From: Cupriavidus pauculus
GTDB taxonomy: Bacteria; Pseudomonadota; Gammaproteobacteria; Burkholderiales; Burkholderiaceae
Direction of reading: 5' to 3'
Length of the DNA: 64,000 nt
Assembly: GCF_003854935.1 (NCBI RefSeq)
Contig: NZ_CP033969.1
Coordinates: 2,728,001-2,792,000 of the forward strand
Shown piece after piece: positions 1-64,000 of this stretch. The notes under the pieces were generated by a model. The model was given only the letters and a program-made list of their open reading frames with translations. It had not been told where the DNA came from and did no database searches. Position 1 is the first letter of the stretch. Each line of letters opens with the position of its first letter. Both the position numbers and the translations under genes were made by a program.

Positions 1-288
1 AAGCTGCTGCGTGCCGAGGCCATCCATTAGAGTTCGAGGCAGCGCTGTGGACTGACGAGAACGGCCGTAGGAGGCGCCCTTCACCGACGTCAAATGCCGC
101 CGTCCCGTACGACACTCTTGGTCGCTCATCATTCATGCGCCGAGAGTCCAGTTCGTGACTGAAAGGCGGTGCAACTCCCAACAGTCCCGGAAATCGATGT
201 GTTTTACCGCTTTGTAAGCAGGACGGAAAATCAGCGTTCATGAACACTGGGCCGGGCAGTTAAGCGCTTAGCGGTCTCCTCCCCGAAG
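1..288. other. Window edge, no complete gene seen
   Basis: No convincing coding region. Frame 1 reads a short run ending in a stop at 28-30 (…KLLRAEAIH), which could be the tail of a gene beginning outside the window, but nothing proves it. The rest is non-coding or decayed. Confidence 0.3.
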
Positions 289-927
289 TCATTGTCGGGT
301 GCTGATTCCGGGAGCCCGGCGAACGAAATCGTGGTTCGCAATTTGATCAAACATGAATTTGGCCAAGTCTTCACGGGCGACCGTCAGCGAATGCTTGGCG
401 TGACCATACAAGCCGACGTTGAGTTGCTCCGCGGCGTGGCGATTCTTCAATACAGCCGCTCGAACCATTGTCCAATCAAGCGACGAGATACGGATCGCTC
501 TTGCAAGTCCGATCATATCTTCGTAAGCACTTGGCATCGCGAACTTGATGATTGCGGCAGGCAGCCAGATCTTGAGGTCGAAATCATCGCCAGGATCAGC
601 GGCTGTCCCGGTCGAGACCGCGATGAACCGCTTCACCTGCTCGCGTTCCATCGCTGAGATGATTGCCCGGGTCGCCGTAGTGATTGGCATACCTTTCGGG
701 TGTGGCTGCCTGGCAGGGCCCAGCGCCGAAAGCACCGCATCTGATCCACGGATTGCGTCTCGCAACAAGTCAATATCGGTAAACTCGCCTCGGACAATCT
801 GCACATTGGCGTTCTCAAACTTACTGCTGGAACGTGCAAAGACGGTGAGTTCGAAGCCGCGCTGCAGGCCCTCGTTTACAAGGGATGGCCCGGTTTTCCC
901 GGTCGCTCCGAAAAGGGTAACTTTCAT
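289..927 (-). CDS. NAD(P)H-binding atypical SDR (NmrA/YwnB-like)
   Basis: Protein of 212 residues beginning MKVTLFGATGKTG, the glycine-rich Rossmann motif of NmrA/HSCARG-like and YwnB-like NAD(P)-binding proteins, followed by a second conserved stretch (SDAVLSALGP). Such proteins bind NAD(P)H and act either as redox sensors or as flavin/quinone reductases; the substrate cannot be read from sequence. It is the last gene of a likely three-gene minus-strand unit behind a DoxX-like membrane protein and an SDR enzyme, opposite a HxlR regulator. That context is common for small quinone or electrophile stress operons. Cytoplasmic, no signal peptide. Confidence 0.8.
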   Translation of the reverse strand: MKVTLFGATGKTGPSLVNEGLQRGFELTVFARSSSKFENANVQIVRGEFTDIDLLRDAIRGSDAVLSALGPARQPHPKGMPITTATRAIISAMEREQVKRFIAVSTGTAADPGDDFDLKIWLPAAIIKFAMPSAYEDMIGLARAIRISSLDWTMVRAAVLKNRHAAEQLNVGLYGHAKHSLTVAREDLAKFMFDQIANHDFVRRAPGISTRQ

Positions 928-1025
928 CTCTCTCTCAATTGCCGCTTCACAGCCTCAGGTGCTAGTGGCCCGATCAAATTTGATAGCATTGCATACGTGT
1001 TCGAACCACGGACAGTTGCTCCGAG

Positions 1026-1757
1026 CTATCGAGCGCTGTCGATGATCGAGCCGCCGTCGGGGGTAAGGCTGTATCCGGTCAAAAACTGGGCATCCTTACT
1101 CGCCAAGAACAGGACGACAGGCGCAATATCGTCTTCCGGCGAACCATAGCGGCCGAGCGGGTTGGTCGGCGGAGGGACGTTGGTTTCCGGACCCCATGTC
1201 TCGGCCACCGGCAGTACATTATTCACCGTGATCTTGTCGGGGCCCCACTCACGGGCAGCGGTGCGGGTGAGAGCGCGCACTGCCTCTTTGGCCATGTTGT
1301 ACGGACCATATCCCACCAAGCCCAGGACACCAGCCATTGAGCCGAAGTTGATGACACGTCCTTCACCGCTCGCCTTGAGGTAGGGGTACGCCGCCTGCAT
1401 CGTCCGCAGATACGCAATCGGTCCCATCTCGAAATTGCGCTGCAACTGTTCCGTCGACAGATCGGTAATGGAAGAGAACGGCGCGGATGAGTCGAAGGCA
1501 TTGTTGACGAGGATGTCGATCCCGCCATAGGTAGCGACGACTTTATCCACCGCTGCCTTAATCTCGCCGGCATTGGCGATGTCGCAAAGCGCGCCGATTG
1601 CCGTTCCGCCATCAGCGCGAATGTCGGCAACGACCGCATCCACATTGGCCAGGGTGCGCGAAAGAACGGCCACTTTGGCGCCTTCTGCGGCAAACAGTTT
1701 TGCGATGCCGCGGCTGGCACCAGTGATGATCGCGACTTTTCCGTTGAGTCGAGCCAT
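1026..1757 (-). CDS. SDR family oxidoreductase with shortened nucleotide-binding loop
   Basis: Classical short-chain dehydrogenase/reductase, 243 residues: N-terminal VAIITGASRGI, DILVNNA near residue 85, a catalytic Tyr in GYGPYNMAKEA (Y-x-x-x-K spacing kept) and a C-terminal SLTPDGGS. The usual first motif is TGxxxGIG followed by about four residues before AKLFAAEGA; here GASRGI runs directly into AKLFA, so about four codons, including the third glycine, are missing. This could weaken or abolish cofactor binding although the reading frame is intact. It is followed by the NmrA-like gene and preceded by a DoxX-like gene 13 bases away on the same strand, so probably co-transcribed. Substrate unknown. 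Confidence 0.8.
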   Translation of the reverse strand: MARLNGKVAIITGASRGIAKLFAAEGAKVAVLSRTLANVDAVVADIRADGGTAIGALCDIANAGEIKAAVDKVVATYGGIDILVNNAFDSSAPFSSITDLSTEQLQRNFEMGPIAYLRTMQAAYPYLKASGEGRVINFGSMAGVLGLVGYGPYNMAKEAVRALTRTAAREWGPDKITVNNVLPVAETWGPETNVPPPTNPLGRYGSPEDDIAPVVLFLASKDAQFLTGYSLTPDGGSIIDSAR

Positions 1758-1769
1758 GGTTGATCTCCG

Positions 1770-2174
1770 TTAGTTGAGGGATGTTTGGCGCTCCGCAAAT
1801 GGAGCGTAGGGGGACGGGGTCTCGCGAGCGATGTTCTGTGTTGCGAACGACGAAACGAGCAGCACAACGCCGACTACCGCAGGCAGCGCACCTCTCAGTT
1901 CACGGACGCCAAGGTGAGCCAAACCAGACAGCAGCAGGTGATAAAACATGCCGGCGTAGGCCAGGTCGCTTAGCGGCGCGCTGACGCGCGCCAAAATGGC
2001 GGCCACGCCCAGGAGCTTTACCGCAGTGAGAAACGGTACGAGATAGCCGGGATAGCCAAGGTCTGTAAGTGCCTGGACAACCCAAGCCCGTTTGGCTAAA
2101 TACATCGTCGCGGAAGCGAGATAGAGCAAGGAGAGCAGCGCCGTGCTGATCCAGTACACGTAACTTTGAGTCAT
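1770..2174 (-). CDS. DoxX-like family membrane protein
   Basis: Small 134-residue protein with four predicted membrane segments (about residues 8-26, 44-64, 72-90 and 98-115). Hydrophobic pattern and motifs such as YLASATMYLAKR and KLLGVAAIL are typical of the DoxX-like family. Family members are inner-membrane proteins of poorly known function, often paired with oxidoreductases. First gene of the minus-strand unit and divergent from a HxlR regulator, which probably controls it. Confidence 0.8.
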   Translation of the reverse strand: MTQSYVYWISTALLSLLYLASATMYLAKRAWVVQALTDLGYPGYLVPFLTAVKLLGVAAILARVSAPLSDLAYAGMFYHLLLSGLAHLGVRELRGALPAVVGVVLLVSSFATQNIARETPSPYAPFAERQTSLN

Positions 2175-2267
2175 GAGGTTTCCTAAAGCTGGGGGATTGC
2201 ATCGACACGCAACAGAATGTCGTCTAAGCTAAAAGTCAGCAAGTAGGATGAAAAACTGGTGGTTAGT

Positions 2268-2648
2268 ATGGAAAAGAAGACTAATGGCGGCGATGAGATC
2301 AACATGCACGAGGAAATGCGCCGGGCATTTGCGCTACTGTCGGGAAAGTGGAAGCTGGAAATCATGTGGCTGCTCAACCAGCGGATCTATCGCTTTGGGG
2401 AACTGCGCAAGGCCATACCGGGGATCACTCAGCACATGTTGACGGCACAGCTTCGTGAATTGGAGGCGGATGGCCTAATATCGCGCACGGTGTTTGCTGA
2501 GGTGCCGCCGCGCGTCGAGTACGAGATCACGGCAAAGGCGCGCGGCTTGGGGGCCACGATGGAGGCGCTGACAGCGTGGTGGAATGAGTATGGGAGAAGT
2601 GTGCCGGCGAAGCCGACGTCGCGCGGGCGCAGGGCAAAGGGGAGTTAG
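2268..2648 (+). CDS. HxlR family transcriptional regulator
   Basis: Winged-helix regulator of the HxlR (MarR-like) family. Signature stretches are FALLSGKWKLEIMWLL, FGELRKAIPGITQHMLTAQL and LEADGLISRTVFAEVPPRVEY, ending at ALTAWW. About 126 residues if translated from the ATG at 2268; an in-frame GTG at 2259 would add three. HxlR proteins are dimeric sensors of reactive aldehydes or quinones that usually repress or activate the adjacent divergent gene. Here the divergent target is the DoxX/SDR/NmrA unit; the intergenic region of about 90 bases should hold both promoters. Confidence 0.85.
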   Translation: MEKKTNGGDEINMHEEMRRAFALLSGKWKLEIMWLLNQRIYRFGELRKAIPGITQHMLTAQLRELEADGLISRTVFAEVPPRVEYEITAKARGLGATMEALTAWWNEYGRSVPAKPTSRGRRAKGS

Positions 2649-2909
2649 CGCATCCGGCATGAGACTGCGTTTGCCCCGGCACCGGTTCGCATCACGCTCG
2701 CCAAGCGCAGGGGTGAGCATCGTCAACCCGCTAGTGAGGGAGAGTCTTAACGTGCCAGGAATTACACAAACTCCCGTCAACGGCGACCTGGAGTTCTCGT
2801 GCTTCGCATTGCGCGCCCCCATACGCCGGCACAACATGCAGTCAGAGGGCTATACCGCTGCTTGCCGTTGACCATCCCCAGCGACGAGCGGCTCAGAGCC
2901 GCAGCGGGC

Positions 2910-3752
2910 TCAATGAAAGCCGTAATCGATCAGTTGCCTGCCCGCGACGAAGCGCCCATCGTTGGAGGGTGCGCCGAGAACCACAGCGAAAACACGTCGC
3001 ATCGCTTTGCCCTTGGCCACCGAGCGCTTTGCCGTGACCGCCAGGCAATAGCCTGCCTTGGCAGTATGGCCCGTCTTCAGGCCATCGATAGTTGGATCGT
3101 CCAGCAGCCGATTCTTGTTGTGTCTGGTGAAGCTGCCATAGCTGAAATCCCGCTGAGCGGAGAAGGCCAGGTAGACCGGAAAATCCTCCGTCAAGCGCAC
3201 CGACAGGTGGGCAATGTCTCGGGCAGTCGAGTAGTGGTTTGGCGTGGTAATGCCGGAAGGGGTGGCGAAGTGACTGGCACTCAGCCCTAGACGATTGGCG
3301 TAATCGTTCATTTTCCCTAGAAATGCGTCCTCCGACCCGGCGACCGTACGGGCCAGGACCATTGCCGCATCGTTTGCTGAGACAACAATGAGACCCGTCA
3401 GTAGGTCCTGAATGCTGATGATCTGGCCGGCCTGGAGGCGCATGGTTGCCTCGTCGCCGCCCACATGAGCAAGGTCGCTGGCCTCCACACGCACCAACTG
3501 TTCCCACTTGATCGTGCTCGCCTTCAGGGCGTCAAGCACGACGTAGGCTGTCATCATTTTAGTTAGCGACGCGGGCTGTAGACGCTCGTCAGCATTCTTC
3601 TCGAGCATGACGCGATGCGAGCCGCTGTCGAGCAAAATGTAAGAGCGTGCTGCAATCTGTGGAGCCTGCGCGGCCGTTGCGGGGAGGGGGAGGGCGCCGA
3701 AAGCAAATGCCGAGGCGGCAAGAAAACGAGTGAAGCGCAAAAAAGGCATCAA
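2910..3752 (-). CDS. D-alanyl-D-alanine carboxypeptidase (PBP5/6 type)
   Basis: Serine DD-peptidase with an N-terminal signal peptide (about residues 1-28, cleavage near ATAAQA) and all three penicillin-binding motifs: S62-L-T-K65, S125-A-N127 and K226-T-G228. It trims the terminal D-alanine of peptidoglycan pentapeptides in the periplasm. At 280 residues it keeps the S11 catalytic domain but lacks the C-terminal beta domain and amphipathic anchor of PBP5, so it may be soluble. A degraded second copy of part of this gene lies at about 50785-51190 on the same strand. Confidence 0.9.
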   Translation of the reverse strand: MMPFLRFTRFLAASAFAFGALPLPATAAQAPQIAARSYILLDSGSHRVMLEKNADERLQPASLTKMMTAYVVLDALKASTIKWEQLVRVEASDLAHVGGDEATMRLQAGQIISIQDLLTGLIVVSANDAAMVLARTVAGSEDAFLGKMNDYANRLGLSASHFATPSGITTPNHYSTARDIAHLSVRLTEDFPVYLAFSAQRDFSYGSFTRHNKNRLLDDPTIDGLKTGHTAKAGYCLAVTAKRSVAKGKAMRRVFAVVLGAPSNDGRFVAGRQLIDYGFH

Positions 3753-3812
3753 TGAACTGTCGTGCGTGGGCCGAGGCGTGAGGCCGCCTCGAGGAGAGCA
3801 TTGTGTAGGTGA

Positions 3813-4453
3813 CTACGCCTGGGCGGAGGACGCTAGCTGGACGCACCGTTTTGCAAGGACATCAGTTGGGTCCACTAGTGCGACGCTCGCGCTTCCGACC
3901 GGGAAGCTGTCGGTCTGCGAGAAAACGAGCGGGAGTTCGGTGCAGCCGAGGATCTGGACTTGCGCACCCTTATTTTGGAGGTGCTCGATGGCTGCCCGAA
4001 GCGACGCTGCACAGTGCCCCTGCGTGTAGCCAGCCTTCACGCCTGTCGGGCCATAGATTGCCTCCATCACCATCGCCTGGAAGTCGGGCGACGGTGTGAT
4101 CAGTTCTAGCTGCCCTGCGGCAGCATCGTGATATACCCGACTCTCCACCGTGCCCGACGTCGCAAGAAGTCCAACTTTCGTTCCCTTTCCATACTTGCCG
4201 ACGATGTGTCCGATGGTTTCCGTCAGCATGTTGACGATCGGAATCGAGAGATGCGGCTGAATCCGCTCAACATACGCATGGGCGGTATTGCAGGGGATCG
4301 CAATGGCGTTTGCCCCCTCAGATTCCAGACGTTTGCAGGTTGCGTAGAGTGCAACTGTCGGGTCCGCTTCGTGGCGCAGCAGATTTGCCGTGCGATCCGG
4401 GATTTGCGGATTCTGCTCCACGACCATCTTAATGTGATCCTGGTCCTTGGACG
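3813..4453 (-). pseudogene. Aspartate/glutamate racemase, 5' truncated by deletion
   Basis: C-terminal part of a YgeA-like aspartate/glutamate racemase family protein. The first catalytic cysteine motif is IPCNTAHAY and the second GCTELPL; the segment [17 protein letters not shown] is typical of the family. The reading frame continues upstream to about 4454 (SKDQDHIK), where it meets the start of aspA in another frame, so roughly the first 35-40 residues (the GGMGP-type N-terminus) are lost. An internal ATG at 4427 leaves a 204-residue open frame that might still be translated, but the missing first strand makes activity doubtful. Probably formed an aspA-racemase operon before the deletion. 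Confidence 0.8.
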
Positions 4454-4606
4454 CGAGATTGGGTCGCCAGTGATCGGGAAGTTCTCCAGTGCCCTCAGCG
4501 TATGAATGCCGTAGTACGCGTCTGCCGGCACCTCGCGGTAGCCAAGCAAGTCATGCTCGCGCCGCGTTCCCTTGAAATCTTGTTGAATAGCCATCGCATT
4601 CCTCAT
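4454..4606 (-). pseudogene. aspA: Aspartate ammonia-lyase, N-terminal stub
   Basis: About 50 codons of aspartase: [20 protein letters not shown] followed by [11 protein letters not shown], the strictly conserved N-terminus of AspA (aspartate to fumarate plus ammonia). Identity stops at 4454, where the sequence becomes the racemase in a different frame. The remaining roughly 420 codons are absent. Two start codons are possible (4606 and 4594). Divergent from the lysR gene that begins at 4850, so the 4607-4849 region held the shared promoter. Confidence 0.85.
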
Positions 4607-4849
4607 CAGTGCGCCTTGTTTGCCAACCGGATTCTAGGAGCGCAATGGAATCCACTTTATGAGGATGTAAATTGAAACTATTCCATACCAGAATAGTTTT
4701 GCTTGGAGCGCCACATAGCGCACTTTATGCTGTACTTTGATGATCAGGATTCGCTTATTTCTTGCGTTTTCGGTCCATACATGGGGTTTACGTGGGCGTT
4801 CGGCTGCCCACTTGGGTACGTGTGACCCTCAGCGGCAAAGAGGTGCCAA

Positions 4850-5069
4850 ATGCAACTGAAGTGGATCGAAGATCTTTTGGCGATCGAACAGACGCACAGC
4901 TTCTCCCGGGCCTCAGAGCTCCGATTTGTTACGCAATCAGCACTTTCTCGACGCGTAAAGTCGCTGGAAGATTGGGTTGGCGTCGAATTGGTAGACCGAG
5001 GCACCTACCCGGTCGAATTGACGCCTGCTGGCCGCAGGTTCTGCGAGCAAAGCAAAGAATCCGTCGGTG
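4850..5069 (+). pseudogene. LysR (HypT-like) regulator, 5' half
   Basis: N-terminal winged-helix DNA-binding domain: MQLKWIEDLLAIEQTHSFSR, then SALSRRVKSLEDWVGVELVD and LTPAGRRF. This is the pattern of the HypT/YjiE group of LysR regulators. After codon 73 (…ESVG) the frame leaves LysR similarity and stops at 5092. The missing effector-binding half is at 45801-46513; joining 4850-5069 to 45801-46513 gives 933 bases, exactly 311 codons including stop, in one frame. The gene was therefore split by the 40.7-kb element. It probably regulated the divergent aspA-racemase operon. Confidence 0.9.
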
Positions 5070-5098
5070 CCAACGCAGCACCCCAGAGTTAGGTCGGC

Positions 5099-5201
5099 AT
5101 GGACATCGCGTAACCCATTGAATTCGTAGCACTTTATTGGCCCGCAAGCATGTCCATACCTATGGCTCACCAAAGGCGTCCTTTGTCGTGTCCATGTCCA
5201 T
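5099..5201. repeat. TGTCCAT repeats at left end of the element
   Basis: ATGGACATC at 5099-5107 (inverted orientation), ATGTCCATACC at 5150-5160, TGTCCAT at 5189-5195 and 5195-5201. The 11-base ATGTCCATACC recurs exactly near the right end at 45774-45784. These clustered copies within about 130 bases of the end look like recombinase-binding sites. Confidence 0.6.
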
Positions 5202-5339
5202 GATTGGGCTAGGTGCTGATGATTTCGAGGCGATGCGAATCGCGCTCGTCACGCGATTCGGGATGCGACGCTGGGTTTGAATCAATCTCCGCTGCGCTTG
5301 CAATGGCTACACCCACACTACTTACAGCGATGCACCGCA

Positions 5340-5759
5340 TTACCTTCTCAAGGGCGTCGGCGGAGGCTGCAACTCGTCAACTTGGACTCGCAACAGCGCA
5401 TTCTCTTGCAAGAGTTCGAGCACCGCGCGATGTGCATTCTCCAGCTTTGATTGCGCACTATCTCGCTCCATCGTGAGCCGCTTGACTTTGCTTTCAAGGG
5501 TTTCTCGCTCGCGCCGTCGACGTTGGCGTTCCGCCTTTACCTCCCGAAGTTGGTCATGAATCTCCACCCACGTCTGAATTTCGCGAACCAAAACCGGATA
5601 GCGACTCTTTTTCAGAGCCGAAGGGTCAGCACCAGCCTCCCTAGCCACATTGTTCTGACTAACGACGGTGCCGCGCGGAAGCAGCCGAGGATGACCGTCT
5701 CTCAGACGTTCAAAGGCTTGACGGAATCGTTCTTCTGCGGTTTCACTCGTCGATGACAT
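5340..5759 (-). CDS. TnpC-like small coiled-coil protein of the recombinase set
   Basis: 139 residues. The N-terminal third has a helix-turn-helix-like segment (NNVAREAGADPSALKKS), and residues from about 60 to 125 form a highly charged coiled coil (RQRRRRERETLESKVKRL…). Size, position behind the largest recombinase and HTH-plus-coil layout match TnpC of Tn554 (DUF6262-type), which modulates orientation and frequency of transposition but is not catalytic. Its start overlaps the end of the recombinase C gene by 17 bases, so translation is probably coupled. Confidence 0.7.
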   Translation of the reverse strand: MSSTSETAEERFRQAFERLRDGHPRLLPRGTVVSQNNVAREAGADPSALKKSRYPVLVREIQTWVEIHDQLREVKAERQRRRRERETLESKVKRLTMERDSAQSKLENAHRAVLELLQENALLRVQVDELQPPPTPLRR

Positions 5760-7619
5760 TTAGAAAGTTCCTCAGGCCGTTCGCTTCGATTTCGAGCTTC
5801 CGTACTCTTGGACTGCCCGGCTTAGCTTGTTCAATTTCACGTTCGAGGGCGGCAAGCTGACGCTTCACAGATTCCCGCTTCTCACTATCAAACAATGCCT
5901 CCCTGCAAGGCTTCCTTCCATCGCCTCCTGCACACGGTGACACAGATTCAATCCCTCCGTACTCACAGTCGCCTCTCTTTGCGCACCCTCCAAGTCGAGT
6001 TGCACGAAACGTCACTTCTCCCTTGCGAGCAGCCTTTACAAGAGCGCGGAATTCGTTGACTTTGACGAGCTCTACAATCTCTTGCTTTCGCTGCATGCCT
6101 AAAGGTGAGACATATCGGTCGCTGGTTAGAGCTTGAATCTGCTTTGCAACCACCTCATAACGGGCAGCAATAGTCAGCTGTTCATATTCGCCATTGAGGC
6201 GCATGCGGCTGTAGTTAGCGCCGTAGTATTGAGTTTGAAGCACAGTGAGATGTTTCAGAATCACCTGGATGGAAGTGTTGCTAAGTAGTCCACTCGCGAA
6301 CATATTGACTGCTCCGGTCCTGCGGAGACAGTGCCAAGCTAATGGCCATTTTTCACCAATGGTGAATTTCCCCATTTTTTCCAAGTTTGGAGTAAACATT
6401 TTTGCTATTCTCATATCCTCTTCTGTAATCCTCAGCTCTTCGTCGTCAAACAAGGCTGGACATCCTTTGATAACACTTTGATAGGATTGAGGAACCGGTC
6501 GCACAGCGTACGGTTTGTTGCGCCTTGAGGTTGACCAAGGCTCAAAAGAACCGTGGAATAGGTATGGGTTAGCTTTGTCGTCGTCACTACATGAGGCAGC
6601 TGGGTTTGCTTCAGCGCATCGCACACGCATTCTGGCGACCGTCGAAATCGCCTCTATCGCCACCTCGACGTGGGGACTTGTCGGCCACCACGCGTCGCTA
6701 TCGGGGTCGGTCTTGGTGGTCTCACCTCGAACAATCAAATATCGCCCCAAGACCGAGTTCTCCTCCCACAGCAAGCAATCCGACCTCAATCCGGCCGCCT
6801 CTTCAAGCCGTTGAAACGTAAAGTTCAAAACGTACGCAAGACCCACGTTTTGAACCAACGTAAAATATGTCGACAGAGACCTTACGTCAATGTCCTCGTT
6901 ATCCCCCGAACCTACCCATCGCTTAAGGAGCGGAGCGATGCCATAGTTCTCTGCGGTTGTTTCGAAGCGACCATAGCTTTCTCGCTTAGTCCACTTTCCT
7001 GCTCCTTTTTTCTGCTTCGTAAAAGGAAGGTATGTATCTGATGGACTGACCATTGAGACTGCATTCTCAAGCGAACCGAAGTTGTGTTCGTAGGCCTTTA
7101 CGCAAAATTCAAAGCAGGCCTCTATTTTTCGCTTATGTGCGATAAAATCATCGAGAAATAGTCTTAGTCGCTGAACTTGGTAAACCCATATTCGAGGTGG
7201 TATGTAGGCGGTTTGGACGTGCTCGTCATCTGCGGACTCACTGATATGTCGCGAAAAGTAACGAAGCGCTATCTCATCGAATATAACAAATCCAATCTCT
7301 TCTCGCGCTCTAAAAAGTCGGTCGAGAAGGACAAGGACACGCTTCTTGTGATGTTTGCTCGGGAATAATCCGATGACCTTCGGAAACAATCGAGGGAATT
7401 TGCTTAGCTGGTCCGCCGTAATGCCTTCATGCTCGCAAAGAACGACAATGCGACGCACAGAACTGAACGCGACATCAATTGAGCTCCAACTTTGGCTACC
7501 GCGGCTTCCCCACATTATCCAGGTAGTCGCCAGCCTCAGCAATTGTTCATTTTTTGAGCCCAATGGTGGTACTTTAGGATGGTGCCCTCCAGTAAATTTG
7601 AGTACGTGGAGCGGCCCCT
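5743..7619 (-). pseudogene. Tyrosine recombinase C (TnpB-like), 3' portion
   Basis: Catalytic part of a large tyrosine recombinase cut by the IS at 7620-8924. The candidate first Arg is in FQRLEEAAGL, the H-x-x-R box is WHCLRRTGAVN, and the second His and the Tyr nucleophile lie in KHLTVLQTQYYG. The C-terminus has a cysteine cluster (GGCAKRGDCEYGG, SPCAGGDGRKPC) that may bind metal. An ATG inside the IS (7641) leaves a 632-codon open frame, so a shortened protein could be made. Joined to 8925-9132 without the IS, the gene is 695 codons including stop. Similar in size and Cys-rich tail to TnpB of Tn554. Confidence 0.75.
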
Positions 7620-7664
7620 TGAATCTCAGGACACCCGGCACCTCTTACAATAAGAGGGAGTCTT

Positions 7665-8066
7665 GTGACTAGTTTCAAGCCTAGGCAAATCGTGGAAAGC
7701 ATCGAAGTTTTGACCGAACCTGAGCGGCGGCGGCGCCGTTCAGTCCAAGAAAAGCTCGCCATCATTCAGGAAACGATGGAGCCAGGAGCCACCGTTTCAG
7801 CGGTCGCGCGGCGGCACGGGCTCAATCCCAATCAGTTGTTTGGTTGGCGCAAGCAGTACCAGGACGGAAGCCTGGCTGCCGTGAGCGCTGGCGAAGCTGT
7901 AGTCCCAGCCTCCCAGTTGGCGGCAGCCTTCAAAGAGATCAGGGAGCTGCAGCGACTGCTGGGCAAGAAGACGCAGGAAGCAGAAATCCTGAAAGAAGCC
8001 GTGGAGTACGGTCGCTCAAAAAACTGGATTGCGCGCTCGCCCTTACTGCCCGGGGACGACCAATGA
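7665..8066 (+). CDS. IS3-family (IS2 group) OrfA
   Basis: 133-residue DNA-binding half of the transposase: helix-turn-helix ([20 protein letters not shown]) and a C-terminal leucine-zipper region ([20 protein letters not shown]). In this family OrfA alone binds the ends, and a programmed -1 frameshift produces the OrfAB transposase. Ends in ATGA shared with orfB. Confidence 0.9.
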
Positions 8067-8899
8067 AGACGGTCTGCGATGTCCTCGGCGTGGCGCGCTC
8101 TGCGGTGGCAGCGAAACAGGCCCGTTCGTCGGAATGGCGGGATGGCCGCCGCGCCCGCCAATACGACGACACGGCGCTGGTGACTGAAATCCATGAACTG
8201 GTTGCGGGCCTGCCGACATACGGCTACCGAAGGGTCTGGGCTTTGCTACGGCGCAGTCATGAGCTGAGCGGGGCATCGCCCGTGAACGCCAAGCGTGTTT
8301 ATCGTGTGATGCACGACCACCAGTTGCTGCTTCGCCGGCCTGGGCGACGACTCGATACACGTCGCCATGATGGTCGTGTCGCTGTCGATCGTAGCAATAC
8401 CCGCTGGTGTTCAGACGGCTTTGAATTCCGTTGCGATGATGGTTCGCCGCTACGCGTCACCTTTGCGCTCGATTGCCATGACCGGGAAGCTATCAGTTGG
8501 GCGGCAACCACCGGCGGCCACAGTGGGGACATTGTTCGGGATGTCATGCTGGCGGCCGTCGAGCAGCGCTTTGGCGCTGTGCAAACTCTGCAAACCATCG
8601 AATGGCTCTCGGATAACGGCTCGGCGTACATCGACCATCGTACGCGCAGCTTCGCGCGGGAGTTGGGCCTGGAGCCACTGACCACGCCGGTGCGTTCCCC
8701 GCAGAGCAACGGTATGGCCGAATCCTTCGTCAAGACCATGAAGCGCGATTACATCGCGTTCATGAACAAGCCTGACGTACCAACTGCCCTCTCTGAGCTA
8801 ACGGTCGCGTTCGAGCAATACAATGACTGGCATCCGCATAAAGCGTTGAAATATCGTTCGCCTCGGGAGTTCCGGCGAGCGGCAACATCATCAACTTAA
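8063..8899 (+). CDS. IS3-family (IS2 group) OrfB, DDE transposase domain
   Basis: 278-residue catalytic half. HTH_21 segment near the start ([14 protein letters not shown]), then the rve DDE core: [13 protein letters not shown] (first Asp), WLSDNGSAY (second Asp) and [19 protein letters not shown] (Glu). The WCSDGFE wording is typical of the IS2 group. Open frame is intact, so the IS could still be active. Confidence 0.9.
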
Positions 8900-8924
8900 C
8901 GGTGTCCGGGTGTCCTGAGTTACA

Positions 8925-9132
8925 GGGTCAACTCCAGTACGAAGCTTCTTCCTACTTGTACAGAGTAGTCCCAACTCGGCTCGCGCCATCGTGATACAGG
9001 TATCCCATTCAAGTCTACGCTGACTACCCAATCGTCCGGTGGTGGCCAGTGCGGTGGACGATAGCAAGCCCAGTCGGGCGAGATAGGGTCGCCAGATATT
9101 TTCAAAGCAAGTTGGGTGACGAGCATATTCAT
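8925..9132 (-). pseudogene. Tyrosine recombinase C, N-terminal portion
   Basis: First 69 codons of recombinase C (MNMLVTQLALKISGDPIS … FVLELT), separated from the rest by the IS. The start ATG overlaps the stop of recombinase B in ATGA (9129-9132), showing the original translational coupling within the trio. Confidence 0.75.
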
Positions 9133-10817
9133 TCCATCCCCTCCAATTCAAGCAGCACCTGCCGCCAGTCCGGGTGATAATCACCCTCATTGATACGCTC
9201 TTGTGCTTCGTGCACCCAACTCCGCCTCGCATCGTTTGACCGTTCAAACCACCTCAACTTCTCCAGAATTCTGTCTCGAGCTAACTTAGACGGGGGTTCA
9301 GGCTCATCCGCGTGGGGCAATCTCGCCTTGCTAAGCTCAATTAGCTTTAGTTGTCCGAACGATGCTAGCGACCAAACGTACTCAAACGAATCCACATCCC
9401 GATGGTTTACGCACCATAGGCATCCAGACGCCTTATCGCAGTCCGGTCGCGGCGCCCCTCTTGGAATGCTCTCAATCTCTTTAGGTTTGCCCGTACAACC
9501 ACCTGGAGCCACTGCCTGCGTACGGGCCGAATGTGGGTCGTTTTTCGACCAAAACTTTGCCGACTCAACGATGGCCGTCTGAACGCTTGGCCGTTTGTAG
9601 ACGCTAAGCAAGGTCCCCTTCAAATGCTGCGCCATTTCTGCGGTTAGCTCCGGATTGGCAGTCTCACGAAGCAGCCAGTTGATTCGAGTGTTCCGCAATA
9701 TGAGTGGCGAGACAAAGGCAATTCCCTGCTCCCTGCAGATTTTCCGTAGACGGTGTCCGCTGGAACTCACCCCTAGCCGGCTTCCCTTCATCCCAATAAA
9801 AGGGAAAAGAAGCTTTGAACGAGGAAAAATTTTTCTTCGCCACTCGAGATAGCGCTCAAAATGAGGTCTGTACTCCGCGAATATTTCAAATAAGACGTCA
9901 CCCCCGCGCCGAGCTTTATATTCCTTCACCTGATAACCGTTAAGGTAGCTACTGTATGAGAACCGACGTAGCTTGAGGTCAACGGCTGGAGTCAAATTCA
10001 TCCCCGTCTGGCCGATGAACATGTGTAGTTCAGCTTCTATCCTCAAGTTTGCAAGAGGGTATCGCTCCCCTAGCCTTGTCTCCTGCGCAATCTCGCGGAG
10101 ACCTGTGTAGTGACCCATTCTTTTTATCGACTTCCCGCTCCTCAGCGCAATTTTGACAGGTAGGGGAGCCTTTAGAACGGTCTGAAGAGGCAGACCATCG
10201 CAAATATCCTGTAGCAAGTGCCCAAAAGCAAAAGTGTCGCTCAGATTCTGCTTTTCAGCGCGGATGCCAACTGCGGATTTTCGATGACCTTTCCGCTCCA
10301 GTCGCGTTAGGTCCATTGCGGAGGTATGCCGGTCGAAAATCTTATCCAGCAAATTTCCCACTGCTGAGGCATATCCATATGCCGTACCCATCGAGATGCG
10401 ATAGCTATCGGAGTTGCGTATGCCCGGTGGAGGCCGTCTTCCATTGCGTGTCCTGTACAGCAACAAATCAGCCCAAGCGCAGAAGGTTCCGGTAACCGCC
10501 TCCATGGTCAAAGGATGACGCTTGCTCTCGGCAAATCTGAAAAAATATCTCAAGTTCAGAATCTGCTTGTCAGCGTATTCTCTCGAGCCTCCTCCCTCCA
10601 GTTCTAAGTTGATTTGCTCGTGTAATGCACGTACTAGCTCCAAGCGTTCAAGTTTCGGCTTTCCAAGCGCTCCACTGGCTATCATCTCCTCGACACAGTC
10701 AGTCCGCGCCTGCGCCCCACCTTCATAGAGGAGGATATGCAGGTTCCATGGTGTTTCCTGGTCTCCAAAATGGACACTGGGAAAGCTAAAATCAAATAGC
10801 ACTTCATCGATTCGCAT
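9129..10817 (-). CDS. Tyrosine recombinase B, atypical active site
   Basis: 562-residue phage-integrase-like protein. The C-terminal catalytic fold is recognisable: LILRNTRINWLLRE (R375 region of the H-x-x-R box, but with N where His would be), H398 in MAQHLKG, and Y407 in LLSVYKRP. The position of the first catalytic Arg (TGxR) reads IGQTGMNLTPA, with Met273 in place of Arg. It may therefore be a partner that needs another subunit for catalysis. Start lies 12 bases after the end of recombinase A and the end overlaps recombinase C, so the three form one operon. Middle gene of the trio; exact family not certain. Confidence 0.75.
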   Translation of the reverse strand: MRIDEVLFDFSFPSVHFGDQETPWNLHILLYEGGAQARTDCVEEMIASGALGKPKLERLELVRALHEQINLELEGGGSREYADKQILNLRYFFRFAESKRHPLTMEAVTGTFCAWADLLLYRTRNGRRPPPGIRNSDSYRISMGTAYGYASAVGNLLDKIFDRHTSAMDLTRLERKGHRKSAVGIRAEKQNLSDTFAFGHLLQDICDGLPLQTVLKAPLPVKIALRSGKSIKRMGHYTGLREIAQETRLGERYPLANLRIEAELHMFIGQTGMNLTPAVDLKLRRFSYSSYLNGYQVKEYKARRGGDVLFEIFAEYRPHFERYLEWRRKIFPRSKLLFPFIGMKGSRLGVSSSGHRLRKICREQGIAFVSPLILRNTRINWLLRETANPELTAEMAQHLKGTLLSVYKRPSVQTAIVESAKFWSKNDPHSARTQAVAPGGCTGKPKEIESIPRGAPRPDCDKASGCLWCVNHRDVDSFEYVWSLASFGQLKLIELSKARLPHADEPEPPSKLARDRILEKLRWFERSNDARRSWVHEAQERINEGDYHPDWRQVLLELEGME

Positions 10818-10828
10818 AGACTAGGCCG

Positions 10829-12097
10829 TTACGCTTGAACGTGGTTCCAATTCCTACGTCGGATTCCGGTAAATGCTGCGCTGAATGCAGCTGAGACCTC
10901 CTGTTTCACCCGGGTTTTCTCGCGGAACTTCACGTATCGAAGGCTTGTCTGCTCGTGCTTATGAAGCATGGCATCTCGAAGGACACCAACTGCTTCAGTC
11001 GTGCTTGCGCCGCTCTTGAGCAGGATGTCAAGAAACCATGTGCCAAACGTTGCCCGCGACTGATGAAATTTAAATTGCTCCATGAAGCGCATTTCGGCCA
11101 TGACCGCACGTGCTCTCATATCAAGGACGAGTCGGTCTACGGTTGCGACGGTGTATGGCCGACCGCTCCGCGTCAGGAAAAGTAAATTCTTATGCTTCGG
11201 AAGCGCCCTTGTTTCCCTCATCAAACGCTTCGTCGACGTCGCATACCGCTTCAGGTCATCCAAAACCACTTTGGGCACCCAGAGATTGCCTGAGACCGAG
11301 CCCTTCGTTGCTATCCCTGTCCCCGGCCCAACGGCAAGCAGGAATACGCCAGGCATGAACGGGTCTTCTCGCGCAATTTCAAGCCCAGTAACGGTCAAAG
11401 TGACGTTCGTACCGACTCGTGCACCGGTGAAGAACCCGTGGCAAAGCATTAGATGCAGCTCCTCAGTTTCATGCTCTGCGGTGTACCTGAGCAGCCGATT
11501 CATGTCCTCGGAAAGAAGGGGTAAAAGACCGTCCTCGAGTTGGTCGCCCACTACTCTGCGATAGGGAATTGACAGGTCGCTACTCATCCTAAGCACGGCT
11601 CGCCTGAAACCACACGAATCAGCAATCGGAATAGCGATGTGGCGGTCATGCCACATTGGGACAGTATTGCCGACAAGATTGTGCAAGTTTGCGAATCGAT
11701 AGAAGCGGATAACTGCATTCATGCAATTCGATACCGTACTACCCCGTAGCCTGCCGGCTTTGCGCTCATCGACCAGATGTTTTCTGAATATTCGGAGTAC
11801 CTGTTCTGCCTGGCGTACAGGGAAGTGCCGCCAATCAAGTCCCTTGCTCTCAAGCCAGTTCGCGTATCGATACAGGTGTTTCATTTCGCGCCTGACGGTT
11901 TCTGCGTCGACCGCAGACGAGGCTGTCCTTTCCGTGCTCCAGGCGTTTGCCTCATCCCAAGGACTGTGGTCTGCCCAAAAGATTTGTGGTAGCCGCTCAA
12001 CAGGCTTCTTATCAGGCGACTTCGTCCAGACCAGCCGACCACACTCGTCAAGCGTCGCCTCCTGAAATTCGTGTTGGATGCAATCAAGCCACGCCAT
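10829..12097 (-). CDS. Tyrosine recombinase A, first of the trio
   Basis: 422-residue site-specific recombinase with a full catalytic set: R227 (FFTGARVGT), H345-Q-S-R348, a second His in LHKHEQTS (379 or 381) and the Tyr388 nucleophile (SLRYVKF). An N-terminal SAM-like core-binding region (about 60-150) precedes it. First gene of the minus-strand recombinase operon; likely the TnpA-like main strand-exchange enzyme. The promoter must lie in the long AT-rich stretch to its right. Confidence 0.85.
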   Translation of the reverse strand: MAWLDCIQHEFQEATLDECGRLVWTKSPDKKPVERLPQIFWADHSPWDEANAWSTERTASSAVDAETVRREMKHLYRYANWLESKGLDWRHFPVRQAEQVLRIFRKHLVDERKAGRLRGSTVSNCMNAVIRFYRFANLHNLVGNTVPMWHDRHIAIPIADSCGFRRAVLRMSSDLSIPYRRVVGDQLEDGLLPLLSEDMNRLLRYTAEHETEELHLMLCHGFFTGARVGTNVTLTVTGLEIAREDPFMPGVFLLAVGPGTGIATKGSVSGNLWVPKVVLDDLKRYATSTKRLMRETRALPKHKNLLFLTRSGRPYTVATVDRLVLDMRARAVMAEMRFMEQFKFHQSRATFGTWFLDILLKSGASTTEAVGVLRDAMLHKHEQTSLRYVKFREKTRVKQEVSAAFSAAFTGIRRRNWNHVQA

Positions 12098-13083
12098 GGT
12101 TGACTCCTTCGACGTAGGCGATGGGTCGTCCGCTACAACCGGTCGGTGCGCATGTAGATGAAGCCGGAGCGCTCCAACAGAGAGAATCCGATGGAATCAG
12201 TGCAAATCCACAAGCGTCAAAAGGAATGATGGATGAATGTTGGATTGAATCGGGGCAGTCGTGCGGGAATGTCAGCAACGAGCCGTGCGAGCGTGCGCTG
12301 CTTGAGCAGCGACAAGGATACGACGGAACCTCACTTATGAAGTATTGTTCTGAGAAGAACCGTTCGAATCTTGTCCTCTTGGGGAAATCCAACTCCATGA
12401 CTTCACGCTGCATCGCATTCTCTCCGACGTACCCCTCTCATAAATAGCCAGACCGGGCTTACTTTATAACGGGCAGTCACGTCTTCGGATGCGAGAACAA
12501 CCTATGGACATTGCGTCCTGTCACCAATCTAGCAAAAGCTCTGTCCTTATTCAAGGGTATGGTCGACTCAGTTCAGACCGTATCTTTATCACTCTGACGA
12601 CTCCGGAGTGATGTTGGACATATCCAACGTGAAGCAACTCTTCCCGCGTCATCGACAAGGATTTCATTCACGAAGGTCAATTCAGCATTTGATGCTATAG
12701 GACTTGCAACTCGCCTCCGATGCACGAATTTCCATCAACGGTACTATCTACCTGACCAATACAATTTTATATTCGTTATCCTTATGATAATTGCTATACC
12801 ATGAAATTTACATTCTTTATCCGATAGATATATATTCACGCTATACGTACCATCACCCACAATTTCAATCGATGTATAACATAAAATAATTAGGACAATT
12901 TACGTGCCAGAATTGACTTCACCGACTCGTTTGTGAGGTACTTTCTGCTCCCGAATTTTCTTTGATTTCTCTGCGCTAACCAGCTAAGCTAACTTTGAAG
13001 TTTATGCTGACTATGTCGAGGAGTATTGGGCTATGTGGCCTCCTAGGCATAAGCGTGCGTCATATTGAATTGAGGAGCTAGCG
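12098..13083. other. Long intergenic region with AT-rich core
   Basis: About 1 kb between the recombinase operon and the first cargo gene. The segment 12730-12950 is strikingly AT-rich compared with everything around it. No convincing gene: open frames at 12084-12413 (-) and 12121-12447 (+) lack family features. Probably holds the divergent promoters and perhaps a silencing (H-NS-like) target. Confidence 0.5.
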
Positions 13084-13491
13084 ATGGGGATGATTCGGGA
13101 GAGACGGCAACAAGCGCTTGCTGCGCTACTTGAGCATACCAATCCTTGGATGACCGCGCGGTACTTCGCGCTGCTCAGTCATTGCATCCGGTTGGAGGAC
13201 CTCAAAGATGCATATCTTGCTCCGTTTCCCAAAGGGGGAGATGCGGACACGCAACGACCCTCGGTGACACTGCGAACCGTGAAAACGGGCAATTGTATGA
13301 CAAAGACTGACGTGCCATTCAGGGCACACGAATGCACCTCCTGCAGGATGCAAATCGTGAGCTCGAGTATTCCGCACGAATCCAAGGACGAACCACAGAC
13401 GCATAGGTTGCTGCGCACTTGGCACGACCTCGAACGAACCGACGCCTTGGCCGCACTCTTTAGCGCCCTAGACGAGCAACTGAAGTATTGA
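13084..13491 (+). CDS. Hypothetical protein (cargo)
   Basis: 135 residues, not recognised. A good ribosome-binding site (GAGGAG) lies about 6 bases before the ATG. The protein has a helical N-terminus (RERRQQALAALLEHTNPW), a cysteine-containing middle (C-x13-C-x2-C across GNCMTK…HECTSCRM) and a helical tail. The cysteines could bind metal, but no known family comes to mind. Confidence 0.5.
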   Translation: MGMIRERRQQALAALLEHTNPWMTARYFALLSHCIRLEDLKDAYLAPFPKGGDADTQRPSVTLRTVKTGNCMTKTDVPFRAHECTSCRMQIVSSSIPHESKDEPQTHRLLRTWHDLERTDALAALFSALDEQLKY

Positions 13492-13619
13492 GCGATGCCC
13501 GCTCTCGTTGGGGCTTTATGGCCCACCCAGTCTTTAATGGCAGTTCTAAAGTGAGTTGGGCTTCGTCGTCAGAAGCCATGTCGCACGGCTAGTGATATGC
13601 ACTTCTTAGGAGAGTCTCG

Positions 13620-14132
13620 ATGTATGAAAGCAAGGATGAGATAGTCTTCGCCCCATCTATCGATTGGTTTAAGGGGAAGGCAAAGAAGTTGAGGAAACGC
13701 ATCGGTCAAGATTTGGTCACACATACGTTTTGTCTGGACCTTCTAGCCAAAATTTATGGATTCTTCAACTGGAAGGATTTCTGCGCCTTCAAACTGAGCG
13801 ACGATGAATACGAGACGTTCTGGGATGCAGAGCTCGATGCCAAGACACTCGACGAACGACGGTATCTCCAGTCGTCGTCACTGATGATGGCGTTAGGGAT
13901 GTCCGAGGTCGAAGCGCTTCGGGTGCTGGACGACGTCGGCGTTTCGCGAAAGCCTGAAAAGGCAAGAACCAAGTTGCAGACTGCTCCGGAAATCGCAACA
14001 AATCTGTACGTGGAGGAGCAACCCAAACTGAACCAAGGCGCGGAAATAAATAGGGAGTTGGCCCGGCAACCTCTCGTCAGCTACAAGAAGCGTCATCTGA
14101 TTTCGTGTTCGCTCCCGTCTGCTTCGTCTTGA
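13620..14132 (+). CDS. Hypothetical protein with glyoxalase-associated small domain
   Basis: 170 residues, preceded by AGGAG about 8 bases upstream. Residues 18-60 (KAKKLRKRIGQD … LDLLAKIYGFFNWKDFCAF) resemble a short domain common in plasmid and island proteins annotated as glyoxalase superfamily, in which a KxLRxxL helix is followed by a LLAxxxGFxxW motif. The remainder is charged and unassigned. The function of such domains is not known. Similarity is by eye only. Confidence 0.45.
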   Translation: MYESKDEIVFAPSIDWFKGKAKKLRKRIGQDLVTHTFCLDLLAKIYGFFNWKDFCAFKLSDDEYETFWDAELDAKTLDERRYLQSSSLMMALGMSEVEALRVLDDVGVSRKPEKARTKLQTAPEIATNLYVEEQPKLNQGAEINRELARQPLVSYKKRHLISCSLPSASS

Positions 14133-14513
14133 CCGGCCCAATCCGAATCCCGCCGACTTGACAGCTCAGTACGCCATCCTCGAGAGCATGCTACGTCCGT
14201 ACGTTCGACCGCAATCGCCAACTGGCCAGACAACACCGCTGAGCATCGGCGTGTGCGCTTGCTTGATTCAAAGAGGCTGTGCGCGGGAATTACAACACTG
14301 GAGGCTAGGCGGGATTTCGACATCATCGCCCCTTAGGCGCGAGTCGTCGAACTCCGCAACGACGGTTATTGCATCGTCACCTCCCTCCGTCAGAGTGTGG
14401 CCGCCTCCACAATGTCGGGCTGTGCATCAACATAGGCGCGAGAGTGAAGCCCATACGCGAGTCGAGCAGTTCCCAGTTGGTGCTTGCTCTCTGGCACTGA
14501 TGTACGTTAAGCA
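14133..14513. other. No gene recognised
   Basis: Between the hypothetical protein and the HNH remnant. Open frames here carry no recognisable family signature; likely decayed sequence linked to the truncated HNH gene. Confidence 0.4.
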
Positions 14514-14755
14514 TCAACTGGTTGTGCAGTTGATGCCGAAGTGCCGTTCGCGATGACAGTTCGGACATAAGGCCATCACATTCTCGATGCTGTCGTCGCC
14601 GCCGTCCGCCAACCGTTGGCGATGATGCACCTCGAGGTACGGCCTTCCGTCTGCGCGCTGAAACGGTGCCGCCTGCCCACATCCCTCGCAAGCGCCCTCA
14701 GCCCTCAGCAGGACTTCCGCGATGACGTCCGGATTCCGCCTGAATGCACATCGCC
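14514..14755 (-). pseudogene. HNH endonuclease, C-terminal remnant
   Basis: Reading the minus strand from about 14755 to a stop at 14514 gives an unmistakable HNH nuclease tail: CEGCGQAAPFQ (zinc Cys pair), LEVHHRQRLADGGDDS and NVMALCPNCHRERHFG (second Cys pair and last His), as in McrA-like 5-methylcytosine endonucleases. No start codon or N-terminal region is present; the fragment abuts the 3' end of ridA. A relic of an older restriction or homing gene. Confidence 0.75.
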
Positions 14756-15112
14756 TTATTTCGCCGCGACGACCGCAATCTCGACTCGCAACAAGGGGCC
14801 GGCGAGTTTCGCTTCAACAGTCGCACGTGCCGGGCCGCAATCCTTCTCAACCCACGCGTCCCAGACTTCGTTCATCGCGTCGAAGTCTGCGTCGATGTCG
14901 GAGAGCCAGATTTGGGCAGAAAGGATTCGCGACTTGTCCGTGCCGACCATCTCGAGATACTTGTCGATTTTTGCGAGCGCACCTCGGGTCTGGGTTCGAA
15001 TGTCCGAATCGTCGTTATCGGAGGTTTGACCACCCACGAACACCAAGTTGCCGAACTCCACCGCTCGGCTCATCCGGGCATTGGTCACGTGCCGCTTAAT
15101 TTCAGTCTGCAT
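14756..15112 (-). CDS. RidA family enamine/imine deaminase
   Basis: 118-residue YjgF/YER057c/UK114 protein (N-terminal RMSRAVEFGNLVFVGGQT, middle AKIDKYLEMVGTDKSRILSAQIW). RidA proteins hydrolyse reactive 2-aminoacrylate or cyclic imines to 2-oxoacids and ammonia. As the last gene of the dehydrogenase operon, 10 bases after the alpha subunit, it probably clears the imine released when the dehydrogenase oxidises its secondary amine substrate. An Arg is present near the C-terminus (PLLRVEIA) where the family has its catalytic arginine. Confidence 0.85.
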   Translation of the reverse strand: MQTEIKRHVTNARMSRAVEFGNLVFVGGQTSDNDDSDIRTQTRGALAKIDKYLEMVGTDKSRILSAQIWLSDIDADFDAMNEVWDAWVEKDCGPARATVEAKLAGPLLRVEIAVVAAK

Positions 15113-15122
15113 CTGTGTTTCC

Positions 15123-16517
15123 TCAATCGACGTTATGGAAGATACCGGCCAACTGGCCCAGTGTGATTGGCTTGATTGGAGGTCGAATGCGGTAATAGCC
15201 GACTTCTGCGGGAGAGACCTTTCGCTCGTCCGCGATGACCTCTGCGACCGTTAGCCCGCACATGCGTCCTTGGCAGGGGCCCATCCCACAACGATTGAAC
15301 GCTTTAATCTGGTTTGGCCCCACGCATCCAAGAGCGACGGAACGTCGGATTTCTCCAGCCGTCACCTCTTCGCATCGACACACCAATACGCCGTCGTCCG
15401 TCGGCACCCGAGTCGCGTCGCTCGGTCGATAGAGCGAGTCGAGGAACGGCCGGATGGAAAGCTGCTGCGAAAGGCGCGCGCGCAACTTTGCAGCAAGCCG
15501 CGAGAACTCGGTGTCGCGAATCTTTCCGTGGCGCCGCGCAATCTCGAGGCCGCAAATCTCTCCCTGGGTCGCCGCAGCTTTGGCGCCGGCAATGCCACCG
15601 CCATCCCCGACGACGAAGAACTCGGGGACGTCGAGCTCGAAAACATCGCTCCGTTTGGGGACCCAGCAAAGCTGTACATCGTCCCAGCGATGCTCCGCTC
15701 GAATCGACCAGGAAGCCTGGGTGTTCGGAACGACGCCCTGATGCAGAAGAATCAAGCTTGCATCAACCCGATGGCTCTGATTGTTTGCGGTGAACGAGAG
15801 CGCCTCTGCGACGGATGCTCCATCGACACGAAGGTCTTTTGCACCGTGATACACCGGCACGCGAGCCTGGCGCAGCACGCGCAGCAAGCCAACGCCCTTC
15901 GCAAGGTCTCTCCAACCAAACAACGCACCTACTACGTGCTTCGCTGCTCGGCGCTTGTCGGAGAGAGTCGTTGTTTCGACGAGCGCCTTGATGGGCGCCT
16001 TTGCCCGAAGGTACTGCGAAGCCAGCAGATACAGAAGCGGCCCGCAACCTGCCAATACGACCGGCTGCCGAGGAACCGTCCCGGAGGCTTTCAACAGAAT
16101 TTGAGCAGCACCTGCGGTCATTACGCCGGGCAACGACCACCCGGGAATCGGGAAGGGGCGCTCCATCGCGCCGGTCGCGACGACAATCTGCTTGCCCGTC
16201 ACCGATTTCGTCTGTTCCTTCTGCAGGTATTCGACGGTTCTGTCCGCATTGACTTGCCACACCTGTGCACCACGCTCATGGCGCACATTGCTCGATTCAA
16301 ATGCGAACGCGATGTCCTTCCCAGCCGCGTAGTCCGGACCGAGCAGCGTCAGTCGTTTATCGTCGGTGCGAGTAATCGAACGATAAATCTGACCGCCGAC
16401 CGCCTCTTGTTCGTCCAAGAGCACGACGCTCAATCCCGCCTGCGCTGCAGCCGTAGCGGTAGTCATACCTGCCGGGCCGGCTCCGATTACGACTACATCA
16501 AATGATTCTGGCGTCAC
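15123..16517 (-). CDS. Opine/D-imino-acid dehydrogenase alpha subunit (OoxA/HcnB-like)
   Basis: 464-residue FAD/NAD(P)-binding protein: an N-terminal dinucleotide motif (VVVIGAGPAGMTTATAAAQAG), a second nucleotide-binding region (VVLAGCGPLLYLLAS), and a C-terminal BFD-like [2Fe-2S] domain (CRCEEVTAGEIRRSV, then FNRCGMGPCQGRMCG). This layout is shared by octopine oxidase OoxA, D-hydroxyproline dehydrogenase and HcnB. It transfers electrons from the beta-subunit flavin towards the respiratory chain. Six bases after the small ferredoxin-like subunit, in one operon with it, the beta subunit and RidA. Confidence 0.85.
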   Translation of the reverse strand: MTPESFDVVVIGAGPAGMTTATAAAQAGLSVVLLDEQEAVGGQIYRSITRTDDKRLTLLGPDYAAGKDIAFAFESSNVRHERGAQVWQVNADRTVEYLQKEQTKSVTGKQIVVATGAMERPFPIPGWSLPGVMTAGAAQILLKASGTVPRQPVVLAGCGPLLYLLASQYLRAKAPIKALVETTTLSDKRRAAKHVVGALFGWRDLAKGVGLLRVLRQARVPVYHGAKDLRVDGASVAEALSFTANNQSHRVDASLILLHQGVVPNTQASWSIRAEHRWDDVQLCWVPKRSDVFELDVPEFFVVGDGGGIAGAKAAATQGEICGLEIARRHGKIRDTEFSRLAAKLRARLSQQLSIRPFLDSLYRPSDATRVPTDDGVLVCRCEEVTAGEIRRSVALGCVGPNQIKAFNRCGMGPCQGRMCGLTVAEVIADERKVSPAEVGYYRIRPPIKPITLGQLAGIFHNVD

Positions 16518-16522
16518 AAACG

Positions 16523-16876
16523 CTACTCCTGGCGCAGTTGGGCTGCTGGTGCATCGTCATCGACTCCCTGACGAACCTGGCGTGCACCTTGTTGAGAACG
16601 AACGACCATCCCTTCCTGAACGGGCTCGAGGCAGCTCTGGGTATTTGGCATTCCGTCGACTTCAACAAGACACTCGAAGCAAACGCCCATCATGCAAAAC
16701 GGCGCTCGTGGGGCGGCCGTCACCGGCGTGCTGCGAAAGCGCCGAACGCCGGTCAGCAGTAGCGCGGCGGCGAGGTTGGACCCGGCCGGTACCTGATAGT
16801 CGATGCCGTCGAACGATATGCGTACCGTCGGACCCTGCGAAGTCGGTAGTTGCTCAAACAGTGAATCAGTCGACAT
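16523..16876 (-). CDS. [2Fe-2S] ferredoxin-like small subunit (HcnA-like)
   Basis: Small ferredoxin-fold protein of about 117 residues, whose cysteine motif FCMMGVCFECLVEVDG plus a distal Cys (TQSCL) is that of the gamma subunits of opine oxidases, D-hydroxyproline dehydrogenases and HCN synthase. Probably passes electrons between the two flavoproteins. The start chosen (16876) overlaps the end of the beta subunit by 11 bases; an ATG at 16891 would overlap more. Confidence 0.85.
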   Translation of the reverse strand: MSTDSLFEQLPTSQGPTVRISFDGIDYQVPAGSNLAAALLLTGVRRFRSTPVTAAPRAPFCMMGVCFECLVEVDGMPNTQSCLEPVQEGMVVRSQQGARQVRQGVDDDAPAAQLRQE

Positions 16877-18011
16877 GGGCAAAAGCTTCATAAGGTTTCA
16901 GAAAGCGGTCCGCGGAGAAGGCCTGGAAATCGGGAGGTATCGCACCGCCCGTGAGCCAGCTGCCAAGGCGCAGGGAGTGCGCAGCCGCCAATGTGACCCC
17001 GCTGTGGCAACTGACGTTGAACGCGCCAGGATGCGCTTCAGACTCTTGATAGATTGGGAAGCCGTCTGGTGTCATCACACGAAGTGCGCCCCAGGCGCGT
17101 ACGAGCCGAACGTCACGTAGCAGCGGGAAAGCCCGCACGCCGCGAGCAGCAATTTCGGAGATGACGTTGGTCGTCACGCCGTTGTTGAAGCCCACGTCTT
17201 CCAACGAGTCACCCAACTGAACCGTTCCTTCATTCGTTTGCCGGACGGTCACCGTCGGATGATGAAGGAACGGCGCGACGCGCTCGCTTATCAAGACCTG
17301 GCCGCGTATGGGGACGACGGGGGCGTTAAGCCCAACCATCGGCGCGAGGTTTTTGTTTCCTAAGCCGGCCGCCAGGATGACGCGCGCCGTCGTCCATCGA
17401 CCACGTTTTCCATGCACGACGAATCCACCGGCCTGCGGCTCGATGCGTTGCACGCGCTCAGAGTTGACCAAATCCCCGTTACGATTGGCAAACCCTCGGC
17501 GCAAGGCAAGCAGAAGCTTGAGAGGATTGACATGGCCGTCCATCGGCGAATAGGTCGCTCCGGCGACAGACTTTCCAACACCCGGAAGCCGCGCAGCAAG
17601 TTCAGCCGGCTGCAAGACTTCGAAGGGATAGTCGCCATCTGACTCGTCAGCAATCTGCGAAAGCTGGCTTGCGCGCTCCTCGAGCTCTTCGTCGGAGAAG
17701 CACAAATCGAAGCCTCCCTGCTGAAGTAGTTGTGTGTCCACTTCAGTCTCTGCGAGCAACGTAGCGGCAAAAGACGGCCAGAGCGCTGCGGATGCGCGTG
17801 TCCATGAGGCGTAGCTAGGCCTTCCGACGCCTTTACCTTGGACCCAAACCAAGCCGAAGTTGCCAACGGAGGCGCCGAAGGCATCATCCCCTTCATCGAT
17901 TACAAGGACTTTTGCGCCTTCTCGCGCAATTCCGAAAGCAACGGCAGACCCAACCAGCCCACCACCGATGACGACTGTGTCGTAGAACTTTGATATTTCA
18001 CGTGTTGTCAT
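16866..18011 (-). CDS. Opine/D-imino-acid dehydrogenase beta subunit (OoxB/HcnC-like)
   Basis: 381-residue D-amino-acid-oxidase (DAO) superfamily flavoprotein: N-terminal YDTVVIGGGLVGSAVAFGIA, then VLVIDEGDDAFGASVGNFGL, and a C-terminal GVTLAAAHSLRLGSWL. In the three-subunit dehydrogenases this is the substrate-oxidising subunit that cleaves the C-N bond of an opine or oxidises a D-imino acid. First gene of the minus-strand operon (beta, gamma, alpha, ridA), divergent from the LysR regulator at 18311. The LysR neighbour and the amino acid transporter favour an arginine- or ornithine-derived opine; D-hydroxyproline or another cyclic D-amino acid is the main alternative. Confidence 0.85.
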   Translation of the reverse strand: MTTREISKFYDTVVIGGGLVGSAVAFGIAREGAKVLVIDEGDDAFGASVGNFGLVWVQGKGVGRPSYASWTRASAALWPSFAATLLAETEVDTQLLQQGGFDLCFSDEELEERASQLSQIADESDGDYPFEVLQPAELAARLPGVGKSVAGATYSPMDGHVNPLKLLLALRRGFANRNGDLVNSERVQRIEPQAGGFVVHGKRGRWTTARVILAAGLGNKNLAPMVGLNAPVVPIRGQVLISERVAPFLHHPTVTVRQTNEGTVQLGDSLEDVGFNNGVTTNVISEIAARGVRAFPLLRDVRLVRAWGALRVMTPDGFPIYQESEAHPGAFNVSCHSGVTLAAAHSLRLGSWLTGGAIPPDFQAFSADRFLKPYEAFAHVD

Positions 18012-18264
18012 TACCGCATTCTCAGAGTGCAGGCCGCATTACTTCAGCCCGCCACTAACCTATCTACCATGGCGTGGAGAGTTCGCCGGGCCCCGGTGGA
18101 TTTGTGCGCTTGCGCATGCATGCAAAGGGCAAGCCCACCAGCCACAATCCAACTGCAGTTATCGGGGATTGGCGGACTTGGCCTCAGAACCAATCAGTAC
18201 CGGCAACTGCCGCCGAGAGTTGTTCTGTGTTGCTACGAATCTTGAGCCGACACGTTTATGCGGT

Positions 18265-18301
18265 CAAATGCGAATACAATCGGTGTCTATGCCAAAATGA
18301 G
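18265..18301. promoter_or_regulatory. Candidate LysR operator (enzyme/regulator side)
   Basis: AATGCGAATA at 18267-18276 and TATGCCAAAATGAG at 18288-18301, just before the LysR start. The same two blocks with the same spacing occur in inverted orientation at 19525-19561, in front of the transporter operon. Two such sites in one divergent regulon are good evidence for binding by the encoded LysR protein. Confidence 0.6.
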
Positions 18302-18310
18302 ATAGGTGAG

Positions 18311-19213
18311 ATGAAACTGCGCCAGATTGAAGCTTTCCGTGCGGTGATGCAGGCAGGGTCGACCACTGGGGCCGCCCAAGAGTTGCACACATCTCAATCG
18401 AACGTCAGTCGCCTCATAAGTCAGCTCGAAATCGACACTCGGCTGGTCCTGTTTGAGCGCACGGGCGGACGCCTCATCCCGAAGCCCGAGGCGAAGGCGT
18501 TGTTCAAAGAAGTAGAGCGAGCCTTCGTCGGCCTGAAAAGCCTCACCTATGCTGCAGACACCATCCGCAACCTTGGCAGCGGCCGGCTGCGCATCGCGTC
18601 AATCCCAGGAATCGGACTCAGCTTCCTGCCACGCGTGGTTCAGCGATTCAAGCAGTCTCGACCCGATGTCACGGTCTCGATTCATACGAACACCTCTAAT
18701 ACGGTTGAGCAGTGGGTGTCTTCACAGTTCTGCGACATCGGCATCGTCGCTTTCGTCTCCGCCGCCGCGACATGCCAGGTTGAAGCGCTCCCCGACTCTG
18801 AGGTCGTTTGTATTCTGCCGAAGAACCATCGACTCGCCGGGAAAGCCAAAATAAAGGCGACAGACCTGCAGGGAGAGGAATACATCTCACTGGTGCATGG
18901 CGACGGCTCGAGAGAAGAGACCGACCGGCTGTTTGAACGGGAGGGCGTCTCACGCAACATGTCGCTCGAAGCACAATACAGTGCCAGCTGCTGCGAAATG
19001 GTCAAGGTAGGGCTGGGCGTGACGTTAGCCCATCCGTTGGTAGCCTCGGATTTCGTGGGGCAAGGAGTCAAAATCCTGCCTTTCTCCCCATCCGTCCACT
19101 ATCCCAATTTCCTCTTATATCCGCCCCATAGCTCAATGTCGCAGCTGGCTGAACAGTTCGTCGGACTGTTGCGGGACCAGTTCGAGCGAGAAATCGCCGG
19201 GTGGCAGAAGTAG
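18311..19213 (+). CDS. OccR/NocR-like LysR regulator
   Basis: 300-residue LysR regulator starting at the ATG at 18311 (MKLRQIEAFRAVMQAGSTTG, then HTSQSNVSRLISQLE), a wording close to the octopine and nopaline regulators OccR and NocR. The C-terminal periplasmic-binding-like effector domain follows (RLRIASIPGIGLSFLPRVV, GLGVTLAHPLVASDF). Longer in-frame starts upstream would run through the predicted operator and are unlikely. Divergent from the dehydrogenase operon and upstream of the transporter genes; likely activates both in response to the opine. Confidence 0.85.
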   Translation: MKLRQIEAFRAVMQAGSTTGAAQELHTSQSNVSRLISQLEIDTRLVLFERTGGRLIPKPEAKALFKEVERAFVGLKSLTYAADTIRNLGSGRLRIASIPGIGLSFLPRVVQRFKQSRPDVTVSIHTNTSNTVEQWVSSQFCDIGIVAFVSAAATCQVEALPDSEVVCILPKNHRLAGKAKIKATDLQGEEYISLVHGDGSREETDRLFEREGVSRNMSLEAQYSASCCEMVKVGLGVTLAHPLVASDFVGQGVKILPFSPSVHYPNFLLYPPHSSMSQLAEQFVGLLRDQFEREIAGWQK

Positions 19214-19768
19214 CTCTTCCTATCGGCACGCGGCGCTACCGCACACTGCTACCTCTTCGCACAGCTAGTCGAATAGCGCGTGCTATTACGTCCGACATAG
19301 CAGACGCTGTATCGGTGGATTCTGGCGTCTCGGGACTGGCTGCGGGGCAGCTCGCTCTGGCAAGCACTGTCGCCAGGCACGGCTCGACGCGCGCCGCGGT
19401 GCTGTCGATTACCAATCAATCGCAACCCACCTGCATCTACGCTGCAGACACTCGCCTCATTGGTGCGTGCAATCGCCGCCAAGCTGTCTGTTCTTCCGCT
19501 CGCTCGTCTGCCGGTCGACCCTATCTCATTTTTGCATAACCTGTCGATTTATTCGCATTGGACGCGATTGACTTGACCCACGCATCATTCGCCTAAGCGT
19601 TGACAACCAACACGCCCTGTGAAGTCGGCGGGGCGCCGACGGATGTCTAGCGCCAACGGAGGCTGCGTACGAAGCGCGACAAACGTCGCTCCTAATCAGT
19701 CAATAACAGGCAACAGGCGAACGTTCGATTTACGGACGCTCCTGCCAGTCGCAAACAGGAGTTTTGCA
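19214..19768. other. Intergenic region before transporter operon, with second operator
   Basis: No gene recognised. Contains the inverted copy of the LysR operator at 19525-19561 (CTCATTTTTGCATAA and TATTCGCATT blocks), about 210 bases before the binding-protein start. Confidence 0.5.
19525..19561. promoter_or_regulatory. Candidate LysR operator (transport side)
   Basis: On the minus strand reads AATGCGAATA, 11 bases, then TATGCAAAAATGAG; 25 of 37 positions match the site at 18265-18301, with the outer blocks nearly identical. Confidence 0.6.
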
Positions 19769-20074
19769 ATGAAGTTGAAGATGATTATTGCCGCGTTGTG
19801 CGTTGCCTGCGTGCCGTTGGCAGCGGCAGCAGATACCGTCAAGCAAATCCGCTTTGGTGTCGATAGTTCGTACCCTCCGTTCGAATCCAAGACGCCGAGC
19901 GGCGAATTGGAGGGATTCGACATCGACCTTGGGAATGCAATCTGTGCCAAGCTCAACGCGAAATGCGTGTGGGTCGAGAACTTGCGTATTTCGGCGAACG
20001 TGACCGCCGATTTCGGGAACGTGACCGATTCGGCGGGGTTGGGCGTTGCGCGGTGTTGATTGTAGATTTTCTTG

Positions 20075-20842
20075 TTAGTTCTGGTCGAGTTCGGGCTCCA
20101 GGACGCTGGGTTTTGGGGATGCCTTTCTGAGGGATTCACCGGTGAGCGTGATCCGGTGATGACGCTGCATGAGACGGTCGAGCATTGCGTCGGCGATGGT
20201 CTCGTCGCCGATCCATCCATGCCAGTGCTCAATCGGTAACTGGCTGGTGATGATGGTCGCCTTTCCCGCCGAGCGGTCATCGATCATTTCGAGCAGATCG
20301 TTTCGGACCATCGCGTCGAGGGGAGCCATTCCCCAATCGTCCAGCAGGAGCACGTCAACGCGGGCGACCTGCAGCAGCCATTTTGTGAAGCCGCCATTGC
20401 CGTGCAGAACGCGAAGCTCCTCGCCAAGTCGCGGCACGCGCAGATACAAGGCCGAATGCCCGCGCCGGCAAGCGTATTGGGCCAGGGCGCAAGCGAGCCA
20501 CGATTTCCCAGCGCCGGTTGGACCGCTGATGAGCAGGCTGTAGCCGGCTTCGACCCAGTCACCGAGCGCGAGACTCGTGAGTGAGCGCGGATCGACGCCA
20601 CGACCAGCGCGCGTGTCGAGATCTTCAATGGCGGCTTGCGGATACTTGAGGCGCGCCTGCTTGAGCAATCGGGTACGACGGCGATCATCACGCCAGCTGG
20701 CTTCCCGGTCGACCAGCAGTGACAGGCGTTCCTCGAAGCTCAGGCTGGCCGCACCGGGCTGCGTCAGTTGTTCTTCCAGGCCGTCAGCGAAACCGTCCAG
20801 CTTCAGGGTGCGCAGTTGCGTCAGTGTCTGTTGCATCATCAT
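20075..20842 (-). CDS. istB: IS21-family helper ATPase IstB
   Basis: 255-residue AAA+ (DnaA/DnaC-like) ATPase. Walker A is LLISGPTGAGKSWLACAL and Walker B VDVLLLDDWGMAPL, followed by sensor-type stretch TIITSQLPIEHWHGWIGD. IstB assembles on target DNA and activates the IstA transposase. Starts 12 bases after istA. Confidence 0.95.
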   Translation of the reverse strand: MMMQQTLTQLRTLKLDGFADGLEEQLTQPGAASLSFEERLSLLVDREASWRDDRRRTRLLKQARLKYPQAAIEDLDTRAGRGVDPRSLTSLALGDWVEAGYSLLISGPTGAGKSWLACALAQYACRRGHSALYLRVPRLGEELRVLHGNGGFTKWLLQVARVDVLLLDDWGMAPLDAMVRNDLLEMIDDRSAGKATIITSQLPIEHWHGWIGDETIADAMLDRLMQRHHRITLTGESLRKASPKPSVLEPELDQN

Positions 20843-20854
20843 GGTGGGTCTTCT

Positions 20855-22378
20855 TTATTGGTAGTAGCTGGGGCCGCGTACATGCGCGTGGCTCGGGCTG
20901 ATCCAGTCGGCAGGCGTTGCCACTGCAGCGCGGTCACGGTTGTTGATCAGGATGTCGCGCACGTGGCGGTAACGGTGCACGCCCAGCTCCAGTGCTAGCG
21001 CACAGGCGGCTTCGAGACGTTCGCGGCCATAGCGACGTGAGAGCGAGAGCAATCCGAGGCACGCCCGATAGCCGTGTTCCGGATGACGTTGCTCCTGCAG
21101 CAGCCGGGTAACAAGCACGCCGGTTGCCGCGCCGATCTGCTGTCCCCAATGAATCAGCCGCTGCGGCGTCCATTCCAGATGAGCGCGGTGCGCCGCCGGC
21201 ATGTGCTCGACGACGGTGGTGTAGCCGCCTGCGCGCTCGTTGCGTGCGTGGCTGGCGACACGGCGACCGCGATGCAGCAGTTCGACAGCGCCCGCCGTGA
21301 TGCGCGCATCGAGCTTGAGACCGACCAGCGCGTGCGGCACGCTGTAGCGGTGTTTGTTGATCTCGACGTGATAGTCGATGTGAACCGTCACTGTCTTGAA
21401 GCGCGCGAGCTCATAAGGCTGTGCCGGCAACGGCTGCAGTGCCGGCGCGTCCAGCTGGGCGAATGCGCTGGCGCGACATCCCGGCAGCTTCTGGAACGGC
21501 CTCTCATTCAGGTTCTTGAGCAGCGGGCGGATCGCCTCATTGACCGAGTGGACCGACTCAAACCGGTGATGACGCAGGCGCGCCATGATCCAGCGTTCGA
21601 CGACCTGGACCGCAACCTCTACCTTCGGTTTGTCCTGCGGACGATATACGCGTGCAGGAAGGAATGACGTGCCGTAGTGACGTGCAAAGTCCAGCACGGT
21701 GTCGCCGGCGCGAGGTTCATAGCGATCGGGATCGGCAATCATCGCGCGCGGGTTATCCGGCACGATCAACTGCGGCACGCCGCCATAGAAGGTCAGCGCG
21801 CGACCAATGCCGCCCAGCCAGTCCTCCATCGTTTCGGCCGGCGTCGCACAGGCGAATGTGTAGCTCGATGCGCCCATGGCCGCCACGAAGATGTGCGCGC
21901 GGCGTCCAGTCGTCAGCGGCAACGTGGGGCCGGCGAAGTCGACAAACAGCTTCTCGCCGGCGCGGTGAATCTGACGCATCGAGCGCTTCAGGCGTTTCGT
22001 GAACGCCTTGTAGTGCTCGCAGAACTGCGTATAGCGGTAGGTCTGCCGGTCCGCGAACTCGGCCTGGTACTCCTCCCACAGCAACGTCAGCGTCATGCCC
22101 TTGCGACGCAGCTCCTGATGGATGCGTCCGTAGTCGGGCTGGGCGTAGCCTGCCGGCCCGGTGGGTTTGCCGAGAAGCCGCCGCTCGAGCTCGCCTTCAT
22201 CCATATCGCAGGCGCTTGCCCAGTCCAACCCGGCGGCACCGGCTAGTCCGATGTACTTCGTGACCACGCCCTTGGATATGCCCAGTGATGCGGCGATCCG
22301 ATCGTGCGAGAAGCCGCCGTCGAATTTAAGTCGTAAAACGTCCTTGATCATGCGCATGTTCATCCGGTGCGCGGGCAT
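20855..22378 (-). CDS. istA: IS21-family transposase IstA
   Basis: 507-residue transposase. N-terminal helix-turn-helix (HDRIAASLGISKGVVTKYI), DDE integrase core with KLFVDFAGPTLPL (Asp), VPDNPRAMI (Asp) and the Glu in the KPKVEVAVQVVERW segment, then a C-terminal mu-like beta domain. Intact open frame. Confidence 0.95.
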   Translation of the reverse strand: MPAHRMNMRMIKDVLRLKFDGGFSHDRIAASLGISKGVVTKYIGLAGAAGLDWASACDMDEGELERRLLGKPTGPAGYAQPDYGRIHQELRRKGMTLTLLWEEYQAEFADRQTYRYTQFCEHYKAFTKRLKRSMRQIHRAGEKLFVDFAGPTLPLTTGRRAHIFVAAMGASSYTFACATPAETMEDWLGGIGRALTFYGGVPQLIVPDNPRAMIADPDRYEPRAGDTVLDFARHYGTSFLPARVYRPQDKPKVEVAVQVVERWIMARLRHHRFESVHSVNEAIRPLLKNLNERPFQKLPGCRASAFAQLDAPALQPLPAQPYELARFKTVTVHIDYHVEINKHRYSVPHALVGLKLDARITAGAVELLHRGRRVASHARNERAGGYTTVVEHMPAAHRAHLEWTPQRLIHWGQQIGAATGVLVTRLLQEQRHPEHGYRACLGLLSLSRRYGRERLEAACALALELGVHRYRHVRDILINNRDRAAVATPADWISPSHAHVRGPSYYQ

Positions 22379-23397
22379 GCTCTCTCCGGCAAAAGCCGGC
22401 GAGCATAGCCCGCGTGGTTGATGTCATGCGCAACGCCAATCCTGCCTTCCGGTCCGCTCGGTCACGTTCCCGAAATGCCCGGTCACGTTGCCGAAATCGC
22501 CGGTCACCATCCCGAAACGGCCGGTCACGTTCGTCCGAAATACGCAAGAACTCCTTTGACGGCATGATTCCGGCTCTGCAGGCGCGCAAGTTCGATGCAA
22601 TCAATTCCTCGATGTCGAAGAACGAGCAACGACTCAAGGTGATTGACTTCACGAGCAAGCTCTACGCGCCCATCGAGGCGCTGGTTGTCAAAAAGGGCTC
22701 TCCGCTGGTGGCTACAGCTGAGTCGCTCAAGGGCAAGCGAGTTGGTGTACTGCAGGGCAGCACTCAAGAGACCTACGCTCGTAAATATTGGGGCGGGAAT
22801 GGTGTCGACATTGTGCCTTACCAAACGCAGGACCTCATCTGGCCTGACCTCATCGCAGGTCGTATCGACGCGGCCATGGCCTTTGCTCCTCAAGCAGATG
22901 CAGGCTTCCTGAAGACCCCTCCGGGCAAGGACTTCGTCTTTGCGCAAGGTCCCGCTATCAAAGACGACTCCATCTTTGGCCCGGGCGTTAGCATCGGCGT
23001 CAGAAAGGACGACACGGCGCTCCGCGACGCTATCAACGGCGCTATCGATAGCCTGAGAAAAGACGGCACATACGACAAGATTGCGAAGAAGTATTTCAAC
23101 TTCAACATCTACGGTAGCTGAGTCGGGTAAGTCGATTCACAACGGGGCATCGCAGCTTCGGGGCTGGCGCATCATGCGCCGCCCCGCCAGATAGTTGTCT
23201 ACAGCGCCGACCACGGGCGCAAAAGATACATACCAAATAGTGGCGAGCGCGGGTATCAGAGATGTCCTACGGTCGATGGCCTTCGCGCGCCACAAAAGCA
23301 TCGAATGTGAGGTCGGGTCAGGCTGAATGCGCAAACCTGGTCGGTTCGACGCGAAGTAACGTCCTCACGCAATACAAAACTAAACACGGAGACGAGT

Positions 23398-24087
23398 GTG
23401 TTCCTGTATGGATTCGGCCCGCTATTACTCGCGGGCACAATTAGAACTATTGAGCTGTCTCTCTTGTCGCTTGCCACCGCAATCGTCCTCGGACTGTTGG
23501 GCGCAACCGCAAAACTCTCATTCAATCGTCCCCTTCGGGAACTTGGTAGGTGCTATACGACGCTTATCCGCTCGGTTCCGGACTTGGTCTTAATGCTGCT
23601 GCTGTTTTACAGCATCCAAATCGGAATCAATAATTTGACCGATGCGGTGGGACTGCCTCAATTTGATATCGACCCGTTCGTTGCCGGGGTTCTAACGCTT
23701 GGCTTCATTTACGGTGCTTACTTTACCGAGACGTTCCGGGGAGCATTCCTGTCAGTTCCGCGCGGTCAGCTCGAAGCCGGCGCGGCCTATGGGATGAACG
23801 GCACCCTTGTATTCAGGCGGATTTTATTTCCGCAAATGATGCGCTTCGCGATTCCTGGAATTGGGAACAACTGGCAAGTTCTCGTTAAAGCGACGGCGCT
23901 TGTCTCCATCATCGGACTGGCGGACATCGTGAAGGCGGCCCAAGACGCGGGCAAGAGTACGTTCAAAATGTTCTTCTTCATCTTGTGCGCAGCCTTCATC
24001 TACTTGGTTATTACGACCTTCTCGAACCTCGTCTTGGCTTGGCTGGCAAAGCATTACTCGTCCGGCGTACGGCACGCGGAGCTGTAA
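23398..24087 (+). CDS. Polar amino acid ABC transporter permease (HisQ/OccQ-like)
   Basis: 229-residue inner-membrane permease with about five membrane segments and the EAA loop GQLEAGAAYGMNGTLVFRRI near residue 125. Starts at GTG 23398. First of two paired permeases; with its partner and the ATPase it forms the membrane part of a type I importer for basic amino acids or opines. About 276 bases after the disrupted binding-protein gene; no gene seen in that gap. Confidence 0.9.
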   Translation: MFLYGFGPLLLAGTIRTIELSLLSLATAIVLGLLGATAKLSFNRPLRELGRCYTTLIRSVPDLVLMLLLFYSIQIGINNLTDAVGLPQFDIDPFVAGVLTLGFIYGAYFTETFRGAFLSVPRGQLEAGAAYGMNGTLVFRRILFPQMMRFAIPGIGNNWQVLVKATALVSIIGLADIVKAAQDAGKSTFKMFFFILCAAFIYLVITTFSNLVLAWLAKHYSSGVRHAEL

Positions 24088-24090
24088 TTC

Positions 24091-24804
24091 GTGATTGATA
24101 TTCTCAACCAATTCTGGCGCGCCTTCCTTTATTGGGATGGACAGGGGTTTTCAGGCCTTGCGGTCACCCTCTGGTTGCTCGACGCGTCGCTGTTCATTGG
24201 CTTTATCCTGGCTGTCCCACTTGCGGTAGCCCGTATATCCAAGAACAAGTTTCTGAGCGTAGCGGTCTGGTGTTACACCTATGTATTCCGGGGCACTCCG
24301 CTTTACGTGCAACTCCTGCTCATCTACACCGGTCTTTACGGATTCGAGTTTGTCCGTTCGACCGAAGTGTTGAGTGCCGTTTTCAGAAGCGGCTACTACT
24401 GCTCAATCATCGCATTTGCGCTCAACACGTGCGCCTACACGACTGAGATATTTGCGGGAGCGATGCGAACGACCAATCATGGCGAAATCGAAGCGGCGCG
24501 CGCCTACGGAATGAGCTGGTTCACGATGTATCGACGAATTGTCATTCCATCGGCCTTGCGTCGTTCCTTGCCGCAGTATGGCAACGAAGTGATTCTGATG
24601 CTTCATGCTACGTCAGTCGCTTTCACCGCAACAGTGCCCGACATCCTCAAGGTCGCCCGCGACGCCAATGCTGCGACATACCAGTCCTTTCAGTCTTTCG
24701 GGATTGCTGCGTTGCTCTATCTCGCAGTTTCATTTGCGTTGGTCGCACTCTTCCGACAAGCCGAGCAACGCTGGCTGGCATATCTGGCGGTTCGGCCCCA
24801 CTAA
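24091..24804 (+). CDS. Polar amino acid ABC transporter permease (HisM/OccM-like)
   Basis: 237-residue permease, GTG start 3 bases after the previous gene. EAA loop [20 protein letters not shown], preceded by the [17 protein letters not shown] segment typical of HisM/OccM/ArtM proteins. Second half of the transmembrane heterodimer. Confidence 0.9.
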
Positions 24805-24863
24805 ACAACCCCATTGTCCTGTCTGGTGGGCAAACGACGGACCAGCGATTTAGAAGGAACAGC

Positions 24864-25658
24864 ATGTTAATGAAGACAACTCAGGCAATGAGCTGCAAGC
24901 TCGCAGTCCAAGACATCCACAAGAGCTTCGGCGATAACGAGGTATTGAAGGGCGTGTCGCTCACCGCAAAAAAGGGTGACGTGATTAGCATCATCGGCGC
25001 GTCCGGCTCCGGCAAGAGCACGTTTCTGCGTTGCATCAACTATCTCGAGCGCCCGAAATCGGGGCAAATCTTCCTCGATGGCGAAGAAATTCGAACGAAG
25101 AAAGACAAGACAGGCGATTTGGTAGTCGTTGAGCCCAAACAACTTCAGCGTATGCGGACGAAGCTGTCGATGGTGTTTCAGCACTTCAATCTGTGGGCTC
25201 ACATGAACGTTCTCGAGAACATCATTGAAGCTCCGACACACGTGCTCGGCCTCAGCCGAAAAGAGGCAGAAGAGCGAGCCCGCGAATACCTTGAAAAAGT
25301 CGGCTTGCCTCCCCGTGTCGAGAAGCAATATCCGTCGCATCTGTCCGGCGGCCAGCAGCAGCGGGTTGCCATCGCACGTGCGTTGGCGATGAATCCCGAC
25401 GTCATGCTGTTCGACGAACCTACGTCCGCTCTGGACCCGGAACTCGTCGGCGAAGTGCTAAAAGTGATGCAGAAGCTCGCCGAAGAAGGCCGGACCATGA
25501 TTGTAGTTACGCATGAAATGGGATTCGCACGGAACGTGTCGAATCATGTCATGTTTCTACATCAGGGTCGTACAGAGGAGCAAGGCCCTCCCGAAGAAGT
25601 GCTCAACTCCCCTCGAAGTGAGCGGCTGCGGCAATTCCTTTCCGGAAGCCTGAAGTAA
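24864..25658 (+). CDS. Polar amino acid ABC transporter ATPase (HisP/OccP-like)
   Basis: 264-residue ATP-binding subunit: Walker [14 protein letters not shown], signature [16 protein letters not shown], Walker [15 protein letters not shown], switch His in [12 protein letters not shown]. Wording throughout matches HisP/OccP. Completes an importer whose binding protein is disrupted by the IS21 insertion, so uptake would need another binding protein. Confidence 0.95.
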
Positions 25659-25828
25659 CCCGAAGGCTAAGCTTGGTCTCAGAGCAAGACTGCTGGTTGT
25701 CGAAACAAATGGTGACTCTCTAACGAGCTCGATGTGATTGCCCTTCGTAGACCTTTGACAGCAGTTCTTCTCCCCTGCCGGCTACTTAGCTGAATGACGT
25801 CAAAAAAATTGAAGCCCTGCCGCGCATC

Positions 25829-26248
25829 ATGGACGACATCGACACGAAATTGATTGCTTTATTACGCCAAGACGCGCGGCTCAGTATCGCAACGCTCGCG
25901 TCCAAGTTAGGCGTTGCCCGCGGTACCGTGACGGCAAGGCTACGCAAACTTGAGGATGAGCAAGTCATTGTTGGCTACACGCTCAAGCTGCGTCCCGAAG
26001 ATGACGACACACGGATTCGTGCCTGGATGGGCGTACAGGTAGACGGAAATCGCACGCAAGAGGTCATCGCAAGCCTGCTCGGAGAGCCTGCCGCCGTTGC
26101 GCTTCACGACACCAATGGTCGGTGGGATTTGCTTGCAGAGCTACGGGCAAGCTCGCCGGCCGAACTCTCAAAAGTATTAGAGCGGATAAGGCTGACTAAA
26201 GGCATCCGCCATACGGAGACCAGCATCCTTTTGAAGACGTTCAGATAG
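25829..26248 (+). CDS. Lrp/AsnC family regulator
   Basis: 139 residues: MDDIDTKLIALLRQDARLSI, helix-turn-helix ATLASKLGVARGTVTARLRKL, and a C-terminal RAM ligand-binding domain (VALHDTNGRWDLLAELRA, then TKGIRHTETSILL). Lrp-type proteins sense amino acids; this one likely fine-tunes the surrounding amino acid/opine genes. Direction matches the transporter operon, 170 bases downstream. Confidence 0.85.
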   Translation: MDDIDTKLIALLRQDARLSIATLASKLGVARGTVTARLRKLEDEQVIVGYTLKLRPEDDDTRIRAWMGVQVDGNRTQEVIASLLGEPAAVALHDTNGRWDLLAELRASSPAELSKVLERIRLTKGIRHTETSILLKTFR

Positions 26249-26285
26249 TTATTAACACCCTCCGCGTAAGCAACATAAGTACACC

Positions 26286-26429
26286 AGTCCGATATTCGGT
26301 GGACTTCAATTTGGTGGCACCTATAGCTTCAGCAAAGACACGAACTTCGCAAACAACCTCCCATATGGCTATGGAGCACAGTATGCGGTCTGGAATCTCC
26401 TGCTGGCAGCCAAATTCCTATGCCCCTAA
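26286..26429 (+). pseudogene. Porin remnant
   Basis: Reads SPIFGGLQFGGTYSFSKDT, then NFANNLPYGYGAQYAVWNLL and a stop: an internal segment of a Burkholderia-type trimeric porin (compare the common FANNRAYG pattern). Similarity seems to continue in another frame after a frameshift. No start, no C-terminus. A relic of a porin that may once have served the uptake cluster. Confidence 0.65.
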
Positions 26430-26570
26430 TCCGACCACTTCTGGTTATGTTGGCGACATCATTCTGGCCGCAGGTTCGCCTTCAGAACCAAGCTGGCGCG
26501 CTCGTAGCGATTCGCCACAAGTTCTCAGCCCGAAGTCTTCATTCGTCCGCTGATGTTGCGAGCAGACCTT

Positions 26571-26597
26571 GACCCGAGCGCTTGCTCGGGTCTTTTT
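26571..26597 (+). terminator. Rho-independent terminator
   Basis: GACCCGAGC-GCTT-GCTCGGGTC followed by TTTTT: a perfect 9-bp stem with a four-base loop. Ends the rightward unit of porin remnant and lrp. Confidence 0.9.
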
Positions 26598-26711
26598 CTA
26601 TGCTTTGCGAGCGGGCCGAGCAACTTCGTGCACAATTTGCAGCGCTCGAAGGCGTGCTTCGTACCAACCGGGAACATCACTTCGCGGCGGCACGAACGCA
26701 GTATGCCTGCT

Positions 26712-27773
26712 TCAGTCGACCAGCGACGGTTCCGGCGCGATGCTTGCCAGCTCCAGCGCGCCGAAAAGATTCTTCGGGTCGTTCAGAGCGGGAATCAAGG
26801 CCAAATCCCGTCCGAAGCCGTACGAGCGAGCTTTCTCATACAGGAAGGTCAATGCGGAGTAGTCTTCGAGCGCGAACCCAACCGAGTCGAAGATGGTTAT
26901 CTGGCTCGCGCTATGGCGCGCCGGCACGTGGCCCGTCAGAACCCGCCAAAGCTCTGTCACAGGGAAATCTGCAGCCATCTGTTGGATGTCACCCTCGATA
27001 CGAGACTGCGGCTCGTACTCGACGAAGACCTTACCCATTTCAAGGACGCCTCGATGCAGCTCCGTCTTGCCTGGGCAGTCACCGCCGACCGCATTGATAT
27101 GGACGCCAGGCGTGACCATCTCCGGCGAGATGATTGTTGCATTCGTCTTGTCTGCCGTCACGGTGGTGATGATGTCCGCACCCAGTGCAGCTTCCGCTGC
27201 GCTATTACAGACCACGAGGTCCAATCCAAAGCCTTCAAGGTTCGAGAGGAGCTTGTTGGTTGCGGCCTTGTCGACATCGTAGAGTCGGATGCTCTGAATG
27301 TTCAACAAGTGCCGAAAGGCCATTGCCTGAAACTCACTTTGAGCCCCGTTGCCTATGAGAGCCATCGTGCGGCACCCGGGCCTCGCCAACGTGCGCGCGG
27401 CAAGTGAGGACATAGCTGCCGTGCGAATCGCGGTGGTCAGCGTAAGTTCGGAAAGCATGATGGGCGCACCGGTGGCAACATCTGCCAGAACGCCGAACGC
27501 CATCACTGTGGGTAGGCCGAGAGTGGTGTTTTTCGGATGGCCATTGACGTATTTGAACGCGAATTGGGTCGCATCGGCGATAGGCATTAATTCCACAACG
27601 CCGTCAGGTGAGTGGCTGGCTACGCGTGCACTTTTATCAAATTCCGACCAACGCAGAAAGTCCTGCTCAATGCGTTCAGCCACGCCTGCGATACATTGCG
27701 GGAGCCCGATGCGGTGGACCAAGCGCACGACATCATTGGGACTGAGGTGAATCAGGGGGAGCGTATTCGACAT
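26712..27773 (-). CDS. Ornithine cyclodeaminase / mu-crystallin family enzyme
   Basis: About 353 residues with the OCD/mu-crystallin fold: FKYVNGHPKNTTLGLPTV, IRTAAMSSLAARTLARPG, then the Rossmann motif ALIGNGAQSEFQAMAF and HINAVGGDCPGKTEL. Two activities fit: NAD-dependent ornithine cyclodeaminase (ornithine to proline plus ammonia), the step that follows opine cleavage in octopine/nopaline catabolism, or delta1-pyrroline-2-carboxylate reductase, the step that follows aconitase-X-type dehydration of cis-3-hydroxyproline. Both have partner genes nearby. Start at 27773 (MSNTLPLIHLS) has a GAGA ribosome-binding site; an in-frame ATG at 27797 adds eight residues. Confidence 0.85.
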   Translation of the reverse strand: MSNTLPLIHLSPNDVVRLVHRIGLPQCIAGVAERIEQDFLRWSEFDKSARVASHSPDGVVELMPIADATQFAFKYVNGHPKNTTLGLPTVMAFGVLADVATGAPIMLSELTLTTAIRTAAMSSLAARTLARPGCRTMALIGNGAQSEFQAMAFRHLLNIQSIRLYDVDKAATNKLLSNLEGFGLDLVVCNSAAEAALGADIITTVTADKTNATIISPEMVTPGVHINAVGGDCPGKTELHRGVLEMGKVFVEYEPQSRIEGDIQQMAADFPVTELWRVLTGHVPARHSASQITIFDSVGFALEDYSALTFLYEKARSYGFGRDLALIPALNDPKNLFGALELASIAPEPSLVD

Positions 27774-28633
27774 TGGTGTCTCGTGTGGTTTGAACATGAG
27801 ACAGTTTTCCAGAGCGACGCGTCAGTCGATAGGCGTCAATCCGGCTCATTTCGGCAGTGTATTGAACAAAGTAGCGCGCCCCAGCGTGCAGGCTTGATAC
27901 GCTGGAGAGCGGCAACCCCGAACTAATTGTGACAGCCAATATTGGGTGCCAGACTCATCTGGGTGGCGCTCATCGCACCGACGTCAGACACTGGATTGAG
28001 CTGGTGGAGGATGCACTCCCGTAGGGCTACGAGAGCCAGTTGAACGGGTGGTTTGAGGACTGAAAAACCTCGGTGCTCCGCGTTGCGGACCCGTGGCGAA
28101 CATCCTGAAGAGCTCATTCATTTTCAGGTGGAGCGCTGCCTTGCCCTCGAAGGATGTGAGCACGCTAGCCGGCACACCGAACGGCGTCGCTAGTTCTGCC
28201 ACAGCGCGGTGGCGCAATCAGCGCGACAGTAATGGGTGTTCTAGTGTTTGTGGCGCGCGGCGCCATTCGCCGCGCGCTTCTTCGTTGCGCCGCCCAAACT
28301 CCTCACAAACAGTATTTTTCGCCGGTTACGTGGCATCGCACGTTCGCCTTTCTGCAAGTCACACATATCTCAAACCGGTTGTTGACAGCCCAAAGACGAC
28401 TGGCTATTATTCGCTCATGTTGTCTTAATACAAGTTAAGACAACCAAGGTGTCGAAGATAGACATTTCCTTACATCTCACGAGGCGATGTCATCTCGAAA
28501 TGGCGGTCACGCTACGCAACTGGACTGTTTATCGCAATAGTCAGTCATCGAGCGTGACGCCTTCCCCGCGGAAGCTAACTGAATGAGCTCAACGCGTACT
28601 GCCCCACTTACGAGATAAGACTGGAGACGGCGA
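27774..28633. other. Long intergenic region, upstream of aconitase X
   Basis: About 0.85 kb. No gene recognised; a short minus-strand open frame at 27984-28217 (…VAELATPFGVPASVLTSFEG…) looks protein-like but matches no family I know and may be a decayed fragment. Contains the palindrome at 28418-28443. Confidence 0.4.
28418..28443. promoter_or_regulatory. Perfect palindrome, candidate operator of aconitase X unit
   Basis: GTTGTCTTAA-N6-TTAAGACAAC, a perfect 10+10 inverted repeat about 190 bases before the aconitase X start. Its TAAGACA block and the ATACAAGT within it also occur in the dyads at 33157-33189 and 35806-35840. Confidence 0.55.
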
Positions 28634-29869
28634 ATGCTTCTCAACGATGAAGAAACCGCAATGCTCAACGGAGAGCGCGGAAAGGTCCTGCAAATGGCGA
28701 TGCGCCATCAGGTTCAAGTCGGCGACTTCTTCGGAGCGCGCGATTTCGTACCCGTGACGCAGGCGCACGTGATGGCTGATACGGAAAGCTTGGGTCAGGC
28801 GGGTGTGATGTGGCTCGAAGGTCTCTCAGAGGCCTCCGACGGTCGCCACACTGTTTGCATCCCGACCATCACCGACCCGCGCGGCACGGATTTCAGCAAA
28901 GCCAACGACCTCGGTCAGCGTGACTGGATGGTTGAACTCGAGCGCCGCGCTATTCATGCTTTCGAACGCTTGGGCGTCAGCATGACCGACACCTGCATCA
29001 ACTATCAGACGGTGCTGGCCGCAACCCGTGGCGAACATGTTGCATTTGGTGACACCGGCGTCGTCATTTATTCGAATTCGGTGAACGGCGCACGCTCGAA
29101 CTTTGAAGGTGGGCCATCCGCATTGTCAGCCGGGTTGACCGGCCGTACGCCACGCTACGGCTACCATCTCGACGAGCAGCGTCAAGCGACGATGCGTTTC
29201 CGTGTTGATTTCACGCCGCGTACGCTCAACGAATGGGGTGCGCTCGGTGGCGTTATCGGTCGCCTGGCTGGTAACTACTGGCAAGTGCCGGTGATTGAAG
29301 GTATTGAGGGTGCGCCGACCTCCGACGACTTGAAGCACTTCGGCGCCGCGATGGCCAGTTTCGGTTCCATCGCACTCTTCCATCTCGTCGGTATTACGCC
29401 GGAAGCTCAGCGCATCGAAGACGTTGGCGGCGACAAGCTGCCGGTTCATCACCGTATTGACCGCGAACAAATCGATGCGCTCGCTGCAAGCTACGCAGTG
29501 ACCAAATCTATCGATGTCGTCGTCTTCTCCGCACCGCAACTGAGTCTGTACGAACTCCGCTCGCTTGCGGAACTCTGCGACGGCCGCAAGTTCAAGGTCC
29601 CGCTCCTTGCAGTCACTAGCCCTCAGGTGTCGCCCGACTCGGAGCGCTTCGGCTATACGCGTCGCATCGAAAGCGCTGGAGGTACCGTGCTGTCTGGTAT
29701 GTGCTTCTACCAGTCGTACGCACGTGAAATGTCTGAAGCGAAGGGCTGGAAAAAGCTTGCGACGAATAGCGCAAAGCTTGTGAACATTCTGGGTGGCTAC
29801 GGATACACGCCGATGCTGGCATCGATGGAAGAGTGCGTCGCTGCTGCGGAAAAAGGAGAACTGGCATGA
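28634..29869 (+). CDS. Aconitase X, large (catalytic) subunit
   Basis: 411-residue AcnX catalytic domain (DUF521). Family signature YSNSVNGARSNFEGGPSALS followed by TGRTPRYGYHL, with cysteine motifs VCIPT (C75), TDTCINYQ (C121) and SGMCFYQSY near residue 353 as likely Fe-S ligands. Two-subunit bacterial AcnX proteins characterised so far are cis-3-hydroxy-L-proline dehydratases; archaeal ones dehydrate mevalonate 5-phosphate. The small subunit overlaps by ATGA. A GGAGA ribosome-binding site precedes the ATG. The exact substrate here is open, because the gene may share regulation with a decarboxylase and a GMC dehydrogenase. Confidence 0.85.
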   Translation: MLLNDEETAMLNGERGKVLQMAMRHQVQVGDFFGARDFVPVTQAHVMADTESLGQAGVMWLEGLSEASDGRHTVCIPTITDPRGTDFSKANDLGQRDWMVELERRAIHAFERLGVSMTDTCINYQTVLAATRGEHVAFGDTGVVIYSNSVNGARSNFEGGPSALSAGLTGRTPRYGYHLDEQRQATMRFRVDFTPRTLNEWGALGGVIGRLAGNYWQVPVIEGIEGAPTSDDLKHFGAAMASFGSIALFHLVGITPEAQRIEDVGGDKLPVHHRIDREQIDALAASYAVTKSIDVVVFSAPQLSLYELRSLAELCDGRKFKVPLLAVTSPQVSPDSERFGYTRRIESAGGTVLSGMCFYQSYAREMSEAKGWKKLATNSAKLVNILGGYGYTPMLASMEECVAAAEKGELA

Positions 29870-30357
29870 GCGAACTCGTATTGACGGCGCGTCACGCGCT
29901 CGGAAAGAAAGTCTCGGGAGAAGCACTGGTTGCGAAGGATGGATTTTCCGCTCGCTACGACTTGAATCGTCTCGAAGGTGTCTTCTCTCGTCCGGCACAT
30001 AAGCTGGTCGGCCAGTCGTACGTTGGCCGGGTTCTGGTTTTAGACACAGCGAAAGGTGGGGTAGCGAGTGCCTGGATGCTCCACGAGATGCAATCGCGGA
30101 ACATGGCACCCGTCGCAATCATCTTCAACACGGTCAACACGATTCTGGCGCAAGGCGCAGCCCTCGGGGGAATCTCAATGCTGGCTGGCTTTGACCAGGA
30201 TGTGACCGAACTCATTCCACACGGCTCGCTGGTTGAAGTCGACCCGGAGACAAAAACGCTTCGCCTTCTGCGAGGGGGCTCAGGTGACACGGCCCCAGCC
30301 ACGTTTGCTCACGGACAATCAGAAACATCTCCTGTCCATCTCAAGCCGCGGCACTGA
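29866..30357 (+). CDS. Aconitase X, small (swivelling) subunit
   Basis: About 163 residues of DUF126: an N-terminal beta-rich swivel (SGEALVAKDGFSARYDLNR), LVLDTAKGGVASAWMLHEM and AIIFNTVNTILAQGAALGGI. ATG at 29866 overlaps the large-subunit stop, a translational coupling expected for a 1:1 complex. Confidence 0.85.
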   Translation: MSELVLTARHALGKKVSGEALVAKDGFSARYDLNRLEGVFSRPAHKLVGQSYVGRVLVLDTAKGGVASAWMLHEMQSRNMAPVAIIFNTVNTILAQGAALGGISMLAGFDQDVTELIPHGSLVEVDPETKTLRLLRGGSGDTAPATFAHGQSETSPVHLKPRH

Positions 30358-30381
30358 GCGCGCTGCAACCCGTTGGACCGT

Positions 30382-30404
30382 AACGCCGCCTTTATGGCGG
30401 CGTT
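30382..30404 (+). terminator. Hairpin after aconitase X
   Basis: AACGCCGCC-TTTAT-GGCGGCGTT, a perfect 9-bp stem just after the small subunit. The following sequence is only weakly T-rich, so termination may be partial. Confidence 0.6.
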
Positions 30405-30507
30405 GTTCTCGGTGCTTCAATACCGAGCCACTTCTTTGCCCCACGAGTTTCGATGCCGACTGCGCATCGACCGGTCAGCCTCGGGGACCGTACTGTCGCA
30501 GCTAGCT

Positions 30508-32238
30508 ATGAAAAATGCCTCTTGCCTGCTCCGGACCTTCTTGTGGAAGGCCGTGCGCCAACCCGACACGCACGCAATGCTTCTTTGGGCCGTTGTCGTG
30601 GGAATTGTTGGCGCCTACGCGATGGCTGCATTTCGAGAAGGTATAGATTTGCTGCAGCGAACGATTGGGGGGGAGCCCGGGAATTTTGTTGAGTTTGCGA
30701 AGGCTTTGCCGTGGCCTGTTCGGATTGCTGTGCCGACGGTGGGAGGCCTGATAGCTGGCGGGTGCTTGCTTCTCGCGCGTCGGGGTTCCTCAGGCTCGGG
30801 TGCTGACTATATGGAAGCTGTCACCGTTGGAGGCGGTGTAGTGCCCGTGTGGCAAAGCATCTGGCGGACTATTTCGTCGCTTTTTTCAATTGCCAGCGGC
30901 GGCTCAATCGGTCGAGAGGGCTCAATGGTTCAACTCGCGGCCCTGTGCTCTTCGGTTGTCGGCCGGCTGTTTCGTTTCGACCCGGCTCGCCTGCGCGTGC
31001 TCGTCGCGTGCGGTGCGGCAGCAGGCATCACATCGGCGTACAACGCACCAATTGCTGGCGCGTTCTTCGTCACTGAGTTGGTCCTCGGTTCGATGGCGAT
31101 GGAATGGTTCGGTCCCATCGTAGTTTCGTCAGTCGTCGCCAACATTACCATGCGTGAATTCGCTGGTTACAGACCTCCCTATGAGATGCCGTCGTTTCCT
31201 ACGGTCACCGGGATGGAGGTCCTCCCATTTGTTGTCCTCGGCCTACTTTGCGGAATTCTGGCCCCTCGATTTCTTCAACTGCTCGCGATTTCCAAGAAGG
31301 GATTTGGCAAGCTGCCACTTTTTCTTCCGATGAAGCTCGCATTAGGAGGCTTAATAGTAGGCATTGTCTCCGTTTGGGCGCCAGAGGTGTGGGGCAATGG
31401 TTACGAGGTTGTGAACTCGCTGCTGCATCAGCCGTGGACGTGGACCGCGCTGCTCGTTGTGCTGGTCTTAAAAATCATCGCAACGCTCGCAACAGCTGGG
31501 ACAGGTGCAGTTGGAGGCGTTTTCACGCCAACGCTATTTGTCGGGGCAGTCATCGGATGTATCTACGGAATTGGTGTTCAGAACATATGGCCACAGGCGA
31601 GCGCCGAGCCCTACGCCTACGCAATCGTCGGCATGGGCGCTTTCCTGACAGCGGCCACCAATGCGCCTTTGATGGCAATTCTCATGATTTTCGAGATGAC
31701 CCTCTCATATCAGGTAGTCCTGCCGCTAATGCTTTCCTGTGTCATCGCATACTTCGTGGCTCGCAACGCCGAGCACAGTGCAATGTACGAAGTGACGGTA
31801 CGGCGCAATCGTGAGTTGAAAGACCGGTCGAAACTCGCTGCTATGAGAATGCGGGAGTTGGTCAGGCCCGCAGACACTATCGTCCCGCTCAACGCATCGG
31901 TCGAGGCGATGACTCGTATGTTTGCGGAACATCCCGTGAAGTATCTCTACGTCGTCGACGAACGTCAGCAGTTCTGTGGTGTAGTCGCATTGGACGACGT
32001 CGCTTCTGATTTGGCGGCTCCTCGGATTCCACGGCGTAGAACTGCGTCGGACTTCCTCTTACCGGAGTTTCACGTCCTTACCCCAGATATGACGTTGGGC
32101 CAAGCCTTGCAATTGTTCCTCAAGTTTCGTGGGGAACGCCTTCCGGTTATCGACCCGACCTCCAACAGTTCATCGATTCTCGGGGTCGTGTACAAGACGT
32201 CGTTGCTGGACGCGTATGGCCGAATGAGTCCTTCCTGA
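30508..32238 (+). CDS. ClC family anion channel/antiporter with CBS pair
   Basis: 576 residues from ATG 30508. The ClC selectivity motifs are present in variant form: GSGADYMEAV (for GSGIP), GGSIGREGSMVQ (for GREGP) and GAVGGVFTPTLFVGA (GGxFxP). The C-terminal 150 residues hold two CBS domains (MRELVRPADTIVPLNASVEA and LTPDMTLGQALQLF). Inner membrane. The typical gating glutamate is kept in GREG. Its place directly after aconitase X suggests a role in anion balance or export linked to the pathway, but this is inference. No good ribosome-binding site is visible at this start. Confidence 0.85.
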   Translation: MKNASCLLRTFLWKAVRQPDTHAMLLWAVVVGIVGAYAMAAFREGIDLLQRTIGGEPGNFVEFAKALPWPVRIAVPTVGGLIAGGCLLLARRGSSGSGADYMEAVTVGGGVVPVWQSIWRTISSLFSIASGGSIGREGSMVQLAALCSSVVGRLFRFDPARLRVLVACGAAAGITSAYNAPIAGAFFVTELVLGSMAMEWFGPIVVSSVVANITMREFAGYRPPYEMPSFPTVTGMEVLPFVVLGLLCGILAPRFLQLLAISKKGFGKLPLFLPMKLALGGLIVGIVSVWAPEVWGNGYEVVNSLLHQPWTWTALLVVLVLKIIATLATAGTGAVGGVFTPTLFVGAVIGCIYGIGVQNIWPQASAEPYAYAIVGMGAFLTAATNAPLMAILMIFEMTLSYQVVLPLMLSCVIAYFVARNAEHSAMYEVTVRRNRELKDRSKLAAMRMRELVRPADTIVPLNASVEAMTRMFAEHPVKYLYVVDERQQFCGVVALDDVASDLAAPRIPRRRTASDFLLPEFHVLTPDMTLGQALQLFLKFRGERLPVIDPTSNSSSILGVVYKTSLLDAYGRMSPS

Positions 32239-32276
32239 CGACACGCAAAAGACGGGCACGCGTGCCGGCACGAGCA

Positions 32277-33056
32277 TCAATCCACGGTCTGCGCGTCGAA
32301 CAGGGCCTTAAACTGCAGTGCTGCCTCCTTCAAAACTGGCAGTTTCAAAAGCAACTCCTCCAGACTGCTTCTGGGGGCAGCCGCGTGACATACGAGCGCA
32401 ATGGCATTGCGCGAAGAACCCGTAATTACAGGCACAGCTACACCGACCATGCCGATGATGAATTCCTCCCTGTCGGTGGAGATTCCCTTCTCAGCAAGAC
32501 GCGTGAGTTCATCGTCCAACTTCGCTCTGTTGGTGATGGTGTGTGGCGTGCGCGGGCTAAGCGTGAGCCGGTCCAGAAGTGCAGCGCGCTCAACGGGCGG
32601 GAGCTGCGACAAGAATAATTTTCCGCCTGCGGTGCAGTGAAGCGGGTGTCTGGAGCCAAGCTCCAGATGCATCCTCAACGGCTCCGACGTTTCGACGCGC
32701 TCGAGGTACAGCACGCAATCACCATCGAAAGCTGAGAGATTACATGTTTCGCCAAGGCGCGAGACCAACCCACGAAGCACTGCCCGGCATTCGCGTCGGA
32801 ACGAACTGTTGCTGAGGGTTGACGCGGCAAGTTGGACGGTACGCGGGCCGGGTATGAGTCCTCTTGTGTCCGGCATCCGTGCCAGATACCGACTAGAAAT
32901 CAACAGGTCCACGAGCCGCGCTGCGCTGGCCTTCGGAATATCCAGTCGCATCGCTATCTGCGCAATTGTGACCGGTTGATTCGAGGCAGAAACCCGCTCG
33001 AGAAGGCTGAGTAGCCTGAGCATCTTGTGCTCTTGGAGCATATCGGAGGTGGTCAT
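32277..33056 (-). CDS. IclR family transcriptional regulator
   Basis: 259 residues from the ATG at 33056, which has a GGGAG ribosome-binding site; an ATG at 33074 adds six residues. N-terminal winged helix (LLSLLERVSASNQPVTIAQI, MRLDIPKASAARLVDLLIS) and a C-terminal GAF-like effector domain (LELGSRHPLHCTAGGKLFLS). IclR proteins commonly control catabolic genes of hydroxy or aromatic acids. Divergent from the ComDE-like decarboxylase, with the dyad at 33157-33189 between them. Confidence 0.9.
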   Translation of the reverse strand: MTTSDMLQEHKMLRLLSLLERVSASNQPVTIAQIAMRLDIPKASAARLVDLLISSRYLARMPDTRGLIPGPRTVQLAASTLSNSSFRRECRAVLRGLVSRLGETCNLSAFDGDCVLYLERVETSEPLRMHLELGSRHPLHCTAGGKLFLSQLPPVERAALLDRLTLSPRTPHTITNRAKLDDELTRLAEKGISTDREEFIIGMVGVAVPVITGSSRNAIALVCHAAAPRSSLEELLLKLPVLKEAALQFKALFDAQTVD

Positions 33057-33156
33057 TCGTCTCCCTGGGGGCATCGTGCTTTCTTGTTCGAAGAAGCATT
33101 TTTAGTCTCAAATTCCGACAAATCTCGTGTTTCTGCTTGCGGTCGTCTGCTTCGCA

Positions 33157-33189
33157 TTGTATCAAGATGATAAGACATTTAGATACAAG
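33157..33189. promoter_or_regulatory. Dyad operator between iclR and decarboxylase genes
   Basis: TTGTATC at 33157-33163 and GATACAA at 33182-33188 (18-base spacer), with TAAGACAT inside at 33171-33178. Aligns without gaps to the site at 35806-35840. The TTGTAT/ATACAA arms match the half-site pattern bound by HutC-type GntR regulators. Confidence 0.65.
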
Positions 33190-33433
33190 TCGTAAACCCG
33201 AGAATCAGTGCGTCTTGGGTAGCGACCGACGATGGAGACACCCCCAATGTGTACCTTCCGGCCCATCTTCGTGATGTGGCACCAACTCCTGCTTTCTATC
33301 CGTTCAAGGCTGCGTTCCGACGCTTCCGTCACTGTGAACGGCAGCGTTGCTTCGGCCCCAAGCCGCCGCAAAAACTATTCGCTCGCCATCCTGCATGCGG
33401 GCATGTAACGCGCGCCAGCGCAATGAGGTCAGT

Positions 33434-34006
33434 ATGGACAACGATTTCACTCAACACTCTGTCAGCGCGGCCAAGGTGATTGGCGAATTCCATAAGTGCG
33501 GAATCGACTTCGTCACGACGGTTCCGGACATGTTGCAGATTGCTCTTCATCAGGCGCTCGAGGACCAGAACAATGGTATCCGCGTAGTGCCCACAACGAC
33601 CGAAGACCAGGCGGTCGAAGTGGCCGCGGGTCTGTACGCGGGCGGGCGCAGTGTCGCGATTCTCGTGCAAAACCAGGGCTTCTATGCAGCAATCAACAGT
33701 GTTCGAGCGCTTGGCCTCGACTCGAAGATTCCGATGCTTTTTGTGGTCGGCCAGTTCGGACGCGAGTTCGCGAATCTTGGGAAGGACCCACGGGAATCCC
33801 GTCGTCTGATGGTGCGAATGCTCGAGCCCTTGCTGGAAACACTCGATATTCCGTACTGGCGACTCGAGGCGCCGGGGGACGAAAGACATATCGCGGCCGC
33901 TTGGGCCGCATCCCGGGAACGCAAGGGACCAGCTGTACTTATCGCGGGTCACTTCATGGGATTCGCGCAATCCAACGATGCCGACAAGGTAAAGCAGTCA
34001 GTTTGA
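33434..34006 (+). CDS. ThDP-dependent decarboxylase alpha subunit (ComD-like)
   Basis: 190 residues from ATG 33434. Pyrimidine-binding half of a split thiamine-diphosphate enzyme: TTTEDQAVEVAAGLYAGG with the cofactor-activating Glu57, QNQGFYAAINSV, and a C-terminal region like sulfopyruvate decarboxylase ComD and phosphonopyruvate decarboxylase. Acts with the beta subunit 11 bases downstream to decarboxylate a 2-oxoacid to an aldehyde. Substrate not determinable by eye; sulfopyruvate is one candidate. Confidence 0.8.
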   Translation: MDNDFTQHSVSAAKVIGEFHKCGIDFVTTVPDMLQIALHQALEDQNNGIRVVPTTTEDQAVEVAAGLYAGGRSVAILVQNQGFYAAINSVRALGLDSKIPMLFVVGQFGREFANLGKDPRESRRLMVRMLEPLLETLDIPYWRLEAPGDERHIAAAWAASRERKGPAVLIAGHFMGFAQSNDADKVKQSV

Positions 34007-34017
34007 AGGAGCCAATC

Positions 34018-34611
34018 ATGAACATGTCTACTGCAGAAGCGTGCGAAGTAATTCAGAAGGTCCGTGGCGATGCCATCGTCGTTTGCACAATGGGTGCGAT
34101 GAACGCTCTGGACAAGATTTCCACCGACCCGCTGAACGTCGCGTGCGTTCCCCTGATGGGCGGGGCGGCGTCCTTGGGGCTGGGACTTGCCTTGGCGCAG
34201 CCGAAACGTCCCGTGTTCGTCCTCGACGGAGACGCCAGCCTTCTCATGGAGTTGGGAGGATTGGTGACGGTAGCGCAAGCTGCGCCGGGAAAGTATGTCC
34301 ACTTCCTGTTCAACAACAGCACTCAGTTTTCCGGCTTAGGGAATCTGGACACGCCAGGCGCCGAGACTGTGGACTTCGTAGGCCTTGCCCGTTCGGCAGG
34401 CTATAAGACGTCGCAACGCATCTGCGACCTGGAAGACCTCGAACGCAAGCTTCACTCGATTTTGAGTGGACCGGCACCGGCCTTCGTGGAATTGGTTGTA
34501 ACAAAGGAAGCACCCACGCTTGGCACCACCAAGCCCTCCGTGGAGATGACCGACGCGCGATTCACCCGCATGGGCGATGAATTGCGCCGCATTCGTAGTC
34601 ACCTCGTCTGA
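34018..34611 (+). CDS. ThDP-dependent decarboxylase beta subunit (ComE-like)
   Basis: 197 residues from ATG 34018. Diphosphate-binding half with the ThDP motif: GDAS at 71-74, then NN at 99-100 (28-residue spacing), preceded by MGGAASLGLGLALAQPKRPV. This is the ComE/phosphonopyruvate-decarboxylase C-terminal type. GGAG ribosome-binding site just before the start. Forms the active enzyme with the alpha subunit. Confidence 0.85.
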   Translation: MNMSTAEACEVIQKVRGDAIVVCTMGAMNALDKISTDPLNVACVPLMGGAASLGLGLALAQPKRPVFVLDGDASLLMELGGLVTVAQAAPGKYVHFLFNNSTQFSGLGNLDTPGAETVDFVGLARSAGYKTSQRICDLEDLERKLHSILSGPAPAFVELVVTKEAPTLGTTKPSVEMTDARFTRMGDELRRIRSHLV

Positions 34612-34780
34612 TTTTTGATTGCGTAAGCGGTGCCGCAATGCGATGAAAGAGAAAGGGATTGGAGAGAGCCTGAGAGCGCGTCTTCGAAGATGCGATGACC
34701 AACCAATAACAAGTCCAGTCCTGCGCTCACGATGGACCGTCGAGCCTTTCCTCTGAGGAAAGACTCGACTTCGCACATCT

Positions 34781-35719
34781 TTATTTCTCTGTTGCGCGGG
34801 ATGCGGCGCCGTTCACGTTCTTGATTGACGAGGCCACGGGCAAAGGACCTTGAACGCTCAGCGAAAACTCGTAATTTTCCGGGCGAATGTAGAACGAAGT
34901 ACGTTCGCGCAAAGCACCATCGCTGCCGAAAGACTCGCGCTCCATGACGAGAAGGGCAGCCTTCGCAGAAAGTCCCAGGAGTTGGCCGACTGAGGCGCCC
35001 GCAGAGCGAGCGCGAATTCGAACCTCTGCTCTCGTCACGGTTAGCTTCAAGACGCTTTCCAACAATCCATAAATGGGGGTGCGGTTCACCTGCTCCCAAG
35101 TTAATCCGCTAGCCTCCGGCGGCAGCGTCGACACAACAAGCGCAATGGGTTCGTCATCAACCAGATACAGGCGTCGCAGCTGGAAGCAATCGGCATCGGT
35201 TGCGCCAAACGCCTGACGTAAGCTTTCTGAAGCAGATGCAGGCCCAAATTCAAGCAGCTTCGTTTTCGGCTCCACACCTTGCGCGATGAGTGCGTCGTAA
35301 AACCCTCGCATCGGCTTCAGGTCGTGCAAGAACTTTTGCCGCGACACGAAAGTGCCTTTGCCCTGCTTGCTAACGACGTACCCCTCAGCCAGCAACTGGG
35401 CAATGGCCTGGCGAACCGTCACGCGACTCACTCCGAAACGGTGAGTGAGCTCATTCTCCCCGGGTAGCTTGCTGTCAGTCGCGAAGGAACCTGAGTCGAT
35501 GTCCGAGCGCAACAGGTCGGCAATCTGCATATACAGCGCCGTTGGACTTTCCCGATTTAGAAGAGACTCGCCCGCCACAGTTCCAGACTGCTTTTCAGCA
35601 ACCGCTGTGTTGTCATCCTCCGTCGTTTCCGGCGCCGGGGGAAGTGGGGTCAAACGTCGACGCGATGCGCCGCGCTTTTCAGGGTTTCCTTGCATCAGGG
35701 TCCGTTCCGAGAGGGTCAA
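34781..35719 (-). CDS. GntR family regulator, HutC/UTRA type
   Basis: 312 residues. Residues 1-57 are an unusual charged, proline-rich extension; the winged helix follows (LYMQIADLLRSDIDSGSFAT, ELTHRFGVSRVTVRQAIAQL, GKGTFVSRQ) and then a UTRA effector domain (FQLRRLYLVDDEPIALVVST … ERTSFYIRPENYEFSL). Divergent from the GMC dehydrogenase, with the TTGTAT/ATACAA dyad between them, so it is the best candidate for binding that motif and thus for controlling the aconitase X, decarboxylase and GMC units. Shorter in-frame starts (35695 and below) are possible. Confidence 0.85.
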   Translation of the reverse strand: MTLSERTLMQGNPEKRGASRRRLTPLPPAPETTEDDNTAVAEKQSGTVAGESLLNRESPTALYMQIADLLRSDIDSGSFATDSKLPGENELTHRFGVSRVTVRQAIAQLLAEGYVVSKQGKGTFVSRQKFLHDLKPMRGFYDALIAQGVEPKTKLLEFGPASASESLRQAFGATDADCFQLRRLYLVDDEPIALVVSTLPPEASGLTWEQVNRTPIYGLLESVLKLTVTRAEVRIRARSAGASVGQLLGLSAKAALLVMERESFGSDGALRERTSFYIRPENYEFSLSVQGPLPVASSIKNVNGAASRATEK

Positions 35720-35805
35720 ACGGCGTGCTTTTTCAGTTCAAAAATGCGGCTTCAGGCTCAGATTCCAGAGTCAACCGCGTTTTCGCTTGCACCGCCAAAA
35801 GTGCC

Positions 35806-35840
35806 GTTGTATCAATATGGTAAGACATCTGCATACAAGT
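35806..35840. promoter_or_regulatory. Dyad operator between gntR and GMC dehydrogenase
   Basis: TTGTATC at 35807-35813, TAAGACAT at 35821-35828, ATACAAGT at 35833-35840: the same three blocks with the same spacing as at 33157-33189. Lies about 55 bases before the GMC start and 87 bases before gntR. Confidence 0.65.
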
Positions 35841-35893
35841 TGCAAATGCAAGGCGCTCCCCAAAGCGCGATAGAAATCAGGAGACACGGCAGC

Positions 35894-37573
35894 ATGCAAA
35901 CATTCGACTACGTCATCGTCGGCGCTGGCTCGGCCGGTTCAGTTCTCGCAAATCGCCTGAGCGAAAGCGGAAAATATACCGTTTGCCTTCTCGAAGCCGG
36001 CCCGAAAGACCGGTATCCGTGGATTCACATTCCCATCGGATATGCGAAGACGATGCAACACCCGAAATACAACTGGCGTTTCTACACCGAGCCTGAACCG
36101 GAACTCGCGAATCGCAAAATCTATCAACCGCGTGGCCGAACACTTGGCGGAAGCAGTTCGATTAACGGCCTTATCTACATCCGCGGCCAAAAGCGTGACT
36201 ACGACGAATGGCGTGACCTCGGCAACCCCGGCTGGGGTTGGGACGACGTGCTACCGTACTTTCGCAAGCTCGAGACCAACGACCTAGGCGCGTCAGCAAC
36301 CCGCGGCGATAGCGGCCCGATGCATGCGACTAGCGTTCCACCGGAGCATGAACTGGTCGACGCTTTCATTGGAGCGTCTGAACGCCTGGGCGTACCCCGC
36401 ACGAATGATTTCAATGATGGCCGTCAAGAGGGAGTAGGTTATTTCCAGGTCAGCACAAAGAACGGCTTCCGCTGCTCGACCGCGGTCGGGTATCTGAAGC
36501 CGGCGAAGAGCCGAGCCAACCTCCATATCGAGACTCTTGCACAAGCAACCAAGGTGTTGTTCGAGGGGAAACGGGCCACAGGCGTTCGGTACGTGCGAGA
36601 CGGTCGAACTCTCGAGGTCAAAGCGACGCGCGAAGTCCTGCTCTGTGCCGGTGCCATCCAGTCCCCACAGCTATTGCAACTTTCGGGCGTTGGCCCTGCA
36701 GCTTTGCTCTCTGAGTTCGGCATCAAGCCTGTGCATGTCTCACCAGGTGTGGGCGAAAATCTCCAGGACCACCTGCAGGTTCGATTGATGTACGAAGTGA
36801 CCAAACCGATTACCACCAATGATGCGGTTCGTAGCTTGACCGGTCGCGCGAAGATGGGGCTGCAATGGCTTTTGCGCCGCAGTGGCCCTCTGGCGGTCGG
36901 CATTAATCATGGCGGAATGTTTTGCCGCGCGTTGCCAGACGAGAACGCGACTCCCGATATTCAGTTTCACTTCGCAGCTTTGTCCGCGGATAGCACGGCG
37001 GGAGAAGTTCACGACTTCCCCGGTTGCACATACTCGATTTGCCAGCTTCGCCCAGAATCTCGCGGCTTCGTGCGGATTCGCTCCCTCGAGGCGTTGGAGC
37101 CACCGCGTATTCAGTGCAACTACCTCTCGACTGAAACCGACCGACGCACGACGGTCGCCGGCGTGAAGTTCGCGCGCAAGGTCGCGGCGACAGAACCGAT
37201 GGCGGCGTATATGAAGCGCGAATATCGACCTGGCCCGAACGTACGCACGGACGATGAAATCCTGCAGTTCTGCCGGGAATACGGGACAACGATTTTCCAT
37301 CCGTCCGGCACGGCAAAAATGGGCTCGGCCGACGACCCTATGGCGGTGGTTGACGGTGAATTGCGCGTTAGGGGTGTCGAAGGCCTGCGTGTCATTGACT
37401 GCTCAATCATGCCGACTCTCATATCTGGGAACACAAATATCCCCACGGTGATGATTGCCGAAAAAGCGGCCGACATGATTCTGAAGGGCGACCGCCGGCG
37501 AGTCGAAACTTCACACGTGATTGGGTCCGAGAAGATTGTAGGGCTCAGCAAACAGGAGGCGCAGCACAGCTGA
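35894..37573 (+). CDS. GMC family dehydrogenase (choline/alcohol dehydrogenase-like)
   Basis: 559 residues from ATG 35894 (GGAGA ribosome-binding site nearby). FAD motif GAGSAGSVLANRL (GxGxxG at 10-15), GMC signatures GRTLGGSSSINGLIYIRG and GAIQSPQLLQLSGVGP, catalytic His469 (FHPSGTAKMG) and Asn513/515 (SGNTNIPTVMIAEK). Oxidises a primary alcohol to an aldehyde, passing electrons to the respiratory chain. The same class includes choline dehydrogenase and the isethionate dehydrogenase of Cupriavidus. The neighbouring symporter and aldehyde dehydrogenase point to stepwise alcohol-aldehyde-acid oxidation. Confidence 0.85.
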   Translation: MQTFDYVIVGAGSAGSVLANRLSESGKYTVCLLEAGPKDRYPWIHIPIGYAKTMQHPKYNWRFYTEPEPELANRKIYQPRGRTLGGSSSINGLIYIRGQKRDYDEWRDLGNPGWGWDDVLPYFRKLETNDLGASATRGDSGPMHATSVPPEHELVDAFIGASERLGVPRTNDFNDGRQEGVGYFQVSTKNGFRCSTAVGYLKPAKSRANLHIETLAQATKVLFEGKRATGVRYVRDGRTLEVKATREVLLCAGAIQSPQLLQLSGVGPAALLSEFGIKPVHVSPGVGENLQDHLQVRLMYEVTKPITTNDAVRSLTGRAKMGLQWLLRRSGPLAVGINHGGMFCRALPDENATPDIQFHFAALSADSTAGEVHDFPGCTYSICQLRPESRGFVRIRSLEALEPPRIQCNYLSTETDRRTTVAGVKFARKVAATEPMAAYMKREYRPGPNVRTDDEILQFCREYGTTIFHPSGTAKMGSADDPMAVVDGELRVRGVEGLRVIDCSIMPTLISGNTNIPTVMIAEKAADMILKGDRRRVETSHVIGSEKIVGLSKQEAQHS

Positions 37574-37675
37574 CGAGCCTTGCCAACTTGTAGACAAAGC
37601 GTCGCAACGGCGACGCTTCACCGAGCAGAACGCGTACATCGATGCGCGACAACATTTTCATGAAGTGGAGACATC

Positions 37676-39010
37676 ATGAGCACGGACAAGAAAGCCCTGC
37701 GGCGCGTTGCAGCTGCGAGCGTCATCGGCGCCATCATAGAATGGTACGACTTTTTCCTTTACGGAGTCGTCGCAAGCCTCGTCATCAACAAGTTGTATTT
37801 CCCTCCTGGGGATGCTGCGACATCGACACTTCTCGCTTACGCAACGTTCGCCGTCGGATTCGTTGCTCGGCCGTTCGGCGGGATAGTCTTCGGTCACTTC
37901 GGTGACAAAGTCGGGCGCAAGAGCATGCTGGTCATCACTTTGATGATTATGGGGCTCTCGACCGTCGCAATCGGGCTTGTACCAACCTACAACATGATTG
38001 GTTATTGGGCCCCCGGTCTTCTTCTTCTTTTCCGGGTCATCCAAGGGATTGGACTCGGTGGTGAATGGGGTGGCGCGGTCCTCATGGCGTATGAATACGC
38101 TCCTCGTGAAAGCAAAGGGTTCTATGCGAGCCTGCCGCAGATTGGACTTTCAGTTGGTGTGCTACTGTCCGCTGCCATTATCGCCTCGCTGTCCGCGCTG
38201 TTGACCGACGCTCAGTTTATGGCGTGGGGCTGGCGACTCGCGTTTGGACTGTCTTTTATCTTCGTGATGTTTGGTCTTTGGATTCGGCTCAACGTGATGG
38301 AAACGCCCGAGTTCGCGAAGGTCAAGAGCAGCCACAGCGAGACGAAGGTACCGTTCCTGGATATGTGCAAGCGTTTCCCGGGCAACATGCTGCTTGGTCT
38401 GGGTGCGCGACACATCGATGGGGTGTTCTTCAACATCTTCAGCGTCTTCACCATCAGCTATCTGACGAGTCATATCGGTATCAGCCGGAATGAAGCGCTC
38501 ATTGGGGTGATGATTGGCGGCGTTGTTCTGACCATATTTATCCCAATTTTCGGACGTATCTCGGACTTTGTGGGCCGTCCGCGTCTCTACGCTTTCGCTG
38601 CGCTCATCACTGCAGCATCGGTCTATCCAGCGTTCTGGGTGTTCACGCATGCGGCGGGTAACACAATGTTGCTGTGGGCCGCCATCGCGATTCCCTACGG
38701 TGTCTTCTACGCTGCAGTCTATGGCACTGTCGCGGTCTTCCTGTGCGAGTTGTTTGACGCCAAGGTGCGGTACACAGGCATCTCGTTCGTTTATCAGTTT
38801 TCGAGCGTCACGGCTGGCGGTCTCACTCCAATCATTGCGACGGTACTTGTGACCCTCGCGGGCGGAAGCCCTTGGCTCGTTTGTGCCTACGTCGCGGGTT
38901 CAGGTGTTATGTCGTCATTGTGCGCATTCATCATCGGCCGCCGAGCGGTACGGTCAAACCTCGAGCATCAAACGGAGGATGGAGTGAACCGCCGTCGTCA
39001 GCTTTCGTAG
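37676..39010 (+). CDS. MFS metabolite:H+ symporter (MHS/ShiA-like)
   Basis: 444 residues, twelve predicted membrane segments. Opens with AAASVIGAIIEWYDFFLYG and has FARPFGG-type and GRKSMLVITLMIMG loop-2 motifs, GLGGEWGGAVLMAYEYAP, all typical of the MHS subfamily (KgtP, ShiA, ProP). Imports an organic acid or small zwitterion with protons. GGAGA ribosome-binding site. Between the GMC dehydrogenase and the aldehyde dehydrogenase, so probably the uptake system for their substrate. A weak TTGT-N2-ACAA motif lies at 37588-37597. Confidence 0.9.
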   Translation: MSTDKKALRRVAAASVIGAIIEWYDFFLYGVVASLVINKLYFPPGDAATSTLLAYATFAVGFVARPFGGIVFGHFGDKVGRKSMLVITLMIMGLSTVAIGLVPTYNMIGYWAPGLLLLFRVIQGIGLGGEWGGAVLMAYEYAPRESKGFYASLPQIGLSVGVLLSAAIIASLSALLTDAQFMAWGWRLAFGLSFIFVMFGLWIRLNVMETPEFAKVKSSHSETKVPFLDMCKRFPGNMLLGLGARHIDGVFFNIFSVFTISYLTSHIGISRNEALIGVMIGGVVLTIFIPIFGRISDFVGRPRLYAFAALITAASVYPAFWVFTHAAGNTMLLWAAIAIPYGVFYAAVYGTVAVFLCELFDAKVRYTGISFVYQFSSVTAGGLTPIIATVLVTLAGGSPWLVCAYVAGSGVMSSLCAFIIGRRAVRSNLEHQTEDGVNRRRQLS

Positions 39011-39161
39011 TCGTCGCCCGGTTATCAAGTCTGCTCCTCCGCAAATCCCCACGAGCCACGAAGGCGAGGACACGGCTTTCCGGCCGATGTCCTCGTCGTT
39101 CGCGTGAGCGACCGTATCGGCAGGCTCATTTCAAAAACGGCGTTACTCTCCAGGAGCATCT

Positions 39162-40592
39162 GTGTATCCCGAGCTATTTCTTTACATCAATGGTGAATTT
39201 ATTGGCGTCGGTGGACAGCGTAAATCAGAAGACGTCACCAATCCGGCCACACGTGAGGTGTTGGGACGTTTGCCTCACGCAACGATTGCAGACCTAGCGC
39301 ATGCCGTAGCTACATCCCAATCGGCTTTCCTGAAATGGCGGAAAAGCTCGCCACTCCAACGCTCAGAAATATTGCGTCGTGCAGCATCGCTTGCTCGGGA
39401 ACGTGCTGACGATATTGCGCAAGCCATTACCTTGGACCAAGGCAAACCTCTTGCGGAAGCCCGCGCCGAAGTGGTCACATGTGCTGACCACGCAGATTGG
39501 CACGCGGAAGAATGCCGCCGCATCTATGGACGTGTCATTCCTCCGCGAGACACAGCCGTCCGGCAGATAGTCGTGCGCGAGCCTGTGGGAGTTTGCGTCG
39601 CGTTCACGCCATGGAACTTCCCATTCAATCAGGCGATAAGAAAAATCACAGCTGCTATTGGTGCAGGGTGCGCCATCGTTCTCAAAGGGCCGGAAGATTC
39701 TCCCAGTGCAATTGTGGCGCTGGCGAAACTTTTTCACGACGCTGGATTGCCGCCCGGTGTCCTGAACATCGTTTGGGGTGTTCCACACGAGGTATCGGAC
39801 TTTCTCATTCAACATCCGTTGGTCCGGAAGGTCTCATTTACTGGCTCCGTCGATGTGGGCAAAAAGCTAGCAGCGCTCGCTGGGCATCATATGAAGCGGG
39901 CAACCATGGAGCTTGGTGGGCATGCCCCAGTGATTGTCTGTGACGATGCGGACGTGGATTCGGCGGTACAAGTGACAATGCGGATGAAACTGCGCAACGC
40001 GGGCCAGGTGTGTGTCGCACCTACGCGACTCTTCGTTCAGTCGGGCATCTATACAAAGTTTCGAGACCAGATGATTGAGGCGTTCGAAACCGCCAGGTTG
40101 GGTCCTGGCATCGACTCTTCAACCACGATGGGACCGCTTGCTCACGCTCGACGAGTCAAGGAAATGGAGCGGTTCGTTGCTGATGCGAAAGCGCGAGGTG
40201 GGAACGTTCTAACGGGCGGGTTCGCCCCCGAGCTTGGCGGCAGCTTTTTTGCGCCAACCTTGGTGGACAATCTCGACGACACAGCCGACCTCATGCAGAA
40301 GGAGCCATTTGGGCCTATCGCGCCGCTTGCGAAGTTCGATACATTGGATGAAGCAATCGCACGGGCCAACAGTTTGCCTTTTGGACTCGCGGCGTTTGCA
40401 TTCACGGAGCGCACCCGGTCGGCACATCGACTCGCGACTGAGCTTGAAGCGGGCATGGTGAATATTAATCACGCTGGCATGGCACTGCCTGAAACTCCGT
40501 TTGGTGGAATCAAAGACAGTGGGATGGGTAGCGAAGGTGGCACTGAGACTTTCGACGGGTATCTCACCACGAAGTTTGTCACTCAAGTCTGA
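39162..40592 (+). CDS. NAD(P)-dependent aldehyde dehydrogenase (SSADH-like)
   Basis: 476 residues from a GTG start with AGGAG six bases upstream. Catalytic Glu250 ([11 protein letters not shown]) and Cys284 ([11 protein letters not shown]), plus [15 protein letters not shown] and the C-terminal [17 protein letters not shown]. Closest in wording to succinate-semialdehyde dehydrogenases of the GabD type, a class that also includes sulfoacetaldehyde and other short aldehyde dehydrogenases. Likely oxidises the aldehyde made by the decarboxylase or the GMC enzyme. Confidence 0.9.
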
Positions 40593-40704
40593 ATGTCATG
40601 CTGAACACGGTCGCGCGAGCATTTCGACGGCCTTAAAACGCGCAGGTTCGAAGGGGGCTGCGCCTTCATCCAGGGGTAGCCTTAAGTAGGTTCGAAGGGT
40701 CTCT

Positions 40705-41400
40705 ATGCGAGTTCTGATTACCGACGGCGACAATGAAATTGCAGAAGTCGTGCGAGAAGCACTTCGGCTGTCGGGCTACGCGGTCGACAGAGTCGCTACC
40801 GGAAATCTCGCTGACACTGCGTTGCGAGCCAAATCCTTCGACCTGCTCATACTGGACTTGGATGTCGAAGGCATAAGCGGAGCACAGGTTTTGTCAAGAC
40901 TGCGCTGTCGCGAGTCAAAGCTGCCCGTGCTCGCCCTCAGCGTGGTCGATACTATCGAGCGTAGAGTCGACGCACTGGACCGCGGCGCAGACGCCTTCAT
41001 GGCAAAGCCGTTCTCAATCCCGGAGTTGCTTGCACGTGTTCGTGCGTTAATCAGGCGAGGAGCAAGGTGTCCGGCCGAAGAGGTGACGGTCGGCAATCTA
41101 TCGTTCGACCTCATCGGCCGTACAGCGACGGTCCGTCGACAGATTTTGGATTTGACGTCGCGAGAGATAGAGGTTCTCGAAATATTCGCCACGCGGGCCG
41201 GTCGCGTGGTAACAAAGGACCAACTCGCGTCTGAACTTTCCCGACATGGAGAGGACGTAACCACAAATGCCATCGAAGTCTATGTCCATCGATTGCGCCG
41301 AAAACTTAAGACCAGTGGCGCCGCAATTACGACAGAAAAAGGCTTGGGCTACTGTCTTCAACACGGGCGACCAACTCCTTTCAGCCCTCGCGCTACGTGA
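40705..41400 (+). CDS. Orphan OmpR-type response regulator
   Basis: 231 residues. Receiver domain 1-115: acidic D7/D9, phosphoacceptor D51 (LLILDLDVEG), S79 switch, K101 (FMAKPF). DNA-binding winged helix from about 125 (VGNLSFDLIGRTATVRRQIL, DLTSREIEVLEIF, TNAIEVYVHRLRRKL, KGLGYCLQ). Like QseB/TctD-type regulators. No histidine kinase lies next to it within the element, so it either uses a distant kinase or is a broken pair. Confidence 0.9.
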   Translation: MRVLITDGDNEIAEVVREALRLSGYAVDRVATGNLADTALRAKSFDLLILDLDVEGISGAQVLSRLRCRESKLPVLALSVVDTIERRVDALDRGADAFMAKPFSIPELLARVRALIRRGARCPAEEVTVGNLSFDLIGRTATVRRQILDLTSREIEVLEIFATRAGRVVTKDQLASELSRHGEDVTTNAIEVYVHRLRRKLKTSGAAITTEKGLGYCLQHGRPTPFSPRAT

Positions 41401-41601
41401 GTGAGAGACCAGAGAGACGGCGTTGTCACGGCACGATGATTCTTATGTTCAAGTTCGTCGGCATGACTTGACTTCACACACGCCTTCGAGCGTTGATACG
41501 AGTCCACCTGGAGCCGGCAGAAATATGGGTGGCGTATGTCACCGACTGACCGAGCGCGCGCTTTCGGGCGAGATGCTGTGCTTGTTTTCTCGGCGCGTTC
41601 G

Positions 41602-42015
41602 CTAGTCATCGGTCGCACCCTGTAGCAGTTGCCGCGTGCGCTTCATGACCCAAGCCACCTCACGTTGGGAGAAGTCCCATTCGCCAGCGTCGACCTTCAA
41701 TCTCACGCCTCTCTCGGCGCGAGTCAACGCCACGTCTGACGACAGACCGGAGGTAGTAATCTTTCGCGATGCGTACGCGGCTAGCTGACTAGCAAGGTCC
41801 TCGCACGCGTCATAGCGTACCCACCGTTGTTCTTCAGTGAGACTGCTTTGATAGCGTCCGTCGACTTCGCGAACGAGAAGTTTTGGTTGAACCCCGGTTA
41901 CAGAACCGGGGTCCGGTTGCCTCGGAAAATCATCAGGCACATGTCGGTCTGTCATCTCGCTCTCTCTAACTGTGGCAGCTGCCGGGTCGGTGTGACCATC
42001 CGACACGCCTCGCAT
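41602..42015 (-). CDS. Conserved hypothetical protein
   Basis: 137 residues; a shorter start at MTDRHVP is possible. Contains DPGSVTGVQPKLLVREVDGR, RYDACEDLASQLAAYASRK and a C-terminal GEWDFSQREVAWVMKRTRQLL. The pattern is that of a small cytoplasmic protein found in Burkholderiaceae accessory regions; no function known to me. It overlaps nothing and has its own spacing, so a single-gene unit is likely. Confidence 0.55.
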   Translation of the reverse strand: MRGVSDGHTDPAAATVRESEMTDRHVPDDFPRQPDPGSVTGVQPKLLVREVDGRYQSSLTEEQRWVRYDACEDLASQLAAYASRKITTSGLSSDVALTRAERGVRLKVDAGEWDFSQREVAWVMKRTRQLLQGATDD

Positions 42016-42357
42016 GTCGTCGCCCTGCGCGCGAGTTCGCTCGGCGGAGCCCGAACCGAGTTGCCAAGGTGTGGCCGCACTACGCGGTTGAATGTGATTT
42101 ACGAAGACTCACAACTGAGCGTCAAGCATTTTGAGCGTCGCAGCGGCGGCGCCCTCTAAACCGACTCCATGCGACGGTTTCGTGCTCGGTTCCCGAAGGT
42201 TGATTCGAATGAGCCTCTGCGACGAGAACCGTTCGCTGAAGCGTCGTACCGTCGGTAACGCTCTGCCGGCGCCGACTTCCACAACAACAAGCTTCGACAC
42301 CGCTTCTCACCTTCCATATGGGACACATCGGTTCTCGAACTAGATTGCAACGGCTGG
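42016..42357. other. No gene recognised
   Basis: Short open frames on both strands here lack coding character; nothing can be assigned. Confidence 0.4.
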
Positions 42358-42783
42358 CTATACACGTAGGTACCACTCACCAGAGCCGTAAATCCTGTTC
42401 CGTGTATCAATGTCACGCTTGTAGCCGAGTTCTTTCACGAAGCCCAGCGACTGCAGCACTTCGCGTGCGCGCATGAGGTCCTGCCTATCTGCCCAGTCTC
42501 GCGTGTAGACACAGATGACGTGCCCATCGCGACCAATGCTGCGCAGAGCGGTGGATACCTTGGCGCACATTAACTGGTTGCTCTCGATAGCGCCGCTGAT
42601 TTTGTTCCATTCTTGGTCCACGTCGGCGGGGCTCACAAAGATGCACCATTTCCCAGATGCATCGGTAGATGCGAAGTCGTTGTAGCGCGGGGACTTCTTG
42701 TAGTGCCAGTTGCAACTCATGTCCTCAGACGGCTTGTCCGATTTTCTGAACAATCGTTCTTCCACACCGATTCCTTCCTTCAT
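42358..42783 (-). CDS. Putative phosphothreonine-lyase-domain protein
   Basis: 141 residues: NWHYKKSPRYNDFASTDASG, KWCIFVSPADVDQEWNKISG, AKVSTALRS, HVICVYTRDWADRQDLM, ELGYKRDIDTRNRIYGSG. This ordering (SGKW, D-x-x-W-x-x-I, AKVST, ICVYT, YK-D-T) matches small proteins annotated as putative phosphothreonine lyase domain (BLES03/DUF1917-like). Their activity is not established in bacteria. Single gene in the accessory block. Confidence 0.6.
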   Translation of the reverse strand: MKEGIGVEERLFRKSDKPSEDMSCNWHYKKSPRYNDFASTDASGKWCIFVSPADVDQEWNKISGAIESNQLMCAKVSTALRSIGRDGHVICVYTRDWADRQDLMRAREVLQSLGFVKELGYKRDIDTRNRIYGSGEWYLRV

Positions 42784-42926
42784 CGAAGCCTCCTCGCGTC
42801 CGGCGCTACTCCATCGCGGCGGCAGTTGCCTGAACCGACTATCGTACGGCCTCCATATTTATCGCCCGCCCACCTGAACATTATCATCTTGCGATTCAGA
42901 CACCACTACGCTTTATTAGATTCAGC

Positions 42927-43169
42927 TTATTCGTCAGCTGCCGAAGCTTTGTAGGCTTTTACCGCAGCATCCTGATGCGCCTGATAAGCTAGCACTGATG
43001 CCTTCGTTAGAAACTGGTTGTTCCGAGTTTTATGGTGAAGCTTGAGTTTGCCTTGCTTGAGCAGCTTCACGACATGTGGACGGGAAACGAATAGCAGCTT
43101 CGCGGCTTCGGCGGTGGACATGAAATCGTCGGCGTCAGGCGGCGGTGGAATCTTCGCGTTCGTCGACAT
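42927..43169 (-). CDS. Excisionase-like / MerR-type small DNA-binding protein
   Basis: 80 residues with a winged-helix excisionase motif: MSTAEAAKLLFVSRPHVVKL followed by LKQGKLKLHHKTRNNQFL. Such proteins act either as recombination directionality factors or as antitoxins. No obvious toxin is adjacent, and its place in the recombinase-borne element makes a role in excision possible. Confidence 0.75.
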   Translation of the reverse strand: MSTNAKIPPPPDADDFMSTAEAAKLLFVSRPHVVKLLKQGKLKLHHKTRNNQFLTKASVLAYQAHQDAAVKAYKASAADE

Positions 43170-43256
43170 TTTGGGTCACCCTTTCTCAAAGCAACCGGCC
43201 TCACGCGCCTAAGTTAATCCAGGCTAGCTCACAGGCACTGCGGCGCTACGTTCGTT

Positions 43257-43457
43257 TCAATCCGCTTTCCGCCGCGCGGCGCGACACTGTTCCAACTCCT
43301 TGCTGAGCTCTTCTATTCGCGCTTGCATGCCTGCCGCTCGTTTCAGTAGCTGTCCGACTTCATACCAGTAGGCATATCCTAGGTCCCCGTCCTCTAAGCC
43401 CAATTCGTGGAACTTGCGAAGCGCAGTCTCAAGGTCGATACGGCTATCAGAGTTCAT
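43257..43457 (-). CDS. Small hypothetical protein
   Basis: About 66 residues from an internal start (MNSDSRIDLETALRKFHELG, … LLKRAAGMQARIEELSKELE); a longer frame to 43559 exists but its first part is not convincing. Helical, with a short coiled coil at the end. Not recognised. Confidence 0.4.
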   Translation of the reverse strand: MNSDSRIDLETALRKFHELGLEDGDLGYAYWYEVGQLLKRAAGMQARIEELSKELEQCRAARRKAD

Positions 43458-43637
43458 CTCTTCTTCCGCTGATTCTGAGGGGCGGTTGGCGCGCTCCGCG
43501 GTAGGCAAGCGTCGAAACGAAACTCCGACTAGGCTGAGAGCGAACCCGACTGCCGGCACGACCAGAAGTGTCGGAGTCGTTGAAAGTGGAGTTCAAAAGT
43601 TCTTTCATGGCCAGCAGAGGTACGAAATATTGGTCAC

Positions 43638-44327
43638 CTATGGAAACAGTCGGGCATATTGTTCGGCGGCGGTCTTGGCTTCTTGCACTACCGGCTTAAC
43701 ATCCCCCGCGGATAGTCGTTGAAGCGGTGTAGCCCCACCCAACGCCTCAATCGCGGTCGTGAAGAAGTCGAACATAGACCATGGGTCGACTTTGCCGAGA
43801 CCACGTATGACCTTTCTGAAGTCGTCGCGAAAAATCGTCGTCGAGAGGAAGAACGCTGGGTAAAAGGCTTCGGGACCAAAGTAGACGCGAAATACTCGCT
43901 GCGATTCAACAAGCTTAGCCAGTTTCTTTTCCGTGAGGCCTGCCGAGATGCGGAAGTCATGCATTCGGAGCACTTTGCCTTGAAGCACGAGAGGGTAGCG
44001 CTCCGGGTTCGCATTGTGGTACCTACGGGAGCGCCTATTTTCTAGCGCCTGCTTCGACTCAGCTCTAACGCGCTCGCGAAGCCTATCTTCCTCCTCGCAA
44101 AGCGCGGGGAAATCGATGCCGTAGACCGTGGCCTGGCCAACGGCCTTGCAAAGATGATTCTTGAAGAGCCGACCAAGCGCCGCATCAGGGATTTCAAGCA
44201 GTGTTTCAGCGACCTTCGGGTCGAACAAGATGGCTGCAATCACGGCGCGATGGAAGATGTGGTCCACCCATTCCTCATCGAGCGATGTTTCGTTTTCTGT
44301 AGCACGCGTAGAGCGCGGCATGGTCAT
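43638..44327 (-). CDS. Hypothetical protein, ParS-like C-terminus
   Basis: 229 residues, not assigned to a family with confidence. N-terminal half is helical and charged; the C-terminus (FFTTAIEALGGATPLQRLSA, GDVKPVVQEAKTAAEQY) recalls the toxin-binding tail of Xre/MbcA/ParS antitoxins (LGG-x-TPLE-x-L-x-x-G). The rest of the antitoxin fold is not evident, and no RES toxin is seen next to it. Confidence 0.5.
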   Translation of the reverse strand: MTMPRSTRATENETSLDEEWVDHIFHRAVIAAILFDPKVAETLLEIPDAALGRLFKNHLCKAVGQATVYGIDFPALCEEEDRLRERVRAESKQALENRRSRRYHNANPERYPLVLQGKVLRMHDFRISAGLTEKKLAKLVESQRVFRVYFGPEAFYPAFFLSTTIFRDDFRKVIRGLGKVDPWSMFDFFTTAIEALGGATPLQRLSAGDVKPVVQEAKTAAEQYARLFP

Positions 44328-44435
44328 TCCTTACTTAAGCGAGAGCGTTTGAGCCCGCATGGTCTCCAGACTGCGCCGGCCTTCACGGATAAGCGCGTTC
44401 TGCAGGCCGCCGCAGATTTCGAATCTCGCACGTGC

Positions 44436-44888
44436 TCACCCGTTTTCGAAGCTCAATACTTTCACCAGCCGTGGTCTCTCAACACGCGTACCGAATGCGA
44501 CAGGCGAACACCGTCTCGTTTCTCCGTCGGCGGTCGAATACCAGTAGTTCACGACACCCTTATCGTTTCCCTCTGCCTCCTGCCACAACCCGCTTACTCG
44601 GCAGAGCGTGACGGAAGCGTCATCCTCACTACGAGCCAACAAGTGAACCGAAAAGCTAACATCGCCAAGTTGCAGTACCAATTGAATCAGCGCTTCGGCA
44701 CCGTCCACCACCCAACCATCCGGGGCCGCGCAGTCCGCACCGCGAGAGGAGGCCACGACAAAGAAGTTCGGCGTGAGGTCCGTCCATCCAACGCAGCGCC
44801 ACGCAAGAAGTGGCTGCATGAGCCTCTTCTTTATGGGATGTAGCTCTTCCCAACTGCTGTCAGTGAATAGCATGACACCGGCCAACAA
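44436..44888 (-). CDS. Hypothetical protein
   Basis: 150 residues, or 145 from an internal Met (MLFTDSSWEEL). Mixed alpha/beta composition, including LMQPLLAWRCVGWTDL and FSVHLLARSEDDASVTLCRV. No family recognised and no partner gene evident. Confidence 0.4.
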   Translation of the reverse strand: MLAGVMLFTDSSWEELHPIKKRLMQPLLAWRCVGWTDLTPNFFVVASSRGADCAAPDGWVVDGAEALIQLVLQLGDVSFSVHLLARSEDDASVTLCRVSGLWQEAEGNDKGVVNYWYSTADGETRRCSPVAFGTRVERPRLVKVLSFENG

Positions 44889-45002
44889 GAGTTTTAAAGG
44901 TTGAGTTTGGCATTAGCTGCATTTTTTGAGGGACGTATTTGTTGGAGTGACCTCAGCAAAGCTGAGAGTCGGTCCGTCGACGTTGGTCGGTAGCATCATC
45001 GA

Positions 45003-45054
45003 TTCTACGAATTACGTAGAGATTCAACAAGCGATTTCTACGATATTCGTAGAA
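45003..45054. promoter_or_regulatory. Two palindromic operators at the xre start
   Basis: TTCTACG-N5-CGTAGAG at 45003-45021 and the perfect TTCTACGA-TAT-TCGTAGAA at 45036-45054, centres 33 bases apart (about three helical turns). The second touches the A of the xre start codon. Strong sign of autoregulation. Confidence 0.8.
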
Positions 45055-45389
45055 TGAAAAAACAGCAGCCAGCGTCTCTATTTGGCCGCCGGCTTCGGAC
45101 CGCCCGGCGCGACGAGGATATTCCACAAGACAAACTGGGCGTCCAAATTGGACTTGATGAACATACAGCGAGCGCGCGAATTAGCCGTTACGAAACAGGC
45201 GTGCACGAACCGCCGTTTGAAATCGCTTTGAAGTTGGCGAAGGTGCTGCGTGTGCCAGCGGCATATTTTTATTGCGAAGACGAAGACCTCGCAGAAATAG
45301 TGCTGGCGTGGAGTCGCATATCAAATTCCGAGCGTAAGCGCCTTAGGCAACTGGTTGCAACAATGCTCCCCGAAGGTCTCATCAAATAG
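45054..45389 (+). CDS. XRE family transcriptional regulator
   Basis: 111 residues. Cro/C1 helix-turn-helix in residues 8-68 (LFGRRLRTARRDEDIPQDKL, ARISRYETGVHEPPFEIALK, LRVPAAYFYCED) and a helical tail. No ribosome-binding site is possible right before the start because the operator overlaps it, so the transcript may be leaderless or the gene weakly translated. Possible repressor of element genes. Confidence 0.85.
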   Translation: MKKQQPASLFGRRLRTARRDEDIPQDKLGVQIGLDEHTASARISRYETGVHEPPFEIALKLAKVLRVPAAYFYCEDEDLAEIVLAWSRISNSERKRLRQLVATMLPEGLIK

Positions 45390-45456
45390 CACCACAGAAA
45401 ACGAGCTGGCTCCGGAACGCTCTCATGTGCCCCGCGACTCGGGCTCAGCGCTTCCC

Positions 45457-45530
45457 CGTGTGCACAACTTCGCTGCCCACACCACAAGGGTGTGGACAGC
45501 CGCCTATCGGCGGTTCCGAAGTTGCACACA
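45457..45530. repeat. Branched inverted repeat (three-way junction)
   Basis: Outer arms GTGTGCACAACTTCG (45457-45471) and CGAAGTTGCACACAC (45516-45530) pair at 13 of 15 positions. They enclose two perfect hairpins: CCACACC-ACAA-GGGTGTGG (45476-45494) and CCGCC-TATC-GGCGG (45499-45512). Could be a folded RNA, a terminator-like element or a recombination/binding site. Confidence 0.65.
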
Positions 45531-45743
45531 CTCGAACGCCTGACGCGCCGGCGATGCCGGCTTGCCCTAGTTTCATTTTTTGAAAGTGAAAACGTCGACA
45601 CCTGACGGTGTTCGGGGTCAGATGCGCGTCGTTCGCTTGTAGCCGGGGCAATAACGCTCATTGCTGGGGGAGCGATTTCTCGCCGTCTCAGGGCGGATAG
45701 ACAAAAGGAATGTGGGGAAGTTGACTAGGTGACCACGATGGCG

Positions 45744-45784
45744 GATGTCCATGGGCATCAAGTTCTGAGGTGGATGTCCATACC
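45744..45784. repeat. TGTCCAT repeats at right end of the element
   Basis: GATGTCCAT at 45744-45752 and 45773-45781, 29 bases apart. ATGTCCATACC (45774-45784) is identical to the left-end copy at 5150-5160, and the outermost copy is the inverse of ATGGACATC at 5099-5107. Confidence 0.6.
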
Positions 45785-45800
45785 CCCTTATGCGCGGGTG

Positions 45801-46513
45801 TTACGGAACTGCGTTCGGAACTGCGCCAGGAGGCAAAGATGCCAGGCCGTTCCATCCAGATCGCCGCCGGCCATACGCTCTCGTTGACGTTCTTGCCAAG
45901 GTGGTTGAAGCAGTTCCACCAACAAACCGGTGATTTCAATGCGCGAGTCGTCGCAGCGAACGTTCACGATGCCGTCGTCGCATTGGCTGAAGGCAGTTGC
46001 GACTTGATGATCGGCTATCACCATCCACTCGTGCCGATCCTGCTCGACCGCGACAAGTTCGCCGGCATCACGTTAGGCCATGAGGATTTCATCCCTGTAT
46101 CTGCGCCAGACGACCGCGGCAAACCGATCTTTTCGCTGCCGGGCACGACCGACGCTCCGCTCCCGTACCTCGCGTACACGGCCACGACATTCATGGGACG
46201 CGTTGTCGATATGATCTTGAACAGCGCCGACGCACCGTACCATCTGCGTAGCTGCTACGAGGCGGACATGGCGATGTTGCTGATGAAGATGGTGGTCGAG
46301 CGATACGGCGTTGCGTGGTTACCGGTAAGCGCGGTTGCGGAGGAGATCGCAGCGGGACGCCTCGTCCAGGCGGGCCACGACACCTGGACTGCTCAATTGG
46401 AAATCAGGTGCTACCGGGCGATTGCCAACGCCAACCCTACGCTGCAAGACCTGTGGCAGTCATTGGACAATACTTCATCGTGTGAACACGTCGAAGATGA
46501 TGCTCCAGTCTGA
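45801..46513 (+). pseudogene. LysR (HypT-like) regulator, 3' half
   Basis: Complete effector-binding half of the regulator whose DNA-binding half is at 4850-5069: ELRSELRQEAKMPGRSIQIA, HTLSLTFLPRWLKQF, DLMIGYHHPLVPILLD, VVERYGVAWLPVSAVAEEI. An ATG inside the element (45770) leaves an open frame but no DNA-binding domain, so the product could not regulate normally. Confidence 0.9.
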
Positions 46514-46629
46514 ACAAGCGGCGAAGGGAAGGGGAGTCGCTGGGACCTGTTGGCAGAATGCGGGGAAGCAATGACCGCGGAATGGTTGCAAGGGTCATCC
46601 GTCGACACAGAACTAGAAAGGCCTACAGA

Positions 46630-49600
46630 ATGCGCGCGTTCGAGATCGAGATCTCAAAGCCAACGAATGCTGACAGCTTCGAAAACATGTGCACGGATGT
46701 CTACGGTGTCGTGTTCGACGATCCGACTCCAAAGAGGAACGGCAGATCAGGGCAGAAGCAGGGCGGTGTAGACATTTTCGTTACATCAAGAGCCGGTCGA
46801 ATTGGCATCCAGTGCAAGCGGTATGTCGATGGCGGGGTGACCACCAAGACAATTGATGATGAGGTTGCCGCGGCCGACGCGGCGGGTTGGAAGATTGTCC
46901 GCCTCATAATTGCCACGACAGCTGCAAGCGACACGGCGCTCGTCAAGCACGCACAGGAAGTCAGCGACCTTCGGCAGGCCAATGGCCAATTCTTGGTCGA
47001 AGTGGAATCGTGGACCGAGATATGCAACCACATCCAACGATACGACGCATTGCATCCGAAATACTCCCCAAACAGCGCGGGCGGTGCCATTGCGGTGCTA
47101 CGTGAGCAGGGAGAAAGGACTGGGGCGCAGATCGCTGCCATGCCTGCGACGATGGAAGCAACATTCAAGGCGGCACTATTGCAGATGTTGCCTACAGGTC
47201 GGACAGATTCACCGAATGGGCTTGTGACGAGGCAGCTTGACAAGGTGAACGACCTGCTGCGCGGCCTGAAATTTCAGGCTGCGCAGGAGTTGCTTGCCAC
47301 TCTCGAAACCGAGATCGCGAGCTTCGACAGACATCAGAAGGCGCGCTGGACTCTTCAGAATGGCATTGCACACTGGCAACAGAATCGTGAGGAGGTCGCT
47401 GCTGAGTGGTTTCTACGTGCCTATGACCTGTTTTGGGATGACGAGCGCATCGCCGCTAACAAAATCCGAGCGCATATCATCCAGGGAGACCTCAAGCTTG
47501 CCAACGCTGAAGGGGCACGCCTGCTAGGCCTATTCCCGCTTTCGCTCCATGTTTGGCTAGCGGCTACCAATGCTCGAATCTGCGAGAACGAGGACTTGAC
47601 GGAAGCCGAATTGCCGGCGCGCTTCAGAGAAGAAGCAGATGCGCTGCAAATGATGGCCTACGCCTTTTATCGGCAACAGAGCGACTTGGCGGTAACCTAC
47701 GCACGGCGAGCTTTACGCGCAAAGGATGCAGGCCTTTTCACCCGCAAAGGGGCCGCAGGCATCATCGTTAGCGTCGCAGGAAAGGACGGGATTTCCGCGG
47801 ACTTCGACGCCTACGCCGAAGATTTGCGTGAGGGTCTCGATGAGGTAATCGCCGCGTTCGAGCCTGCGGCAACAGAACTATGGCGGATCGAAAATAGCCA
47901 GCACAGGGCCGAAGCTGCCTCGCACGTGGCGCTTGCCCACATGCTAACCGGCAAGCCTGGCGTGGCGCTCGCCATATGCGAGCGAATCGAAACGGAAATT
48001 CCTGAGTATGCCGATAACGTGGCCGCCCTACACATCGGATCCTTGCTCTTCCTCCGCCGGCACGAGGATCTTGTTAAATTTTCCATAGCCCACCTCAATG
48101 CGCTGGACGAAGACGGATTGCTCCTTGCGGCCGAAACGGCCGCAAACCGAGGCGAGTCCGAGGCATTTGCTCGCATCACTCACGCATTGCGCGAGCATGC
48201 GCCGGACGAGAAACCGGTTGTCAAGCTGCTTGAAATGGTGTGCGCGTGCAACTCCGGCCAATCCGAAAAGGTGGTCAAGGAAGTCAGTGAGACGCCCGCT
48301 GATGGCCTTGATCTGATTACACTCAGCGCCTTTGCGGGGCTGATGCTCAATGCCGGCCGTGACAGCGAAGCGCTCCGGTTTGTCGAGGTCATAAAGAAGC
48401 GAGTCTCCACCCATTCGAGTTCGCGCGAGCGTCTGATCGTCGCGGATATTTTGATTCGCGCCGATCAGTTCTCCGACGCCGTCGGCCTCTTGGAGTCGGT
48501 GGACCCCAGCGGCCGCAGCCTACCAATTCAGACGCGACGACTGCGTGCCCTATTGTTTGGTGGGTACCGGCGAAAGTCAAAAGACCTCCTGGAAAAAGTG
48601 CCACCCGAATGGCTTTCAGATGACGCCTTCCGCCGCCTAGCGATGGGCGTCGCACAAGAAGCCAATGACTGGAGCCAGCTCGAACTGCTTGCGAGACTGC
48701 ATCGCGAGGCCCATCCAGAGCGGGCGGAAGCATGGGTCTTTTGGTACCAAGTTGTTCTTCATACCAGACCACCCGCACAAATCCGAAACGCCTTCAGCGA
48801 GGCGCCCGAGCGTCTTACGGGGACCCTGAAGCAGATCGCGCACTTGGCGGCGGCAGAGTTGCAGTATGGCAAGCCAGAGGTCGGGTACGCGCGGCTTTAT
48901 CGCATGTTCCGCTCGAACATGGACGACGTCAGTGCCGCCTCCTCCTATCTAATGGGAGTTTTGATCGGTCACCGAGCCAGACACGGTAGAACACACTTTC
49001 CGGAGGTGAGGCCTGGCTCCATGGTGACGCTTGAGGGCGCGGACAGGAGCATCGTAAAAATCGTGATCGATCCTGCAGGCATGACGGATCTGCCGAAATC
49101 TGCGAGATTCCTTGCTGCGGACAGCCCGCTGGCGAAAACGATGCTAGGACTGGCATGCGGCGACACCGTTGACATCGAGGGAACGTTCGATGTTCGCAAT
49201 TTCACGATTCGTGAGATCAGTGATGCTCATCAAGGACTGGGCGAGTACGCGCACGAACTCTTGTCGAAATCGCTAGAACCCGCGCCTGGTCTGCAGCTCT
49301 TCAGCCTGACCGAGAAAGAGGATGGGAACCTGGATGTCTCGCCCATCCATGACCGACTCAAGGCGCAAACGCAACGTAGCAAATCGGTAATGGAGCAATA
49401 CGCCGAGAGCAAGCTTCCGCTTGGCTTGTGTGCGCAAATGCTCGGCGCCGACGGCATGCAAATGGTCTTCAGTTGGGACCAGCGCAACCCTCCGCTCGCA
49501 AGTGGTGTCACCACAGCGCCAGAGCTTGAGGCCGCAAGTGCATTGTTGCTCGACCAATCGTTCCCCGTTGTGATGGACGCGCTCACGCTGGCTGAACTTG

Positions 49601-50628
49601 TCCGCTTTGGACAGGGTGATCTTCTCTCAGTGTTGCCACGGGTGTATGTTTGCCGGGGGACCTACGATCGATTCAAACAAGCGGAAGTCGAGGCGTTGGA
49701 TTCTCGCGCAGAGGGACATGCGGCCGATATAGATGGGCAGTTCGCATTCTTGCCTATCACGGAAGAGGCTCGCAAGTGGAAGGCAAGCCAATATACCGAA
49801 GCATTGAGGCTAATGGACGAACACTGCGAAGTTTGCCCGGTGTATGGGCCGGAGCAAATGCCTCACGAACTCATCCTTCTAAAGGATCTTCTCGATACAG
49901 ATACCTATGACGCGCTCGCGTTGTGCCTCGAAAAGGGGGCAGCCTTGTTCTCGGTGGATGAACGCCTTAGGAACTGGGTCTATGGAGTGTTTGGTATCAA
50001 GGGTGTGTTCCCCTATCTCGTGGCGATGAAGGGCTTGCAGGACGGCAAGATCTCACGTGGTGATCACGCAGAGTTCGCCCTCAACTCGGCGCTGCACAAT
50101 CGCACCGTTTTCGCCCTTCATGCAGATGACGTCTTTTGGGGACTCCAGCAGCCGCAGATGGCGGCGCGGACGCTTGAATTTGTTGCCACCCACCTCGCAA
50201 CCGCGCTCAATCGCCGGTACGCGATCGGCCTAGCGCGCGACCTGATTCAAGGAATGCCAAACGTGTCCATGCAGTACGGCGCAGTTGTAGAGTTCGTGAA
50301 ATTTATCGCCAATGGCTTGTTTCGCAGAAAGGATAACGTCACAGGAATGCGCGAGGGCTTTGCCCGATGGTTGCGGCAAGTAGCGGACATGTTGTTTGCT
50401 TATACCTCGCCGTATCCCGCTACACGAGAGATTCCCAGGGAAGACAAGGCTGAATTTCTCAACGTGCTGGAGCATGGCTTAGAAACGGGAATTGCATTGG
50501 CCGGGGAGGGCGGCGCGATAGAGCCGCCCGCGATCGGAGCGCTCTATTGCAGAACCGGCTTCGTCGTTCATCAGCCAAATGCGAAAGCGCTCACAAACGT
50601 CACGGTGTCACCGGCAACGGCAAGCTAA
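46630..50628 (+). CDS. Mrr-like nuclease - TPR - GreAB-C - PIN conflict protein
   Basis: About 1332 residues from ATG 46630. Residues 1-135 form a PD-(D/E)xK nuclease: E18, D48 (GGVDIFV), Q61-C-K63 (IGIQCKRY), then RLIIATTAAS, as in Mrr-type restriction enzymes. Residues about 200-780 are tandem helical TPR-like repeats. Around 790-867 a GreA/GreB C-terminal-like beta domain appears (RPGSMVTLEGADRSIVKIVI, LAADSPLAKTMLGLACGDTV). From about 977 a PIN-type RNase region follows (FPVVMDALTLAELVRF … LFSVDERLRNWVYG, acidic residues present), then a helical tail. TPR-GreAB-C-PIN proteins were proposed from genome analysis as conflict/defence components; the fused nuclease would add DNA cleavage. Single gene in the flank of the element. 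Confidence 0.75.
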   Translation: MRAFEIEISKPTNADSFENMCTDVYGVVFDDPTPKRNGRSGQKQGGVDIFVTSRAGRIGIQCKRYVDGGVTTKTIDDEVAAADAAGWKIVRLIIATTAASDTALVKHAQEVSDLRQANGQFLVEVESWTEICNHIQRYDALHPKYSPNSAGGAIAVLREQGERTGAQIAAMPATMEATFKAALLQMLPTGRTDSPNGLVTRQLDKVNDLLRGLKFQAAQELLATLETEIASFDRHQKARWTLQNGIAHWQQNREEVAAEWFLRAYDLFWDDERIAANKIRAHIIQGDLKLANAEGARLLGLFPLSLHVWLAATNARICENEDLTEAELPARFREEADALQMMAYAFYRQQSDLAVTYARRALRAKDAGLFTRKGAAGIIVSVAGKDGISADFDAYAEDLREGLDEVIAAFEPAATELWRIENSQHRAEAASHVALAHMLTGKPGVALAICERIETEIPEYADNVAALHIGSLLFLRRHEDLVKFSIAHLNALDEDGLLLAAETAANRGESEAFARITHALREHAPDEKPVVKLLEMVCACNSGQSEKVVKEVSETPADGLDLITLSAFAGLMLNAGRDSEALRFVEVIKKRVSTHSSSRERLIVADILIRADQFSDAVGLLESVDPSGRSLPIQTRRLRALLFGGYRRKSKDLLEKVPPEWLSDDAFRRLAMGVAQEANDWSQLELLARLHREAHPERAEAWVFWYQVVLHTRPPAQIRNAFSEAPERLTGTLKQIAHLAAAELQYGKPEVGYARLYRMFRSNMDDVSAASSYLMGVLIGHRARHGRTHFPEVRPGSMVTLEGADRSIVKIVIDPAGMTDLPKSARFLAADSPLAKTMLGLACGDTVDIEGTFDVRNFTIREISDAHQGLGEYAHELLSKSLEPAPGLQLFSLTEKEDGNLDVSPIHDRLKAQTQRSKSVMEQYAESKLPLGLCAQMLGADGMQMVFSWDQRNPPLASGVTTAPELEAASALLLDQSFPVVMDALTLAELVRFGQGDLLSVLPRVYVCRGTYDRFKQAEVEALDSRAEGHAADIDGQFAFLPITEEARKWKASQYTEALRLMDEHCEVCPVYGPEQMPHELILLKDLLDTDTYDALALCLEKGAALFSVDERLRNWVYGVFGIKGVFPYLVAMKGLQDGKISRGDHAEFALNSALHNRTVFALHADDVFWGLQQPQMAARTLEFVATHLATALNRRYAIGLARDLIQGMPNVSMQYGAVVEFVKFIANGLFRRKDNVTGMREGFARWLRQVADMLFAYTSPYPATREIPREDKAEFLNVLEHGLETGIALAGEGGAIEPPAIGALYCRTGFVVHQPNAKALTNVTVSPATAS

Positions 50629-50784
50629 TAGGACGGCGACGGGTCAACGCGTAGGGCAGGGCAGGCCAGCTTTCGTCGCATCACCTATACGTTGCGCATG
50701 AATGACGCACGTGCATTTGGCAATCCGCTGATATCGTGGCAGCAATGCGTGGCTAGTAGTCAATCATAAGCGTTCTGCTCGCGT

Positions 50785-51190
50785 CCACCGACGCTTTGCC
50801 GTGACCGCCAGGCAATTGGCTGCCTTGGCAGTGCGGCCCATCTTCAGGCTATCGGCGGCAGTTGGAATCTGCCCCCGTCTGCGAGATAGATGAAGCCCTG
50901 CTTCGCGATGGCATAATGGAAGCAGGCCTAGCCTACGAGGCCACCCCAATGTCTCATTGGTGGCCGCCAAAAGCCCGCGCAAGCGGGCTTTTGTTCGTCT
51001 CTATGGCTCAGAATTGCGCTGAAGGCGAACCTGAGCACTCGAGCGTGGCGCGATGTGTGAACGAGAAATAGCAGTTAGAGGATTTTCAGATTCAGCGCTA
51101 GTTGGCGGCGGCACAACACTCCACAGGCTCGTATAGCCGGTAACCCAGCCAGTGACAACGATGCCGAGACTATTCGCGTATCCATATGCC
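50785..51190 (-). pseudogene. Degraded DD-carboxypeptidase fragment
   Basis: 50786-50864 is nearly identical to 3019-3097 of the intact carboxypeptidase gene, in the same orientation; translated it reads SLKMGRTAKAANCLAVTAKR against LKTGHTAKAGYCLAVTAKR. The KTG box is mutated to KMG and the frame is open only briefly. A further weak match (YANSLGI) lies near 51175. A decayed paralogue or duplicated piece. Confidence 0.65.
50969..50992. terminator. Bidirectional terminator
   Basis: AAAAGCCCGC-GCAA-GCGGGCTTTT, a perfect palindrome with A- and T-runs, able to stop transcription from both sides. Confidence 0.85.
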
Positions 51191-51237
51191 GAATGGTGGT
51201 GCCCTGGGCGGGTGCAGCGGTGCCGATATGCCGTAAG

Positions 51238-52338
51238 CTAAGCACTCATCCTTGGGATTGCGTAGACATTTTGCCGAGAATCTACGTTCATTCGACGATA
51301 CGTGACCCTCAACCAATGGGGAGTTGCCTTCCTAAAACGGGCAGCTTCATCCGGATTTTTGTGTTCGATCCTGTCGGCAACGAGGTTCACGGCGTTTTTT
51401 ACTATTCCATAGATTGAGTCCCGGCCTAAAGGAACAGCTTGCTCGTCTCCGTGGAGCCGGGATACCAAGGGCGTTGCTGACGGAGGAGGAGGAATGTGGA
51501 TACCACGTGCCGCCAAGTATCTGTAAATGGCATACTTGGCCGAAGGATTCAGGACAATCTTCCTTGCCTGCTGCCCGCTCGCGTTCCTTAAAGAAAGCGA
51601 CCACGTTTCATCTCCGGAGCTTGGTGACTTGTAGCAAAACAAATCGGACAGGCGGATACAGGCCAACTCCTCCCCGCGGATGCCAGTGTTTCCCATGAAC
51701 CGAATTACGAAGAGCATCCGCTCGGCCTCGTCATGCGCTGGATGTCCGACTGGAAACTTCTCGCACTCTAACTCGAGCTCTCGGAGTAATCGAACAAACG
51801 ACAAAAGGGGCAGGGATCTCGAGGGCTTTGTGGATCCCATGGCACTTTTCTTCCGACGGATTCGTCGCTCGCGGAAGAGGTTATATTGGATGTGCCGGAA
51901 ATCGACCAGAAACGAAAATAAACTTTCCAAGACGCGAAATGCGAATGAGCAGCTCGCGTCCGACAAAGCTCCCTCGAACGGCCGCCAATCTCCGGCAGTA
52001 CGACGCCGATTGCGCATTCCGCACCAGGAGTCTGGAGGATCCCGGAGAAATGCATCATAGAAGTCTAGGTCTGACGGGGTGATTTCGGCCAACAGCTTTC
52101 GATCGATGAAGAGCGCCCAGCAGTAAAACCTATGGACTTCCTTCTCATAGGCACGCTCCGTAGCATGGGTAGCAAATCCAGACAGCCACTGCAGTACAGT
52201 CCCCAGCTCCTGATACGCGCCATCATGTAAAGCGCGATCGACGGGATCGCAAGGATGCCCTGGTTGGCATAGAGTTCGGAGATCCCTCAGGGAAGAAGGA
52301 AACGGTGAGATGCTTAGCCCATCTTCTTGAGCGGCCAT
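51238..52338 (-). CDS. Tyrosine recombinase/integrase, degenerate C-terminus
   Basis: About 366 residues from the ATG at 52338 (MAAQEDGLSISPF). Core-binding region WLSGFATHATERAYEKEVHR, first catalytic Arg in FMGNTGIRGEELACIRLSDL, then ATPHWLRVTYRRMNV, where integrases have HWLRHTYAT. After this the protein ends quickly: the second His and the Tyr nucleophile region are missing. Probably an inactivated integrase left by an older insertion in this flank, or a protein acting only with partners. Confidence 0.7.
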   Translation of the reverse strand: MAAQEDGLSISPFPSSLRDLRTLCQPGHPCDPVDRALHDGAYQELGTVLQWLSGFATHATERAYEKEVHRFYCWALFIDRKLLAEITPSDLDFYDAFLRDPPDSWCGMRNRRRTAGDWRPFEGALSDASCSFAFRVLESLFSFLVDFRHIQYNLFRERRIRRKKSAMGSTKPSRSLPLLSFVRLLRELELECEKFPVGHPAHDEAERMLFVIRFMGNTGIRGEELACIRLSDLFCYKSPSSGDETWSLSLRNASGQQARKIVLNPSAKYAIYRYLAARGIHIPPPPSATPLVSRLHGDEQAVPLGRDSIYGIVKNAVNLVADRIEHKNPDEAARFRKATPHWLRVTYRRMNVDSRQNVYAIPRMSA

Positions 52339-52718
52339 GTAAACTCCTGCGGCACGTATGCGTTGGACATCATCGCACGGGTCGAAGGCATTCGGCCGAT
52401 AACAAAACTGTGGGCAGTAAGGGATGCAAATGAAAAAGTATGTTTGTTTTGGCGCGTATGAGCCGAAGAGCATTCGGACACGTATTTACGTCGCGATCAA
52501 ACATAGTTTTGCGTCTTTCGACTGGGAAAACCAGAGTCGGCCGTCGTTATCCATCTTTCATTTAACATAAGATAGATTGTTCCTCTGACACCTGTCTGTC
52601 GCCAACCCCATCCCAGCCACTTAACGCAGCCCCCGAAAACATTCAATACGGCACCCCGATCCGCGGCGACGCTGGCGCCTTATGCTGCATGGGCCATTCA
52701 TCGCAGCAAAGGAAACGT
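52339..52718. other. Transition to GC-rich chromosome
   Basis: No gene recognised. Base composition shifts abruptly near 52580 from mixed/AT-rich to the GC-rich codon use of the following genes, marking the right border of the accessory region. Confidence 0.5.
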
Positions 52719-54221
52719 ATGTCGACACGTCTGTTGTTCATCGGCGCCCTGATCTGGCTGGTGTCGTTGCCAGTCCTGGCGCAGGCACCGCGCTACGCGG
52801 CCAGTGTGCCGCCCGATATCGTGACGCCGTCCCGCGTGGACACGCGGATCGGGCCGCTGGAGTTCTTCGATGGCCTGCCCAACGACGCCACGGTCCAGAA
52901 GGTCTACGACCAGCTTGATTTCTCGCGCGGCATCCAGGCGTTCCTGTCCGGCATCCCGGCCGCTTCGCTGCAGGCCATGTGCACCGGGCTGCGCGAGGCC
53001 GGCGTCACGCCGAACCAGGCCATCGGCATCACCGAGAACCTGATGGACGCCCGGTCGCTGTTCCTGACGCCCAACGCCACCACGGTCTACAACTTCTTCT
53101 GCATCGATCTCAAGGACGGCCCGGTGGTGGTGGAAATCCCGCCCAACGCGCTGGGGCCGGTGGACGATGCCTATTTCCGCTTCGTGACCGACGTCGGGCT
53201 GACCGGCCCGGATCAGGGCAAAGGCGGCAAGTACCTGTTTGTGCCGCCCGACTACAAGGGCCCGCTGCCGGACAGCGGCTACTTCATCACCAGATCGCCC
53301 ACCTATATCAACTGGATCCTGTGCCGCGTGTTTGTCGAGCACGACGACGTGGCCGCGGCCGTGAAGCTGGTCAAGGACCGCGCCCGCGTCTATCCGCTGG
53401 CGGCCGCCGCCAAGCCGCCGCCGACGAAGTTCGTGAACCTGTCGGGCAAGAAATTCAACACGATCCATGCCAACGATTTCCGTTTCTTCGAGGAAATCGA
53501 CGCGGTCATCCAGCACGAGCCAGCCGACGCATTCGATCCGGAGATCGTCGGCCTGTTTGCCTCGATTGGCATCAAGAAAGGCCAGCCGTTCCGGCCCGAT
53601 GCCCGCATGAAGGCGCTGCTGGTGGATGCCGTGGCGGTGGGCAATGCGTCGGCGCGGGCCATCCTGTTCGCGTCGCGCGACCCGCGGCTCAAGTTCTTCC
53701 CGGACCGCCAATGGGGCAACGGCTTTATCGGCAACAGCTACCAGTTCCTGGATCACGGCGAGCGGATGCTCGACGCCCGCACGCTGTTCCACTACGCCGC
53801 CACCGGCATCACGCCGGCCATGGCGGCCGCCAAGCCCGGTACTGGCTCGGCCTACGCGTTCGCCGTGCGCGACGCGCGCGGGACCTACCTGGACGGCGGC
53901 AAGACCTACCGGATCACCCTGCCCGGCCCCGTGCCGGCCCGGCAGTTCTGGTCGTTCACGGTCTACGACGCACAGACCCGCTCGATGCTCGAAACCGACC
54001 AGAAGGCGGCCGGCATCGACAGCCACAGCAAGGGCCTGAAGGCGGGCCCCGATGGCTCTTACACGATCTGGTTCGGCCCGAAGGCGCCGCCGGGCCAGGC
54101 GTCGAACTGGGTGCAGACGCGGCCGGGCAAGAGCTGGCAGGTGATCCTGCGGCTGTACGGGCCGCTGGAGCCGTGGTTCGACAAGACGTGGAAACCGGGC
54201 GACCTGGAGCCCGTGGAATAG
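52719..54221 (+). CDS. DUF1254/DUF1214 domain secreted protein
   Basis: 500 residues from ATG 52719 (AAAGGAAA upstream). Signal peptide MSTRLLFIGALIWLVSLPVL-AQA. DUF1254 region in the first half (GPLEFFDGLPNDATVQKVYD, NATTVYNFFCIDLKDGPVVV) and DUF1214 in the last third (RITLPGPVPARQFWSFTVYD, SNWVQTRPGKSWQVILRLYG). Widespread periplasmic or envelope proteins of unknown biochemical role. Confidence 0.85.
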   Translation: MSTRLLFIGALIWLVSLPVLAQAPRYAASVPPDIVTPSRVDTRIGPLEFFDGLPNDATVQKVYDQLDFSRGIQAFLSGIPAASLQAMCTGLREAGVTPNQAIGITENLMDARSLFLTPNATTVYNFFCIDLKDGPVVVEIPPNALGPVDDAYFRFVTDVGLTGPDQGKGGKYLFVPPDYKGPLPDSGYFITRSPTYINWILCRVFVEHDDVAAAVKLVKDRARVYPLAAAAKPPPTKFVNLSGKKFNTIHANDFRFFEEIDAVIQHEPADAFDPEIVGLFASIGIKKGQPFRPDARMKALLVDAVAVGNASARAILFASRDPRLKFFPDRQWGNGFIGNSYQFLDHGERMLDARTLFHYAATGITPAMAAAKPGTGSAYAFAVRDARGTYLDGGKTYRITLPGPVPARQFWSFTVYDAQTRSMLETDQKAAGIDSHSKGLKAGPDGSYTIWFGPKAPPGQASNWVQTRPGKSWQVILRLYGPLEPWFDKTWKPGDLEPVE

Positions 54222-54287
54222 ACGCAAGCCGGCCGCGCCATTGGACCTTGGTCCCATGGCGCGGCCCGTCGCGGGCAACGGCCCGCG

Positions 54288-54761
54288 CTACATCACACGA
54301 TGGGCAAACCGCCCTCGCCTCGCGTCCGCCATGAGCCGCGCGAAGTCGTCGACGCGCATGTGCACCAGCGCGTCGCGGTCACCCGATTCGAAATAGACGT
54401 CGTCGTGCGCCAGCAGGCTTTCGTCGATCCACGTTTGCGTGCCATAGGCCGTGCCGACTGGCGGCAGCGCGCGCGGATCGCAGTCGCGGAACACCTCGCG
54501 CACCCCTTCCGCATGGGCCCGGCCCAGTTCGCGGCCGGTCTGCCTGCGCAGCTCGGCCAGTTTCAGGTGGTGGCTGGCGGGGATGACGGCGGTCAGGTAG
54601 CCGCGTTCGTCCTCGAACAGGACAGTGCGCGCCAGGCGGTCCTGGGGCACGGCTGGCGCCGTGGACGGGGCCGCTTCGCGGATGTCGCCGGGGCGCCTGA
54701 CCGTGTCGAAATGGCTTTCGTTGCGGCTCAGGCATCTCGCGAGCCTGACTGACATGGTCAT
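54288..54761 (-). CDS. YbaK/ProX-like aminoacyl-tRNA deacylase domain protein
   Basis: 157 residues from ATG 54761; an upstream ATG at 54818 would add 19. YbaK fold signature: RTVLFEDERGYLTAVIPASH, LAELRRQTGRELGRAHAEGV, DCDPRALPPVGTAYGTQTWI, DDVYFESGDRDALVHM. Such proteins hydrolyse mischarged tRNAs or related esters. The conserved lysine before the first strand appears as R in LARTVLF, a variation seen in some members. Confidence 0.75.
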   Translation of the reverse strand: MTMSVRLARCLSRNESHFDTVRRPGDIREAAPSTAPAVPQDRLARTVLFEDERGYLTAVIPASHHLKLAELRRQTGRELGRAHAEGVREVFRDCDPRALPPVGTAYGTQTWIDESLLAHDDVYFESGDRDALVHMRVDDFARLMADARRGRFAHRVM

Positions 54762-54873
54762 GATCGCACCCTCCGCGCGCGTGGCGCTGTCGTTCTGAGT
54801 ACCGCAACTATAGGTCATGCACCGGGGGGATCAGGTCGGGCTAACCCGAATCGCGATGCCTTTCGCGTCATAG

Positions 54874-57285
<2,412 letters not shown>

Positions 57286-57314
57286 CGTAGCCGGACGCGT
57301 CTTGTGCCCCCCTG

Positions 57315-57343
57315 GGGCGCCGCAGCGGTACGCGGCGCCCTTT
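57315..57343 (+). terminator. Terminator after katG
   Basis: GGGCGCCGC-N8-GCGGCGCCC followed by TTT; 30 bases after the katG stop. Confidence 0.75.
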
Positions 57344-57398
57344 GCCCTTCCCTGCCCCGTTGCCTACCATGACAGGACCTTAGTCCGCGGGCCCTGCC

Positions 57399-57950
57399 AT
57401 GCCGCAAGCCACCGTTTCACACACGCCGACCGTGCCCTATCTGCCGATGCAGGTAATCCTGCGCAACGGGCAGGTGATCGTCGTGCGCCAGATCCGCGAG
57501 GACGACAAGGCCGGCGTGCTCGAAGCCTTCCACGCACTGTCCGAGGATTCGCGCTACACGCGCTTCATGGCCGCGATCAAGGACCTGCCGGACGCCCTGC
57601 TGGACGACGTGGTCCACCCGGAGCCGGGCAGCGAATGCACGCTGGCCGCCGTGGACGGCACGGACGGCGTGGGGGCCCATCTGGTTGGCGGCGCGCGCTA
57701 CGTGGCGCTGCCGGGCCGCGACGCCTGCGAATTTGCCGTTACCGTGCTCGACGGCTGGCAAGGCACCGGGCTGGGCCGGGTGCTGCTGCAAACGCTGATC
57801 GAATTCGCGCGCGCCGCCGGGTTCGGCACCATCGAAGGCTACGTGCTGGCATCGAACACCGGCATGCGGCGGCTGGCGCATCGGCTGGGCTTTGCCGATA
57901 CGCCCTGCCCGGACGACCCGTCGCAGCGCGTCGTCCACCTGTCGCTCTGA
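57399..57950 (+). CDS. GNAT family N-acetyltransferase
   Basis: 183 residues. Acetyl-CoA-binding motif A is AVTVLDGWQGTGLGRVLLQT (Q-x-x-G-x-G/A) with GYVLASNTGMRRLAHRLGF in motif B; N-terminal VRQIREDDKAGVLEAFHALS resembles the GNAT domain of Pat-like protein acetyltransferases and stress-resistance proteins. Substrate unknown. Confidence 0.85.
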   Translation: MPQATVSHTPTVPYLPMQVILRNGQVIVVRQIREDDKAGVLEAFHALSEDSRYTRFMAAIKDLPDALLDDVVHPEPGSECTLAAVDGTDGVGAHLVGGARYVALPGRDACEFAVTVLDGWQGTGLGRVLLQTLIEFARAAGFGTIEGYVLASNTGMRRLAHRLGFADTPCPDDPSQRVVHLSL

Positions 57951-57962
57951 CGGCCCAAGCCA

Positions 57963-58397
57963 TCAGCCGGCGCCGGCCAGCACGGCCTTCTGCCCGGCCA
58001 GCCGCGCGCCCATCGCCTCGCCCAGCGCCTGCAGGCCCGACAGCGGGCGCACCATCGCCTCGAATTCCTCGATCCGGCCGGCATCGTCGAAGCGCAGCAT
58101 GTCGATGCCCTTGAGCGCCTTGCCGCTGACCGTGGCGCTGAATTCCAGCACCACGCTGCGGCCGTCGGTGGACGCAAACGCGCGGTGGTACGTGAAATCC
58201 TGGAACACGGTATTGACGGTCTTCAGCACCAGCTTGATGGCGGCCCGCCCCGGATACGGGCTGTGCGCCACCGGCGAGCGGAAGACGATCTGGTCCGACA
58301 GCAGCGGGTCCAGTTCCTCCATCGCGTTGCGGGCCAGCAGGCCGTGCCAGGCGGCCAGGGTCTGCTGCGCGGCGGGAATCAGGCCGTGAACTTCCAT
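57963..58397 (-). CDS. SnoaL-like / nuclear transport factor 2 family protein
   Basis: 144 residues with the NTF2-like cone fold: TLAAWHGLLARNAMEELDPL, SDQIVFRSPVAHSPYPGRAA, FHV-type core and FDDAGRIEEFEAMVRPLSGL. Often small hydrolases, isomerases or ligand-binding proteins. Convergent with the acetyltransferase, 12 bases apart. Confidence 0.8.
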   Translation of the reverse strand: MEVHGLIPAAQQTLAAWHGLLARNAMEELDPLLSDQIVFRSPVAHSPYPGRAAIKLVLKTVNTVFQDFTYHRAFASTDGRSVVLEFSATVSGKALKGIDMLRFDDAGRIEEFEAMVRPLSGLQALGEAMGARLAGQKAVLAGAG

Positions 58398-58636
58398 GCG
58401 GGTCTCCTCGGGATGTTGTTATGCAACCAGTTGCATAACAACATCGTAGCCGGGAGATCGCCAAAACGCCAGCGGCCCAACCATGAAACGACCATGCACT
58501 GGCTGCATTCGGTCGATTAAGTTGCGGTCAAAATGCTAGAAATACAAAATCAGACAAACGCCTACATCGACTGCGTGTGCCTCACTCTAAGCTTCATCGC
58601 AGGACCTGACCCGTCCTGTTTAACCTCCCCCTGCAA

Positions 58637-58669
58637 ACCCGCCTGATCCCCTCAGGCGGGTCTTTTTTT
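58637..58669 (+). terminator. Strong plus-strand terminator without an upstream CDS
   Basis: ACCCGCCTGA-TCCC-CTCAGGCGGGT followed by TCTTTTTTT. The only plus-strand gene upstream ends at 57950 and is followed by a convergent gene, so this terminator probably serves an unannotated short RNA starting between about 58450 and 58600. Confidence 0.85.
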
Positions 58670-58682
58670 GGGCGGACGGTTT

Positions 58683-59897
58683 TCAGCGGATGGCCGGGGC
58701 GCCGGCGCGGTCGAGCGCCTGGAGGATGGCGTAGGCCGCCGTCACCCGCGCCGGGATCGGCACGTTGCGGTTGGCCAGCAGCACCACGCCGATGCGGCGG
58801 CCGGGCACGTAGGCCACATAAGTGCCGAAGCCATTGGTCGACCCGGTCTTGTTGAGCAGGACGTCGGCCGCCGCCGGCTCGGGCGGGTCGATGCGCTGCA
58901 CGGGCTGCGCGTCGCGCACCATCCGGGTGTCGTTGCCAGCCAGCAGGTCATCCAGCGTCACCGGCCAGCCATAGCGCTCCCAGCCCAGCCCCTGCGTCAT
59001 CGGCCCCACGCGGAAATAGCCCGCGTGCGTGGTCGCCAGCGCCTGCCGCACGGCCGGGTCCGCCACCGACTGGCCGTCGATGTTCAGTTCGACAAAGCGG
59101 ATCATGTCCGCCGCCGTGGTCCGGATGCCATACGCCTGCCCGTCGAACACGCCCGGCGACGCCCGCACGGGCTTGTCGCCCTTGTAGCCCCAGGCGTAGT
59201 CGCCCATGCGGGCGCGCGGCACGTCGATCCAGGTATGCGACAGCCCCAGCTTCGGCAGCAACTGCCCGGCCATGGCGTCGCCAAACGGCATGCCCAGCGC
59301 CTGCGCGGCGGCATGGCCGAACAGGCCGATGCTCACGTTCGAATAGCGCCGCCGGGTGCCGGGCGCGAAGTCCGGCTGCCACTGACGCAGCCAGTCCACC
59401 ATCTGCGGCAGCGTGTTGATGGCATCGGGCACCTGCAGCGGCAGGCCGCCGGCCGAATAGGTGCCCAGTTCCAGCAGGCTGATGCCATCGAAGGCGCTGC
59501 CGGCCAGCGCGGGCATGTGCCGACTGGCCTTGTCGGCCAGCGACAGCACGCCGCGCGCCTGCGCATAGGCGCCCAGCGTGGCCGTGAACGGCTTGCTGAC
59601 CGATCCGATCTCGAACAGCGTGGCGTCGGTGACCGGCCGGGTGCCCTGGCGCGATGCGAGGCCGTAGTTGAACACCCGATGCTGGCCGCCCTGCGTGACG
59701 GCCACGGCCATGCCCGGCACGTCGTACTTGGCCATGACCGGCCGGACGGCGGCGTCAACCGCCGCGCGGATGACATCAGCCCCGGCATCGGCGCCCCAGG
59801 CCGGCCCACCGGCGGCGGTAGCGGCAAAGGTGGCCAGTGTGGCCAGGGTTGTCACGGCAAGGCGGGGCGGGATTCGGAGGGCGGCGGCGCGGCGCAT
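58683..59897 (-). CDS. Class C beta-lactamase (AmpC-like)
   Basis: 404 residues from ATG 59897, with signal peptide to about residue 36 (GGPAWGADA). Catalytic motifs S99-V-S-K102, Y185-S-N187 and K350-T-G352, in the class C order and spacing. Periplasmic serine beta-lactamase hydrolysing cephalosporins. No ampR-like regulator is next to it; the divergent neighbour is a phosphate transporter, so expression may be constitutive and low. Confidence 0.9.
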   Translation of the reverse strand: MRRAAALRIPPRLAVTTLATLATFAATAAGGPAWGADAGADVIRAAVDAAVRPVMAKYDVPGMAVAVTQGGQHRVFNYGLASRQGTRPVTDATLFEIGSVSKPFTATLGAYAQARGVLSLADKASRHMPALAGSAFDGISLLELGTYSAGGLPLQVPDAINTLPQMVDWLRQWQPDFAPGTRRRYSNVSIGLFGHAAAQALGMPFGDAMAGQLLPKLGLSHTWIDVPRARMGDYAWGYKGDKPVRASPGVFDGQAYGIRTTAADMIRFVELNIDGQSVADPAVRQALATTHAGYFRVGPMTQGLGWERYGWPVTLDDLLAGNDTRMVRDAQPVQRIDPPEPAAADVLLNKTGSTNGFGTYVAYVPGRRIGVVLLANRNVPIPARVTAAYAILQALDRAGAPAIR

Positions 59898-59988
59898 GGC
59901 GGTGTCGGGCGGGGGCGAAGGAGCGCATTGTATCCGCCGGCGTGCGGCATACAATGGCAGCCTCGCCCTCCCGATAGGTCCCCATGCC

Positions 59989-61725
59989 ATGCAGTCCGCT
60001 GCCTCGCTGAACCTGCTCGAAATCGTGGGCCTGCTGACCGGCGGGCTGGCCCTCTTCCTCTACGGCCTGGAATGCATGACGGGCGGGCTCAAGGCGATTG
60101 CCGGCGCGCGGCTGCAATCGCTGCTCGGCACGCTCACGGCCAGCCGCCTGCGCGGCGTGCTGGCGGGCGCGGGCATCACCGCCCTGCTCAATTCCTCCAC
60201 GATCACCACGGTGCTGCTGGTCGGCTTCGTATCGGCCGGCCTGATGACGCTGGGCCAGTCGATCCCGGTGATCATGGGCGCCAACATCGGCTCCACGCTG
60301 ACCGCGCAGATCATCGCGTTCAATATCTCGGCGGTCACGCCGTTCCTGCTGGGCTTCGGGTTCCTGCTGCACGCCTTTGCCCGGCAGGAACTGCTGCGCC
60401 AGCTGGGCGGCGTGCTGCTGGGCCTGGGCCTGCTGTTCCTCGGCATCGAGTTCATGGGCGATGCCACGCGGCCGCTGCGCAACTACGAGCCGTTCATCGC
60501 GGCGATGCAGGACATGCGCAACCCGGCGCTGGGCATCCTGATTGGCGCGCTGTTCACGGCCATCGTGCAGAGCTCGGCCGCCACGCTGGCCATCGTGATC
60601 GCGCTGGGCAGCCAGGGGCTGATCCCGCTGGAATCCGGTATCGCGCTGATCCTGGGCGCCAACGTCGGCACCTGCGGCACGGCGTTGCTGGCCGCCATCG
60701 GCAAGAACGCGGAAGCCACGCAGGTCGGCGTCGTCCATCTGCTGTTCAACGTGTTGGGCGTGCTGTTCTTCGCCTTCCTGATCCCGCAGTTTGCGGACCT
60801 TGTGCGGCTGGTATCGCCGTCGGCGCCGGAACTGACGGGCGCCGCGCGGCTGGCGGCCGAGACGCCGCGCCAGGCCGCCAACGCCCATACCATCTTCAGC
60901 GTGTTCAGCACGACGGTGCTGATCTGGTTCACCGGGCCCATCGGCCGGCTGGCCGAGCGCATCGCGCCGTCCACGCGCACGACCGCGCAGGACCCGGCCG
61001 TGCCCCGCTACCTCGACGACACGCTGCTGGACATGCCGGCGCTGGGCATCGCCCGCGTGCAGCTCGAACTGGCCAGCCTGGGCCGGCAGGTACACGGGCT
61101 GGTGCGCCGCAGTGCCGAGATCGCCGTGGAGGGTACCGCGCAGGATATCGTGGCGATGGCCGGCCAGGACCAGGCCGCCGAAGCGCTGAGCACCGCGGTC
61201 ATCGGCTATATCGGCCGGCTGTCGGAAGGCAACGGCAGCGAGGACGAGAGCCGCCAACTGGTGGACCTGGCACGCATCGCGGCCACGCTCGATGCCACGC
61301 GCGAGGTGGCCACCACGAGCATGCTGGCGCTGAGCCAGCGGCGCCTGTCGCACAGCGCCGATGCCGGCCGCTGGCGCAACGCCGACGCCATGGCCTTTGC
61401 CGCTTCGGTGCTGGACCAGCTTGCGCAGGCCGTGGACACCGTCGCGCATCCGTCCGCCGACACCGTGCAGCGCATCGTCGCCGCCAAGCCGGCGCTGGAA
61501 GCCATGGCGATGGCGGCGCGCCAGGGCATCATGGCCGAGCTGCAGCTAAGCAGCCACGACGATGTGGCCAATTTCCGGCTGGCCAACGACATGATCGAGC
61601 ACCTGAACGAGATCGCGCGGCTGTCGCGCGCCATCGCCAAGGCCACCGCGCAGTTGCGCGACGTGCGGCTCGACGATGTCCAGCCCGGCGTGCCCGTCCA
61701 GGCATCCGCCCAGCAGGCAACCTGA
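59989..61725 (+). CDS. Na/Pi cotransporter family protein (YjbB-like)
   Basis: 578 residues from ATG 59989. Two inverted PNaS repeats: ITALLNSSTITTVLLVGFVS near residue 60 and FTAIVQSSAATLAIVIALGS near 190, each with the QSS/NSS ion-binding motif. A C-terminal cytoplasmic helical PhoU-like region follows (from about residue 350). Inner-membrane sodium-coupled phosphate carrier, often acting in export. Its start lies about 90 bases from that of the divergent beta-lactamase gene. Confidence 0.9.
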   Translation: MQSAASLNLLEIVGLLTGGLALFLYGLECMTGGLKAIAGARLQSLLGTLTASRLRGVLAGAGITALLNSSTITTVLLVGFVSAGLMTLGQSIPVIMGANIGSTLTAQIIAFNISAVTPFLLGFGFLLHAFARQELLRQLGGVLLGLGLLFLGIEFMGDATRPLRNYEPFIAAMQDMRNPALGILIGALFTAIVQSSAATLAIVIALGSQGLIPLESGIALILGANVGTCGTALLAAIGKNAEATQVGVVHLLFNVLGVLFFAFLIPQFADLVRLVSPSAPELTGAARLAAETPRQAANAHTIFSVFSTTVLIWFTGPIGRLAERIAPSTRTTAQDPAVPRYLDDTLLDMPALGIARVQLELASLGRQVHGLVRRSAEIAVEGTAQDIVAMAGQDQAAEALSTAVIGYIGRLSEGNGSEDESRQLVDLARIAATLDATREVATTSMLALSQRRLSHSADAGRWRNADAMAFAASVLDQLAQAVDTVAHPSADTVQRIVAAKPALEAMAMAARQGIMAELQLSSHDDVANFRLANDMIEHLNEIARLSRAIAKATAQLRDVRLDDVQPGVPVQASAQQAT

Positions 61726-61740
61726 GCCCGGCAGCTTGCG

Positions 61741-62106
61741 CTACGCCTCGGTCTGCTGGCAGAAGCAGAGCCGGTTGCCGAACGGGTCCTTGACCTGCAA
61801 CTGCCGCCCCCAGCCGGCATCCTCCACGCCGGGCTTGGCGTAGCGATACGCGCGCGCGGTCAGTTCGGCGTGCAGCGCGTCCACGTCGTCGATCGGGATG
61901 AAGATCGCCGAACCGGGCGTGGCGTCGCCATGGTGCTCGCTCAGATGCAGCACCAGCCCCGAGCGCGAGACCTGCGCGTAGAGCGGAAAGTTGTCGCCGA
62001 ACCGGTGCTCCCAGTCGAGCTTGAAGCCCAGAAAGTCCACGTAGAACTCCCTTGCCTTGTCCTCCGAGAAGATGCGGAGGATCGGAATGGCTTGCGACAT
62101 CTGCAT
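61741..62106 (-). CDS. VOC family protein (glyoxalase/bleomycin-resistance-like)
   Basis: 121 residues; an alternative start two codons in gives MSQAIPILR. Vicinal-oxygen-chelate fold: FYVDFLGFKLDWEHRFGDN, GLVLHLSEHHGDATPGSAIF, DPFGNRLCFCQQ. Like the bleomycin-binding group. Convergent with the Na/Pi gene, 15 bases apart. Confidence 0.85.
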   Translation of the reverse strand: MQMSQAIPILRIFSEDKAREFYVDFLGFKLDWEHRFGDNFPLYAQVSRSGLVLHLSEHHGDATPGSAIFIPIDDVDALHAELTARAYRYAKPGVEDAGWGRQLQVKDPFGNRLCFCQQTEA

Positions 62107-62281
62107 GGCAATTCGCCTATGGAAAGGCGCCCGAAGCTGGAATCTGGCGATTTTGCCACGGCGGCATGACGCCCACGTGCACTGTCATCCACTTTGACTA
62201 GGATTTGTCTCCACGCCGACTTTTACTTCGTTTTATGGATTCCCTATAATTATTGGAAATTCATAATTTCACCTAAACCCG

Positions 62282-63445
62282 ATGAGCTACGTCTACAAGC
62301 GCCCCGAGCTGGCCAGCCAGATGGCGCGCCAGTTGCTCTACCCCAGCGTGCTGGACGAGGGCCTGCGGTCCGGGCTGTTCCTTTCTGGCCTGCGCCGGAT
62401 CGGCAAGACCACGTTCCTGCTGAACGACCTGATCCCGGCGCTGGAAGACCTGGGCGCCATCGTGATCTACGTCGACCTGTGGAGCGACACCCAGCGGAGC
62501 CCCGCCACGCTGATCCGCGACGCGGTGCGCAAGAAGCTCGAAGCCCTGGAGTCGCCGCCGGCGGCGGCCCGGCGCAAGCTCAAGCGGGTGGCCGGCATCG
62601 ACGTGGGCGCCTTCAGCTTCAAGTTCGGCTTCAAGCTGGAAAACCTGGGCGAGCCCGGCGGCGCCACGCTGGCGCAGGCGCTGTCCGAAGTGGTGGACCA
62701 GGGCCGCACCGACGTCGTGCTGATCGTCGACGAAGTCCAGCACGCGATCACATCCGAGGAAGGCAACCAGATGCTGCTGGCGCTGAAGGCAGCGCGCGAC
62801 GCGATCAATCCCCGGCCGGACACCCCCGGGCACTTCCTGTTCGTCGGCACCGGGTCCCACCGCGCGCTGGTCGGCGAACTGACGGCCCGGCGCAACCAGG
62901 CGTTCACGGGCGCCACGTCGGTGGCCTACCCGGTGCTGGACAAGGATTACGTGGCCTACCTGCTGGAACGGCTGGCCGCCGAGGGCTTTACGTCCCTGCC
63001 CTCGCTCGACGTGGCCATCCAGGCGTTCCACACGCTCGGCAACCGGCCCGAGGAGATGATCAAGGCGCTGCGCCAGCTGCATTTCCACCTGCCCGACGGC
63101 AGCAATCCCGACGAGCACCTGCCGGTCATCGCCAACACGCTGCGCTCGGCCGCCGCCGATATCGAACTGATGAAGCTGGAACAGTTGGGCGGCCTGGCGA
63201 CGGCCATCTTCGACCGCATCGCCACGGCCAAGGGCGACGCCCGGGGCCTGTTCTCGGCCGACGCGGCCGCCGCCTACTCCCAGGCCATCGGGCGCGAGGT
63301 CAAGGTCGAAGAGGCCCAGCCCGTAGTCAACGAACTGATGGCCACCAACCTCATCATGCGTAAGGGCCACGGCCTGTACGGCATCACCGACCCGTTCGTG
63401 CAGGAGATGTGGCGCGAACGGAAATCGCTGGAAGGCAAGCTCTGA
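62282..63445 (+). CDS. AAA-type ATP-binding protein
   Basis: 387 residues. Walker A GLRRIGKTTFLLNDL (about 36-50), Walker B DVVLIVDEVQHA near residue 145, sensor-type FLFVGTGSHRALVGEL, and a C-terminal helical/winged region (VNELMATNLIMRKGHGLYG). Resembles STAND/archaeal-type ATPases with a C-terminal winged helix. Partner and role unknown; the AT-rich leader before it differs from the surrounding GC-rich DNA. Confidence 0.75.
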   Translation: MSYVYKRPELASQMARQLLYPSVLDEGLRSGLFLSGLRRIGKTTFLLNDLIPALEDLGAIVIYVDLWSDTQRSPATLIRDAVRKKLEALESPPAAARRKLKRVAGIDVGAFSFKFGFKLENLGEPGGATLAQALSEVVDQGRTDVVLIVDEVQHAITSEEGNQMLLALKAARDAINPRPDTPGHFLFVGTGSHRALVGELTARRNQAFTGATSVAYPVLDKDYVAYLLERLAAEGFTSLPSLDVAIQAFHTLGNRPEEMIKALRQLHFHLPDGSNPDEHLPVIANTLRSAAADIELMKLEQLGGLATAIFDRIATAKGDARGLFSADAAAAYSQAIGREVKVEEAQPVVNELMATNLIMRKGHGLYGITDPFVQEMWRERKSLEGKL

Positions 63446-63530
63446 GCGCGCCTTGCGCCTTGGTGCCCCCTTCGATCTAAGCGTTTACCCCTAGTTTTCA
63501 TATAACCAGAAAAGCGTAAGGTGCTGGCCT

Positions 63531-64000
63531 ATGCAGACACGGCCCATCACCCTGACCGAGCGCGTCATCCAGCAGCTGCGTGGCGAGATTGCCGACGGCA
63601 CGTTTCCCGTCGGCGCCCGGCTGCCTACCGGCAAGCAGCTTGCCGAGCGTTACGGCGTCAGCGCGGCCGTGATCCGCGAGGTGACCGAGCATCTGCGGTC
63701 GCAGGGCATGATCGAGAGCCGGCAGGGGCTGGGCAGTACCGTCCGCTCGCGCGTCAGCGACAGCGGGTTCCGGCTGGCCGGCCATGCCGATGCAACGGAC
63801 CTGGCGGCGATCTTCGAGTTGCGGATCGACCTGGAGAGCGCGGCGGCAGCCATGGCGGCCCGCCACCGGACCGACGCCGACCTCCAGCGCATGGGCGCCC
63901 TGCTCGATGCCATTGCCGCGCGGCTGGACGATGCCGAGCTTGGCGTGGAGCCCGACATCCAGTTCCATATCGCCATCGCCACGGCGACCCACAATCCCTA
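63531..64000 (+). CDS. FadR-type GntR regulator, partial at window edge
   Basis: Open from ATG 63531 to the end of the window (156 codons seen). Winged helix ERVIQQLRGEIADGTFPVGA, LAERYGVSAAVIREVTEHL, GMIESRQGLGSTVRS; the start of an FCD effector domain follows (AAIFELRIDLESAAAAMAAR). Typically regulates sugar-acid or organic-acid catabolism; target lies beyond the window. Confidence 0.9.
   Translation, partial: MQTRPITLTERVIQQLRGEIADGTFPVGARLPTGKQLAERYGVSAAVIREVTEHLRSQGMIESRQGLGSTVRSRVSDSGFRLAGHADATDLAAIFELRIDLESAAAAMAARHRTDADLQRMGALLDAIAARLDDAELGVEPDIQFHIAIATATHNP

Follow-up and report, generated by a model that had tools for sequence, protein, structure and literature searches.

The described systems that come closest to the locus reported here are the SEs and the GInts. 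As the SE paper describes them, SEs form a strand-biased circle without leaving an empty donor site, and the hexamer that they carry is the footprint of the donor flank (PMC10214605). Their core genes lie at one end, with intA by the terminus and the cargo after srap, an arrangement that is not among the three acceptance criteria of that paper, and its survey found no SEs in Betaproteobacteria (PMC10214605). SE-6283-like elements carry bcp, part of their target gene (PMC10214605; PMC9345347). GInts, as described, need four genes, make cuts staggered by 6 nt, have a median length of 34.9 kb and include Betaproteobacterial members, and a circle keeping its own spacer is reported for 50% of the clones recovered with a synthetic GInt (PMC5385486).

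We analysed 64,000 nucleotides of Cupriavidus pauculus (NZ_CP033969.1, positions 2,728,001 to 2,792,000; hereafter, the window), in which a mobile element of 40,728 bp (5073..45800, forward strand), including a later insertion sequence of 1,335 bp, interrupts a lysR gene. The 5′ part of the gene (4850..5072) and the 3′ part, which runs to the stop codon (45801..46513), are both on the forward strand and were delimited by empty-site comparison, reading frame and Pfam (HTH_1, E=2e-18, 4850-5089; LysR_substrate, E=2e-22, 45770-46510). A sequence-only reading of this DNA had recognized the halves as one gene, with both parts oriented alike and 40.7 kb of DNA between them, and had joined them in phase at a shared GGTG, which does give an open frame of 310 amino acids and a stop codon. 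An uninterrupted lysR that matches both halves, 100% identical over all 310 residues, is present in six other genomes (G007, G018, G036, G042, G045 and G047) out of a set of 61 from the genus to which the window's own also belongs. The empty site reads GGTGCCATTACGG (printed for G007, L031, L033, L034 and L035; in L032, 5072 and 45801 are contiguous by alignment only). Because it reads GGTGCCA^TTACGG, with the target running through 5072 and including CCA, the element occupies 5073-45800. The empty sites rule out a crossover at a GGTG core, and the similarity of the target GGTG to the GGGTG of the element end is due to chance. The right end that had been proposed, 45800, stands; the left end is 5073 rather than 5070, so the junction at the empty sites departs from the earlier one by 3 bp only. 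The native LysR has 311 amino acids (..SVGAITEL.., from one translated copy, L035), against 310 for the GGTG join (..SVGVTEL..), which is one codon short. The gene adjoining lysR belongs to the Asp/Glu/hydantoin racemase family (PF01177).

A search for the same element elsewhere found it at another site in G007, with one mismatch over 39,393 bp. This second insertion lies 1.27 kb from that in the window, in inverted orientation, at 3806^3807 (window coordinates), between CACCT and ACACAA. This site, with its hexamer ACACAA (3801..3806, reverse strand), is empty in the window, and the lysR site is empty in G007; because each genome shows the site of the other empty, the ends of the element can be read to the base. 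In both insertions nothing is duplicated or lost at the target, the element has ACGCAG at its srap-side end, and the target's own hexamer is left at the intA-side end (in lysR, TTACGG at 45801..45806, forward strand, retained beside the right terminal repeat). These reciprocal empty sites bear out the earlier claim that no long target duplication was made and, together with the recombinase genes, support insertion of the tyrosine-recombinase type without one. Rearrangement by inversions, or misassembly, might be considered in place of two insertions, given two near-identical copies so close together, but we regard it as very improbable. In G007 the 1.27 kb between the two sites has the same orientation as in the window, so a single inversion would not suffice to derive one arrangement from the other; moreover, five other copies of the surrounding DNA are contiguous at both sites, and one junction rule holds at three kinds of target.

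The surrounding DNA (1..5072 and 45801..52523) belongs to a Tn7-like transposon of 75.2 kb, which begins 63.4 kb to the left of the window and has its right end at 52523. Near-identical copies are present in seven genomes of the genus (the collection holds one genome per species), and the one in G036 bears an insertion of its own, at 4454. The transposon could be the vehicle that carries the element between genomes. Random targeting does not account for two insertions that lie 1.27 kb apart in one transposon.

The recombinase genes of the window (12097-5340, reverse strand) have the order and orientation intA-tfp-intB-srap, an order shared by 11 of the 12 named loci; the twelfth is cut by the end of its locus. 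The 422-amino-acid product of intA (10829..12097) is a predicted tyrosine recombinase (phrog integrase, E=1e-11; SE IntA profiles), with R227, K265, H345, R348, H379 and Y388 invariant in an alignment of 13 rows. The recombinase-like product of tfp (9129..10817; 562 amino acids) is 42.5% identical to WP_034039553.1, the Tfp named for SE-PaeBT2436; Asn274 replaces the first catalytic Arg in all 13 rows of the alignment, Arg375 replaces the box II His, and Tyr407 is kept. The main part of intB (5743..7606), a gene for a large tyrosine recombinase, is separated from its 5′ part (about 8942-9128) by the insertion sequence, and the frame is uninterrupted in G007 (684 amino acids). IntB has about 40% identity to plasmid relatives and conserves the R, H-x-x-R, H and Y residues (12 rows). 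The srap-like gene (5340..5759; 139 amino acids) was assigned from its position, its size and a weak profile match. Against a set of eight proteins, the IntA profile matched the IntA of SE-6945 and SE-6283 at 101.6 and 64.3 bits and the IntB profile their IntB at 39.8 and 36.6 bits; the Srap match was weak (9.2 bits for SE-6945 and 5.2 bits), and the Tfp profile barely matched the two archetypes (2.7 and 1.3 bits; E=0.014 and 0.039). Neither Pfam nor NCBIfam gave an above-threshold match to any protein of the quartet, and the NCBIfam scan gave no match to gamma-mobile-trio (GMT) recombinases. The structures predicted for IntB and Tfp have low to middling confidence (pLDDT 65 and 73), and sequence comparison with solved structures gave only chance-like matches. 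Taken with the junctions, these gene types and homologies make it very probable that the element is an SE kind of mobile DNA, moved by IntA and IntB with Tfp and Srap. Set against the survey in the SE paper and our literature searches, it and its relatives would extend the SEs to their first Betaproteobacterial members.

The element might instead be a GInt that moves by cut-and-paste with 6-nt staggered cuts, a copy having moved over the 1.27 kb from one site of the Tn7-like transposon to the other. The four genes, the staggered cuts, the median size and the Betaproteobacterial occurrence of GInts would all fit, as would the own-spacer circle of half of the synthetic GInt clones (PMC5385486), the perfect empty sites that precise excision would leave and the short distance between the two sites. 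We nevertheless consider this unlikely. The gene order here (catalytic, altered, large catalytic, small) is that of SEs, whereas in GInts the altered protein is the third, and the closest named protein found is an SE Tfp, the comparison with GInts being one of published descriptions. Single-nucleotide differences in the transposon also group G007 with the element-free G036 (six sites) and not with the window, so a single arrival followed by a hop would require several precise losses; recombination within the transposon could affect this signal.

The ends of the element are imperfect inverted repeats rather than direct copies. The left terminal repeat, C (CACCCCAGAGTTAGGTCGGCATGGACAT; 5079..5106, forward strand), is preceded by the 6-bp spacer ACGCAG (5073..5078, forward strand), which lies outside the repeat and is the same in the window and G007 despite their different targets. 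On the right, the terminal repeat R1 (CACCCGCGCATAAGGGGGTATGGACAT, read inwards; 45774..45800, reverse strand) abuts the target without a spacer and is followed inwards by a subterminal repeat, R2 ((C)CACCTCAGAACTTGATGCCCATGGACAT; 45745..45773, reverse strand). Repeat C scored higher against each of the right repeats than did any of 2000 shuffles; in a cruder test, 13 of 2000 random segment pairs scored as high as the two ends. CTATGGACATT is also present just ahead of intA in an SE-PaeBT2436-type element. We considered a 6-bp overlap on the right, with CGGGTG as the donor footprint, and dropped it because CGGGTG is constant at all eight right ends and the CACCC repeats place the spacer on the left. 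In the mechanism that we propose, IntA and IntB would act together with Tfp, the catalytically altered protein, and with the small protein Srap to join the two ends into a circle, at the joint of which R1 would face C across a 6-bp spacer (GGGTG-ACGCAG-CACCC). Recombination between circle and target would leave the target hexamer beside R1 and the spacer beside C, and the element would have entered lysR as a single unit between GGTGCCA and TTACGG.

Seven other genomes have relatives, located at the 3′ end of ychF. Right ends of this type were found in 7 of 399 genomes of the family, the window and G007 included, and in P. rhynchosiae; four of the 11 matched genomes (G135, G103, G131 and G091), in which GCGGGTG did not follow, were dropped. 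The end reads ..GCGGGTG at the target in all eight, and the target is ychF in six. The copy in G023 (a contig of C. neocaledonicus STM6070) is likewise at ychF. The gene is uninterrupted in 54 of 61 genomes of the genus; G023 and G047, which bear copies there, are among the seven without a match, the G047 copy being a 4.07-kb remnant. Other loci are hosted by Paraburkholderia, Massilia, Noviherbaspirillum and others, and further quartets are present in G024, G039 and G051. R1 joined to the ychF 3′ stretch would encode LFTRA-stop. We infer that the 3′ end of ychF is the usual target of this branch, the last codons and stop of which R1 is predicted to resupply, and that the window and G007 sites are secondary sites inside the Tn7-like transposon. 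In the results listed by our literature searches, ychF was not found as a reported target of such elements.

Targeting of housekeeping genes at their 3′ ends, where the element supplies the gene end anew, is typical of integrases, and it would suit a model in which a single integrase inserts the element, as in an ordinary ICE or a phage, and the other recombinases are passengers. This explanation is highly unlikely: the four genes keep their order across loci, the repeats are inverted rather than direct, and no conjugation or phage structural gene was found among the 35 open reading frames of the element given to Pfam, a subset of the total. The cargo (12413..45400, upstream of intA) includes a three-subunit amine oxidase-like set, AcnX (cis-3-hydroxyproline dehydratase-like), GMC and aldehyde dehydrogenases, an amino-acid ABC transporter, ClcB, regulators and an IS21 (20075-22378). 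An HTH protein (45054-45386) was the sole match among eight proteins given to PADLOC. The IS3-family insertion that breaks intB (7607..8941, forward strand; Pfam rve and HTH_21) measures 1,335 bp when one copy of its 5-bp duplication, AGTAC, is counted. It is absent from the G007 copy and has probably immobilised that in the window.

In the window, 267 bp separate srap from the left end, and 33.7 kb lie between intA and the right end. Both ends were located for five full-length copies, and in four of these, two of which are the window and G007 element, the cargo is upstream of intA instead of beyond srap; in the G023 copy intA is 526 bp from the end, an SE-like placement. Outside this count are G187 and G265, with the left end not found in the stretches read, and G301, with its two ends on different contigs. 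The carried hexamer equals the ychF hexamer AACARR in none of five ychF copies, and the carried hexamers are alike among themselves (of five rows in one of the searches, G076 was dropped before counting, the repeat not following). The carried hexamer looks inherited rather than copied from a donor flank. We put forward, tentatively and at somewhat less than even probability, that the ychF branch moves like an SE but keeps its own end hexamer through every move, and that cargo can be loaded at either flank of the recombinase set. If the hexamer is kept, the circle would take the srap-side and not the intA-side hexamer, opposite to the strand bias by which SEs are defined; the spacer would be an inherited part of the element, slowly tuned to the main target; and exact restoration of donor sites would be possible. 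This bears on strand choice in four-protein tyrosine-recombinase elements, and on whether they copy or cut themselves out. Two natural insertions with mutual empty sites record integration to the base, with no experiment needed.

Compared with known systems, the element resembles RIT elements, the archetype of which is from Cupriavidus, in having recombinase genes in a row, but RIT recombinases are described as three proteins of 315-410 amino acids, all with the catalytic Tyr, with 34-bp terminal repeats and no fourth small gene (PMC10214605); here the recombinases have 422, 562 and 684 amino acids (intB intact in G007), one is without the first Arg, and there is a fourth gene. Tn554 shares one ordinary and one large recombinase, a small third protein and a 6-bp footprint, but its tnpABC, as described, has no counterpart of the tfp present here (PMC10214605). 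GInts are alike in their four essential genes, cuts staggered by 6 nt, large cargo and Betaproteobacterial members, and are set apart, by gene order and description, in that ginABCD has the altered protein third rather than second, with the operon at the 5′ end and the cargo after ginD. The likeness to SEs extends to the order and types of the genes, the catalytic pattern, protein homology, the lack of target duplication, inverted repeats that a 6-bp spacer separates in the inferred joint, a split attB kept in attL and attR, the target hexamer upstream of intA and the carried hexamer downstream of srap, site preference and an element copy of part of the target gene. Unlike known SEs, these copies mostly have cargo upstream of intA and srap at the terminus, carry a hexamer that is apparently inherited and not a donor footprint, and have Betaproteobacterial rather than gammaproteobacterial hosts, a difference of host range and not of mechanism. 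SEs in Betaproteobacteria would thereby come with a housekeeping-gene target and with an SE-type element inside a Tn7-like transposon.

The two lysR halves in the window (4850–5072 and 45801–46513) had been read as one gene from the sequence alone. In a search of 61 genus genomes for the joined protein, six (the compared genomes G007, G018, G036, G042, G045 and G047) carry it uninterrupted, matching 310 of 310 residues at 100%, and in the DNA of all six window positions 5072 and 45801 are contiguous, which confirms that reading. The empty site is CGTCGGTGCCATTACGGAAC in five of the six, wherever sequence was printed. Comparison of this sequence with both window junctions (left, CGTCGGTGCCA+ACGCAGCACC; right, TATGCGCGGGTG+TTACGGAAC) places the element at 5073–45800. 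Of the ends first proposed, 5070 and 45800, the right one thus stands and the left one moves to 5073. The shared GGTG at which the halves had been joined is not a true join: one of its two copies belongs to the target and the other to the element (within GGGTG); joining there loses three bases, and the native LysR protein is one residue longer than the joined 310-residue version.

The same element occurs in G007, inverted, at the point matching window 3806^3807; this point is six bases beyond the stop codon of an open reading frame (3813–4427) of the Asp/Glu racemase family. Leaving aside 1,335 bp inserted in the window copy alone, the two elements align over 39,393 bp and differ at a single base (window 17810). 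lysR is intact in G007 and the G007 site is intact in the window. Read in the orientation of the element, this second site is CACCT^ACACAA, and the G007 junctions are CACCT+ACGCAG (left) and GCGGGTG+ACACAA (right). Two insertions and two empty sites thus agree with the earlier claim that no long target duplication was made: zero bases were duplicated or lost. The left-end hexamer is ACGCAG in both copies despite their different targets.

Both insertion sites, within 1.27 kb of each other, are surrounded by a transposon with AGTC..GACT ends, 75.2 kb long without the element and spanning 2,664,558–2,780,523 of G000:C2, in the window's own genome, with it. Its 5-bp target duplications are GGGAA in that genome, AGCAG in G018 and AGTGT in G007, the three genomes in which its left end was reached. 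Of the four genes at this end, Pfam had no match for the first two; the third encodes an AAA domain and the fourth matches TniQ below threshold (E=2e-4), from which we infer a Tn7-like transposon. Copies occur in seven genomes, at least 99.85% identical over the 61–75 kb compared in five further genomes, and over 20 kb in G042. At six single-nucleotide polymorphisms (SNPs) G007 agrees with G036, which lacks the element, and not with the window, a grouping that speaks for two separate insertions of the element. As these SNPs lie at least 12 kb from the insertion sites, recombination in the transposon may alternatively be behind the grouping.

Within the window the transposon occupies 1–5072 and 45801–52523, and it reaches 63.4 kb to the left; its cargo looks catabolic by eye. 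Its last gene, 50 bp from the right end, encodes a 411-amino-acid integrase-like protein (51241–52473, minus strand; phrog_1, E=1e-11). A 1,356-amino-acid protein (46558–50628) has a TPR-GreAB-C-PIN-type PIN domain and a weak GreA/GreB C-terminal match, and no match in PADLOC. The G036 copy has a 3.5-kb insertion at the position matching window 4454. Within about 50 bp past the transposon right end (52523), TTAACATAA is found in the window, G036, G047 and G007; the immediate flanks differ.

Four minus-strand genes read towards the left end of the element: intA (12097–10829, 422 amino acids), tfp (10817–9129, 562), intB (5743–7606 plus a 5′ part beyond an insertion sequence; 684 where intact, in G007) and srap (5759–5340, 139). 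Pfam and NCBIfam gave no match above threshold for any of the four proteins, and PHROGs grouped the intA product with integrases (E=1e-11). With the Tfp protein as query we found 12 named loci, 11 of which have the same quartet in the same order; the exception, a Caldimonas locus, is in DNA that stops inside intB. The named loci are from Paraburkholderia, Cupriavidus neocaledonicus, Dechloromonas, Noviherbaspirillum, Rhodoferax, Massilia, Caldimonas and an unnamed member of the Burkholderiales, hosts that we take to be Betaproteobacteria. Of 399 genomes sampled from the order, 3 have a Tfp relative at E≤1e-20, and of 61 genus genomes 6 have one at E≤1e-5; both counts include the window's own genome. 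The single intB copy in the window's genome is broken by an IS3-family element with a 5-bp AGTAC duplication, which is absent from the G007 intB; with this gene broken, the window copy can probably no longer move.

In alignments the catalytic sets of IntA (R227, K265, H345, R348, H379 and Y388) and IntB (R278, K310, H437, R440, H464 and Y472/473) are complete, and Tfp has an invariant Asn where the first Arg is expected. Structure models were of low to middling confidence. Against only eight proteins, those of the SE archetypes SE-6945 and SE-6283, the two best matches of every quartet profile were its namesakes, at 101.6 and 64.3 bits for IntA, 39.8 and 36.6 for IntB, only 9.2 and 5.2 for Srap and only 2.7 and 1.3 for Tfp. 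Tfp is 42.5% identical to WP_034039553.1, given for SE-PaeBT2436 in the SE paper (PMC10214605). As SEs and GInts are described (PMC10214605, PMC5385486), the quartet follows SEs and not GInts in the sequence of its catalytic and altered proteins.

Read inwards, the right end is CACCCGCGCATAAGGGGGTATGGACAT (R1) followed by a second unit of the same type (R2), and the left end is ACGCAG followed by CACCCCAGAGTTAGGTCGGCATGGACAT (C). In the window, as in P. rhynchosiae, none of 2,000 shuffles equalled the match of the left unit to R1 or to R2; 1 and 0 of 2,000 did so in the compared genome G387, and 6 and 44 in a remnant in G047 (R1 and R2, respectively). In a cruder test, 13 of 2,000 random pairs of segments from the element had a local score at least as high as that of the window's two ends. 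When joined, the ends would form two inverted repeats flanking a 6-bp spacer, as in SEs. A palindromic stretch (45451–45568) lies 230–350 bp in from the right end. Folded as DNA, it scores far above shuffled sequence (z=−4.9), and it has no match in Rfam. The G047 remnant has a copy of it, 88% identical and likewise inside the right end, and further copies occur in the compared genomes G059 and G051.

A right-end pattern matched 11 of 399 family genomes, seven of them at real ends, and one of 11 genomes of the named loci, P. rhynchosiae. The other four family matches, without GCGGGTG, were dropped as ends. GCGGGTG stands at the target boundary in all eight real right ends, six of which are at the 3′ end of a gene that we take, by its 3′ coding end, to be ychF; the remaining two are the window and G007. 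The pattern overlooked G023, a ninth right end and seventh ychF copy. After the ychF stretch the right unit reads LFTRT-stop in three copies, and LFTRA-stop with the window's unit, so that it would restore the end of ychF. Of the 61 genus genomes, 54 have an unbroken ychF site, among them G007 and the genome of the window. Left ends at ychF were located in G387, G023, G047, G301 and P. rhynchosiae. With both ends located, the element measures 40,728 bp in the window, 39,393 bp in G007, 35,310 bp in G387, 85,138 bp in P. rhynchosiae and 28,856 bp in G023. The G047 remnant at ychF (locus L064, 7270–11339; 4,070 bp) retains both ends, srap and the 3′ part of intB.

In SEs the carried hexamer copies the donor's intA-side flank (PMC10214605), so that AACARR would be expected from a ychF donor. 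It is carried by none of five ychF copies, and most carried hexamers resemble one another: ACGCAG (window and G007), AGCAGC (G387 and G023), AGCAAC (P. rhynchosiae), AGAAGC (G301) and AGCGTC (G047). Either all donors were at sites other than ychF, or the ychF-targeting branch retains its own hexamer, a simpler but unproven reading. If the SE rule is true, the copies in the window and G007 cannot derive directly from one another, because TTACGG or ACACAA would have been left.

The cargo (12413–41400) looks like two catabolic sets; most of the matches fall short of the NCBIfam cut-offs. The first set is amine oxidase-like, of three subunits, and comes with an amino-acid ABC transporter and AcnX (cis-3-hydroxyproline dehydratase-like). 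The second, of the GMC/aldehyde dehydrogenase type, includes a phosphonopyruvate/sulfopyruvate decarboxylase-like protein. An IS21-type istAB pair lies inside the cargo (20075–22378), and G007 has the same pair.

Four copies (window, G007, G387 and P. rhynchosiae) have srap next to the left end, and their cargo occupies the stretch from intA to the right end. The G023 copy has the start of intA 526 bp from its right end and its cargo past srap, the arrangement described for SEs (PMC10214605). In an SE-PaeBT2436-type element, similarly, intA starts less than 400 bp from umuD, with CTATGGACATT just ahead of intA. The DNA between intA and umuD looks like a broken umuC, as we take it to be. All five full-length copies have the target hexamer at the R1 end, upstream of intA, and the carried hexamer at the C end, downstream of srap. 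This polarity is that of SEs; the only difference is that the cargo has moved to the opposite side.
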